A program made the translations under genes and the position numbers. This document shows positions 1-64,000 of a DNA stretch of 64,000 nt, one piece after another. Below the pieces are notes generated by a model. It searched no databases. It was not told the DNA's origin and was given only the letters and a program-made list of their open reading frames with translations. This DNA is from Odontesthes bonariensis (lineage: Eukaryota > Chordata > Actinopteri > Atheriniformes > Atherinopsidae): the NCBI RefSeq assembly GCF_027942865.1, contig NC_134524.1, positions 19,893,536 through 19,957,535 on the forward strand. The letters run 5' to 3'. The stretch's first letter is position 1, and the number at the start of each line of letters is the position of its first letter.

Positions 1-115
1 GCGTAGTGAAACTTTTGCTTTTAGCGTATTAATTGCATTACTACTTAACCCTGTTTTTATATAATTGTAACTATATTCAGGCAGTTCATATGCTGTGTTG
101 TTTTGTTTTGGTTAG

Positions 116-1724
116 GAGTGCAGGAGAGGTCATGGCAGCTAGCCTGGCACAAGGCGGACCTTGCCCTAACTTAATGCGCAAGTGGTGCTTCAGATATCTC
201 TGCTCCGGTGACTCTGATAGCATACAAGTGTCTGCCAGTGATGTAACAGATTTTGAACTGTCAGAGCTTATTGAGAGGGTAAATACAATTTTATCAAAGT
301 TAGTCATTAACCTCATTATGATATGGCTTGCTTTACTTTACTTTTTTGGTTTGTTGCCTGTAGAGAACAATGATGCAATGCAACTTAATTTTACTTGACA
401 CCTACTGTTTTCAGATAAACAGCGCCAGTAATGACAACATCAGTGATTTAGCTGACCATATTGTGACCTGCGGATACACTGGAATCGTGTCTATGGGGGA
501 AAAAAGACAGCATGATAAGGTATGTTGGAGACATTTTTGTTTTCATTAAGGCAAGGGTCTATTGTACAATAATTTATGACTTGAATTAGGCTACTTGTTT
601 GGTCATGTCTAAAACATGGATTAAAAGTAACATGGCATTTATTTCATGCTACAGGTTTAACACTAAAGCGTTCCTGATCAAACATTTTGTCCATTAGAAC
701 TGTTGTACTTCACTCCACCATGAGAGTCATTCCGATACTAGACCAGCTGAGAAAAGGCCTGCAGCTGTATGACCTACCAAAGGTCATGAAGACCCATCAA
801 GATCTCTGCCTATCACTGTTTGTTCCAGGGGAAGATGATAAGGTATATTCTTACGTTTTTAGACTGCTTTTAAATTGAACATGAATGTCTTCTGCAAGAA
901 TTACAATGTTGATGCAGACTGAAATGCACCTCCTTCTTAAAGGCAGATGCAGCCTTCCTTCTGGAGAGGAGCCGCCCGTTTTCAGTGAGATGGGTACGGC
1001 CAAGCACCAAAAGGAAGTAATGATAATGAACTTTTTCCAGGACTACCTTCAAGAACTTGAGGATTCTGGTATGTTTAAGCCAAGAAAGGGTAACTTTTCT
1101 GCTATCCTGCAGTACATTTTATACAGTGTAGTAGTTAATGGTTAATTGATTCCAACTATACAACCCATGAGGCGTTTTTGGAAACTTGGTCCCAAATGAA
1201 TAATAGATGAAATGCAATATTGTGACCTCTAGGATAACAGTTTCTTGAAACTAGACATGAAGGGCTTACAGATGCATAGTTATAATGACAATAACTGGAG
1301 GTGTCTGAACAATTGCCACAACACAATGCCTGTCATCCAGTCACTAACATTTATTATTTTTCAATTCAAACTAACATTGTGTTAATTTTTTCATTAAGAA
1401 CAAGAAGGGGGTCCCAGCAACAACAGTGTTGCTCCCGAAAGCTTGAATGTAGGACGCGTCATGCAATGGATGACAGGACAGCGGCACAAGCCTGTTCTGC
1501 CCAGCGACAAGAGGGACTTTGTCGTCAATATAAAAGTCTGCCATGACTGTGACACGCAACACACGGTTTGCTTTCCCACTGTAAGCGCCTGCAGTCGCAC
1601 GGTCACATTCCCCTCAGCTCACCTGGGAACGTACAGTGAGTTTAAAAACATTTTGACGCTGGCCATATGCCACGGGCAAACGTTTGACAGAGTGTACCCT
1701 TCCTGTTTTTGTCAAATTTTTTAG
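116..1724 (+). pseudogene. HECT-domain (E3 ubiquitin ligase-like) gene copy, partial and probably decayed
   Basis: Five exon-like blocks can be read at about 116-278, 415-519, 698-842, 943-1073 and 1400-1724, most bounded by AG and GT sites. The last block carries a HECT C-lobe: the run around FPTVSACSRTVTFPSAHLG holds the catalytic-type cysteine, followed by a YSEFKNILTLAI tail. HECT ligases form a ubiquitin thioester on that cysteine. The blocks resemble the multi-copy HECT proteins found in many fish genomes (from memory of the family). The blocks do not all join in one frame: the third block is read in the family frame only if its splice phase is wrong, and the fourth block shifts frame in its middle (about 965-985). 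The start of the gene lies left of the window. I infer a decayed copy; a spliced functional gene is not excluded. Confidence 0.55.
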
Positions 1725-1948
1725 TTTTTCATGGCTACAAAACCATTGCTTTTCTGTTGGTGCATGTTACTCTTCAAAAGCACTGTTGGGCATTCTGAAA
1801 AGTAATGGAAATTTCTTTTTTCAATAAACATGTGTGGGACTCCTGTCTCATAAAATTGAACAGATATCTGAGCAAGTGTTTTTTTTTTTTTTACAAGTAG
1901 ACCGTCTGCAAATGTTAATAAATATACCATTCATTCTTTTGCAAGGTT

Positions 1949-2255
1949 TTACATCTCAGGCATTTCTTGTGCTGCCATTAGACTTTCAACACACTGAACC
2001 ATTGTTACATAAACGTCTCTGCCAAATGATTCTGATGATGCCAAGGGATTTATCATGGACTGTACAGTATCCATAATATCTGGAGTCAGAGGGCACTCAA
2101 TTTCCTGGACTTGGACTCCATATGGTTCCTCATCCACAGCATCAAACATCTCCCACAATTTCAGCTTGGGTCTTACCCAAACCTTTGCCAGCCACTTTTC
2201 AATAAGGTGCTCCTGCAGTCCACTAATTAATGACCTGGAGATCCTTTTCTCGTAA
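1949..2255 (-). CDS. Unrecognised exon-like open frame converging on the HECT copy
   Basis: A 3' terminal exon candidate on the minus strand. It has a good acceptor (tatgcag) just above position 2255 and stays open for about 100 codons to a stop at 1949. The protein is acidic and ordinary in composition (it includes GLQEHLIEKWLAKVWVRPK and DAVDEEPYGVQVQEIECP) and looks like real coding sequence rather than a shadow frame. I do not recognise the family. No upstream exon was found with confidence. It could belong to the host or to the same mobile unit as the HECT copy. Confidence 0.3.
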
Positions 2256-2461
2256 CTGCATACATAGGAATAGTGTATGGGGCAAATGAAACATTGAGCT
2301 AGTAAGGTAGAGCACCGGCAGTTAATGAATGAATTAATTGGTTGGGCAATGGTGTGTGCAGGGACACATGCAGTATGTACTATAGCAATGCAGTTTGCCA
2401 TTTTGGAAAAGGCATACTGTGTCTGATCAGACGTGAAGAGGTATTGTGTATTTGTAGAGCA

Positions 2462-2545
2462 ACAAACCCATCTTGCCCAGTGAGAATAGGGACTTTGCTG
2501 TTTTTGTTAATTTCAAACATGATTGTGAAGGATTAGGGCTGGGCA
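2462..2545 (+). pseudogene. Second, diverged HECT-like fragment
   Basis: A short plus-strand stretch translates as PSENRDFAVFVNFKHDCE. This lines up with PSDKRDFVVNIKVCHDCD in the HECT copy about 1 kb upstream. The similarity is confined to roughly 20 codons just before the position of the catalytic cysteine. It looks like a remnant of a second copy or of a local duplication. Confidence 0.35.
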
Positions 2546-2854
2546 ATATGGACCAAAACTCATATCTCATTATTGAATCTCAATATCTCGATATCCGATA
2601 TTACGAGCACCTTCGTGCTCGTGCGCGTTCATGTACTCTAGAGGCATGCCTTCGAGGGGAAAGTGAAGAAAAGGGTTGGGACTTTTTACCTGTGTATTTT
2701 CAAAATGCAGCTTCGCTGGACTCAGAATCCAGGATCTCCTACCCTACCTTTAAAGGTGAAGAATGGTTGACTGGGGCATTAATACTTGTTCTGTGATGTG
2801 ATATGTAGCCCAAAAAGAATTGGTTGGGTCTGTAATGGCTCAGAACCTCTCTAA

Positions 2855-3546
2855 GGCTATGTACACACGTAGCCGGGTATTTTTAAAACCGAATGTTTCC
2901 CCCCCTCCGTTTATAAAATAATTTGTATCCACATTACCTCGTTTTTGAAAAAAACACCTTCCACACAAAACCGAACATCTGCGTTTTCATCTGTCTTGAC
3001 AAGCCAAATGCATTTGCTGTTTTGCGCAATCTGCCGTCGTCAGGTAAATAATAAAGTGTGCACGCAACTTTTTTGAGCACACTGACAGGTGATCGTATGA
3101 CAGTGGACTGCCCCTCGATATGAGGACGTAATAATTCCGACAGCGACAGGAGTGAGTACCGGGACATGCGAAATTGTCACGCCATTCCTCTGGGAGTACG
3201 ACTTGGGCGTGTAAAATCAAGGCAGTAAACAGCGCCTGCACAATAATAACCACCACAGTTCTCAAGGCATCCATGCTTCTTCAGTAAACAAAGGTCGAAC
3301 TTTAGACTTTAAAGCAGATTTATTGTTGTTTTGGCGCATATTGTGACGTTCGAAAACGCAAATCTCCGGTTATCTCCGTCTATACGCAGCTGCATAAACG
3401 GAGTTTTCAAAAATCTTCACTTTGCCCGGAGTTTTTAAAAACATTCGTTTACGATGCGTTTTTATGCGTTTTCATGTGGATGACAGGTCCAAACGTAGAA
3501 AAATATATTTGTTTTAGCAGATACCCGGCTACGTGTGGATGGGGCC
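2855..3546 (-). mobile_element. Harbinger (PIF) DNA transposon, internally deleted, with N-terminal transposase fragment
   Basis: The ends match as inverted repeats: the core CACACGTAGCCGGGTA lies 9-10 bases inside each end. The element is flanked by TAA on both sides (2852-2854 and 3547-3549), the 3-bp target duplication expected of PIF/Harbinger. On the minus strand the interior encodes the N-terminal part of a HARBI1-like transposase (reads SPVSVLKKVACTLYYLPD and RLRKTANAFGLSRQ), with a frame change between the 3274-3170 part and the 3167-2934 part. The catalytic DDE region is missing, so this copy is non-autonomous at 692 bp. Confidence 0.75.
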
Positions 3547-3719
3547 TAAAAGGCTGTCTGAAACAGCTATGTTACTATGCTGGGTTTAGAATGCGTCGTT
3601 TGCCCTTATTGGCGTCGTTTCAGAGCTTATCTGGCAACCTCATTATGAAATGCAGGTAGGTGTTGGCGCTATTCGGTTGCCGTTGCTTGATTGGCTGCCC
3701 TTGCTCTCACTGAAAACAG
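3547..3719. other. Spacer without recognised feature
   Basis: Nothing recognised between the Harbinger element and the LINE fragment. Confidence 0.4.
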
Positions 3720-4390
3720 AGCTATAGAGTAATACACTGACTGAAAAGAAAGCTCATCAGAATTCGTTTTATTGCCATTGTTAGTGAACAGTGTTCACTA
3801 ACTAGGAATTTGCTGCGGCGTAAGGTGCAAACATGTAACATAGGATATAATGATACAAAATAAAGAATAAAAATATATGAATATAAAATGTACAAGGTGT
3901 GTACAACAATACACAGTATCCAATATACAGAGCAACAACAGTGCAGCTTCATTAGTGCAATTTTAATGATGGTAAAGTGACTGGGGCAGGTTATGAGGTG
4001 ATTATGAAGTGTTCATAAGTCCAACTGCAAGGGGGAAAAACTGTTTTTGTGACGGGAGGTTCTGGTCCGAATGGACCGAAGCCTCCTGCCCGAGGGGAGT
4101 GGTGCAAATAGAGAAGGGTCAGCTGTGATCCGACCTGCTCGCCCCATAGTCCTGGAGACGTGCAGGTCATGGATAGATGGGAGGCTGCAGCCGATCAGCT
4201 TCTCAGCGGAGCGCACAGCTCGCTGCAGTCTGTCTGTCCCTGTCGGAACTGACCATCTACTGAGCAAAATTCCGACTGAAGCCTGCTCGGAATTGTGTGA
4301 AACCGTACTCCGTGAAATGCGCAGCGCAAAGGAAAAGTCGGCGGTTGGGGATGCTGTTAAAAATAAATAAAAGCCATTGATCACAAACAT
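3720..4390 (-). mobile_element. LINE 3' fragment (CR1/Rex-like)
   Basis: The minus strand at 4390-4013 encodes the C-terminal end of a non-LTR retrotransposon ORF2. The reading contains LQRAVRSAEKLIGCSLPSIH and, further on, SLFAPLPSGRRLRSIRTRTS and RHKNSFSP, the usual ending of CR1/Rex-type reverse transcriptase proteins. Sequence from 4012 down to about 3720 would be its 3' untranslated part. The copy is truncated at the 5' side. Confidence 0.7.
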
Positions 4391-4899
4391 TGCTTTCCGG
4401 GGGGAAGAATATGTAACAATCGTAGTCCGCTTTCACAGCCTTGGAAGGCTTTTTCACAAAAACGGATTGGCACTTTTTCTGGGGGATATTCAAAAAAGGG
4501 GAGTACTTGAAACAGAGGTTCTGAAACTTGCTGGCACTTCGTGTGTACTCCCCACACTCAGAACTAACACCAAAAACGTAAATGATAAACGTGAAAATAT
4601 GGCTTCATTCTCCTCATATGACTCTGCAATAAAAGGATAAAACACATAAATTACACACCCACATAGACTTAAAATAGAAACATTAGTGTGCCGTCACTTC
4701 AGAATCTGAGTACTTCATCCCTCACTGCTCTTCATGAAGCCTGTGGAGGGGGAGACATTGTTCACAAATACACTTTTGCTGAGCAGCAACAGGACTACAG
4801 GCAGGGCCGTGCAGAGTACTTTGGAGGGGCAGGTGCTCAAAGTAAAAAGGGGGCACATGGAGCACGAATTTGAAACACTCCTTTTTGTTTTCCTTTTAA
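4391..4899. other. Spacer without recognised gene
   Basis: No gene or clear repeat recognised. Confidence 0.4.
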
Positions 4900-5365
4900 C
4901 GTCCTCTCCGTCAGGATTTCCTGTGTGTCCTGACCGGAGGTTGGTCTGGAGCTGGAACCAATTACCTACACACCTGCAATCAATGGAGCCTCGTCTACAT
5001 CTACTCTCTTCACCCACAAAGTCCTGGTTCAGTCCTCCACTCGTCACCAGATCGTCTGCTTGCCTTCAGTGGTATTGTGCCTTGACTCTGGTCTTTTCTG
5101 CAGTGTTTTCTTTGCATTTTACTGATCTTTATTTCCCTGTCTTCAGCTCCTGGTCTCAGCTACTCACCTGCTCCTCCGTGTTCTCCCTGGAATCCTTCTT
5201 CTACTCCACCAAGCCGCCAGCCTCCCTCACAGCAGATCTGTCCCTGTTTTCCCCTGGATTCCCCACCTACTGGTTACTGGTCCATCTCCACTGTCCTGCG
5301 CCTCTGTTCCCACCGTGTCTTGCCAATAAACCGATTTATCACCACCACCTCTGAGCCTTTTGGTT
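4900..5365 (+). repeat. Unclassified dispersed repeat, pyrimidine-rich, possibly a solo LTR
   Basis: A CT-rich block with a late AATAAA (about 5326) followed by a short G/T-rich end resembles the look of a solo LTR or the tail of a retroelement. No matching partner is present in the window, so the class is uncertain. Confidence 0.25.
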
Positions 5366-6722
5366 TGTGTCTGAACTAGTGTGTCCAGTTATACAGACTG
5401 TATGACACTCTCCTTACGAGGCATCTCTGCAGAATGAAATATGATTGATAAACTATAATCTAATGCACATAAAACACACACACAGGGACATTTCAGACTT
5501 TTTTTAAGACATATAATGTATAGATACGAATTTCCATGGTGCTGATTCATAATCTGCCCTTTATTGTTCATAGTGCTGATAATAAGGTAAATAATTAAAT
5601 GATATAGAAATCATGTATTTAAATGTACTTGTACTTGACAATCTACTTTGCACAAGACAGCAAGGTTATAAAAGTTACATTTTTTTTTTTGCATATTATA
5701 TTTAATTTGTGCGTATCCAAATATTATAAACAAGTACAGATTTTTTTTAATGAGGTTGAGAAAATCACAATTCAAATTCTTCTAATTATTATTGTCGTTG
5801 TTGTATTTATACTAATATAGTCCACAATTATGGGAATAACCATGTAGGCTACATTGCATAGTTTTAGTGAAATAACCTGTGCCTCATTGCCTCTAGAAAT
5901 ATACATGTAGGAAAAGCACTGCAACTCACTGGACAGTAAAATTGTACATCTCTCTAATGCACTTTGCCCATGACAAAAGAAACATAGAAACAAAAAGAAG
6001 CCATTCATACAGGCATACAGACACAATTTTACCCCTCAGCACGCTGTGTGTGGTTAATTAGTGGCTATAACTTCTGAGAGTGTGTGCAGAGTCAGACGCA
6101 CACACACAGGATGCTGCTCGCTTCACTAACTTCGTCAGTCATCTTGCAAGAATACACCGTGGCGTGCTCAAACAAATACCGCTGCAGAACCTACTCAGCG
6201 GACCGTCAGTTGTGCTCTCTTCGTCTCTCTCGCAGCTTAGCAGCGCCAAGCTGCGGGACAAGTCTCTGTGGATCATGTGACCGACCGAGGGTAGATCTAA
6301 ATTATTATTATTTTGGGCCACAGAGACAGACTTTCCCACACACTTTAAAAAAAAAAAGTAGTATGGCACAGCTCCATTAAAATAAGAGAGGATCACTCCA
6401 TGCTTGAAAGGTTTATTGAAGATTAAAGACACAAATCTAATTTGGAATTGTACAAGATACAAATAGCAACTTGACAGATTGAGTACACACTTTTGACAAA
6501 AAAGATAAAATGGCAACTTGAAAAAATAATCTTGAATGGTCAGTATAGGTTGTTGGCGGGAATTTTTACTAACATTGCAAAACTTTGTAACGGACTTTAA
6601 TGTCAATGTAGAACTTTGTCTTGTTTATACAATATATAAGCAAGTTTACGGATAAACGTAAACTTGCTCAAAAAGCAAAAGAGAGATTTAAGACTTAATC
6701 TCTCTCTACAATACATGACCTT
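5366..6722. other. Intergenic stretch without a supported gene
   Basis: AT-rich sequence with poly-T and poly-A runs. A GC-richer patch at about 6080-6300 has an open frame of 98 codons, but it shows no family motif and no splice support. Confidence 0.4.
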
Positions 6723-6723
6723 A

Positions 6724-7965
6724 TAGAACATAAACATCACCATTTCAAAAACTAAGCTAACATTTATAGTTAAATATCCATCGGTAAATTTCCCTCAAAC
6801 AACTTTACCTCATTGCTTTGAGAGGGCACACATATGACATGAGAGCATATACTCATGGAAAATAAAGCCTAACCCATAAATTCAACTCTACGGTTATTGA
6901 CTGAATTGGCTCCACTTCAATTCATTATTTCTACATTTGCCAGACAACTTTAATAGAAATTTAAGGAACACACAACCAAAATCACACAGAATAAATGAAT
7001 AACAAATCTGGTACCAGTGAGCAGAGAGGGATTTAAGACTTAGAACAGAGGAAATGAAACTCCTCAGCATCATTCTTTTTGAACCACTTGTGCTGTCCTC
7101 CCTTTTCCATGGCTCCAGACATGTTACACTCATCCATCTCTTCACCGGAGGCCCAGTTCTTATAGCTGACCGCCTCGTCGCTGACCCAGAACCAGAAATC
7201 CAGGGTGCAGGTGTAGCGCACTCCCGTCCAGACAAAAGGAGTCGTGGCGCTCTTGGCTTTCTCCTGGACCCATCTCTGCTCGTCAAGGTTACTGATGGTG
7301 ACCAGGTCATGGTGGTGATCTCTGCAGTAGTACAAGGCGTCCTCCCAGCTCATCTTTTCCTTGATCAGGATCACGTTGTCTGTCGTGGAAGTTACAGAAA
7401 CAAAACAAAGCATCAACACTTCAGTTCAGTTCATTACTCCAAACTCAGGCCAATGGGAAGGCCTTAAGTGTTGTCTTCATTGATAGAAAACCTCTTACCT
7501 TCATAACAGAAAAAGGTTTTTTTTCCACCACAGTCAGCAATCTTCCACCTGCGTTGCTCGTTCAGTTGGATCATAGCACATTGGTTCTTGTTTTGCTGAA
7601 AACTTGTCAAATGATCTTCAGGATCCCAGTGTCTGAAAGAAAAACTGCTCCCATCTGACCACTTCCAGGTGTCTCTGAACAGACCGATGAAAACCTGTTT
7701 GTCATTCCTTCCTTCCCCATTGTTATTTTGCTGCTGGTGCAGTTTGCTGATCATTCCTTTCACTTTGTCATCTTGCAGCTGGTGCAGTCCGCTGATCAGG
7801 TCTGTGTGCTTCTCTCTGCAGTAGCGCTGAGCTTCCCACCAGTTTTTATTTTCTTCAACCAAATGGAATTTCTCAGGTGTTTCACTTTCTGTGGAGAAGA
7901 CAGACAAACTCACATCACAGTTTTAAACAGCAATTAAAAAGTGTGCAACATCAACAACCCTTGTT
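6724..7965 (-). repeat. Left arm of an inverted duplication (lectin 3' half)
   Basis: This segment is the reverse complement of about 15146-16364 with high identity. It covers exons 3 and 4 of the lectin gene, the intron between them, part of the intron before exon 3, and about 300 bp of downstream sequence. Within the terminal coding exon the two copies differ at only 2 of 115 amino acids. Confidence 0.85.
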
Positions 7966-9419
7966 AAATGTGAGTTGTTGTTTTTTTTGTTGCCTTCATG
8001 CCCGTGACATAAATAAACAAAGAAGTGCCACAGAAAAAGTTTTTGCAAGATTTTAAGTGAAAAATGTATTTTTTTTTAACTTGTTAAAAACTTTTTGAAG
8101 CATTCATGTGAGACATATGATAATGTTGCCACAAGTACAGTTGCTTGCTGTTCATCACAAATTGTTTGAGAATTGAAAAAAAACGTAGGCACGTTCTCGT
8201 CAGACTTAATGAAAATGTGGAATTATCATCGTAATTCTGGGAAAATCCCTTTTCCTAAAAGGAAATTGTGATGATAAAAGATGGGATCCCTTTACCAGTT
8301 GTCTTTTTTTTTTTTTAAGATATTGATGATATTATTTATGTTAACACACACATTAGTAATATTTGCCAAATATTCTCACCATTGTAGCAGATAAAACTGA
8401 ATTTGTTGGTACATTGTACATCGTTCCATCGATTGTTCTTCCGCACAACCCCACAGTTCTCATCATTACCACCCCCATTCGGCTCTCCGTCGTCCCAGGT
8501 TTTATTTTTTTTTTTATCATTATCATACTCCACCCCTGGCAGAGACCAGTGCCACGTTTTGTTGCCATTTTCTTCGATGTGCAGCCCAATCCAGGCTTCC
8601 ACGTCGTTCTGTGCAGAGTACTCTAGTCTTTTCACATCCGTCATATTAGACAATGTAGCCAGATCTGTATGGTGCTCTCTACAGTATTTTCTGGCTTCAC
8701 TCCAGGGTTTTTTCGTCTCAACATAATGGTATTCATAGAGTTCCCATGCAAAACAGGTCATCAGGCCTAGAAATAGACAGACAGATTGGACAAACACTTG
8801 GACACACATGCACATTCAAAATGTACAGGAACTTGTGTCCAGACGTGACTGGTGATCTCCAAATTGAAAAATACACCCAGAAGTGTTTGAGTTAGCACAA
8901 TTTTGGCTTATGGAAATTCTAGAGACATATAATGGTAAATGGACACCATATATGTGAATCTTTACTCATTTTGCTGACCACCCTTAATGCTGCTAAACTA
9001 CAAGCCACACGAGGTGACATGTTTATGCTTGGTGCAGATTTCCTTTTCATGTTGCATAACCTAATTCAGGACTTTCTTTAGTTTGGCCTGTGTAACCCTT
9101 TGCAAGTCAGCAGCTCAAAGAATTGGCCTCATTTTTTAGATAGTCTTAAACTGGAGATGAGTACGGAAGATTAAACCTAAACTGAGATCAGAATGAATAT
9201 TACTCCTATCTTCTCAGAAGATTGCATGAAATCTTTTGAAAGACTGATAATATTACCACCAAAAGTACTGATAGACTCATGGAATTACTCCTGGATAATC
9301 ATACTTGAATTTGTTGAAAGACGAGTTGTGGGATCAAATCTATCACAGAAAAATGTAACACAAGCCGGTGAGACATTCTACTTACCCATCAGGATGAGCA
9401 GGTACACACTCCGCTGCAT
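7033..9419 (-). CDS. Three-CTLD C-type lectin-like secreted protein (copy 1)
   Basis: Four exons: 9419-9386, 8766-8380, 7888-7499 and 7379-7033. They sum to 1,158 nt, 385 codons plus stop, with all internal junctions in phase 1. Exon 1 gives MQRSVYLLILMG, the start of a signal peptide that runs into exon 2. Each of the next three exons is one C-type lectin-like domain. Domain 1 keeps the mannose-type calcium site: EPN in DDGEPNGGGNDENC and WND in NRWNDVQC. Domains 2 (WWEAQRYC ... WKIADC) and 3 (SWEDALYYC ... FHFLC) lack EPN and WND, so sugar binding there is unlikely. No membrane segment is visible after domain 3, so I infer a secreted protein. Exon 3 is 39 nt longer than in copy 2 (a Gln/Asn-rich insert). 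The likely family is the fish macrophage mannose receptor-like lectins. A possible 5' untranslated exon ends at a good donor near 10195. Confidence 0.85.
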
Positions 9420-10608
9420 CTTTGCTCTGTTGAATGAAATTGCTGTTTTATTTCAACAGATTCCTTGTGGATGATGATACACATAAGATAACCTCAGGTG
9501 GATAGCCCAAAGGTCTTCCGCTGACATTACAAAACATTCATGAACACGGACGAGTCTGTTACCGGAAGGCAAACTTCAGATAACGCTATCTAAGGGCTAC
9601 ATTTGTGAAGCATTTGTCCTTTCAGATTGCTCCCAGAATGTTTCCCAAAGGTTACATAAAGGTTTTACAAAATCAACCTTTCTAATCATTCTCCCAACAC
9701 CTGCAAATAACAGAAGAATCAGTTACTTTCCAAAGATTGTTTTTATTAACGATGAGGAAGGATTTTGTGTTTAACAAAGCAAATAACCATGTTGCATGAG
9801 CTCCAACATTTTAAAATGTTACACCCTCAATGTCACATCATAAGAATGTGTTACACAGCTTATTCTATCGTATTGTTTATATCGTGCAATTAAATAATTG
9901 TCACAAAATTTGATCTGACTTCATTAGTCGGAAAAAATTGTTATTAGTTTGTTAAAAACTTCCAAGCTGAGAAGAAAAAGTATCAAGTGTCACCAAAAGA
10001 TGAGCTGAAATGCTCTGATAGATTACTCAAAACCTGAAACAAGCTACAGTTCTGGCAAAATTCTCTGTAGAATCAAGATATTTTCAATCTTTCACCTGTT
10101 AGTTTGTGTTTATCATGAAATACAATACGATAAAATCCTAGAATGTCTGTGTGCAGAGGTGCAACTTTAAAATGGTGATAAAGATTTGAAACTTACATCT
10201 GCATCTGCTTCGTCTCTCCACTCAGTGCACAGTGAAGGCAGGTCCCAGTAAAATGGAGCTTTATGCTGTCTTATTAAAGCTTCCTCGAGGATTTGCATCC
10301 CAAGAACATCCCAAAAACAAAAGCCACACAAAGCTGTAACTGCAGTCCCATCCTGCTTTGCTTACCAGAGCTAAAAGCAGAGATGGTAATAATTTGCAAC
10401 AGCGACCACAGAAAATGATACCATTGATTCAGTAGTCCAGTAGAATCCCACCAAAAGAAGATTCTGAATACGGCCCATTCAAAGAGCAGATCTGGGTCCC
10501 AAAGTCAAGAGCTATAGCGTGGAGCTAAATGACTAGTGTCATATCAAAAGGTCTGTTTATTTAGGAAAATGGGATATATCAGGTTTTTAATTTAGATTAA
10601 TTGACAAG

Positions 10609-10610
<2 letters not shown>
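9420..10610. other. Upstream region of lectin copy 1
   Basis: No coding exon. A strong donor-like site on the minus strand near 10195 (gcagat/gtaagt) may end an untranslated first exon. Confidence 0.35.
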
Positions 10611-10611
<1 letters not shown>

Positions 10612-10675
<64 letters not shown>

Positions 10676-10720
10676 ATATATATATATATACATATATATA
10701 TAAATCATATATATATATAC
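10612..10720. repeat. (TC)n followed by (TA)n microsatellite
   Basis: About 30 uninterrupted TC units (10612-10671), then mainly TA repeats to about 10720. Confidence 0.95.
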
Positions 10721-10729
10721 TTTGCAATA

Positions 10730-11330
10730 ATAGAATATTGTATAACGACTGTGAGTCTGTGTTATGCAAAGTTATGCAAATTTTCGTTGTGCTGCTGGTG
10801 AGGACGGACCCGGACATACAGTATGTTAGGGAAATTTTTTGTTTTGACCCTACCCGGTGCAGATATTTGCATTGTAAATATGTACCGAGGTGTTATGAAA
10901 TGACAGAGTCCACTGCCGTATTTTCTCTGACGTCTTGTTTATAATGATTTTTTATCTAATTTCTTTTTCTTTTTTTTGATACTTTTTATTTAGTTCTTTT
11001 TAGTTTAAGGGGACACAGGTTGACAACAAACTGTCAAAAAACATAAAACAAAACAACATACAGACAGGAACATGGGGGCTCCTCTGTCAATCTTGTGTTT
11101 AATGACCAGTGTCTTTACTTGCTAAACGTGTAGCGTCCTCAATTGTTTTGATGAAAGCAGTCCATTTCTCCCATTTCCTGGGAAAGATCTCTCCTCTAGA
11201 TCTGAGAGAGAAAGTTATCTTTTCCATTAAACATATTTCCTTCACTCTGTCCATCCATTCTAATTTCTTTTTCATCTGTTTGCCTCATTCCCAGAGCAGC
11301 GTGACTGCTGCCAAAGCCGGTCAATATTTC
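10730..11330 (-). repeat. Lectin upstream sequence repeated in inverse at 16555-17290
   Basis: Segments near 10770-10890 and 11277-11325 reappear as reverse complements near 17163-17270 and 16558-16606, in colinear (mirrored) order. This marks the promoter-side part of a further inverted lectin copy. Confidence 0.6.
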
Positions 11331-11454
11331 AAAGCTGGTTAAAAAAAATAGTGCTGACATTGCACTTTCATAGTATATAGAACTATTGAACAGTAACCAC
11401 AAATTGGATTTAATATGTCTTGTGGTAAATTAGTCTCATATCCAAAAAAATGTC

Positions 11455-11855
11455 GGTACATTTCCAGGTTATTTTGAATATTGTCAGGATCTGGGTGTTT
11501 ATTGGTGTTTTTGTATTTAGTTATTGGTTATGTTTTTGCTCAGTGCTCTCGGTTCTTTCTGTTTTAGATCAGTCTTTGTTTCACCTTAGTTCTGTTTTTC
11601 CTCATATTCAGTTCTGTTTTATTACTGCTTGTGTGTTCTTTGTGTTAGTTGGATTATTTCTCCGTTATTATTCTGGTATGTTTTCCCTTTGCTTTAGATT
11701 CATTTTCATAGTTAGTGTGGTCTCCCTCGCCCCCTGTGCCATCTTTCTCTCTCTCCTCAGTCCGTCTTCATTAAATCTTCATAACCTACCCCCCCCTCCC
11801 CCCCCATGTGTTCTGCATTTGGGTCCAACTCCACAACTCAGCATTATGACAGATA
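11455..11855 (+). repeat. Unclassified dispersed repeat, T-rich, possibly retroelement end
   Basis: A T-rich block runs to a C-rich tract (about 11790-11806) and the string ctgcatttgggtccaact. This is a combination I recall from abundant fish retroelement ends. No partner was found in the window, so the class is a guess. Confidence 0.25.
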
Positions 11856-14307
11856 TAGTGGATTATATCTTCTTTAACTTATTATGACTCGAGCAAACAG
11901 TTTAAAATAGCACCAGAACCTAAGCAGTGTTTGAAAACTAGCTCCTGAAACCTGAGGAGTCTCTGTAAAACTTGACAGAATTGGCAATGCGCACTAAAAA
12001 TCCTCCTTTCTCAGCCTCCGATTAATGCGTGTCTAGTTTGACTCGAGTCCAAGTTATGTGACCCTCTGAAAGTCCTTGCCTCAACCCTATCAATACTTTT
12101 TTGACCAAGTTTAACCATTCAACGTGCTGCTCTACCATTTGGTAGAGCACATTTTTCACTGACTGTACTCTGTCTTATCAAAGATTAATGGAGGTGAACC
12201 TGCAAAAACCATCTCTAAAACTTAGTTTAGGTATGTAATGCCAAAAGAAAGCATGTGTTATGATGTTAGTTTTTCAAAATGTCATATTCTTACCAGAAAG
12301 TGTCACCCCAACCATGTGTGAAAAAGGCAAAAAACAGTTATACTTTGATAGATTATACGGTAAATGGAGTTTCATTCACCACTTTGAAAAGTGCCATTTA
12401 AGAAAGAAGGAGAGGTTTTGTTGGTTGGTACAAATCCTGTCCAGATTAATCCTTTTTACAGTCCTTTCACTTTTCTACTTCCCTCCTGACCCACTAATGG
12501 CTCTTCTTTAAAAGAACATGTTTAATTTGGATTTAGAATTGGAGGTTTGGATATTCAAAATGATATGATTATCGTTAAATAAATATACATTGTCACGCAC
12601 AACAGTTTAATGCTCATTTGTCTCAGTACCTATCACATGAAGCTATACAAATCCAACACAAAACATCCCCCGAAAACTTGAACTACGAGGTATTGTACAG
12701 GTGGACAAACATTCCTATCTCCTGTCCATTCTAATATTCAAATCAAACTTCCAGAGATTGATATACAATGTTTATTCTCAGCCCACATCAGCCACTCAGC
12801 ACAGTTGGTCGAGACAGGTCAGGGCATCAGACTGAGGCCAGTGAAGACGGGGAAACAGAATGTAAGTCAAGATCTGTTGTCGTACTTTGGATATGAAGTT
12901 GATTTAGTTTACCCAATATTTTCAAACGTTTCTATAGTTTTGAGAAATTCTTATTCAGTACTCTATTAACCCCTTTTCACCTGATGCAAATGGTGTCTTG
13001 TGCAATGCTGAAGTTTTACAAGAGCGTGTTTTATATTTAATGAAAACATGAAACCTATGTCCCCTGAGGAGAATAAATACAACCTGCTCTATCAGGGGTT
13101 TGGCAGTTAACTTGTGTATCTAAGGCAGGGATCTCAAACTCTGGTGTCCTGCAGATCTCTTCATCCAGAGACACTGGCTGCTTCTCTCTGCTGTAGCTTT
13201 GATGGCCAAATGCTGGCTCTGATCCCCTAAAATGACTAAATGTAAATATATCTACTGGGATAAATAGAATTTGTCAATTAAAAATGTCAATTTAATAATA
13301 AAAGCATTTTAGTTGTGTATTAATTTAACTGAAATGATCTGAATATTTGCATTTAGGAGACGCAGGACTTTTACAAACCTGTAAAGAAAAAAAAAACCCT
13401 GCTCTGCGTTACTGAAAGATTATTTGGACTGTAACCTGTCAAACCTCCACACATTAAGCTTGTGTCTGTCTGTCGACTGCAAATATCCTTCGACGATTAA
13501 AACACATCACTCCTTATGCTGATGTGAAATGAAGAACTCAAACTTTAAAATTTTTATTTTTATTTTTTAATTTTTAACCCCTTGTCCTGTCCAGCATTAT
13601 GGCAGCAGAATTGTAATCTGAATACTGTTTATGCCAAACACATTTTATATGCCAAGGGAAGCTTTATGAATGTAAAGCTCCCCTTGATGAAGAACTCAAA
13701 CTTTAACACTTAACATGACTAACTGAGGCCTGTGGAATCTGAAATGTAGCTCTTGGTTTTTTTGGCAGCTGTCTTCAAGGTTTTTTTCATTTGTGAGTAA
13801 TCTTCCTCCCTGTATAATTGGTCTTACAACATTTCCCAGACTGATGGGGCAACAATTACTTCTCTAAGACCCTCGCTGATGCCTTTCCTCCTTGGCTTTG
13901 TGTTAACACACACCTGAATGCTCCAGACCAGCAAACTGCTTAAACTTTTGCTTTTTTAAGAGGTGCTCACACTTGCTGAGGATCATTTAATCGGGTGCGT
14001 TTGATCAGCAGCACCCAGCGGCTACTTACCCTCCTAATTTCTATAGAATCAGCGATGCTGGACTTAGTTTTTCTCTCTGTGATTTTGCATTTTGCGGTAG
14101 CTTTTGTTACTCGCATGTGTTTAACTGGAATGAAAAAGCTGGCAGATTTAAATGCTCACCGCTCGTTTTCCTTTTCTCTAAGGTTATCAGCCTGTTGCAC
14201 ACCTCTTTTAAACAAACGATAGGTTTAATGCAAAGCCAAGTAGTTAACATAACTGCATTTTCTCTCCTCAGTTTAGAATATAACTGACTCCATCCAACAG
14301 AGCAAAG
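11856..14307. other. Intergenic region upstream of lectin copy 2
   Basis: AT-rich, with no supported gene. At about 13130-13210 a motif starting cagggatctcaaactc resembles one end of a hAT-type repeat, but no opposite end was seen. Confidence 0.4.
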
Positions 14308-16070
14308 ATGCAGCTGAGTTTGTTTCTGCTCATTCTGATGGGTAAGTGGATCTGCAGCAATGCTACAGTTGAACACTGTCTGGAGTGTAAAAAAAAAAAC
14401 AATGCTATCATTTACTAAACTCAGAAGCTGATATATTATTTTTGGTAGAACATAGAAAAAAATACCAAATGCTGAAAGTGAGACATTTGACTATTTTATG
14501 CAAAACATTAGCTCATTAGTATTAGTTGCCATTGTGAATGATATTCTGGGCAGTTTTGTTTTACAATCAGCTTCAATGGTTTTTCTTTATTGGCTTTTAG
14601 GTCTGTGGTGTTTCACCACATGTCAACTCTACAACTATCACTTTATTAAAGAAGAGAAGAATTGGTCTGACGCCCAGAATTACTGCAGAGATAAATACAC
14701 CGACCTAGCCACAGTGTCTAACATGACAGACATGGGCAGACTCCTTGCGAGGGGGAAAGGAGAGAAAGGACCAGCTTGGATAGGTCTGTCCAACCAAACA
14801 GATGGCAACAGAACTTGGCACTGGTCTCTACCTGGGATGGAGTTCAATGAAAACGAAACTGCCTGGAATCCCGGAGAACCGAATGCTGGAGAAACTGTAA
14901 CCGCATGTGCGGCCATAAACTCGGACCTCAAATGGGTAGATGTGTTATGTGTGACTAAACAACGCTTTATCTGCTATAAAGGTAAGAATAGTTTGCCTGA
15001 TGTGTAAATTCAGCGCTGCACCAGATAAAAGTCTTTAATAGGCATCGTGTTTTATTTTCACACCTTTTCAGAAATTCAGTAACTGAACCAAGTAATGCTA
15101 AGATGAACATTTCTGTCACACTGGTATCACAGGCAAAGTTTCATAAGGGTTTGTTGATGCCAGTCCTGATGTTGCACACTTTTTAAACTGCTGTTTAGAA
15201 AGAAAAAAAAAAACATGTAAACTGTGATGTGAGTTTGTCTGTTTACTCCACAGAAAGTGAAACACCTGAGAAATTCCCTTTGGTTAAAGAAAATAAAAAC
15301 TGGTGGGAAGCTCAGAGCTACTGCAGAGAGAAGCACACTGACCTGATCAGCGGACTGCACCAGCTGCAAGATAAGAAACTGAATGGAAGGATTAACGGTA
15401 ACAAACAATATTTAATCGGTCTGTTCAGAGACACCTGGAAGTGGTCAGATGGGAGCAGTTTTTCTTTCAGACACTGGGATCCTCAGGATTATTTGACAAG
15501 TTTTCAGCAAAACAAGAACCAATGTGCTATGATCCAACTGAATGAGCAACGGAGGTGGAAGACTGATGACTGTGACAAAGAAAACCCCTTTTTCTGTTAT
15601 GAAGGTAAGAGGTTTTCTATCAATGAAGACAACACTTAAGGCCTTCCCATTGGCCTGAGTTTGGAGTCATGAACTGAACTGAAGTTTTGATGCTTTGTTT
15701 TGTTTCTGTAACTTCCACGACAGACAACGTGATCCTGATCAAGGAAAAGATGAGCTGGGAGGACGCCTTGTACTACTGCAGAGATCACCACCATGACCTG
15801 GTCACCATCAGTAACCTTGACGAGCAGAGATGGGTCCAGGAGAAAGCCAAGAGCGCCACGACTCCTTTTGTCTGGACGGGAGTGCGCTACACCTGCACCC
15901 TGGATTTCTGGTTCTGGGTCAGCGACGAGGCGGTCAGCTATAAGAACTGGGCCTCCGGTAAAGAGATGGATGAGTGTAACATGTCTGGAGCCATGGAAAC
16001 GGGAGGACAGCATAAGTGGTTCAAAAAGAATGATGCTGAGGAGTTTCATTTCCTCTGTTCTAAGTCTTAA
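14308..16070 (+). CDS. Three-CTLD C-type lectin-like secreted protein (copy 2)
   Basis: Four exons: 14308-14341, 14601-14981, 15254-15604 and 15724-16070. They sum to 1,113 nt, 370 codons plus stop, with the same phases as copy 1. Exon 1 encodes MQLSLFLLILMG (signal peptide start). Domain 1 keeps EPN in NPGEPNAGE but has WVD in KWVDVLC instead of WND, so the calcium site is partly altered. Domains 2 and 3 are close to those of copy 1; domain 3 differs at two residues (E to K and K to T). A possible poly(A) signal AATAAA lies at 16159-16164, with ATTAAA about 25 nt upstream. Copy 1 reads AATAAT at the matching place. It lies tail to the right and copy 1 tail to the left, giving a head-to-head pair about 4.9 kb apart. 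Confidence 0.85.
14437..14530. mobile_element. Short Tc1/mariner-type repeat remnant in lectin copy 2 intron 1
   Basis: The stretch matches the first part of the degenerate transposon at 44861-45690, for example gaacatagaaaa ... gtgagacatttgactattt ... gaaaacattagctcat-like. Confidence 0.5.
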
Positions 16071-16364
16071 ATCCCTCTCTCCTCACTCCTCATTTATTCT
16101 GTGTGATTTTGGTTGTGTGTTCCTTAAATTTCTATTAAAGCTGTCTGGGAAATGTAGAAATAAAGAATTGAAGTGGAGCTAATTCAGTCAATAACCGTAG
16201 AGTTGAATTTATGGGTTAGGCTTTATTTTCCATGAGTATATGCTCTCATGTCATATGTGTGCCCTCTCAAAGCAATGAGGTAAAGTTGTTTGAGGTAAAT
16301 TTACCGATGGATATTTAACTATAAATGTTAGCTTAGTTTTTGAAATGGTGATGGTTATGTTCTA
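15146..16364 (+). repeat. Right arm of the inverted lectin duplication
   Basis: Reverse complement of 6724-7965; see that entry. Identity is high through intron 3 and the 3' flank, not only through the exons, so the duplication or a later gene conversion is recent. Confidence 0.85.
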
Positions 16365-16554
16365 TGAAATCATGTAATCTAATAACAGTTTAATGAGTTT
16401 TGTTCTGACCAATAATGGAATTCCTCTTATGCTATACAAACATAGTTTCCAGTGAAGAAGTTTTACAAACTGCAACAACACTCGTTTTTTTTGTGAATGA
16501 CGTTTTTCTGAAACAAATGTTTCTCTTTGATACAAAAAGCATTTCCACCTGGAC

Positions 16555-17290
16555 AACCAGCTTTGGCAGCAGTCACACTGCTCTAGGAATGAGGCAAAGG
16601 GATGAAATAGGAATAAGATGAAAATGAATAAAAACAAGACTAATACCAGAATAAAATACGGCAGCGGGCTCTGGATTTTGCAGCGCTGTTACAGAGTCCA
16701 TGGAAGGCTGCTGATTCTCATTCATAGGCTGATGCTTACGGAGGCTAGACATTTGCCATAATATCTCCATGTCTTAATGTACATTTCTCTTGCTAAATAA
16801 AACTACTTCTTTTGCACGTTACTTTGTTGTCATCTCTGAAATCGAGACGCTCAGTGGCTGCTTCATGACATAATAAGATTAAAATCATTATTAAATTAAA
16901 GCAGCAATCAATGATCTTCTGTACATTTGCAAAATGTTCTGGCAAAATAGTGATGATTTAGATAACCTTTGATGCTTAATATTTGTGGTTGTCATAGGCA
17001 ACTGTGTTTGGCATTTGTATCTAAACCCGGCAATTGGTCTACTTTCAAGTCTGTTACATTAAAGCTTGTAACGTCAGAAAAAAAGTAATAAACACTGTTC
17101 AAACTGCACAGAACAGCTGATACTGAGAGAAGACCACAGATAGACACTGGACAAACATGTCACAACACCTTGCTACATATTTACAATGCAAATATCTGCA
17201 CTGGGTTACGTCAAAGCAAAAAGAGTCAGGGTCTGTCCTCACCTGTAACATTTTGTGCTAAATGAAAATTTGCATAGCTTCTCACATTAT
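16555..17290 (+). repeat. Mirrored lectin upstream sequence
   Basis: Counterpart of 10730-11330 in inverse orientation. It leads into the orphan signal-peptide exon at 17383. Confidence 0.55.
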
Positions 17291-17382
17291 ACCATTTTCC
17301 TAAATAAAGAAATGAAACGAGTCTTTGAGCTCCACAAAGTATCTGTTGAAATTAAACAGTAATTTCATTTAACAGAGCAAAG

Positions 17383-17419
17383 ATGCAGTGGAGTGTGTAC
17401 CTGCTCATCCTGATTATGG
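17383..17419 (+). pseudogene. Orphan lectin signal-peptide exon
   Basis: MQWSVYLLILIMG matches exon 1 of the two lectin genes (MQRSVYLLILMG, MQLSLFLLILMG). It has one extra codon and a weak donor (G/GTTATA) where the others have GTAAGT. No lectin-domain exon follows before gene A's 3' end. I infer the remnant of a third copy. Confidence 0.6.
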
Positions 17420-17919
17420 GTTATATTGGGTTATATTTTGTGTGATAGATTTGATAAATAACCTGAACATTTCATCTCATAAGCATGCATCAGATGGTAG
17501 CACAGCAGCACCCAGAATCCATTTGAATAAAGGCAAATGGTGGCAGTAGCACCCAGACATGCAACTGTTGCTGTCTCTGCTGCTATTATTTTAAACTTAT
17601 TTTAAAGTTCAACAGCTTTGAAAGGGTCAGTGTCAACAGGCAAAGCTGCTCTCGTGCTCTGCAAGTTTTCTTTAGTTTGTTTAACAGGATCAGGAATCAT
17701 TTGGCGTCTAAGGCAGATTTTTAAAACATCATAATCACCATTATTCAGTCAGCAAAATAAATCAACTAAAACGGTGCATTTTGGCAGTTTACTGGTGTGG
17801 ATCATTCAGATACCAACTAGATTATATTAAACTGGCAAATGGGTTAGGGTTAGAATGATCTGAAGCAGGAACTATTAAAGCCATTTTCTTTTCACTCAAA
17901 CAAATCAAAACATTTGTTA
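17420..17919. other. Spacer without recognised feature
   Basis: No gene or repeat family recognised. Confidence 0.35.
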
Positions 17920-18565
17920 CAACCTCAATTCCCAAAATGTTTGGACCCAGTGGAAAATGTCAAAACAGAATACAATGACTTCCAGATCTCTTAATCCAGG
18001 GCTCTTCAACGTTTTTCAGGCCAGGGACCCCCAAACTGATGGAGAGTTGGAGCAGGGACCCCCCTACTATTTATATGGCATACAATTGTGTTTTATATTT
18101 AACGGGGCCTAGTGCCGTGTATAAACATAGCTACTCTGTTATTGTACATTCAATACTAAGCTATTCAAATAATACACAGGTTAATATATTCATGTTTTTA
18201 TTTTAAACATGTGCAAGGTACAGGGTGGCCGTGCCACTGCCATTTATAAACAAACATCTTGCATACAACACTGAGCTATTCAAATAATCCACAGATTTTT
18301 AAACATGCATGTAGATGGGACAATGAATCCTCAAACCATCTGTGGATGGCACACGTTTGCACACAATTTGTGAGAAAAAACTGTTTGAAAAAAAAAAGAA
18401 ATGTTAAAAATTGTCTAATCAACCAAAGATTTCGCGACCCTCCTGCAGTACCTTCGCGGACCCCCTGTTGAAGACCTCTGTCATAAACCAATGCTTTATT
18501 CACAATAGAACGTAGAAAACAAAGCAAATGCTGGAAGCAAGACGTTTGACTTTCTGATGAAATAT
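17920..18565. mobile_element. Tc1/mariner-type repeat remnant split by a hAT insertion
   Basis: The left part (17920-17996) and right part (18481-18565) join into one stretch similar to 44861-44990. The 484 bp between them is the hAT element listed next. Confidence 0.55.
17997..18480. mobile_element. Non-autonomous hAT element
   Basis: The ends are cagggctcttcaac and, as reverse complement, cagaggtcttcaac. Flanking 8-mers tcttaatc and tcataaac agree at 6 of 8 positions, the size of a hAT target duplication. There is no coding content. It has inserted inside an older Tc1/mariner-type remnant. Confidence 0.7.
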
Positions 18566-18883
18566 ATTACCTCTACTTGACTTTAATGGCAGCAACAGGT
18601 ACATGACAGTAAAAGCAACAAACACTGGCAGCCCGGGAAATCACGACTTCAGGTGAGCAGAAAATTATGTACAGACGGACGCATTTTATTTTTGATATTC
18701 TCCTCCATGTTTCTCTCCCAACTCTCTTTACGGGCCTGAAATCAAGTGAAAATAAACACAAGTATGTATAGAGAACCAGTCAATAGTACAGAATACACAG
18801 TCTAATACTCTGTGATATTATCACGGCTGTTTTCAGCCAGCAGTAAAGGTTTATCAGTACCTGTGCCTGAATCTGGACTCACG

Positions 18884-21800
18884 TTACAAGTCAGAGCTCC
18901 TCTGCTGACCATCACATGTTTCTGTAAAGATGAACACAAGGGAAAAAAATAGTACACAGATTTCATTCATACCACATCCTTTAAGCAGGCTACTAGCTGA
19001 AAGGAAAATCTCAATACAACAATGTAAAGCTTTACTGCACACCAAACTGCGCACAATCGTTACTCTTCTGCAGTTTCACACTGAGGGTACTCACTCCTCT
19101 GACCGACCCCTCTGAGCTGAACATGAGGTCCAACATCTCCGTCCTCATCTGCCCCTCCACCTGAAATCGTGACAGTTTACGTGCTTGGAGGTCAGTTACC
19201 GAGTTGAAATCGGTTTTAAATGCAGGCCTTCATCATCAAATACAAGTACTGTACCATTTCCAGAGCCTCCGATTGACTCGTAAACGCTAGCATCACCTGT
19301 GGGCCAGTGAAAATAAAGGAATTTGTCACCCAGAAGCCCATGACATTGTTTTACACACTAAAAACTAGAACTATTAGAACGCAAACTAGTATTAGACTGA
19401 AAACTGACCGTGTAGAAGAGAGGAGTATATTTGCTGCGGACTGTCTCCTTGGTTACCAGTTTGGACTGTAGCAGAGGCCTGATGGGTTCTCTGAGACTCA
19501 GTGACTCTGGCACATGAAATGAAATTTTAAAGGAGCATTACTTTTTTTTTTTAAAACCTGCTTAAAGTTAGGCAAAATAACAAGGAATCTGTTGGGTATT
19601 GCTGTTATGCAGACAATTAGGACGGAAAGCGTTGCACGGACCTCTTGCAAAATGTCTCTGTGGAAGAGAGAGTAATTATTACGTTAATGTGATACTGAAA
19701 TGGCAACTTTAAGAAACAGAGTGAAACGACTGCAGCATCTCACCGTTTGATTTTGTGCACCAGCAGATAAGCGACATTGTTAGGATGACGGCCAGCAATC
19801 CACCACTGACCAGTCCAACAATCAGTGACACAGGGGTGGATGCGTTGAGTTCATCTGTCAGTGGATGGCATGAAAGAAGACCTCAGTCATTGTAGAAATG
19901 AGACCTGTTCTGATCGGTTTTTATTTGGCGGTTCATGGAAAGACTGATATTCAATTATATTGTCTCTCATTAACTTAGACAAAAAAAATGTGGCAACCTT
20001 CCAAGTTTAGACTAATAGTCATACTCACATTTCACTGACATCCAACTCTGTGGGGAAACCTCTCCTGAATGCTCACACTTGTAGAAGCCTTCGTCTGACT
20101 TTGACACTGCAGAGATCGTCAGCTCCTCTTTGTCGCCGTTTTGAATCACCTCGTCATTTTTGTAGAAAGCAACAGCGGAGGTAAAGTTTTCTTTCCTCAG
20201 CTTGCAGCTCAGCGTTACGGATGATCCCTCATTCACTGGATGGACAGGACTCACCAGGAGAATATGTCCGTCTGCAGAAGAGTACAGCAGCAAACACGCA
20301 TTCAGTGTTGTACCGCGCATTCGAAAGATGCATCTTTGTGTTTTTCGTCTTCTGTTTTGAATGAATCCATTTCTTTCTAAATGTTTCACCAAGGATTTGT
20401 CGACAATTGGTATTCATTTTTACGGCAGTACAAAACTAACGAGGTATCACACTAGCACTTTTACAGTTAAAGTTTAGCCATTTAATAGATAAAAGAAAAA
20501 GAAAACCTGCCATGTATGGTGATGTTGACTGCATTGCTGAACTCCCCTGATGTAGACTCACACCAGTACAGTCCATTATAGGGAGAGTAACTCTCTATGT
20601 CATACATGGATAGATACATTTCCCACATGTTATGTAATAATTCTTGGAAATAGTTGTGTTCTATTGGCGACCTCATACAGCTCCACTCAGCAGAGTCTCC
20701 ACCAAACCCCAGTGAGACAGACTCAGAGGTGAAGTGCTGCACTCTGCCAGGATTCACTGTGATGGATGCTGATGGATGAAAACCTAAGGGAAAAAAAGCA
20801 GTGAGGAGCAAAACAAAGAGCCAAACAAAAATCACAAGCGGTCCTTCGATGACACGATGACACCCAGACAGTTTTGTACAATGTGTGTGACAGTTACTGT
20901 TTGTTGCCTGAAATGTTTGCCCATAGGTGCGACTGTCTTTACTGCTGTATGGATGAACAAGCTGAGTCTTTGTTCGACATGAGTCAAAGGAAAGAAAGCA
21001 AACGACAACAACAAAAAAAAAAAACTGACCTCCAGACCACACAAACTGCGTTTTGCTGTAATCAGTGTAAAACACTGGGTCTCCTCTTCCAGCTCTACAT
21101 CCGTACCCTGCCGTTTCTGCTTGTCCGTGAATGATGTAGGAACTTTCTTCAGTCTCCCTCGTGTTTCCAGGTAATGGCTCATATGTGTACAAGTAGCCAT
21201 GTCTATGTCTATGTCGAGCAGCATGCCTGCCAAACCAATCAGGAACAGCTTTGTACCAGTAGAACCTCCATCCTGCAGATGGATGTTCCACCTGACAGCT
21301 CAGAGTTACTGAGGCTCCAGGACTCAGCCACGATGGAGACACGGTGAGGACAGGGCTGGGGTGATCTGCTGGAGAGAGATTTGGTTACATGCAATGCTTG
21401 AATACACAAGTTGCGATATATAAAACTACACCATTGCTTCAAATTTGAGAAGAAACTGTTAATAAAACTGAATTGTCCTACGGTCAAATCTTGGCAGTTT
21501 GAAGGAGAAACTCCACTCGGTCGCATGTTGCGGTGCACTTTTCATCCTGCCTTTGCACCAGTAGTGCTGACCGTCTGATGAATAGTCTGCGGTAAACCTG
21601 ACTTCACTTTGGGTCGAAAGTTTATCCGACCCGGTCGTCAGCCATTCATAGGTCCACTCCGTGTTTCCCCCGTGGATCTCACATCTCAGAGAGATGGTCT
21701 CTCCATAGTAAGTGGCAGGCCAGTTGGCCTGCCGCATCACAACAGGCCGATTTGTGTCTGTGTTCAAAATTCACCAACAAGATACAAAATTGCACATGAA

Positions 21801-22993
21801 ATATCAAGAAAAAAAGTTAATCTATATGTAAAATTCACAGACATAGTACTTTAAAAAAAAAAAATTTTTTTCAACAACAACTCTTTGCCACACACCAATT
21901 CTGTTAATACTGATTGAATCACTGTACTCTGTGTAGTACAGACGGTCTCCCCTTCCTCCTCTGCACCAGTACAGTCCTCCCTCTGAGACACTTATTTCCC
22001 CAGCAGAGGAGGATTCTACCTCTTCAGCTCCAGAGGTCTTCCTGCCTCTGTACCAGTAGTATTTCCAACCAGATGATGACGGTCTCACAGAGCAGATCAG
22101 AGTCACACTGCCCCCTACTGGAACAACTCCTCCGGAGGCGCTGAGGTGTGCCTTTGGTCTGCATTCTGTTCAGTTCAGAAGAAATAAAAGACCATTGCTA
22201 TTGTCCCTGTGTCTTAGCACATTGACAGGGTTGAATAAACTCTCTTAGTTCTTTGTAATACCAAACCAGCAATTCTACTGTGTGTTAAATATTCAATTCT
22301 TGCAGATTTTAACACATATAGTTAACAGTAATACGCAGGGCTGTAGTGGTCAAATTAGAGGTGGGTAAACTATGAATTTTTTGATCAGACAGACCGTGAC
22401 GCGACGCAACACAACGTGACGCGACACAGCACAAAGCAACGCAAGGTGTCGCGAATCTGTATGGCTGTCCTGGCCATATTCCATGACGTTATCAGTTAAA
22501 GTCATATTAAATCAATGACAGTCAACAAATGTGTTTGTAGTTTGTAGTTTATTAAATTTCAAATTTCAACAGTAAAGAAAAGTATGTGTAGAGTAAGAAC
22601 TATCTACAGTAGATATAGTGTGTGTGTGGTTGTTTGTGTGTGTGTGTTAGTATGCATGCTTTTTAAAGTAGTGCCCAGAGGGCCTCCTTGTCCGCTACGT
22701 CAGGTTCTGCCTTGCAGGGGCGTGTTCTGGGGTCCATGGCTCCCCTGTGCTTCACCAGCCAGGACTTCATTTCCAGGACACCAAATTTATTTTGGATTAC
22801 AGTGAACCCTCGTTTTTCGCGGGGGTTACGTTCCAAAAAGAACCCGTGATAGGCGAAATCCGTGAAGTAGAAACCTTTTTTTTTTTTTACAATTATTATA
22901 CAATGAAATACTGCATAATGCATTGAAACCAAAGAACAAAGCCGTTTTACAGGCCCAAGCATTTGTTTAACAAATAAAAGTACTGTATAAACG

Positions 22994-23024
<31 letters not shown>

Positions 23025-26000
23025 ACTACTGTAGCCTACTGTAAAATAATCATTTTCATCATCAAGACGAACTGAAGGCTTCAAATTGTGGAGATCAGCA
23101 CTGCCCCACCGCGACCCGAGTCATTGGATTAGAACGGGAGAAAATGAAAAATTATTTTGAAAAAAAATACAAAGTACAGTGGGACAAATAGTGACTCATG
23201 TGTATTTCACTGCTCTTCTGACTGAGCCGCTGCATCCTGACTCCGCTCTGTAGCGTTTTTTTCTTCTAAAGCCCGCGGTGCAGGTGTGTTTTTTTCGAGA
23301 GAAGAGCATAGATCGGTAGTTGTTGTCGCCCTTTTTTTCTTCTGGGCAAAAATATTTATATATACCGACATGCCACCATCGATTATGTTTGAGAACTGTA
23401 ATGAACGTGTACGTGTACATATTAAACCACAACGTTATTGACACACAGGTAGAGAAGAAGCGGAGAGACCGTGAAAGATGAACCGCGTTATAGCGAGGGT
23501 TCACTGTATTCCAACGGCAGATTACAAGGCGCAGGGAACTTTGACGTGCGGAATTGCCATTAAGAGCTGCGTAAACGCTATTTAGAGGTGGGTAAACGCT
23601 ATTTCCTAAATTCCAGAGGTGCGTAAACGGCGTTTACGTGCGTTTACCCTCCACTACAGCCCTGGTAATACGCATGAACTTTGGTTATGGGTGAATCATG
23701 GTTTTGGTTAAATGTTGATGAACTCATACTGTAAGTCACTGCGACTGAATTGCAGAAAACAAACATAAACAAATACAATTAGTCTTGTGCTGCAATTTCA
23801 TCAAACCTTAGAGTCTCTCAGCACGTGTCTCATGACACAAACAACACATCAATAGGTGATTCAATTTAGCCTTGGCATCAGTCAATGAATCACCGCAGAA
23901 GGCGTATTTGCAGAGTTTTACAACAAGCACTCCAAAATGATTAAATTACTACATTTTTAAGGTAAAAAAAAACATTGCAAATTATACTGTAAAACTGTAA
24001 CAAAATCATTAGTTAAACGGGTTAAATCTGAATATTACTCTTAGAAACTTTGAAAACTGGGCTGACTGGGTAGGTTTGGGCAACAATACTTTTTCAAGGT
24101 TGGCTAAAGACCGCAGAGACCAATCCTTCGCTGGTTCCAACAGTGTCATTATGTTTTTTATTTGTTGTGACCGGGCATTTTTATTTAAAAAAATCAAATT
24201 GATTCCCGCTTTCAAGATTTGTTAATTATCAATGCTTCCTCGTCATAGTGACAGAAAATGAAATCAGAGCAGCCGCTATTTTCTGCTGCTTTGCATCGAC
24301 AAAGAACATCACAACAAGATTAAAACTTAACATTTCGATTTGATATGAAGTCCTTCTCACCCAAAACTGTCAGTGTGATGGCGTCACTCCATTCTGTCGT
24401 GGAGAACAAGTCCTGCTTGTGTCTACCCATACAACTGTAGTTTCCACTGCTGGAAGCTGAGGCATTAATGATTGTGAATCCCTTATTTGTGGGAACTGTG
24501 TCTGAGTTGGGTTTGCTCCATCCCACCACCCAATCAGCGTTTCCACCTCCATAGATCTCGCACGTAACAGTGATTGTCTCACCAGCAAATATCAGAGGGC
24601 AGTTGGGGTGCAGGGACACAGCAGCCCTGTTGGAAACTGTTTCAGAAAAGAGGGGTACAGTTTTTAGAGCTGTTTCCGAAACATGGAATTCTCAATCTAA
24701 AGCCATGGCACTCACCTCTGTTTTCAATGGCGACAACATCACTGTCGTCTGTGAAGTCAACCGGCTTCCCTCTGCTTCCTCTGCAAGAGTAGAGGCCTCC
24801 CTGTGAGATGCTAAGAACTTTATCTGGTTTTCCACCTCCATTAACCTGAATTTCCGAAAAGTTGGAGGTATGCCGGAACCAGTAGAATTCCCACTCAGCA
24901 GAGTTTTCCATGGAGCAGGTCAGTGTTGCGTTGCCCCCGACTGTTATGGTTCTTCTGTCGGCCATCACTCGTGGTCTAGGTTTATCTGTTATTAGTTTGG
25001 TTGTGAGAAAGAAAAAAAAAGTATTTTTTGTTGATGGCGAGACGAAACCCAAAAGGAAAAACATGACAGTTTACTTACAGGATACTTGGAGTGTCAAGGC
25101 TTCGCTCCAGTCTGTAGAGGAATACGAGCCCCTTCTACCCTTACACCTGTAGTCCCCGCTGTCAGAAACAGATACAGTGATGCTCTGTTCTCCCTGTGTT
25201 GGGGGTGCGTTTGGGCTCGTTGTTCTCCATTCATACTCCCACTCATTGTTTCTTCCTCCCTGGATCTCACACCTGATGGAGACCATCTCACCACTGAATA
25301 CCTGAGTCCAGCTGTGTTGCAACTTTACAGCGATGCGGTCGGACACTGTTCGTATCAAAAATAGAGTTAATTGGAAACATTACTCACCCTGCTCATCGTG
25401 AATGCATACTTTCCTGTTTTCTATCTTAAAAATCGAATAAACTCACATTTCTTTTCAATGTAAAAGGCTTCGCTGTGCCCTGTGAAGAAAGCCGGGTTTC
25501 CCCTTCTTCCTCTGCACCAGTAGATGCCTTCCTCTGAGATGCGGATGAAGTTTTGAGCAGCATTCGTCCAGTTTGCAGCTTTGTTGGCATCTGGGGCTCG
25601 TGTGAACCAGTCGTATTTCCAGCTGGCGGAGTCCTCAACAGAACAGGTGAGTTTCACCGTGCCGCCTTGTGGAATGGTGGCCATGTTGGCTGTCACAGTG
25701 GCTGTGGGTCTGTGGGCTGTTTTGTGTCAAACATACCTCACATACATTACTTTGTTAAACCTCTCACTTCCTCTTTCGTTTCCAACATTTTGAGTATCAA
25801 TATAGAATAAAAAAAAAAAAAGAAGCTTTAATGTAAAAACAACCACAGATGAACAGCAAGGCATTGCATGTTACACTCAGTGGGGTTACATGGCACTGAA
25901 AGGATCGGATTATTGGCTAAATTACAATAAGACTGAGTTATTAAGTTCACAGTCAAATTAAACTTGCTTGTAGACGGTGTAGCACGTGGGGAATTAGACT

Positions 26001-27589
26001 TTGCGTTCTGGGCATGCTCAAGATTTTTTCCCGGGGTCGGGAACCGGAAGTCGGAAGAGACGATATTACTGTTGTAGTCGCTGTCAGAAAGAAACAAACA
26101 ACGCGATGGAGAATGCGCCGTTGTGCATCGCATTTGTGCAATAAGCAGTTCATCACAAACGAAATATAGAGGGACGTAGCTTCATCTTGCTCTTCGTTCG
26201 CCAGTTTCTCGAATACCTTTTTTTGTTGTTGGTGGTGGTGAAGAGATCAACCGGAAGTGGCTCTATTAGCAATAGTTGAAATGGGTACAGCGCCACCTAT
26301 CGTATCGGAGTATGACATGCTTTGTGCCTATGATTCGATTCATTCAGCGCCATATATCCAAGGATAATTACCCTTGCTCAAATAAGGAGCAACTCAGTCT
26401 TATTGTAATTTAGCCAATAATCCGATCCTTTCAGTGCCATGTAACCCCACTGAGTGTGTCATTATTTATCTCATAAAGTCTAAAATGTAGTAACAGTGTC
26501 AAGAACTAAGTATACCCCATGATTCAGTAGCTTATAGAACCACCATTCGCAGCAATAACTTGGAAGTAATCATTTTCTTTATGACTGTATCAGTCATTTT
26601 GGAACATTATTTTTTAAAGCTTTGCTTTTGTACATTTAGGCACACCTAAGGTCCCAGCACAGCATTTCAATCAAATTGAGGCCCAGACTTTGACCGGATC
26701 ACAGACAACACCTTCGCTCTTTGTTTCTTCGTCCTTTTTCAACCATTCAGTTTTAGATTTTGCTGCTGTGTTTGGGATCTGTGTCCTGTTGAATGACCCA
26801 ATTTCAGCCAAGCTTTAGCTGTCTGACAGATGGCCTCACATTTGACTCCAGAAAATAACTTAACATTTAATGGACTTTAACATTTGACGTGTATTTAACC
26901 GTTTCATTGACCTAGCCAGGAGCAGATGATTTTTAAAGGAGACATATTTTACCTATTTAAACAAGTTAGAATTGGTCTATGAACTATACAAAACATTTTC
27001 ATGAAGTTCTTTGCACAAGATCACTCTCACATAAAGAGATTTCACCAGCCCTATTCTTGCCAGTTTCAGTCTCTCCCAAATTGAGCCGTTTAAAGGGCTC
27101 TGTCACTTTTATGCAAATAAGCTGTTTTTGGCCACGCCCCGCCCCGCTCATGAGAAGCCTCTGGCTGCGTGTACTGTTTACCCTTTTGTTTTGAGGGTCC
27201 AAACGTACATATATGTACTCAAGTGATAAAAGGTACATATATGTACCTTTTTTGAGGGTCCAAAAGGTGCATATATGTACTCAAGTGGTAAAAGGTACAT
27301 ATATTTATCTTTTTTTCTACATGCTGGGGTACAATAGACATTCTGTGTTTGGCTACTTCAGTATAAGGGTACAAAACTATACCTTCAGAGGGTACTGCCC
27401 CAGTGACAAGCCATCATACCCCTAAAGGTACAATTCTGTACTTTATTTTCTGAGAGTGTAATTTTAAACTGTTTTTTTATTCTTAGATTGTTTTTAAAGT
27501 GTTTATAATTGTATAAACATTTTTATTATTGCTTTATTATGTCTTGCTACTGGATGCTTGAATTTCCTTCGGGATCAATAAAGTATCTG

Positions 27590-27658
<69 letters not shown>

Positions 27659-30409
27659 TCCCTATGAATTAAGGGTTCATTTGTTTTCAGTGCAGAGCTT
27701 CTGCAGTCTCCAGCCTGACTCACCTGTGGTGCGTTTCTGGAGCTCCAGTCTCTGCCGGTGATACCTCCCGGTGGTTTTCACAGCCGCGAACAGGTCAGCC
27801 TGTGTGAGCTGCTCCACCGGGGCCGAGGGGGAGCACTCCTCCACGCCGGGCCAGCCGCCTGAAATAAGTTGAGAAAACATCCGTGCCCCCTGCAGCCGGC
27901 AGCGCCAGTGAGCACGAGAATCCCGGCCGCCAGCAGACAGGTGACCGCGGCGACAGCAGCGCGAGGTCCCGCTGAGCTGAAGGCGAGCCTCGGTCCCCCG
28001 GCAGGCTTCCACAAGTTCACTGCCTGGATGGGTTCACCACTTCGCTCATGGACAGGAAAGAAGTGTTTTCTCAACAGCGGGACCTCGCGCTGCTGTCGCC
28101 GCGGTCACCTGTCTGCTGGTGGCCGGAATGCTCGTGTTTTCTCAACTTATTTCAGATGGCTGGCCCGGCGCGGAGGAGCGCTCCCCCTCGGCCGGTGGAG
28201 CAGCTCACACAGGCTGACCTGTTCGTGGCTGTGAAAACCACTGGGAGATATCACCGGCAGAGACTGGAGCTGCTGCTGGACACCTGAGTCTCCAGAAACG
28301 CACCACAGGTGCAGCCAACAACACAACACTTCATGTGTGATTTTCCTTTCGTAGCCATTGCGCTCGTATGCTCGATTCACGATGGCGGATCTTCAACTAA
28401 TGTAGAGGGTGGGGAGCGGGTGGGGAGTGGGTGGGGACTCGACAGGTATATGCAAATTCCCCTATTGTGACGTCACAATAGGGGAGCCATCCAAATGGCT
28501 CACAGAAGCATTTTTTTCTTGACACCAAAGTCTTTCTACTGACCTACAGAAAATGGATGGATGGGTTTTTTCGCGCTTGGAGTGTTTAAAGGAACAGTAG
28601 AGACCCAAATATGAACACAAAGTTCGCAAAAAGTGAGTTTTGCATAATATGTCCCCTTTAAAAAAAAAACTTTCCCTCTTCCATTTTCCCAATCCTCTCC
28701 TTCTGAATACAGACACAGTCAATTCAAATTCAATTCAATTCAAAAATACTTTATTTATCCTAGAGGGAAATTAAATGTTGATGTAGCTCAATTAAATCAA
28801 AGAGTTATTATAGATGCTGATGGCTGTGGGCAGGAAAGATTTCCTGTAGCGGTCCGTTTTGCATCCAAACTGAAGAAGCCTTTGACTGAGGAGACTCTGT
28901 TTTCTGATAACAGTCTCATGGAGAGGATGTTCAGGGTTGTCCATAATTCTCTTGATTTTATGCAAATTTTATGCAAGATGTCATGTGACAGTTCATGCCA
29001 CATGCCAACATGTTGTAGTTGCTGATAACCAGTCACTTTTCTTTTCAAGCTTCGCCCCAGTCTGCCACTGCCTTTGAAAATAAATTCCCTTTGAACCTGC
29101 ACCAGCCTCGGTGTCTGGATTTTGGGCATAAGTCTTGCTACATTATATTTTCTTGATACGCACTGAAACTTTACTGAAGTCGTTTGGATAAAATGACTTG
29201 TTTTTCTTATGATACAGATCTAAAGAGAGGCCACGTCTCCCGCATCACCGGCTTTTTTCATCACTGCATGGTCTTGCCATCCGCTGTTCACACATCTGTG
29301 GTCACACTGCTCTCCAAAAATACTCACAGTGCTGATCACGTCATCACTTGCCTCAACCTTCTTTTACAGTCTTTCAAATGCTCCACCTCCAGACCAGCTT
29401 TCACAGATGGGTCCTGAGTCCACATTACCCTACAAGGCAAGCCGTAAGCAGTGCCGCACCCCTGCTCTGTGCTGCACTGAGCGTATCTCGATGATGACGA
29501 TGATGATGCCAAATATAAACTTTGTAGTCAAATAACCAAAGATAAGATACAAAGAATGAATGAGAGCAGAAATTTGTCATAGCACTGAGTTCTTGTGCCT
29601 TGCACAAAAAGTTCATTTTTAGCTCATTTGCAGTTAACACGACTCCCAACCCTTCTCTTACATTGTTTTCTCTTGATAATGTCTATACCACTTTTTAGGT
29701 GTGGCTAAGCTGCATTTGATGATAAAGTTAGCAGCGGTGACAGAAAATGCTTACCTGATACTGACAGAGTGAGGTTGTTGCTCTCTTTTGTAAAACTCTC
29801 TGAGCCCTTCCGGTGACCAATGCACTGATAATCCCCCCTCAGGTCTGCCGTTAGGTTCATCGAGAAGGAGTTATTTGCCATGATGGGAGCAATTTGTCGA
29901 CCATTCCGGTTGAACTCATAAAGCCAGTCTGTGACACTTCCATTTCTTATGTCACACTTCAAGGTAACGGACTCTCCAGCAAATAAACGAAATGAGTCGT
30001 GTTCGAGGGACAACTCAGCATCTACACTCAAATGAAAACATACAGGCCAACTGCAGTGAATGAGTTATTGATATAAGCCTTAACGAGAAGAAATGTGTTC
30101 CTAGGAGTTAAATGAATAGAATGCCATAAAAAGATTAAAAAAAGATTTTCAATCACCTTGAGTATGTCCACAGTAGAGGAGTGTGTTCAGCGCTAAAATC
30201 AAAGATTGATATCTCAAATTATCTACGGTCGCATACAGAAAATCTTCAACCGAAGCTTTTTAACGATGCAGACATTTCATCACAGGAGGCTGCAGTTCAA
30301 ACATTTGACATTTTGTTATTACTACATTTTATCGAACCTGTTTTATTGAAAGAAAGTAACTTCTGTACTCACAGAATAAGGTCAGTACACAGAGCACAGC
30401 GTACCTCAT
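18884..30409 (-). CDS. Gene A: Fc receptor-like/LITR-type receptor, 10 Ig domains, ITAM-like tail
   Basis: Eighteen exons: 30409-30373 and 30192-30157 (split signal peptide, MRYAVLCVLTLF then SLNTLLYCGHTQ); Ig domains 30021-29755, 25716-25447, 25345-25079, 24985-24716, 24636-24361, 22165-21896, 21757-21482, 21365-21030, 20783-20511, 20271-20029; membrane exon 19854-19744; cytoplasmic exons 19657-19642 (16 nt), 19506-19409, 19296-19255, 19160-19095, 18921-18884. The total is 3,192 nt, 1,063 codons plus stop, all in frame. Each Ig exon is phase 1. The tail joins QQIYSSLLH to GDASVYESI, giving YSSL-x7-YESI, an ITAM spacing; SVYESI alone also fits an ITIM. The ninth Ig domain lacks its B-strand cysteine. 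The donor after it appears to be GC rather than GT. Domain order reads B-(AB)3-C-D-E. The split signal peptide and phase-1 exons are hallmarks of the Fc receptor-like family. Two shorter genes are possible, but no second signal exon was found. Confidence 0.8.
22336..23664. mobile_element. hAT element in gene A intron, hosting a nested element
   Basis: The ends read cagggctgtagtgg on both sides (inverted). A perfect 8-bp duplication gtaatacg flanks it (22328-22335 and 23665-23672). It carries a GT-rich microsatellite near 22618-22650 and the nested Tc1/mariner-pogo-type element at 22800-23506. No transposase frame is left. Confidence 0.85.
22800..23506. mobile_element. Nested Tc1/mariner-pogo-type non-autonomous element
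   Basis: Inverted ends start CAGTGAACCCTCG on both sides, flanked by TA (22798-22799 and 23507-23508). It lies wholly inside the hAT element 22336-23664, so it arrived later. Confidence 0.8.
25873..26458. mobile_element. TIR element with long perfect inverted repeats, unclassified
   Basis: About 65 bp at each end (starting ACACTCAGTGGGGTTACATG) are essentially perfect inverted repeats. No coding frame and no clear target duplication. Lies in the intron of gene A between the first and second Ig domains. Confidence 0.75.
27470..27658 (+). mobile_element. LINE 3' end with (TATC)n tail
   Basis: The string ttccttcgggatcaataaagtatc followed by about 17 TATC units is the usual 3' end of a fish L2/CR1-type LINE. 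It sits inside the TTAA-flanked element. Confidence 0.6.
27717..28312. repeat. Large imperfect palindrome (foldback)
   Basis: About 27717-27880 is the inverted copy of about 28130-28312. An inner pair (near 27936-27978 and 28075-28122) is inverted too, with the centre near 28015. The region is GC-rich, unlike its surroundings, and would fold into a long hairpin. Confidence 0.75.
28735..29000 (-). mobile_element. LINE 3' fragment (Rex/CR1-like), minus orientation
   Basis: The minus-strand translation contains NSLDFMQ-like and FRLLSENRVSSVKGF-type text ending in a loose KSFLPTAIS-like motif (here NLSCPQPSASI). An ACTTTATTTATCC motif near 28747 marks the 3' side. The copy is short and worn. Confidence 0.45.
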
Positions 30410-30589
30410 CCTCACATCAGACACTTTGCCTCTGAACGTGAGTCACATGAAAGAGAAGGAAGAGAAATGGGGAACTGCAGAGAAAATAAGTAACATGTCA
30501 TTTAAAGAAGAGAAGAATTCAGCCCAGCCTCTTTTTCATCTCATTTCTGCTTCCCTTTTTTAGAGTAAACTCAGTACTACGCCGATTAA

Positions 30590-31658
30590 AGGGGCACTAG
30601 GTAGCATTTTCACCTAAAATTATAGCCTTCAGGAGTTTAACAAAGGTTAAACAAGTCAATAGTAAGCGAATGAAGCCTGTCTCGCTCCCAACAGGGGTCT
30701 GTATGCTGAAAATCCCATATGTAACTTCGGCAGGAGCGACCCGCTTCTGAAGTGTCGTGATGCGCGAGAAGAGTCGTTTGTGTTTACGGCACTTAGCTAG
30801 GTACTGTATGCTAGCTGTAGTTGTAGGCTATGTGTTCGCTTGCGTTGAAGAGCCAACACCAAGCGTTTCATATTCTGCCTTTCACAGACTGAATATGAAA
30901 CGTTCGATGTTGGCACTTCCCATCTTTGTGAAATTTCTCCAAGCGTGATCTTGTTCATCTACCATAGTGATCTGCGTTTTAGATCGCAAAGAGACAGGTG
31001 ATGATGGTGCTCTAATTCCTCCTGAGTTCGAGACGTAGCCTAGCTTCAGAAATACACGGACTGACCTGATTAGAATAAGAATAGCGTTTTGATCCAAACA
31101 AGAATTGTTATGTACAAATGAAAATTGATTAATTTGTGATTGTAATCGGAATAGTGTAGAGCTAGTCTGCGTTTATTGCGGCGTGTGTTGGTAGTGCTTG
31201 CGTGCATCTGTCTAAGATCTAACTTTTGTAAGTGTCTGCTAATACAAAGGAATCACTCCACGAATACACCATGATGAGGGAATAATCCCATTCAAGATCA
31301 GCAACAGTCCATCCATACATCCATTATCTGCCGCTTGTCCGGGGATCGGGTCGCGGGGACAGCAGCCTGAGCAGAGAAACCCAGACGTCCCTGTCCCCGA
31401 CCACTTCATCCAGCAACAGGATTATAGCATATTATCTTGAGTTCTCTCTTCAGAAAAACTCTGATTATAGTATCTTACGTGGACAGTCTACACTTGTGAA
31501 TCAGATGACCTAACTGCACTGACTAAATAACACAACAGCAGCATTCGCCACGATGGTTAGTTAGTGGGTGTGTACAGGTGGGCATTTTTACGACAGTGTA
31601 GAATTTCAGTTTGACCAATAGAGATTGCTATACTGCCACTAAACTACCTTGTATCCCT
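30590..31658. mobile_element. TTAA-flanked TIR element between genes A and B
   Basis: Inverted ends AGGGGCACTAGGTAG and AGGGATACAAGGTAG are flanked by TTAA (30586-30589, 31659-31662). It contains a stretch near 31309-31420 (ccatccatacatccattatc ...) that belongs to a very common fish dispersed repeat. The TTAA duplication points to piggyBac or Kolobok; I cannot choose. Confidence 0.6.
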
Positions 31659-31662
31659 TTAA

Positions 31663-33466
31663 ACAACATGCTTCTTGCACAGTTTCTCAGAAGAGAATTT
31701 AGTGTCTTAGTTTCCCATGTAATGTTCACTTTGCTGTCATCATCGCTTTATTCAGTTTCATTCTGTTAGTTTTGGATCGCTTTCTCTGCTTCTGTTAAGT
31801 TTAACGTTTTGGCTTCCACCTTTGTCTCGTCAACCAATAAACACAGCAATTCATGCAACCTGCTTTCATTCCTGGGGTTTTAAATCAAGTGTTTTTTATG
31901 TTGCTTGCCTCATTGCGATGAGGCATCGCACAGTTTGGAATTATGTCTCATCATACAGGAACTGCTTTTGTCACAATGAGACTGCCCCAATTAAAGGCTG
32001 CCTATGTTAAACAGGAGATTTCACAGTGGCTTCATTCACTCCTTGAATAAAATTCATGATTAAGAGCTGATAAAACATCTTTGCCAAAGCGCTATCGTAT
32101 TTTGGTTTGGCTCAGAGAGTAATTCGTATTTCACTAATGTATTGTTTTAGTACAGTCAAAACATGTTATTTTCTCCTACTGCATGGTACTACTGGGATGT
32201 TACACGGAACACAGGACATAAAACATCAGGGGCAGAAGTCTGAAGATTTAAATGCAATGCCCGTCTCCTAAAAACCCCTAAAACTTTTTTTTGTTGCTGT
32301 TGTTGAAAAAAAAAAGTTGATTTTTCATAGGAATGCTGCAAACTGTCGCATTTAGATGAAGAGGGAAGATGATTCGGAGTGACACAGGTTTGTGATCGCC
32401 TCAGTGAATAATCAAGAAACAGAAATTGTGTAATCACAATGAGTGTGTTCCTCCTTGAAGCGTTTGTTCGTCTCCAAAAGTTTGTTAATGAGTCAAACTA
32501 AAACGTAACAACCACAATAAAAAGCTTGCTTACCTTGCTTAGACTTTATCAACATTAAGGTGAGGCAAATAGGTGCCAGAATTTTCAGAATTCTACTTCA
32601 ATAGTAGATGAATTATGAGAGCAAGAAAAGATGAAACCATTTTGTGAAAAGTGAAGCTGAAATATGGCACCGGCACAGATCATTTTCTGTACGTTACTGT
32701 TACAGCCTGGCTCACTGGCTGCAACAAAGAGGGAGACGGACACGAGGTGGCGGGCTAGAAAATTTAATTCATTTGAATAAAGTGATAAAGAGTTGAGAAT
32801 CACTACCAACACCTGCCTCATTTTTTACCAGGTAGTTTTGCAAACTTTTAACTGAGACAACTGGCATAAACACATACATCAATGCATCGCTGAGACTGCT
32901 ACACTGAGTCTCTTTCTCCACCGGCGCTGTGCTCACATGCACTGACGTATCTTGGCTAAATCATTGGCAGGGCATACCAACCAAGAGAATGTAAGCTGCA
33001 ATTTAACAATGGTAGTAACAAAAGCTGAAAAGTGACCCAAAAGTAGCCTTCTGCTGACAGAGGTTACAAATTCTCATACCAGTCATAGACCATCATGCTG
33101 AGAAATAATGGATACATTTATTCAGTAGAGTACATTGAATTGAACTTACATGCATACTAAAAAATTGCTAAAATATCATAAAGGAACAGAAACACAGCGT
33201 AATGCTAAACAGAAGCTTATTACTGCATAAAATGGTGTAATAAAAAGCATTTGAAATGCTAACTAAGCTGTTATGTTCTAGTAAAGTTTATGCAGAATAC
33301 ACTTTGAAAATAACATTTCTTCGAAACAGAAAACAGGATGCACTCCTTTTATTGGAACTTGAAAACTAATATACAGAAAGGCGAGAAATGCAAAGAAGTT
33401 TGGTTAAAGAGGCAAATCATAACTTGTACAGTAGCCTACTGGCAGTATCATTACCAAGAACCTTTC
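31663..33466. other. Spacer between genes A and B
   Basis: AT-rich sequence with no supported exon; it may include the 3' untranslated region of gene B just left of 33467. Confidence 0.4.
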
Positions 33467-36400
33467 CTATCGTTTGACTCCAGAATAAACTGTTTCAGCA
33501 ATGTCGTCGGGAGAGCCGTTTCCTGTGAATGAAGACAAGATTCATTTGAAGAGCTGAAACAATCGTGTTCCAAAAAGAGAGGTTACAGATCACAACTGCA
33601 GATTTCAAACAAAGAAGCCAATTTACAATTAATTTGGAGAACAACCTCAAACAATAGCATGGCATTTGAATTTAATGTTGCTTTTAAATACCTTTATCAT
33701 TGTTGTGCGTATCTTTACTGATGAAATTAATCTCAGCATACAGCAGATTGTCCTCTGGAACAGAAGAAAGACTTTTTGAGGGTGCCAAAAAAAAGTAAAT
33801 GTTTTTTTATGTTAGTTAGAGCTGCGTATCACTTTTCTTCTTTATATTGTGCATCCCACCCAGAAACGACCATTTCCTGTCATGTAGAGATGAGTGATAA
33901 TATTCCCTTCGTCTACAGCATATTTAGCAGTCGGGCCGGTCTTGCATCCATGTTAGTGCATGTTAGTGTCTGCCATGCATTACGGGTTAAGCAAACATAG
34001 ATTTTTCCAGCTAAAAGTCTTGTTACTGTATAAAAAAACAGGGTTTGAGCAGTGTTTTTCAATGCTGGCCCTCTGCCCCCTCTGCCCCCACTGCCCTGCA
34101 TATTTTAGAGGTTTCCTGCTCCAACACACCTGTTTTAAATGAGTGGCTCGTTATCAGGCCACTGCAGAGCTTGATGACGAGCTGATCATTTGAATCAGGT
34201 GTGTTTGAGCAGGAAACCTCTAAAACATGCAGGGCTGTGGGTGCCGAGGACCAGCATTGAAAAACATTGGATTAGAGCATGTATGAATCTTGAATATTCA
34301 CCCTTCTCTCCAGTGCTTTCGGGTTTAAAGTGTGTGACATTGTATGATTGATCTGCAAGTGACATATCACAGTACAATCAGTCATCAAAATTGAGCATTT
34401 TTATTAGCCTGATAAACCAGCCTAAATGGATTGGATGTCTAATTTAGTCTGGCTCCGATGAATGGATACAACGGAACATTGTTGATGAGCACAACCCGTT
34501 GTCTTTCAAACCGTGTCTGTGCCTATAGGCCAGTGCTTCTCAAAGTGTGGGGCGCGCCCCACTGGTGGGGAACGGAGACATGGCAAGTGGGGCGCGACAA
34601 ACGGGAGGAAATTTTAAATTTTATGCCCATCTTAAATGCTTTTCTTTATTGACAATAAAGATAATATTTGTGGCTCGGACCAAAAAGGAGCCAGCACCAT
34701 CACAAACACTATCTTGGTCGAGGATTCACGGTTGCAATGGTCGGTGCAGAGGACAGACCGATGTGTGCTCTGTGTCTGAAGCCGTTAGCAGCGGACAGCA
34801 TGAGGCCAAACAAATTAAGGAGACACCTGGAGATAACACGCTAGTGATGTGCGATTCGTGAGTCAATCGTTCAAAACTCGAGATTCTTTTTACTGACTCA
34901 GGAGTTATGAGTCATTGTCTCCATTAACTCGTTCACTGACTCACCGCTGCTACTGTCAGCTAACTGTAAAGAGGAGACATGCCACACAACTATTATTCTA
35001 ACTGCAATTGCGTAAATGTATAAAGCTAATTGCTGTATTAGCTCCGTGGCTGAAGCGGCGCTAATACAGCTCGCGCTCCCTCCCAGCTCGTAGAGCCCCT
35101 CCCATACCCGAGAAACTCGCCAGCTCTCTGCTCCACACAGTTCAGGACTCATGATTTACACTCGACTCACAGTTCACAGGCAGCTCACAGCTCCCTCTCC
35201 CTTCCGGCTTTATTTTGAAGGAAGCGGGAGTTCATTCAGTCTGTACATAATTATTTTATTCTAATGGTGCAGTGTTGAATGTTAGAATATTATTATTTTT
35301 GCACTATTGTTTAGGTTATTTAAATGTTCTATTCGTGCACAGTTTCATACATTTTATTATAATTTTGCACTGTTTTGCAATGAATGTTAATTCATTGGCT
35401 ATTTGGGTTATTTGAATTTTTTTAGAGAGAAAGAAAGAAAAATAAATGTTTGGCCTTGGAGACTTCTTGATTTTTAGCCTTTTTCACAATGATTTGGGAC
35501 GTGGTTTGGAACTTGTTTGTACCTTCCGTGGCGCACACTCTGGGTGATTGATTCAAGTGACTCGAAAACCCGATTCATTTTAGTGAGTGACTCATACAAA
35601 CTCGAGTATCCCATCACTATAACATACCCCTGTCACGTTAACAAGCCACTGGATTTCTTTAAAAGAAAATCTACAGCAGGAGCAAAGCACGGTTAACAGT
35701 CAAGCACAAATGGCCTCATACAAAGTTACATACAGAATCCAGAAATGCAACCACATGCTTCTCAGCTTTGGCATCTCTGAAAACAAAATACAGATCTCAG
35801 CTCAACATTGAGCATGACTTGAGAGTGGCAGTTTCAAGCCTGCAACCACGTTTTGAGAAGTTGTGCAGTGCAAAACAGGCTCATTGCAGCCACTAATGCA
35901 GGGATACATTTTAGTTGTTTTTGTTTTTTGCACAGATTGCAAATTAAACGCTTTTATTTTCTCTTTTTGAACTTTGTGTTATTTGATGTTATTGATTTTG
36001 ATTCATTATAAAATATGATGTTACTTGGTGTTAGTTCAATCGAGTTGAAATGTAATTTATCAATATTTTTGTTGGGGCGACCGGGGCAGGTGGGGCTTGG
36101 AAATCCCCACTTGTTCAAAGTGGGGAATGACCAAAAAAGTTTGAGAACCACTGCTATAGGCCAACGCTCTGACCCTCTGCCCCGCCCGCGTTGATTCAAA
36201 ACACATCTCTGCGTTGTGATTGGTTTAGTTGCCATCTGCCAGATTCAGGGCAGTATTTTCAAAATGAAAAGTGGTTCGAAGCCAGACCCAACCGCAGGCA
36301 AAACATTTTGCCGTCCAGCAGGTGGCGATGGTTTTCCAGGCTACATTTTTATGGTATTTTTCATCACTAAATGTTTGTAAAAGTCTACTCCACCGCTGTT

Positions 36401-39400
36401 GTAATGCTTTTTTTGGCACTATTGGGGATTTAGAGCGGCACATTTCACCAACAGGACAATAAATATCAGTCAGGGTATGATTAATGTATCTAATACCAAG
36501 ACGAATTCTTAGGCGTAAGTTTATCTCTTCTTAGAAACTTTAGAACCTTAGAAAACAACAAAATAACACAATAATCTGTCAATAACAAGCAAAGAATCAT
36601 TTTAGTTCTATTTAGTTAGTCAGTGAACAGTGAAAATCTTTGTCCTTGTGTCTGGTAAATTAATTTTTTAACTTTCGGCTGCATGTTGGAAAGCTTCCAA
36701 ACTTTTCTGGGCATGGGGTTTGTCATTTATAGCCCTCAAGAATCTTCTATCACCTTTTTCCATCTCAGATAAAACATAGTTTCCTCAACCCATTGTCAAA
36801 GCCACCTAAAAGCAATTATTTCAACAAGATAGCAATTTCCATGCGAAGTAGTTATATTATTACTGTTTCAAGAATACTATCCAATAAATATATATTTAGT
36901 GTTACATTAAATTTTTTCATTGGAACTGGAAAAATAAGACAATGGAATTTTAGTGACAGCTTTGATTCATAGATGTGTATATTTAATACATCAGATGGAG
37001 AAGAGCTCACCCTTTGATTGGCTGTGGCGACAGAACAGCAGCAGCAGAATCAACACAAATCCACTGATCAGTAAAATTCCACAAACCAAGCCGATGATTG
37101 GCTGTCCACAAAAAGATGAGCTTTCATGCCTTGGTGCTGCTGCGATTAAAGAATTCCAATAAATTTCAAGTAAATAGCTTTTAACTGAAAGTTTGTTTTC
37201 ATGTAAGCTATAAGGGGAGTTACATAAATGTCAAATAGGTTGACATAAAGGTTCTTATAAACATACTGTTCACCTTTACTACACTGCTACATACTCCATG
37301 ACTTTCACAAAATGAAAGAGCTCAACAATACCAGTATCATATCAACTTGAGAAAGTACTTCAAACTTACATTTTACTGACATCCAGCTCGTTGTTGATAC
37401 ATTTCCCGAGCACTCACACTTGTAGAAGCCTTCGTCCGACTCCGACGCCGCACTAATGCTCAGCTCACTCTTGGAATGATTTTGAATGAGACGATCGTTT
37501 CGGTAGAAAAACACATTGGAATCAAAGGCTCCATCATTCAATCTGCAGATGAGAGTCACAGCTTCACCCTTGGTCACCGGTTGAACCGGGCTCACCAATA
37601 TAATATCCTTTCCTGAAGAAAAAAAACAGTAAAGCAAGCAAAGTTTCATCCAAAGATCAGCTGCTGTAGAATTTGTAATGCCTTTTGTGTTTTTATAATA
37701 TGAATGGATTGCAAGTTATTTAATTTAATAACCACACAATCCATATTGATTTAAACAGTGTGACATTTTTCATTGATGATCTTACTGTCTACTGAGGCTG
37801 AACCTACAGAATAACCGTTAATGGAAGTTTCCATGTCACATTAGTATTCAATTCCTTCCCAATAACATGAAAGAACAATAATATGATGAGTGAAATCACA
37901 AGTAAAATGTAACCCTGAACACCTACTTTGAAATGTGATGTTGACTGCATTGCTGAAACCGGATCCACACTCACACCAGTACACTGCCGTTTTCCTCGTA
38001 GTGTTTCTGATTATGCAGGTGGATCCGGTCATCGTCCCCCAGGCGGAGCAGTTTGAGGAGTGACCGGTTGCGGTCGACCTCATCACTCTGCACTCAGAAG
38101 ATTTCCCCTCGCAGCTCAGTGAGATGGTCTCCCTGGAGAAGTGCTGCACACTGTCAGGACTCACTTTGACCGATGCAGATGCCTGAGGAGAATCTACTAC
38201 AACAAATAGCATGAATATTTGAGTGGGAGACATATTTTTAAATTTGTCATTATGGTTTACTGAACGTGTCAAGAGACTAATGAGGAAAAGCGCAAGTTTT
38301 GTCCAATTACTCCAATTAAACTTTTAACCTTAAAAATGATTGAGTGTTTAAAAAGTGTGCTGTGTATTGTGGTGTATATTTCTACCACTGCATCCCAAAG
38401 ACAGCAAACAAACTTACTTCCAGACCAGACAAATTTGGGGTTCCTTTGCAGAGCGTGATTCTTTGTCCTCGCAGCTCTACAGGCATAACCCGCTGTTTGT
38501 TTCTGTCCACGAATTATGTAGGAATCCTGTGCAGTGCCGCTGATACTACCAGGCAACAGCTCATAGCGATAGGAGTTGTTTGAGTATACGGGAACAGCTT
38601 TATACCAGAAGAATTTCAGCCCTGCAGACTGAGCTACACTGCAGTTCAATACTACTGAGGATCCAGCATTCAGCCATTGCGAAGACACTTTGAGACAAGG
38701 TTGGGGTTTAGCTGTTGGAATAAAAACATGCTCTATTAGTGTAATCTTTCGCAATGTTCACTTCCTACACATTTAATATCTTACTAAATATTTTGACCTT
38801 GTGTGATGGTGATCATCAGTATTACCACCAGTCCACCAGTGCATCCAAAAGTGAAATCTTTGTATGTGTTGATGGATGCTCCTTATTCTGTCAAAACATT
38901 CCTATAGTGTCATCCCTAAGAATTTTTTTTTTTTTTACATGTGCATACTCATGGAAGGAAAAGATCCTTTTACTCCCCAGGTAACCTGCTCGGTCTTTCT
39001 CACTGCACTTAGCATGGCTGCTTTGGACTTGCTCCCATAGTAACCGGACAGTCATGTGTCATGCTTAAGGAGTCTCTGGATTTCATCACAAATATAGCCA
39101 GCTACGACAACTGATGTACTGAAATACTGTTTTAACAAGTTGCAATCCAACAGTTTTGCAATTTAACCCAACAGTTACTTTTTCAGTATACAGTTACTCT
39201 CCAGAGTTTGAAAATGTCATGGTACTTTTGTGCCCATAAAGCAAACTGCTACAGGTAATTGTGCACAAGAGGTATGGGAGGGACTGTGTGTATATGGAGC
39301 TTAACTACAACATGGAAATGGAGCCAGCCTCCATGATGGAAATATTAGCATCGATTTTAATGAGTAAAAATATATATATATATATACATATATATATTTG

Positions 39401-41913
39401 TTTTATGAGTGACTCAGTTTGCAAAGAGAACAACTACTAATTTGAAGAAGCCCCTGCAAGCTCAGCAGAGCTCCACAACACTGGCTGTAAGGCCCACTGA
39501 AGGAGGGATTTGGCACTGTACTGATCCCAAACAGTAACCTGGGTGTCTCTGCACAATATCACCAGAATGTGCCATGAATTGCAGTTGTTCAGCAAGTCAA
39601 ACATGAGTGTTCTAAAAAGTTAATTTCATCAATACTCAGAGAACATAAACCAGGATTTTAACTTTGGGGTTTGGTTGAACATTGGTTGGGTCGCAGTCTG
39701 GACATCAAAGAACGTTTTTCATCTAGTTTTCCGTCGCTGAAAATGTAGTTACGGCATCAGTGTGTCAAAAAGACATAATCGGTTTGTTTGGTTGTGAATT
39801 GAAAGAGAGACAGTCAGAATGTGGCTCTATGGCAACAGAAGCCTTTGGGCAGTACCATCTTCTTCTTTACTCTGTCTCTCTTGCCGGGACATTAACCACC
39901 TGGGTCCAATTTTGTCTCTTTGTCATCGTCTTAGAAATACATAGGACTGAAACAATTAAGTTATGGCCAAAAAAAGAAATGTTGTGTGGAAACATGATGA
40001 CTAAACTGCGGCCCAATCTTGACAATGGATGGTGACATAGCTGGCTACGATAGGTCTATTATCACACATGAATCATGTAAACCCAAGGCAAACGTTGGGT
40101 AGGTTTGTCTTTACGTTGTTTGATTTCACAAGTCATATTTGCTCATGGCCACAGCTCACTATCCAATTCTGATGCATTCACTGATAACTTGTGGCCACGC
40201 AGTAATATCTCATCCCCATGCCTAAATATCTAGTGTCAACACAATGAAACATTTTCTATCCGTGTCTGTGGAGAAGTTCCATAGATAAGTTCTGCATCTG
40301 CCACCTTTTCTAACTTACCTCCTACGGTGAGATTGACTTTATTGCTCTCTATGGTAGTATTTGTGTGATGAGCAGTGCACTGGTATTCACCACTGCAGTT
40401 CCCAAATAGCTTGAGAGAGCAAGAGCTTTCGGTACCGCATAAATCAAATTGTTTGCCATTCCTGCTGAATGTATATTTCCAGTCTAACTCTTTCTGCTTG
40501 TGCAGGTTACAGGCCATGTTAACAGAGTCTCCAACAAAAAAAGGGGACCAGTTTGGCCTAAGGGTCAGCTCAGCATCTAGAAACCAGCACGAAAAATTAT
40601 AATTAGAGCAAGAGAAAACAAGAAGGTGTGAACATTGTCATTTTGATCTGCAGTAATTAAATGGTATGGCTATTAGTGTGGCACATGATGATCTGCGATG
40701 CAAATGTGAATTAATCTGCAGCGATGAAGCAGAAAAATGAGCAAGACTCACGCTGAACAGGTTCACAGTAGAGGAGAGTGCTCACAGCTGGAATCAAGAA
40801 CAGTTCTGTGTTAGAGTGCAGTAAATATAAGCAAATATATTTAAGAACTGCTGGAGTTTTTACTGACGGGAGCTATTGTTTGATGAAGAAAATCATGACT
40901 GCTTTTCGATCAAAACCATTTCAACACAGTCCTCTGCCAACTTTAAGAATTTTTACTATGTAAAAAAAAAAAAAGACACGCCGACAAAAGGTGTAAGACT
41001 TTGAAACTTTTTTGTTTGTTCATTTTTAAATATATACGTATGTTGTTGTAAAGAAATTACCATGCCCAAAAACTAACATAAATGAACAAAATGTAGAAAT
41101 GCTGCTGCCTTCTCAGGGCCAGACTGAGCAGAAGTGGAAATCTGCTGACATGTGACGTGTCAGTTGCGTGTTGTCAGTGATTAACAATCATGGATGACAA
41201 ACAGCAGAAAAGGAAGTGGATTATGAAAACAACGCTGCTCAGATGATTATTAGGGCTGCAGTTTCATACAAGATGTCAATCAAGTTGATCAAATCCGTTG
41301 ACAATCCGCCACTGTTGAACCACCCCACGAAAGACAGAATTTATGTCATGGGGAAAATGACACGTTGCTTACATCATTGTAGAACTTTTGAAATGATTGA
41401 AAACAAATCAAACCCCAAAAATGCCATCGTGGGCCAAGCAAACACCATGTATAGTGAATTTTATTAGTGAAGCGATTTTGAATGTTTTCTCAATCACAAG
41501 AGCGTCCTTCTTGTCACTGCACGCACAGTGACTTAACGTCCCCTGCTGCTGATCAAATATGTGATACAAATCTAAAGTATATATGCAGTAAACAACTTTT
41601 TTTTTAAATTTATTTAAAATAACCGAAGAACACAATACAAATCTATCGTTGTCACCATTTTTCGAGTTGGTGTTCTGCAATTTTTTAAAAATTTAGGGTT
41701 TGAAATATTTACAAGTTGCCAAATTGTGTTTTCATCCACATTTTACACTAATAAACCCGCTGTGAAAACTGTGACAAAGGACTACAGCCCTTAACCATCA
41801 AAAAAACATGATCAAAACTTACAATTCCCAACAAAACCTGGACACAACACTTGGAAATGATCGTTGATGTACTCACAGAAAAGCAGCAGCACGCAGAACC
41901 AGTTGTGTCCCAT
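33467..41913 (-). CDS. Gene B: inhibitory Fc receptor-like/LITR-type receptor, 4 Ig domains, ITIM and ITSM-like motif
   Basis: Nine exons: 41913-41877, 40787-40752 (signal peptide MGHNWFCVLLLF then SVSTLLYCEPVQ); Ig domains 40576-40319, 38711-38418, 38193-37927, 37612-37370; membrane exon 37136-37011 (IIGLVCGILLISGFVLILLL, no charged residue); tail exons 33754-33692 and 33522-33467. The total is 1,380 nt, 459 codons plus stop, all in frame. The tail reads NLLYAEINF (ITIM: L-x-Y-x-x-I) and then ETVYSGVKR before the stop (T-x-Y-x-x-V, ITSM form). These motifs recruit SH2 phosphatases such as SHP-1/2 in known receptors. Domain order is B-C-D-E, without the AB pairs of gene A. The third Ig domain has cysteine where its paralogues have the AEW tryptophan (SSECRVMRS). 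A 3.3-kb intron before the tail is inflated by two hAT elements. Confidence 0.85.
34051..34269. mobile_element. Short palindromic hAT MITE in gene B intron
   Basis: 219 bp, with ends cagtgtttttcaatgctgg and caatgtttttcaatgctgg (inverted). Flanking 8-mers ggtttgag and gattagag agree at 6 of 8. Arms pair almost end to end. Confidence 0.7.
34531..36153 (+). mobile_element. Composite hAT element, copy 1 (in gene B intron)
   Basis: 1,623 bp, ends CAGTGCTTCTCAAA and CAGTGGTTCTCAAA (inverted), perfect 8-bp duplication ctataggc (34523-34530, 36154-36161). It is a deletion derivative of a ZBED-type hAT. Near 34720-34835 it encodes a BED zinc-finger piece (reads GFTVAMVGAEDRPMCALCL then KPLAADSMRPNKLRRHLE). 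Near 35780-35900 is a transposase C-terminal piece (KYRSQLNIEHDLRVAVS, LQPRFEKLCSAKQAHC). A second hAT sits at 34842-35619. The same composite recurs inverted at 56564-58186. Confidence 0.9.
34842..35619. mobile_element. Inner hAT element nested in composite copy 1
   Basis: Inverted ends start TAGTGATG. Flanks taacacgc and taacatac agree at 6 of 8 bases, fitting an aged 8-bp duplication. The same nested element is in copy 2, so it was inside before the composite moved. Confidence 0.75.
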
Positions 41914-42781
41914 CCTCACAGCTGGCCCTGCAACCGTGTCAGTCTGCTTCTGAGCAGATGAGCAAGACACTGAACAAAACTGGAGATAAGACGCAATGCC
42001 TCATACCAACATGAGATCATATGCTTTCTAAGCAATGCTTTTTTTCTGTCAATAACGTCTCTCTGCTCTTCCTTCCGCTTTGTTGAAACACATCCAAAAT
42101 TAGTTTGACGTGTTCACTTCCTGCTAAGGAGTCACAGATGGTTATGACATCTATAGTCTGCTAGACATGCTAATGTTAAGTGGTGATTTCGCAGATGTGA
42201 TGTGGGCATAGTGGCGTGGAAATATTTCATTCCAACAAAGCTGCATATACGTCACAGGATAATTCGAGTCAGTAGTCAAAACTGCTTCTTGTTATTTTTA
42301 GCCTCATATTTACTGTGATGGTTGAGATGAGCAGACAAACTGAGTCACAAACTGATCTGTCGGGGTTTTCCCAAGTGATGGAACGAGTCGATAAAAAATT
42401 AAACACACCATATTCTGTATACTGTGCCCGTATGACTTGCAATGATCAAAGTTAATTCCACTGTATAGTAATGTAGTATAGTAGTGAGAAAATCAAAAAC
42501 AGATAGTGATGTAACAATTTACACCAGTGCAACCAGTGTTTGTGTGTGTGTTTTAGTTTCAAAGCATTTGCCTGCTCATGATATCCTGGAGTTACAGTCT
42601 GAACAGTGAGTGCCGTCCTCATGCGATGTCTATATTCTGAATTTACTTGTTGCAGTGTTTCATTTTCAAAACGTGTAAATGTGACGTAAGCTTTATGAGG
42701 AAACTGCTCATGAGGAAGTGGGAGGAGGTGACAGAGGCTCTTGAAATCTCCGTTGACACTTAAGAACCTGATTTCAGATCA
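41914..42781. other. Upstream region of gene B
   Basis: Presumably holds the gene B promoter. No distinct motif can be supported. Confidence 0.35.
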
Positions 42782-43387
42782 GGTGTTATGCTGAGAAGTG
42801 CATGCCTGCCGAGAAATGCATCCCCATTCGTGGGACCAGCAGGGGATGCATTTCTCGGCCGACTTTTGCCGAAATATGCATCCCCTGCTCGTCATGCTTT
42901 AAAGAGAGTCTGGATTGGAATGATATAACTACATCATAACTTTGTTTATCTGATTGAATTAACAGATGCGAACTTCAACAAGTCCAAAATTGTCTTCATA
43001 GTTTTAGGTTGGTTTTTATATTATTTAATTTGTGCTATACTGAGTAAAGACAACGTCTCCAACCGTCTTACTATAAAAGTGTTAGTCACGGCCCTTACTT
43101 TGGAATATTTGTACAAAAATATAATAATAGGTGAAAGAGATGCTCTAAACTGTATAATTGTAGGATTATCATAATTGTACATGTAATATTCATCTACATG
43201 AAGAAATGAGAAAAAAGATTAACAAAATGAAACACCATTGTCAGCTCAATATCGTCACTGTAACTTTATGGGTTAAATGTAATAATCCACACCTAAAGCG
43301 GTTTACACGCGCTCCAGCGAATGGGGATCATGGATGTATTGATTGGGGATGCATTTCTCGGCAGGCATTCACTTCTCGGCATAACAC
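42782..43387. mobile_element. TIR element with iterated atgcatcccc-type motif
   Basis: The left end ggtgttatgctgagaagtg and the right end (inverted) ggtgttatgccgagaagtg extend to about 45 bp of inverted repeat. The motif ggggatgcatttctcggc, or its complement, recurs about four times, two of them in tandem at the left end. There is no coding frame. Superfamily unknown. Confidence 0.65.
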
Positions 43388-43544
43388 CGGCACTCTTCTT
43401 TAAAGCTTTGATAGATCAATGTTTGACTTTGTGGTGATACTGTCATCGATGTTTCTTCCCTCTTTATTCTGTAAAGACTTTTCTTTGGTTATGTTTCCTA
43501 CATGTTGAAAAAAAAATTCCGTACCTGGTTAGTTTTATTGAGAA

Positions 43545-43735
43545 AAACAAAAAGCTGTCCAGAACTGGTGTTGCACCCCATTTCCCAGGAAGTGAGGAGA
43601 TGGTGTAATATCCAAATAAAAACAGAATGCAATGATTTGTTAAATCTATAAACCGATATTTAATTCAAAATGAAAGACAGAGAACACATCAAAGGTTGAA
43701 AGTGACGCAAAGGCCCAGCTGCTGTTGAACATGCA
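43545..43735. mobile_element. Tc1/mariner-type repeat fragment
   Basis: Matches the 5' portion of the element at 44861 (aaataaaaacagaatgcaatgattt ... agaacacatcaaaggttgaaagtga). Confidence 0.5.
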
Positions 43736-44509
43736 GCTTCACGTATACACAGCAACCCAGAGAGGAGACTCCTTAAAGGAACAACAACACGATGATATAA
43801 TACAAAAAAAAATGCAACAAACCAGAAACTCCCACAACTTGGAACAGTTCAAATCTTCTTTTCTTTCATAAGCAAATTTTTTTGTATGAAATAGTACATT
43901 TGACCATTCTTTCATTGACAGAGGATAAACGTAACACTTACAAAACACTGTGAGGAGGCCTATCTGATTTAAAGATGACAAAAAAAGAACAGCTGAAACT
44001 AATGACTGAGCTGAAAAAAGTTGCCATTGATTCTTCTCATTTGGTGGCCTTTTCAACCTAAATTTGGCTACAAAGGTGTTAGGTTGACAATATTCCATCA
44101 AATGAGTCCTTCAAGGAACACAATTGAGCCATTAAAGTCGTTCATTTGTCATTTTTGTAATATGCAACAACTAGCATCTAAAGCTTCTCGGTGTCATGAT
44201 AAATATCATTCCTCATAATGTATGCTGTCCCATAGATAAGCAGTTAAAATGAAATAAATAAGATGCATTTTCATTTGTAAAATCTGCATCATATGCCTCA
44301 GAAAAAAAAGAGCAAAAAACAAAAACGCTAATAACAAGTTATTAATGAAGAATAATCTATGGAGGCATAATATTTTCAAAACAACAATATATTCAAAAGA
44401 ATAATAAAAAACAAGACCTATCTAACATTTCCTACATTTTCACAAGAAGCCCTTGATATACAAAGCAATGGTAAATGCTGTCTATGGAGGAGCTTCGTGT
44501 CACGTCTGG

Positions 44510-44860
44510 GAGTTTTTGCCATGTTTTAGGTCTCTCTCATGTGTGTGTTTTTAAATTCAGGTCTAGTCTTTAGTTTTTCCATGTTCCCCATTGTTTCTGT
44601 TGCCCTGCCATCACTTTCACCCACAACACCTGTGTTTTTTCCCCATAGCTGCACTCACTCACCAATCGCTCCCTCAGGATTTAGTTTCCAGGTTTCCCAC
44701 CAAAGCCAGATCCCCCCCGCCACCCATGATAGCCACTGTAAGTCAAGTCAAGTCACTGAGCCCACATTCCGAACTCGTCGCTGCTGCATTTCTCAGCAAC
44801 ATGCATTCACAGATCAATAAAAGCCCTAAACTATGTTATAAGTGGAAGTATACAAACAAC
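44510..44860. repeat. Unclassified dispersed repeat, possibly retroelement end
   Basis: CT-rich block ending in an AATAAAAGCC-like string near 44815. Only its general look supports a repeat call. Confidence 0.25.
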
Positions 44861-45690
44861 AATTCCAATTCCAAAAAGGTCAGGACAATGTGTAAAATGT
44901 AAATAGAATTAAATGATTTTCAAAACCATAAACCAACAATCTGTTCACAGCAGAACATAGAAAACATATCAAAAGCGGAATGTGAGACAATTTACTATTT
45001 CATGGAAACTATTAGCTCATCTTGAACTTGTGGCCTGTAGCACATCTTATAAAGATAAACCTAAAGAGAACCAGCTGGAGAAAAATGTCACAGCTGATGA
45101 GGATAACTGACAACAGGTGAGTAACATGACTGGGTATAAAAAGAGCTCCGAAGAGGGGCAAAGGAAGCCATATGTGAACATGATCCAGAAGAAGAAATGG
45201 CACCTTGAACCTCTGCAAAGGTACCATCAATGTTGAAAGCTATACACAGGTTTTAGAGCCACATATGCTTCCATCTAGACAATGTCTTCTTTGGGTTTGG
45301 CTTTCCATATTTCATCAAGACAATGCTTAACAGCATACCATATCTATTACAACAGGGTGGCTTCGTAGTATCGTCCAGGTCTTCTGTCCAGACCTTCCAC
45401 CAACTGAAAAAATGTGGTGCATCAAACAAAACGTATGACTATGACCCAGAACTGTTGAGCAGCTATAATCCTATGGGACAACATTCCTTTCTCAAAGGTC
45501 CGGTAACTGGTCTCCTCAGTTCCCAGACGTTTATATACGGGATGTTCCACAGTGGAAAACATGGCCTGCCCCAGCTTTGTTTCTTAACGAAATAGTAAAA
45601 TGACTCACTTTCAGCATTTGATGTTTACCAAGTTCTATAGTGATTGAAATATTGGTTTATAGCTTGCACATTCACAGAGAATGGTTTAAG
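44861..45690 (+). mobile_element. Degenerate Tc1/mariner-superfamily transposon
   Basis: The 5' part is the string shared by three other fragments in the window. Around 45350-45600 the translation keeps a worn transposase C-terminus: DLPPTEKMWC resembles the catalytic PDLSPIENMW block, followed by DYDPELLSSYNP, QHSFLKG and a LVSSVP-like piece. The copy is internally deleted and frame-broken. It resembles a teleost element I recall as ISRm11-like; that label is from memory. Confidence 0.55.
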
Positions 45691-45843
45691 ACAATGCTTC
45701 GGTTTGGTTTCATCAATACAGCGTGCAGGATAACCTTGTCGGAGAATCCCAGGAAAACTGTAGACTCATCTGAGATGTAAGGATGTTCTTAAGAGTCGTA
45801 ACACATTTGATATGTTGCAAAATAAACCACCACAGCACGCAGC

Positions 45844-48800
45844 CTACATCGCAGCATCGTTATCCAGAGCTGATCTCGATCTGACCTCGGAATAAACGAC
45901 TGCATCGGATGATGCAGGAATCGATTTGCCTGTGGATGAGGAGACGGGTTGAGTCAAACTTTTGCCGCTAATGTCACCAACATGACTTGGGGTCATATGA
46001 AAAGATCTAACCAAAGCAGTTGGTTAAATAAACTGCATGCTGACCCGTTTTTCAGTACACACACTGAGTGTTTAAATGACTTTACCTGCAGCTCTGGTCT
46101 TCACATGGGAGTAAACAACAGCCTCATCTGGTTCATGACTCCTCCCTGATTGGATCATCACATCAAAACGTAATTATTAATACTTTGAAGTCAAAACCAT
46201 TTGAAGAAATTGCCTTTTTTTTTTTATTTGCCCAAACTCACTGGTCTTTCCAAAGTTGTTTGGATCAATGAGAGAGTATGTGGCATCTGAGGATTCGTCT
46301 GCAACTGAAATTTCAAGAATTTATATCAGTCATTTATATCTATTGCTTTTCTAACTGCTTAAAAAAATATAATTTTTTTTTCCAGGGTTTATGGGGTGTT
46401 TGACAGATCCACAGAGGTTAATCATACACACAGAAATATAGATACAAACAAATTGAACAACATGAAATTAAGTCAGGACAGAGTTCATCTTAAATGCCAT
46501 GAGAAAATGAGCAGGTGTGATCCTGGAGACGTTGCTGAGAAGTAGCATCTATCTAACCCTACCCTAACCCTAACCCTAACCTTATCCTAACCCTAAATCT
46601 ACCCTAACTCCCCGGATTGACTGATCAATTGATGGATGGCTGGATTTTTTCTCAATAATTCATTCTGCATTAATATAATTTTCCTGTGGCAAATGATAAA
46701 GTGTTATTTCATTCAGTTCAGTTTATCATGATGATAGGGAGGTACATTAATATGGTCGATCGTTTCTGTCAAGTTGTTCAGCTTCAGTTTTAGTTAAATC
46801 AATGTAAAACTGGAAGAAAAAGTTTCATTATACAAATTATTGAGACAATTTGTCCAACTGATATTCCAAGAACATGTTCCAGTCTGGTGAATTTTGGCTT
46901 CTGAGTAATGTTCCTTAAAATCATCGAGTTTAAGAAATGTTAACTTGAAGAAGAGTTCGTGGAAGTTCTAAATTACTGATTAAAGTAATACGGTATGATA
47001 ATAGCAACCATAATGCTAATGACTGATGATCATAATGATCAGTTGAAGTCCTGACCGTTGAGAGGAGAGCTGTGTTCATGAGTTTCTCTCCGGCTGACTC
47101 CATGACATGCCGTTTCACTGCTGCTCTCCGACTGAATCGACCTTAAACATGACAAACACAGTATATTTAAAACAGAGTATGGTTGATTTCTGTTTGAGAC
47201 GAGAGGAAATGAAAAAGTATTGTACTGACCTGCTGCTGCAGGAGCCTGTAAAGAAGACATGCATTGACAATGATTACATATCCAGAAGACAGATAATAAA
47301 TTATATAATACAGCATAAGAAGAAGAAGGTCTCACCCCTGTGCCTGAAGTGGCACAGCAAGAACAGGAAAATAATGAATATGATTCCACCAACTGTCCCA
47401 ACGATCAACAGCACGAGAAACAAAGAGCTTTCTGGCCTGGACACATCTGTCTTTACTGCGGTAATTAACAATAACTATTGATTAATAAGACCAGATCATA
47501 TTAGACTTCCACAACAAATCATTTAATGAATAAAAACCGTTAAAAGTTTTAATCCTACTCACCCCTAACTGACATCCAGCTCGGTGGTGAAACCTTTCCT
47601 GCATGTTCACACTTGTAGAAACCTTCGTCTGACTTTGACACAGCAGAGATGTTCAGTTCTTCTTTGTGATCATTTTGGAGGAGTTTGTCATTGTGATAGA
47701 AAGATACATTGGAAAGTGGAGTTTGTCCTCTTTGTCTGCAGCTCAGGGTAACAGAAGCTCCCTCGGTCACAGGATGGGCGTGGCTCACCAGCATAATATC
47801 TTTGTCTGTCAAACAAGTCAGAAAATACTAGTTTTTAGCCGTAGCAGAGCTTTGGAAAGCTCTTATGTTCAATTAGAGTTGATTACACACATGATTTTTT
47901 TTATCAATATTTGACATTTAAACTTGTGTACCAACCAACTACTGCATGTCTAAAAAACCTTTTACCAAATAAACAGCAGATTTTTACAGCATCCTAGAGT
48001 AAATCAGAATGTATGCAGAACAGTATTTTCATTTAGCTGAAAAAAGTCACATTGATCTAAGTATCAGTTTCTGTAGATAAAAAAGTTTAATTCCAGAGGC
48101 TGAAATTACTGGAACGAATACAAACAAGTTTTAAATTGATCAAAATATTTTTTTCTGTAGTTCATTCTGTTTTTTTTCATTTTTACTTCTTTTCGATATG
48201 TTGTTATCATGGTCGGTGGGTTTGTTCTATCTTTTGTCTTTTGGTTTCAGTGATTGCCTGTTTGCTCTGTAGTTTTCTTCACTTCCTGTTTAATTTTGTA
48301 GAATGTGTGTGTTCATTTTCTTTCCTGCTTTCACACACCAGGGGTCCGTTTCACAAAGCAGGTTCAACCAACTCTGAGTCTATTCCTGACCTCTGAGTTG
48401 ATCTACTCTGAGATAGAAAACCCTGAGTTTTCGGTTCCAGAAACGCTGATTTGAGTGAGGTTAATCAACTCTGAGTAAGTTCACCTTGAGTTTTGCGTGT
48501 GCGCCACAACTTTAAAAAGCCAGCATCAATTGAGCCCCGATTCGACGAGTCACCATGGCAACGGGAAAGAGGAGGGGCTACGTTTTTCACCAACCTCGAA
48601 TTGGAAATCTTAATGCGCTCATAAGGCGAGTTTCAATACGTTTTTAGAAATAAGTGCAACACCGCTGCAGCAGCAAAAGTGTAAGTTTAAATGTAGTCCT
48701 TTGCAATCACAATAATATTACAGGGGAAACTGCTTGAATGGTAGCCCATTCATTTATTTAATTTAGGTGCAATCTCGCGGGGGAGAAGCGCACTCTGCAG

Positions 48801-51800
48801 CAGTTTAAGATGAAATATAAAAACATTGTTCAAAGGTGAGACCTCGGCATGGAGGTACCTCATTTTGATCATGTTTTACACTGTAACATAAATATTAAGT
48901 GGCTATTTCACTGTGCAGTTATTTTATTCCCAACATATTGCTGTTTTCACACACATAAACTATTTCTTCTCATCTATATCATGTTCTGTTAAATACTTAT
49001 GCCTATTTAAACTAACACAGACTTCTACTGAGCCAACAGAAAGAAGGCAGATGCCCGTAAAACGGGTGGTGCCCAGCACCACCACCTCTAACGGGAGGCC
49101 AGTGGCTGAGGGAGTCCACCCCCAAGAGACAAGTGCCTTTATAAAATATAATAGGCCTATATGTCTTTTTTAAGCCTATTCATAAAAATATTTATTTGTC
49201 TTTTATGTCTTTTTTTTCTTTTGTCCCAACAAAATTGTGATGGTGCCGCTCAAAAAGATAATTGTCTGTAAATGCAAAAATCAATGCGCGGTCTGATAAC
49301 CATCTCCGGCGAATATTTAATTATCTGCGCAATAATGCTGCACCTTCATCCACGGGATCGTTGTCAAAAAGACATGTTCGTGAAAAAAGTCGCCTCCTAC
49401 TGTGCCTAAAGGACTTCGAGAAGTAGAAGAACTCGCTCTGCTGACTGAATGAATGAGAAAATCAAATGGCGTGTGTGGCTGAAAGAGGGCGGAGACAGAG
49501 AGAAACTCGAGGTTTCTTGAGGAAAACCTGGTCCCGACCAGGTTAGGTTCAGAGATTCTGTTACTACGGTAACTGACCGAGAGGTTAAGTTACCTCTCTT
49601 TGTGAAACAGGCTAGAGTTACCCCTCTTTCTCGGGGTTGAGTTACCTCCCTTTGTGAAACGGAAAACTCAGGGTTTCCCTCATTTCAGGGTTAACCTACT
49701 CAGAGTTTTCACTAAACCTGCTTCGTGAAACGGACCTCTGGGGTCTGTACCACAAAGCAGGATTGGTGGCTTTGCAAGACAACTTCGGGTCGGCTTTGGA
49801 TTTTCAGTATCACAAAGCTGGTTGGCTTCTTACTGGTTTGAATCTCCATGGCAAGTAATGCTAAGAGACCATTACAAGTAAAAGCCTCCTAAACTCCCAC
49901 TGTTGTTACCTCACTTTCTACATGTTAGGGTGCTTTGCTTCCACTTGGGGGCATCTCATAAATAGGGGCAACAGAACTCAGGCTCAGAACATTTATACAT
50001 ACTTATTTCCAGAAACAATCTCAAGATAAGTGCACATATTAATAACAACTGAGCAAAAGATGAATGAGTTATTGCTAATTTCCCCTGAGGCCACGCCCAC
50101 TGCAACACATCTCCATCTCTGTCTCTTGTTCTGTTTGATTGATTTTGTCCATTTATCAAAGAATTATATAAATCAGTCCAACGATGGTGCAAACCAAAAC
50201 TGGTGAAGTAGATGTCAATTTACAGTTTTTCACATTATGCAAATGAGCTCAATACTCATTATGTTTTTGTTCAAAAGGTATTTTGTAGAAAACTTTGAGC
50301 TTGATATCCATGGAAATTTTAAGTCGATCAGATATACTGTGTGGACTTCATGTGGACTAAATATTCACTTTTTGGCTGTTGATCATTTTGCCATCATGGG
50401 TTTTATATGGATCCCAATTATTTTGGAGTATTTGTCCTTCATCTCTAATAATGCTGGCAGATTAGACAAAGATAAAATGATAACATACGCTGTGCAGTGA
50501 TATTGATTGCATTGCTGAACTCTCCTGATCCAGACTCACACCAGTACACTCCATTATGGTACCCGTCAATGCTGATGGTACATGCGGATGCATTTGTTTT
50601 CCACCAGCTGGAACAGCTTGGTAAATATGACAGATATCTTGTTTCTGTAGACCACATCACTCTCCACTCAGCAGAGTTTCTGTCACACTTCAGTGAGACA
50701 GACTCAGAGGGGAAGTGTTGAACTCTGTCAGGGCTCACTGTGAGAGATGCTGCTGGGTGAACATCTGAAAAATCAAACATGTAATGTGGAGTAAAGCTAA
50801 GCACACTGATATTTAGTGTAAAACCATCTCTTCTCAAATATTCTCAGCAACTTCAACTTTGTCTTGTTGAAGATCAGAACAAACATTTCAAACTAATAAT
50901 CATTTATACAATAAAAACAAATTAATTACAAAGAATATAGATGTTCTTCTATGTATTTTGTATTTTGTACATTTGTCATTATTCCACTGCCTCACCTGAT
51001 CAGCTTTAACTTCTTGTAAAGATTTTAAACATAAAATAAGCTAACAGCAAGTATTTTAAAGTAAAATTATTTCAAAATCTCATTCAGCTTTTGTTTTTCA
51101 AACTATCAGTTTAAATGTGTAAGAGCAAAGGTCATTTTTATTCTTGTGGTGCAGTGAGAACAGAAAGAGAACTGACCTCCAGACCAGACAAACTCTAGTT
51201 TGCTGTAATAAGTGTAATGCTCTGGATCTCCTCCCCCAGCTCTACACACATAACCTGCTGTGTGCGTCTGTCCATGGATTACGTAGAAGTCCTGTGCAGT
51301 CCCATTGGTGGTTTCAGGCAGCAGCTCATAATTATATGAGTTGTGTGATTGATCAGGAACAGCTTTGTACCAGTAGAACCTCCATCCTGCAGACTGATGA
51401 TGAACCTCACATCTGAGAGTTACCGAGGCTCCAGGACTCAGCCAAGATGGAGACACAGTGAGCCTGGATACTGTTGGAGAGAGATTTCCTTCTTTTTTTT
51501 TTGTATTGTTTTGTTTATATGTTTTTATTTCCCACTGAAAGCTTGTTCTGTCCAGTATAATGTCTCAACTCTTCCCATGTGTACAACATGTTACAACAAA
51601 TAACAATTGTGTTTAAATTATTTGAATCAAAGAAAAAAAGTATCATAGCTTACCATTCATAGTGAGGTTAACTGCATTGCTGAACTCTCCTGATCCAGAC
51701 TCACACCAGTACACCCCGTTACGGTACTGGTAACTGTGTATGTTGCATGAGGATCCAGTCATTGTCCCCCAGTTGGAGCATTCTGACAGGTAGCCTATTC

Positions 51801-54454
51801 CTGTAGACCTCATCACTCTCCACTCAGCAGAGTTTCCGTCACACTTCAGGGAGATATCATCAACAGTGAAGAGATGAAGTCTGTCAGGACTCACTGTGAG
51901 AGATGCTGCTGGATGAGAACCTGAAAAACAAGTAACAAGGAGTCCACCAGATCACAGAAGAATTACTGTTAAAAACGTGTCAAAGCAGTTAATCATTTGC
52001 TTTCTTCATTTTTTTATCACCTGTTGGAGATCACTGAAAAATCATAATATCATATATTAATATAGTTTTCAAGAGAGTGTTCTCCTGGAATACAAACAAT
52101 GAACCAAGGGGAGAATATAACAGTAATTAATGAACAGAAATAAACTGACCTGCAGACCAGACAAAACGTGGATAACTGTAATAGCTGTAATACTCTGGGT
52201 TTCCTCTTCCAGCTCTACACGCATATCCTGCTGTGTGTGTCTGTTCATGGATGATGTAAGAACCATGTGCAGTCCCACTGGAGCTGGCAGGCAGAAGCTT
52301 ATAGCTGTACAGGTCATACTTGTTTGTTAGATCAGGAACAGCTTTGTACCAGTAGAACCTCCATCCTGCAGACTGATGATCGACCTCACAGCTCAGAGTT
52401 ACTGAGGCTCCAGGACTCAGCCGTGATGGAGACACAGTGAGGACAGGCAGGGGTTTATCTGCTGGAAAGAGATTTGATCTGAGTGAAAACATGTCATGAA
52501 GAGTTTGGTTTCATAAAATTTAATTCAATTTTTGTTAAGATGTTATCTTCAGATAGGTAAAAAAAATGCGATATCACCGCATACCGCGCTGTTGAGCGGC
52601 TATGAGTCACCGCGGTGGGAATTCCCTCACCGCGACAGCCCTAGTTTGGTTTCATAAAATTTGATATAATTTTTGTTGAGATGTTATCTTCAGATAGGTA
52701 ACAACAGGACTTAGATCCTTAATCTAAATGTCTTTGATATTTCAATTCAATTACACTAACCACGCACAGCTTTGGTTTTGTAGCTGTTCAGTTTACAACA
52801 AAGACATCCATCCATCTAAAAGGATGCAACAGGTGAATATTAAATATCACCAGCCCTTAATAAGTGAAATATAATGTAAATGTATTATGTACACACAAAT
52901 ATCTTAATTCCTCTGTCAATTGTTTTTCTTTTTTCTTTATTAAAAATTAATCCCATTGGTATATTTCAAATACACGTGAGGATAGAAAGTTCTCAGATAC
53001 TTACAATTTCTTTTGACATTTTAGTGGATTTCATTTCTGAATAGAATGATTTTTTTCTCTCGTCAGTCTATACAGACTGAAAAGCAGCTTTGGTAGATAA
53101 ACCAGCCTGTAATCTTGAATGATCTTACAAGCTTGATACACTTTTCATTCTGATTTTTCTTCCATTCTACTTGGAAGAATTGTTCCAGTTATCTGCAGAT
53201 ATTTCCTCACTCTCTTCACTCATCTTTTAATTTGCTGGCAGCTGGATGAATTGAAAGTTCCATTAAAAACTGTTACAAAAATCCTCTTTTTCAAATTTCC
53301 ATTTTATATCGATCTAATGGACAGTAAAATGATCTCATCTCATCTTAAAGGTTTCCCTTTTTTAGGTTTTCCTGGTTGTATGCCTGCAAACTGAACTACA
53401 AACCTGTACTTTTCTTTTTCCTGGAGTAAGAAGAGGCCTAGAGGAGACAGATGCTGCTATTGGAGGACAAACTATATGATTTATTGAGGAGAAAGGTGAC
53501 TGGGTTGTGTAACTCAAGTCCAGTTATTCTGTCATATATCAACTACAATGAAAACTAGTCCACAGCCAGCACCACGGATAAAAGCTGGACTCACACCAAG
53601 TTGTAGTCAGACTACTGGTGATACTTCAAAAAAGAAAAGAAAGAAGCACTGTTGGAATGCATTAGGTCAAACCACTATGACCCCCCCCTTCCCACTATAG
53701 ATATCACCAGTTTTATTGCATAAGTAGGAAAAACAACACTGAATGTCCATAATTATTGACTTTGACTTTGTCCACCTGCTGGTCACATCAGACTCACCAG
53801 TGTATCACCACCATGTTCATAATGACATGCATTCACCTCTTCCTGGTAAAGATATGACTTCCTTAACTAAAACTGTTTGAGCGCTAATCCTAACTTGTAA
53901 CATGATTGTTGCAGCAACACAACAAACTACAGACACAAAAAGAAGATGCAGCTCAGCGTGATGAAGATGATGGTAAATGAGCGAGTAAAAAAACAGTAAA
54001 GAGAAGGTTTTTCAGTTACCTTGAGCATGTCCACAGTAAAGGAGTGAACTGAACGCTGAAAGGAGGATTGACACTTCATTAGATATCAAGCTGAAAGACA
54101 CAGAATCACTGAGAAAAAAAAACATTCAGAACACAGAGATGATGGCATCAGCTGTTCATGAATCAACAGCATCGCAAACTGACAACAAAGTTAGAAATGA
54201 GGAAGGAAGCATCATGGTAGAATGCAAAATTAGATACAAAGAGAAGGAACTGTTTTTTAATAAAGAAATGTAGCACTGAGTAAATGAAGTATTATAGATT
54301 GGCAGTCGTCTCAGTATTGTGCAAATCTCTTTGTCGAATGAACCCACAACATTCTGATCTGACTGCAAATAATTGACTTCATCTGCGCTGCTCAAACAGA
54401 ACAGAAAGTGATGTACTTACACAGAAGCCCCAGCAAAAGCAAGTTCGGCCCCAT
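45844..54454 (-). CDS. Gene C: inhibitory Fc receptor-like/LITR-type receptor, 5 Ig domains, two ITIMs
   Basis: Thirteen exons: 54454-54421, 54055-54020 (signal peptide MGPNLLLLGLL then SFSSLLYCGHAQ); Ig domains 52458-52150, 51920-51654, 51470-51177, 50764-50489, 47805-47563; membrane exon 47455-47336 (SSLFLVLLIVGTVGGIIFII); tail exons 47245-47230 (16 nt), 47141-47056, 46298-46242, 46145-46086, 45929-45844. The total is 1,884 nt, 627 codons plus stop, in frame throughout. Domain order is C-D-C-D-E, a tandem duplication of the C-D pair. The tail exon that in genes A and D carries the first ITAM tyrosine reads EHSSPLN here, so that tyrosine is lost. The tail instead has ATYSLI and two ITIMs, AVVYSHVK and AVVYSEVR. 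I infer an inhibitory receptor. Confidence 0.85.
46553..46607. repeat. Interstitial telomere-like repeat
   Basis: About nine near-contiguous CCCTAA units, with a few variant units, in an intron of gene C. Confidence 0.9.
47336..48185 (-). repeat. Segmental duplicate of the gene D region (63168-64000)
   Basis: The E-type Ig exon, its flanking introns and part of the membrane exon are nearly identical to the gene D region. The E exons differ at only two residues. The match continues through about 370 bp of intron to the right edge of the window. Confidence 0.85.
48341..49741. mobile_element. Harbinger-like element with Myb/MADF-type protein remnants, in gene C intron
   Basis: Inverted ends: CCAGGGGTCCGTTTCACAAA and CCAGAGGTCCGTTTCACGAA. 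The interior (plus strand, about 48570-49130) keeps pieces of the small DNA-binding protein of Harbinger elements (GEKRTLQQFKMKYKNIVQR, then STEPTERRQMPVKR). There is no DDE transposase. Target duplication unclear. Confidence 0.6.
49742..49840. mobile_element. Fragment of a second, related TIR element
   Basis: ggggtctgtaccacaaagca directly abuts the previous element and resembles another Harbinger-like end. The partner end was not found. Confidence 0.35.
52500..52700. repeat. Direct repeat of about 58 bp flanking a hAT-like end
   Basis: The segment tttggtttcataaaattt ... cagataggtaa occurs at about 52502-52560 and again at about 52645-52701. Between them lie about 80 bp ending in ccgcgacagccctag, which looks like one terminus of a hAT element. 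Confidence 0.65.
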
Positions 54455-55859
54455 CCTCACATCCAGCCCTGATAATCTGTCCCTCTGCTATGTCTGAATA
54501 TTTACTCTTTGTAGCAGCATACAGGCTGAAACTGCAGCGTCTAAACGGACACAGAGAACGTCAGTCAGACGGTATCGACGAGTTCTTTTTTCTTTAGTAT
54601 TTCCTCTTTCTTTTTTTTCACACCAACCACAGTCTCCAATAGAGTTCTTCTACAGCACACTTTGTCACTTCCTGACCAGTTACTGCAAATAAAGATGAAC
54701 TCATGGTGATCAAAAAAAAAATCTAAACAACATAAAAATGAAAATAAAGTTATGAGTGGAATCAAATATACATCAAATAATTTATTTTTATTTTTAAAGT
54801 TACATGTTCCTGTCCCTGAAAAACTCCCTGATTTTTGGTTTTTACTGCTTACTCTGAGCGTACATTATTGTCACACAGCAGGGGGTCTTACAGCCATGCA
54901 AACTTAAACATTCAGACCTCAGTAGTTCCACACATTAGTCAGGTAGCTTTGGCAGCAGCTGACTCCCCTGCACCAGCTTTGCTTTGGTAAGTCTGCCCAT
55001 GTAATCAGAGGAGAGGAAGAGAGAGGAGCTCGTGTCCAGGAGGGAGAGGACACAGAAAAAGAGGACACAGACAGGCCTCCTGTCACCGCATCGCTTCCAA
55101 ATGAAGGTTTAAAATGTTCAATGCAAACTGCCACAAAAGAGTGTTTAGTCTGCAGAAAAGAAAAGTGTAGACCCTCTTCACACCTTCAAACTGTGTTGCT
55201 AAATACACTTTTAGACAGTGTCATCACCACACAGGAACTGGAACTAGATCTTTTATCAACGGCCCATTTTAAAAGTACACAGCAAAGTGCAGTTAAAGTA
55301 CCATGTAGTTGTGAGATATATTCTCAACACAGCATTAAGTACTTTTATTCCTGTTACGTTGAATCAAGTGTTTCAAGTCGTTGAAAAAAGTGAGATGATA
55401 GCTAAAGTGATCCTTTCAGTAGACAGATAAAGAGCTCATTTCAAGTTCCTTGATTTAGATGGTTTATTTTGTACAAATAATGCAAAAAAAACAGGTCAGT
55501 ATCAGCAATCTGATGGTGATGTAAAAAAAAGATGCCTTTTTTATCTCTAGTAGGTAGAAGTTTACATTTATCGAGAGCTACTCCCTCATGTAGAAAAAGA
55601 GAAAAGAAAAAAGGAGTCTTCATTCAGGCAATGCATACATATTCTTACCACTACATGTGTAAACAATTCAGCTCATTTTACAGCTAGGTTGGTATTATGA
55701 TCACAAAAGTTGAAGTCATATCAATGTTAACCACAAATATTATGAACTGTTTCTCACATACACACACAATCACACACTGAGACACATCATCAGACCTTAC
55801 GGTCATGCTCTCAGATAAACTAACCTTATTTTTTCTGCAGTACATCAGACTCCTTCTTA
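54455..55859. other. Spacer upstream of gene C
   Basis: No supported exon. Presumably contains the gene C promoter. Confidence 0.4.
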
Positions 55860-56221
55860 CAGTTTTTCTCGATTGCTTTGACACATTTTGCACATCATGG
55901 GTCAACTTTATCTAATGCTCACACCTTCTTTGCACAGCAAGAGTCCTCTCTGGTGAATCAGTTAACTATTTCTCATTGCTTTCACATAATTTTCTTTGAC
56001 TTTTAATACACTTTTCAAAACAGTTAACACACTTCTCTCAAAGAGACACGAAACATAACTGATTTACCATGGCAACACATTGCAGACACTCAGTAGCAGC
56101 CAATTGGAACTGCTCTCTCAATTCTAAAAATTATCAGCACCTGTGTGAACTCTCTTTGCAAAACAAAGCAAGTAGTTCTCAACCTATCAAAGAGGTCAAT
56201 AGCTTGAAGTTGACACCAAGC

Positions 56222-59200
56222 ATGGATCGAGGAGGACGTGGACGAGGACAAGGAAGAGGAAGAGGTCGTGGGAGAGCTAGACAGGCCCCTGCCAGGGGAG
56301 GTGGCCCTGGTGTTAGGAGTTCCAATGAAATTACAGCAACAATCATTGACCATGTTGTAAATCATGGTCTCTCCATGAGAGAGGCCGGACTAAGGGTGCA
56401 GCCAAACCTGAGCAGGCATACGGTGGCATCAATAGTTCGTACTTTCCGCAATGAAAATAGGTAAGTCACTTTGCTGGTCAATTTACGTACTGTACTGTGT
56501 TTCACTGTATTTGCACTCTTGGTAACAGCCATTTCTGTACTATTGTAAAGTGTTGCCATACAGCAGTGGTTCTCAAACTTTTTTGGTCATTCCCCACTTT
56601 GAACAAGTGGGGATTTCCAAGCCCCACCTGCCCCGGTCGCCCCAACAAAAATATTGATAAATTACATTTCAACTCGATTGAACTAACACCAAGTAACATC
56701 ATATTTTATAATGAATCAAAATCAATAACATCAAATAACACAAAGTTCAAAAAGAGAAAATAAAAGCGTTTAATTTGCAATCTGTGCAAAAAACAAAAAC
56801 AACTAAAATGTATCCCTGCATTAGTGGCTGCAATGAGCCTGTTTTGCACTGCACAACTTCTCAAAACGTGGTTGCAGGCTTGAAACTGCCACTCTCAAGT
56901 CATGCTCAATGTTGAGCTGAGATCTGTATTTTGTTTTCAGAGATGCCAAAGCTGAGAAGCATGTGGTTGCATTTCTGGATTCTGTATGTAACTTTGTATG
57001 AGGCCATTTGTGCTTGACTGTTAACCGTGCTTTGCTCCTGCTGTAGATTTTCTTTTAAAGAAATCCAGTGGCTTGTTAACGTGACAGGGGTATGTTATAG
57101 TGATGGGATACTCGAGTTTGTATGAGTCACTCACTAAAATGAATCGGGTTTTCGAGTCACTTGAATCAATCACCCAGAGTGTGCGCCACGGAAGGTACAA
57201 ACAAGTTCCAAACCACGTCCCAAATCATTGTGAAAAAGGCTAAAAATCAAGAAGTCTCCAAGGCCAAACATTTATTTTTCTTTCTTTCTCTCTAAAAAAA
57301 TTCAAATAACCCAAATAGCCAATGAATTAACATTCATTGCAAAACAGTGCAAAATTATAATAAAATGTATGAAACTGTGCACGAATAGAACATTTAAATA
57401 ACCTAAACAATAGTGCAAAAATAATAATATTCTAACATTCAACACTGCACCATTAGAATAAAATAATTATGTACAGACTGAATGAACTCCCGCTTCCTTC
57501 AAAATAAAGCCGGAAGGGAGAGGGAGCTGTGAGCTGCCTGTGAACTGTGAGTCGAGTGTAAATCATGAGTCCTGAACTGTGTGGAGCAGAGAGCTGGCGA
57601 GTTTCTCGGGTATGGGAGGGGCTCTACGAGCTGGGAGGGAGCGCGAGCTGTATTAGCGCCGCTTCAGCCACGGAGCTAATACAGCAATTAGCTTTATACA
57701 TTTACGCAATTGCAGTTAGAATAATAGTTGTGTGGCATGTCTCCTCTTTACAGTTAGCTGACAGTAGCAGCGGTGAGTCAGTGAACGAGTTAATGGAGAC
57801 AATGACTCATAACTCCTGAGTCAGTAAAAAGAATCTCGAGTTTTGAACGATTGACTCACGAATCGCACATCACTAGCGTGTTATCTCCAGGTGTCTCCTT
57901 AATTTGTTTGGCCTCATGCTGTCCGCTGCTAACGGCTTCAGACACAGAGCACACATCGGTCTGTCCTCTGCACCGACCATTGCAACCGTGAATCCTCGAC
58001 CAAGATAGTGTTTGTGATGGTGCTGGCTCCTTTTTGGTCCGAGCCACAAATATTATCTTTATTGTCAATAAAGAAAAGCATTTAAGATGGGCATAAAATT
58101 TAAAATTTCCTCCCGTTTGTCGCGCCCCACTTGCCATGTCTCCGTTCCCCACCAGTGGGGCGCGCCCCACACTTTGAGAAGCACTGCCATACAGTAATAC
58201 AATGCATTACTGTAGTTTTACTAGAGTCACTTCCAATAGAGTACTGTAACTGACTTTCAAAATATACAGTAGAATTCTGATTACTGTACATTTACAGTAT
58301 TTACAGTCATTGGCACTATTTTCACAGAATCAACACACTGGCCCACACTGGTGGCAGGGGAAGAATTTTCTCTGCTGAACAGGAGGCTGCCATTGTGAAC
58401 ATGGTAGTTGCTAACAATGCCATCAGATTGCGTGAGATAAAGGCAGCGGTCTTAGCTGACCAGGTGACTTTTATGAACATAAACAGTGTCAGTCTGGCAA
58501 CAATAGACCGCATCCTGAAACGCAATCTGGTGGCAACCAAGCAGCTATATAAGGTGCCATTTCAAAGAAACAGCGACCGCGTCAAGGCAGCACGTGCACT
58601 GTATGTACAGGTATGGATCTGTCACTGCATTTGGATTTGTCTTGCTGCATACTGTAAAATTCAATTACAGTAGAAAACAGCATCTTCTGTATATGTTACT
58701 GCATGATTTACTCTGAATTTCTTTTTGAATGTAGAGAGTAATGGATCTGGAAGCAGACGAAAGGCAGTATGTCTTCATCTACGTCGATGAGGCTGGATTC
58801 AACCTCTCCAAAGTTAGGAGACGTGGCCGAAACATCATTGGTCAGAGGGCCACAGTAACCGTGCCTGGACAGAGGGGAGCAAACATCACCATGTGCGCTG
58901 CTATTTCCACAAATGGAGTCCTTTGCCATATCCCATCTATAGGCCCATACAACAGTGATCGCCTAATCACATTCCTCAATGCATTGCATGAGCGGCTGGT
59001 ACTGCCACAGGAGAGAGGCCTGTTCAGGGCAAACATGTCCCATTTTGTCATAATTTGGGACAATGTGGCCTTCCATCATTCAAGGTTAGTGAATGACTGG
59101 TTCACGGCTCACCCACGCCTGACGATATTGTTTCTCCCTGCATACTCTCCCATGCTAAATCCAATCGAGGAGTTTTTCTCCTGCTGGCGTTGGAAAGTAT

Positions 59201-59400
59201 ATGACCATAGGCCTCATGACCAGATGTCATTGCTCGATGCAATGAATGCTGCATGCTTGACAATCCGCGCAGAAGACTGCCAGGGGTGGATTCGCCATTC
59301 AAGACGTTTTTTCCCTCAATGTATTGCAATGGATGACATACTCTGTGACGTGGATGAGAACATGTGGCCTGATCGTCAGGCCCGTGTCGACAATGCGTAA
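56222..59400 (+). CDS. DD35E transposase, IS630/Tc1/mariner superfamily, intact in three exons
   Basis: Exons 56222-56460, 58328-58610 and 58735-59400 sum to 1,188 nt, 395 codons plus stop, in frame, with consensus GT/AG sites. The N-terminus is Arg/Gly-rich (MDRGGRGRGQGRGRGRGRAR) and is followed by helix-turn-helix-like text (MREAGLRVQPNLSRHTVASI). The catalytic core shows FIYVDEAGFN (first D), IIWDNVAFHHS (second D) and LNPIEEFFSCWRWKVYD (E), with 35 residues between second D and E. It would cut and paste DNA at TA sites. The start was chosen at the Met of the Arg/Gly-rich segment; an upstream in-frame Met at 56069 would add 51 residues. The first intron is enlarged by the hAT insertion; whether it still splices is unknown. 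Confidence 0.85.
56564..58186 (-). mobile_element. Composite hAT element, copy 2 (inside transposase intron 1)
   Basis: 1,623 bp, the same length as copy 1, in opposite orientation, with a perfect 8-bp duplication ccatacag (56556-56563, 58187-58194). All long open frames of copy 1 recur unchanged. The inner nested hAT is present at about 57098-57875. Confidence 0.9.
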
Positions 59401-60094
59401 CTTTCCTGTATTTTTATTTTTTTCATATTTACAGGGTTTCATTTCATTGTGTTTCATTTACAGTACTTTCTTTTTTGAGAATTGACCTTTGTTGTACTGC
59501 ATATTGAACCCTGTCATTTTGATTGCTTACAGTATGTGCATGTGACAAGTACTGCAAAAAATATTTTTCTGTCAGAATCTTGTCAGAATCTTGCCATTTT
59601 GTACACAGTAGAACAAATGTAAATCAATGGTGTTGACAGGTACTTCAGCAATACAAAAACAGATCTACAATATTTTACTGTATACACATTTTCTGATTTT
59701 ACTGTAAATACTCTGTGACAGTATATTTCTAAGTTATATAACTAAGATAGAGTACTCAATACAAAACCCAAATTGTAGTATGTTGTCAGTTGTAAAATAG
59801 TCAATACTATGAGGGTGTTGAACAAAAGCTGATATTGATAGCTGTAGTTTCAATTTTGTTATCCATTATTAAATAAATGAGAAAACATACATGTTCAATT
59901 GAGCACAAATTGTAGGTTTTGATGGAAAAGTTTGGTTTTGATGGATGTGTGACAAGTTTTGAGAAAGTGGTGTCATTCTGCAAACATCATAAAGTGTTTT
60001 GGTTATTTCAGCTTCTGTTAAGGGCTTTGTGTGAGCTGTTTTGAAAAAGTAAACTGTGAATGGAAAAATGGGCCAAAACGATCGGGAAAAACTG

Positions 60095-62283
60095 TAAAGG
60101 TTACACACACACAGACAACAACAACAACAAATATATATATCTTATATATCCTCATTTAAGTATAACAAGTCATACAAGGAAAAGTAATTCAATCAGATGC
60201 TAAACAGTAAAGCAATCATCCACATTTTATATAGCTAGTTTCAGAAAGAGGAACAGCACAACTATTGCAGAAAGTTGTGGTTGTGGTGCAATGTACCACA
60301 CGTAAGCCCAGAGTCTGGATGCTGGTGGTGGTCATTGGTTGAGACTCTATCTTCGGCTGAAGGAGGAGGTGGATTTGAGGAGGAGGCGGGTTGTGCGTCA
60401 CACGACCTTCGGAGGAAAATGACAGCAGAAGTGAGATTTCAAAAGGAGCGGAAGAGAGACTGATTGGCTCAGAGAGAAAGGAAGACTGTTGGACCAAAGC
60501 AATGACTGCAATGTCTGTGTGTGAAAAAAAGGGTGAGTTGCAAGAAAGAGGAGGAAACCCAAGCGGTAAGACAGAGTGAATGAAACGTATTACGTCTTCC
60601 TTGTTGAACTTTCGCTAAAGCTTCATTTAAATGTTAAATGAAGAGAGAAGCAATAACACAACAGACTCCAGAGAAGCTGTGAAGAGAAACTATCACTTTC
60701 TCCTGAACTACTAGCTGAGCAAAACAGACTGAGTCACGAATTGTAGGCGTATATATTTTATATTGTACAGCAAGATACACGACAGCTGGGAGTTCTTGAA
60801 AGAGATCAGTCAGACAAGTCAGGTGTTTAGTCTGGCAAAAAGTCTTGCAGTGTGAAAGCTCCTGCCACAGATCAAACTCTTTGAGGTGAAAACACCCTGG
60901 AAGCGCTTTCACTCAAAGTGAGTACAATGTCATGTCAGGTATTGAAAAGAAAGGACCTGATCTTTGCCTCTGCTTCTGTGTCCAGATTCCAAGCCTTGTG
61001 ACAGAAGTAGACGAAAAAACTACGGAAAACTGTACAATCATTAACAATAAATAAATTGATAAACCCCTATTGGTCCTTTGTTTCAGCCTTCTGGTTTTAT
61101 GAAGCTTGAGATTTTTGAGGCATTAACTTCACTGATTAAAAACAATGTTCTTCATCAGTCCGGTTTCAGCTTTCTTGAAACGCAGTTGACAGAAACACTT
61201 TGCAGGAGGAAACCTTGACTGGGATCCAGACTGCTTGGCGTCAGTGAGATGAAATGTTTTCCCTGAGGTTTGAACACTGTTTGCTCCACAGCTGGATGCA
61301 TTATCCTGAAAAGTGACCTCATCATCAACCAAACCTTTCCATGAATGGAATGAAAAGTTTCATGTCTCGCCTGGTCCTTTACCAAACATCAACCTCATAT
61401 CATCAGTGACTACAGAAAGAACTTTGCTTGTTTTCTGGTGGCATGCATCTTTGTATGTCATTGGACCTGCACCAATCTTAAGTCCCTCTATCATCACTCA
61501 ATATCACTTCCACCCAATCATCTACAGCCCATGACTGCTTCTCTTTAGCCCACTGTAACCTTGTTTTCATCTGTTTAAGTGTTAGTGATGATTTACATTT
61601 GTCTTATCTGGATGTAATTCCTTCAGCTGGTTTCTGACAGTTCAGTCACAAACACTGACTCCTGTCTCTGCCCATTTGTTTTTTGTTTCATTTGTTGCAC
61701 AATTTTAAGACATATTGCTATACATTTTCTGTCCTGACACTCTGGCTTCTTCCTTGGTTGACCTGTTTGTTTCCCTTTTACAACCTTCCTCTTTTATTCG
61801 TACATGCCGCTAATTTTAGACAATGCCCAACCTTTTTTTACCACACTTTAAGCTGAATCACCTTCTTGAAGGAGTTTTATAAACCTTTCCATTGTGTCCT
61901 CTGACAGCTCTAAAGCTGAGGCCATGTTTCCTGCATATCATTCAGGTTCAACTGCCCATTAACTTTTCGCAAGCTCTCCGTGTTAACTGCAGACTCATTT
62001 GCACATTTAGACTTGGACAGGTATTGGTTTTAGACACGCAAACTAAGCGGGTGATTCCACTTTTTGCCTCCTAATTTAATGGATTCCGTAGATTTTCCTC
62101 TTTTTCATCCAAGAAACATGGCAATGACCACAAAAGTTTGATCGAAAAAATTATCAGGTATGTTTTACTGAGCCAGGTCCAGCTATTAAACCAAATTGTA
62201 CAGATTATTGATGATAAATATCACATTTAACATTTTTTTTAATACTCACTCCTCTTGCTGAGATCTTTGAGCTGATTTGGAGA
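60095..62283. other. Spacer between the transposon and gene D
   Basis: Contains an ACA/CAA-rich simple stretch at 60105-60140. No supported exon. May include the gene D 3' untranslated region. Confidence 0.4.
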
Positions 62284-64000
62284 TTAGACGTTAGCGTAAT
62301 CACTCCCCCCTCGGTCTGAAACAATGTTATTGACTTTCATGTTAATCACAGTTTTTGTATGATTATAAAGCTTCCACCAACTCTGTGTTTATACTGTACC
62401 ATTTCCAGAGTTTTCAGGCCCTCTGATTGTTTCATAGACACAAAGGTCTCCTGCAGGTTAAGTGAAAATACAAAAATACAGTAAAAACCTTTAAAAAAAA
62501 AAAGGTTACTAATGTCCTGTCTTGATTAAATTTAACAGTGTTAAAGCTGCAGCAGATAAAATAAGTAGTCTTGGAGAAGTGGATGTGATAGAAGGGAATA
62601 TTTCCTGTTGGTGTGATTATGAACTCCTGAGTGTTTCAGATATTAAAGTATATGAAATAACTACTAATACTTTTCGTATTCAAGTGAAATATAACTTTGT
62701 TATGTGTTACAGAGCACAAACGTGAACAAACAAGGTGAAAGACTGACCATGGAGGAGGGAGGAGTATACTTGTTGCTCATTTTCATACTGGCCGACTCTT
62801 TCATCTCCAGTAGAACCTGCAGATGAGAAAAGAGTTGAAACTGTAAAATGTCATGCTGTTCCCCCAGATCATGACCTCATGAGGAAATGTTTGCTTGAAT
62901 ACTGACAAGGTGATATCAAATCAAAACAAATCACATGTATTTGTATAGCACATTTCATGTACAAAACAAATCAAAGTGCTTTACATAAAATAAAAGCATT
63001 GCAGCGGGGAGTGGAAGAAGTATTAAAAATACATAAAAGAATATAAAGAAAAACTATTTAAATAATTTAAATTAATTTAAAAATAAGCAACAGTCCAGAT
63101 GAATTATAAGATTAAAAGATATTGTGCAGATATATATATATCGGAAATCAGAGGAGGAAGGTCTCACCTGCAGATTGTCTGCAGCGATACGGCAAGAACA
63201 GGAAAATAATGAATATGATTCCACCAACTTTTCCAACCATCAACAGCACAGGAAATAAAGAGCTTTCTGGCCTGGACACATCTGTTTTTACAACTTTAAT
63301 GAACAATAACTATTGATTAATAAGACCAGATCATATTAGACTTCCACAACAAATCATTTAATGAATAAAAACCATTAAAAGTTTTAATCCTACTCACCCC
63401 TAACTGACATCCAGCTCGGTGGTGAAACCTTTCCTGCATGTTCACACTTGTAGAAACCTTCGTCTGACTTTGACACAGCAGAGATGTTCAGTTCTCCTTT
63501 GTGATCATTTTGGAGGAGTTTGTCATTGTGATAGAAAGATACATTGGAAAGTGGAGTTTGTCCTCTTTGTCTGCAGCTCAGGGTAACAGAAGCTCCCTCG
63601 GTCACAGGATGGGCGTGGCTCACCAGGATAATATCTTTGTCTGTCAAACAAGTCAGAAAATACTAGTTTTTAGCTGTAGCAGAGCTTTGGAAAGCTCTTA
63701 TGTTCAATTAGAGTTGATTACACACATGGTTTTTATCAATATTTGACATTTAAACTTGTGTACCAACCAACTACAGCATGTCTAAAAAACCTTTTACCAA
63801 ATAAACAGCAGATTTTTACAGCATCCGAGAGTAAATCAGAATGTATGCAGAACAGTATTTTCATTTAGTTAAAAAGTCACATCGATCTAAGTATCAGTTT
63901 CTGTAGATAGAAAAGTTTAATTCCAGAGGCTGAAATTACTGGAACGAATACAAACAAGTTCAAAATATTTTATAATATCAAAATATTTTTTTCTGTAGTT
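62284..64000 (-). CDS. Gene D (partial): Fc receptor-like/LITR-type receptor with transmembrane Lys and ITAM-like tail
   Basis: Exons seen: E-type Ig 63640-63398, membrane 63281-63168, tail 62816-62748, 62450-62400 and 62315-62284 (stop). The rest lies beyond the right edge. All junctions are phase 1 and in frame. The membrane segment reads FPVLLMVGKVGGIIFIIFLF, with a lysine where gene C has threonine. In activating receptors such a lysine pairs with an acidic residue of an ITAM adaptor. The tail itself joins QQVYSSLLH to GDLCVYETI, giving YSSL-x7-YETI (ITAM spacing), and ends SDYANV, which fits an ITIM. It lacks the 16-nt tail exon found in A and C. Nearly identical to gene C in the Ig exon. 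Confidence 0.8.

Follow-up and report, generated by a model that had tools for sequence, protein, structure and literature searches.

Tandem FCRL-type receptor genes with ITAM-like and ITIM/ITSM tails and a mosaic C/D pair in a fish

Four related immune-receptor genes, here called A, B, C and D, lie in tandem on the minus strand of the window, that is, the whole 64,000-nt stretch of DNA that was analysed. It had been proposed that four same-strand paralogues carry different signalling tails, and models rebuilt exon by exon bear this out. These models were assembled by hand from the genomic sequence; D is cut by the window edge and only its 3' end is visible. The modelled features are as follows (TM, transmembrane; CY, tail exon).

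18884..30409, minus: receptor A, whole gene, in-frame model, 1,059 aa before the stop
30409-30373 and 30192-30172 (21 bp), minus: A signal-peptide exons
19854-19744, minus: A TM exon
19657-19642, minus: A 16-nt exon between TM and tail
19409..19506, minus: A CY1, ending in IYSSLLH
19255..19296, minus: A CY2, VYESI, second half of the ITAM-like motif
19095..19160, minus: A CY3, 66 nt, without tyrosine
18884..18921, minus: A CY4, short, stop TAA
33467..41913, minus: receptor B, whole gene, in-frame model, 472 aa
41913-41877 and 40787-40767 (21 bp), minus: B signal-peptide exons
37139-37011, minus: B TM exon
34352-34302, minus: B first modelled tail exon
33692..33754, minus: B CY3, ITIM LLYAEI
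33467..33522, minus: B CY4, ITSM TVYSGV
45844..54454, minus: receptor C, whole gene, in-frame model, 622 aa
54454-54421 and 54055-54035 (21 bp), minus: C signal-peptide exons
47446-47336, minus: C TM exon
47245-47230, minus: C 16-nt exon
47056..47141, minus: C CY1, HSSPLN where A has YSSLLH
46242..46304, minus: C CY2, TYSLI (single YxxI)
46086..46145, minus: C CY3, ITIM VVYSHV
45844..45929, minus: C CY4, ITIM VVYSEV
62284..63640, minus: receptor D, 3' end only, the rest lying beyond the window
63640-63398, minus: D membrane-proximal Ig exon
63281-63168, minus: D TM exon, with a lysine inside
62816-62748, minus: D CY1, YSSL
62450-62400, minus: D CY2, YETI
62315-62284, minus: D CY3, SDYANV and stop

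In these hand-built models, the exons of A, B, C and the visible part of D are open throughout and joined in frame. Acceptors are AG and donors GT at all modelled exons, the sole exception being a GC donor at one Ig exon of A (20783-20511). Ten Ig exons are found in A, four in B and five in C, the latter being a two-exon module in duplicate together with a membrane-proximal exon. The Ig and TM exons are in phase 1, as in the FcR/FCRL family, although phase 1 also guided the placement of their borders. A search within the window with 13 tail-exon queries (tblastn) gave no sign, at E <2, that any of the genes is followed by a further set of such exons. The idea that some of the genes are decaying copies whose tails have ceased signalling is considered very unlikely: it draws on the A exon with the GC donor, which also lacks the first core cysteine (SLGFGG vs SLKCDG), and on a transposon copy in B, while A, B and C all have open exons that join in frame in the models, and the odd A exon, being 273 nt long, could be skipped without frame loss.

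Signal-peptide exons were selected from hydrophobic ATG segments (9, 8 and 9 rows for A, B and C) by donor, phase and likeness. The first coding exons measure 37, 37 and 34 nt in A, B and C, and in the joined models the second signal-peptide exon is 21 bp in all three (SLNTLLY, SVSTLLY and SFSSLLY, respectively), chosen for their resemblance to one another from 1, 2 and 3 candidates of this size. For FcR/FCRL genes these exons are given as 30/21 in PMC2413239. The top PDB match is FCRL5 for C (2.2e-20), B (3.9e-17) and the last three Ig exons of A (1.9e-12), with FcgammaRI next, and no KIR or LILR chain occurs in these three complete match lists at E 0.001. This placement by Ig search covers A, B and C; the Ig exon of D is 99% identical to that of C. 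Ig similarity and the signal-peptide exon structure of A, B and C thus support FCRL as probably the right family, in line with the FCRL comparison made in the original prediction. The TM signature of classical activating FcR, (M/L)Fxx(D/N)TxL (PMC2413239), is absent from 4/4 TM segments, and D alone of the four has a lysine within this segment. Two Ig domains of C searched against viral contigs gave no match.

The tail of A carries YSSL-x7-YESI (YSSLLHGDASVYESI) and that of D YSSL-x7-YETI (YSSLLHGDLCVYETI), as predicted, so that the pattern YxxL/I-x6-8-YxxL/I is present in both; in the models, the receptor's own ITAM-like motif is split across two tail exons. When both strands were scanned for pairs of exons that form this pattern on joining, the minus strand yielded 3 junctions and the plus strand none. 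Two of the three are the A and D tails, and the third reuses the second tail exon of A. Dinucleotide shuffles of the minus strand (n=60) gave a mean of 0.03 junctions, with one junction in 2/60, a comparison that favours A and D because donors and spacing were fixed after both had been seen. Since Gln replaces the acidic residue at -3 of the first tyrosine, where the definition in PMC10562807 has D/E, 'ITAM-like' is the stricter word for the motif of A and D.

The ITIM pattern I/V/L-x-Y-x-x-L/V/I is found in B (LLYAEI) and twice in C (VVYSHV and VVYSEV), while the terminal SDYANV of D is only a loose match, with S at -2. The LxYxxI and TxYxxV motifs proposed for B are present (LLYAEI, TVYSGV), as are the two VxYxxV ITIMs of C and the loss of its first tyrosine, the codon being CAC (His) in C and TAC in A and D. 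The two ITIM exons of C match each other in the tblastn within the window. Motif content accordingly supports a tandem family of mixed activating and inhibitory members. In B, the lost YSSL first tail exon was sought and no convincing CY1 was found; three overlapping candidates ending at 36449, with one common donor, were rejected by eye, none being CY1-like. A 1.65-kb transposon copy sits in the TM-to-tail intron of this gene.

The original prediction further held that position and phase correspond between the tail exons of A, C and D and that the change of signal type can be followed exon by exon, and both statements stand in part. The tail exons in common have matching exit phases, and the entry phase of the ITIM exons is 1. 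The entry phase of CY1, however, is 2 in A and C, where this exon follows the 16-nt one, but 1 in D; moreover, alignments of CY2 of C with CY2 of A and of D do not rise above shuffles (z 0.2 and 1.4). Exon by exon, the change from Tyr to His in CY1 of C and the tyrosine-less or truncated later exons of A and D can be followed, but between C and D the change takes the form of a break behind the TM exon rather than of successive steps.

This break separates a shared anchor from different tails. The common block is as follows.

C copy 47315..48162; D copy 63147-64000, running off the window; minus: C/D common block, 93.8% identity over 859 aligned positions

Identity is uneven along the block, with 241/243 bases identical in the membrane-proximal Ig exon and 97/111 in the TM exon, and the similarity stops about 20 bases, at most about 40, behind the TM exon, falling to background level beyond. 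D is visible from its last Ig exon onward, and the likeness to C covers that part. The high identity over some 850 bases, reaching the window end, could bring to mind a misassembly, or a single gene whose two haplotypes were placed side by side; this is highly improbable, given an overall identity of 93.8% and its unevenness, and C and D are not alleles of one gene because the tails behind the block are unrelated.

Informative sites grouping D with C (CD) or with A (AD) change sides along the gene, from CD 65 and AD 1 in the Ig exon and CD 45 and AD 7 in the TM exon to CD 4 and AD 10 in the last 31 nt of CY1 and CD 2 and AD 14 in CY2, although the tail exons are short and these counts vary with the alignment. 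The switch has a Fisher p of 1.5e-15 taking the last 31 nt of CY1, 5.5e-12 taking the entire CY1 alignment and 9.9e-12 taking only CY2. CY1 alone does not decide between A-D and C-D kinship (AD 11, CD 14, AC 9 over the whole exon; pairwise identity 49/68 for A-D and 43/63 for C-D). When the sequences that follow the TM exon were aligned locally, without a tail model, only A-D among the six pairs scored above all 60 shuffles (45 vs 33), the match falling at the YSSL exon; C-D reached 28 vs 33 in shuffles and was not above them. At the protein level, CY1 and CY2 of A and D match each other (E 0.005-0.18), and the tail exons of C match neither those of A nor those of D.

The Ig and TM exons of D group with C and its tail with A; an anchor has therefore probably been joined to the opposite kind of tail, which argues for recombination between the TM and tail exons. 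Stepwise switching, in which one ancestral tail was altered in each gene by point mutations and small indels without recombination, is rather improbable. CY1 of A, C and D can be aligned above shuffles (z 4.3, 5.5 and 3.6), the codon of the first tyrosine, TAC in A and D, is CAC in C, and a second tail exon is common to B and C (z 3.3), all of which would fit it. However, the last Ig exon is 99% identical between C and D, yet past the TM exon D resembles A and has no significant similarity to C, and point mutation alone would need a very sharp change of rate at the TM/tail border. Recombination thus appears to explain the C/D signal change best. Either recombination or gene conversion may have produced the joint, whose border would lie within the TM exon or immediately behind it. 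The near-identity of the Ig exons could reflect later homogenisation rather than the joining event, the TM exon being already more diverged.

A tentative alternative, possible although clearly less probable than the mosaic, is the complementary decay of an ancestral tail with an ITAM-like motif and ITIMs, whereby A lost the ITIMs, C the ITAM, B the first tail exon and D the last. Tails with both motif kinds are known in FCRLs (PMC10562807, PMC2413239, as described there), and C retains a YxxI exon and two ITIMs. The tyrosine-less exons of A at CY3 and CY4 can be aligned with those of C (z 2.7 and 3.6), and CY3 of A matches that of D, extended to the same donor, at 38/66 positions without gaps, a value reached by 0/20,000 shuffles, with D retaining SDYANV there. 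However, these z values are the better ones among 30 exon-pair comparisons, others being 0.1 (A-B), 0.3 (A-D, coding part only), 0.2 (C-D) and -0.9 (B-D) for CY3 and -1.1 (A-B) for CY4; the tyrosine column is not the same in the A-C and A-D alignments, and the tail exons of B and C have no mutual match at the protein level. As such decay leaves the C/D break unexplained, it is a supplement to the mosaic explanation and not a replacement for it.

It can also be imagined, as an unlikely course of events, that one bifunctional ancestral tail (ITAM-like motif and two ITIM exons) was framed only via the 16-nt exon, that the copies split its functions by losing opposite exons, and that D gained an activating tail on the anchor of C by recombination, without the 16-nt exon. 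Omission of this exon in A or C would shift the frame and remove the motifs, and splicing could therefore switch the tail off. The frame without it is open over 79/79 codons tested in A (10.7% of codon shuffles being equally open) and meets a stop after 63/96 codons in C (reached by 53% of codon shuffles), so that the codon shuffles in A and C give no support for selection for an open frame. A literature search for ITAM/ITIM tails with a microexon yielded no match, and no claim is made that such a cluster is unpublished.

The reading preferred here, to which we assign a probability of roughly 0.75, is that of four tandem FCRL-type genes, A and D with ITAM-like tails of their own and B and C with ITIM/ITSM tails, D being a mosaic made by recombination or gene conversion. 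Human FCGR2A/2B/2C, which set an own-tail ITAM against an ITIM and of which 2C arose by crossover between the two, resemble the cluster in both respects, but they have two Ig domains and belong to a different lineage. Mammalian FCRL1-6 share with the cluster the FCRL5/FcgammaRI top matches, the two-exon signal peptide with a 21-bp second exon and the presence of ITIM and ITAM-like tails (PMC10562807, PMC2413239, as far as described there). Unlike in FCRL1-6, ten Ig exons are present in A, and A and D have a YxxL-x7-YxxI of greater regularity than the human FCRL1 motif as described in PMC10562807.

Among fish receptors, salmonid NILTs are likewise clustered Ig receptors and include ITIM members as well as one with an ITAM, rainbow trout NILT2, but they are described in PMC3022915 as having one or two V-type Ig domains and ITIM exons in phase 0, whereas 10, 4 and 5 Ig exons (A, B, C) and phase 1 ITIM exons are found here. 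The sequenced Atlantic salmon NILT cluster held, by the same account, only ITIM members and was therefore not a mixed cluster. Catfish LITRs are also fish paired receptors, some of their Ig domains resembling FcR D1/D2 (as given in PMC2413239), but the stimulatory LITR described in PMC4810170 signals via an FcRgamma-like adaptor and not through an ITAM of its own. CEACAM1/CEACAM3-type pairs, although of a different receptor family, come close to the C/D pattern: according to PMC2832619, the same TM/tail border is published for them, homologous stretches often include the TM exon, ITIM/ITSM tail exons are replaced by ITAM-type tail exons, and the YxxLx7YxxI spacing also occurs in marsupial CEACAMs. 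Nearly all CEACAM pairs described there are most similar in the N-terminal domain exon, whereas C and D are so in the membrane-proximal Ig exon, the only Ig exon of D that is visible.

Judging from the motifs and established ITAM/ITIM biology, the four genes would act as paired receptors. Upon clustering, Src-family kinases would phosphorylate the tails, whereupon A and D would recruit Syk-type kinases, and B and C SHP-type phosphatases. The cluster adds further FCRL-type genes of a known kind with a clear mosaic, the mixed pattern being already described for mammalian receptor families. What distinguishes C and D is that their membrane-proximal regions are nearly identical and their tails of opposite kinds, the border being visible within tens of bases; the pair offers a simple comparison of almost one anchor with two tails. 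Should the whole D gene and related fish bear this out, a CEACAM-type exchange of tails would also work in fish FcR-like receptors, and such receptors would use an ITAM-like tail of their own rather than an adaptor.

Four related Ig-superfamily receptor genes, A, B, C and D, lie on the minus strand between 18884 and the window end, where D is cut so that only its last Ig exon, TM exon and tail are present. Exon models were assembled manually, with Ig, TM and tail segments as anchors and with AG/GT borders and consistent phase required. Those of A, B and C give complete, uninterrupted reading frames of 1,059, 472 and 622 aa (stop excluded) with ten, four and five Ig exons, respectively; the Ig labels X1-X3 and D3-D5 are working names and not FcR domain nomenclature. 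The first signal-peptide exon has 37, 37 and 34 coding nt in A, B and C, chosen among 9, 8 and 9 hydrophobic candidates, and the second has 21 bp in each, chosen among 1, 2 and 3 candidates of equal length, reading once joined SLNTLLY, SVSTLLY and SFSSLLY. According to PMC2413239, a two-exon signal peptide of 30/21 bp is a hallmark of FCRL1-6, FcgammaRI and FCRLB in mammals. Pfam gives only Ig-type families on A, B and C. Matches of their ectodomains to PDB chains (for A, the last three Ig exons only) place FCRL5 first and FcgammaRI next, and no KIR or LILR chain occurs among the 41 (C), 17 (B) and 49 (A) matches at E 0.001. The general character of the genes suggests that the host is a teleost. 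The A Ig exon 20511-20783 (-) has a GC donor (gcaggt), is without the first core cysteine present in the C copies, and could be skipped with the frame kept. A two-Ig module is found in tandem duplicate in C (50489-52461, -), the copies being 78% and 82% identical.

ITAMs recruit Syk-type kinases and ITIMs SHP-type phosphatases. The tail motif is YSSLLHGDASVYESI in A and YSSLLHGDLCVYETI in D, in both cases with the ITAM halves split over separate exons and with Gln at -3, which places them outside ITAM definitions asking for D/E there. ITAM-form exon junctions number three on the minus strand, two of them being A and D, none on the plus strand, and 0.03 on average when the minus strand was shuffled 60 times; the probability that chance produced the A and D junctions is small, though the donors and spacing of the scan were fixed with these two in view. 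The original prediction for the other tails holds: C, said to have lost its first tyrosine and to carry two VxYxxV ITIMs, has HSSPLN at the first position followed by TYSLI, VVYSHV and VVYSEV, and B, said to carry LxYxxI plus TxYxxV, has SYNVT, LLYAEI and TVYSGV. Syk-type kinases would accordingly be expected at the tails of A and D, and SHP-type phosphatases at those of B and C. Taken by itself, VYESI of A also matches the loose ITIM, so single-motif matches carry little weight. Since D ends in SDYANV, a loose ITIM with Ser at -2 that is also a YxN motif, and has a second YxN motif (YENE) in CY1, the first tail exon behind TM, it may not be purely activating. The two C ITIM exons (45844-46145, -) are alike (8/13 residues around the motif identical), as might be expected if one had been copied from the other.

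The tail of D resembles that of A, and its preceding exons those of C. In 40-column windows of the C/D alignment, the first two, at the end of the D sequence, agree at 29 and 31 positions, those running from 48100 as far as the 47500 window at 36-40 (39-40 in the Ig exon), those across the TM exon at 35, 35, 34 and 24, and those behind it at 15-21. Only 2/243 bases differ in the Ig exon, and 97/111 match in the TM exon, where a codon alignment counts 15 base changes within codons that alter the amino acid and 3 within silent codons. Site patterns (C-D:A-D) are 65:1 in Ig and 45:7 in TM, and reversed (A-D:C-D) they are 14:2 in CY2 and 10:4 in the last 31 nt of CY1; over the whole of CY1 they are mixed (AD 11, CD 14, AC 9), with close identities (A-D 49/68, C-D 43/63). 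The switch gives Fisher p values of 1.5e-15 with the last part of CY1, 5.5e-12 with all of CY1 and 9.9e-12 with CY2 alone. When the sequence behind TM was aligned without a tail model, A-D was the one pair of six to outscore every one of its 60 shuffles, with the match lying at the YSSL exon. Our reading of the window drop, the pattern switch and this alignment is a recombination or conversion event whose border would lie within the TM exon or directly behind it, and which would have made D a mosaic of C-like Ig and TM exons and an A-like tail.

The other tail exons leave room for an ancestral tail that carried an ITAM-like motif together with ITIMs and later decayed differently in each gene. 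Among 30 exon-pair comparisons (z against 300 shuffles), CY1 gives 4.3 (A-C), 5.5 (A-D) and 3.6 (C-D); CY2 7.8 (A-D), 3.3 (B-C), 1.9 (A-B), 1.8 (B-D), 1.4 (C-D) and 0.2 (A-C); CY3 2.7 (A-C), 2.0 (B-C) and -0.9 to 0.3 in the other four pairs; and CY4 3.6 (A-C), 2.9 (B-C) and -1.1 (A-B). Moreover, CY3 of A matches the corresponding 66 nt of D without gaps at 38/66 positions, a value equalled by 0/20,000 shuffles, and the two share a donor end. The pairs above shuffle level and this match speak for such a bifunctional ancestor, but the evidence is thin, and with the weak comparisons taken into account it is less likely than not.

As regards the TM exons, the mosaic gene D is alone in having a lysine inside the TM segment, at a site where C has threonine (ACA -> AAA), and this lysine could pair with an FcRgamma-type adaptor; the classical activating FcR TM signature is absent from all four TM segments. 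The D TM exon (63168-63281, -) starts at an ACAG acceptor common to C and A, and the CAG nine bases upstream of that acceptor in C is TTG in D. Between TM and tail, the motif frame is reached in the B and D models directly, and in A and C through a required 16-nt exon:

19642-19657, minus strand: 16-nt exon of A, phase change 1 to 2, weak donor gtccgt
47230-47245, minus strand: 16-nt exon of C, matching the A copy in length and position and likewise shifting phase from 1 to 2

Repeats and other genes in the window are as follows:

34523-36168 and 56549-58194: inverted copies of a 1.65-kb element, 99.6% identity
6712-7953 and 15167-16376: arms of an inverted repeat (about 1.26 kb, 90% identity), each carrying a C-type lectin exon
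8339-8815, minus strand, and 14459-15004, plus strand: further Lectin_C ORFs
58735-59397, plus strand: ORF that encodes a DDE_3 transposase domain (E 1.7e-24)

The 1.65-kb element, which we take to be hAT-like, has the ends CAGTG(G/C)TTCTCAAA and apparent 8-bp duplications CTATAGGC and CCATACAG at its copies, one of which lies inside the B TM-to-tail intron, at the expected place of the first tail exon.

Precedents are found in several families. CEACAM paired receptors are described as having homologous exons and introns, often with the TM exons included, and ITAM-type tail exons in place of ITIM/ITSM ones (PMC2832619); NILTs are reported with ITIM members, including those of the sequenced salmon cluster, and with one ITAM member in trout (PMC3022915); a stimulatory LITR is reported to signal via an adaptor (PMC4810170). 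Some FCRLs are described as positive or negative depending on context (PMC10562807). Given the CEACAM, NILT and LITR cases, the receptors here are of a known kind, with one well-marked mosaic.
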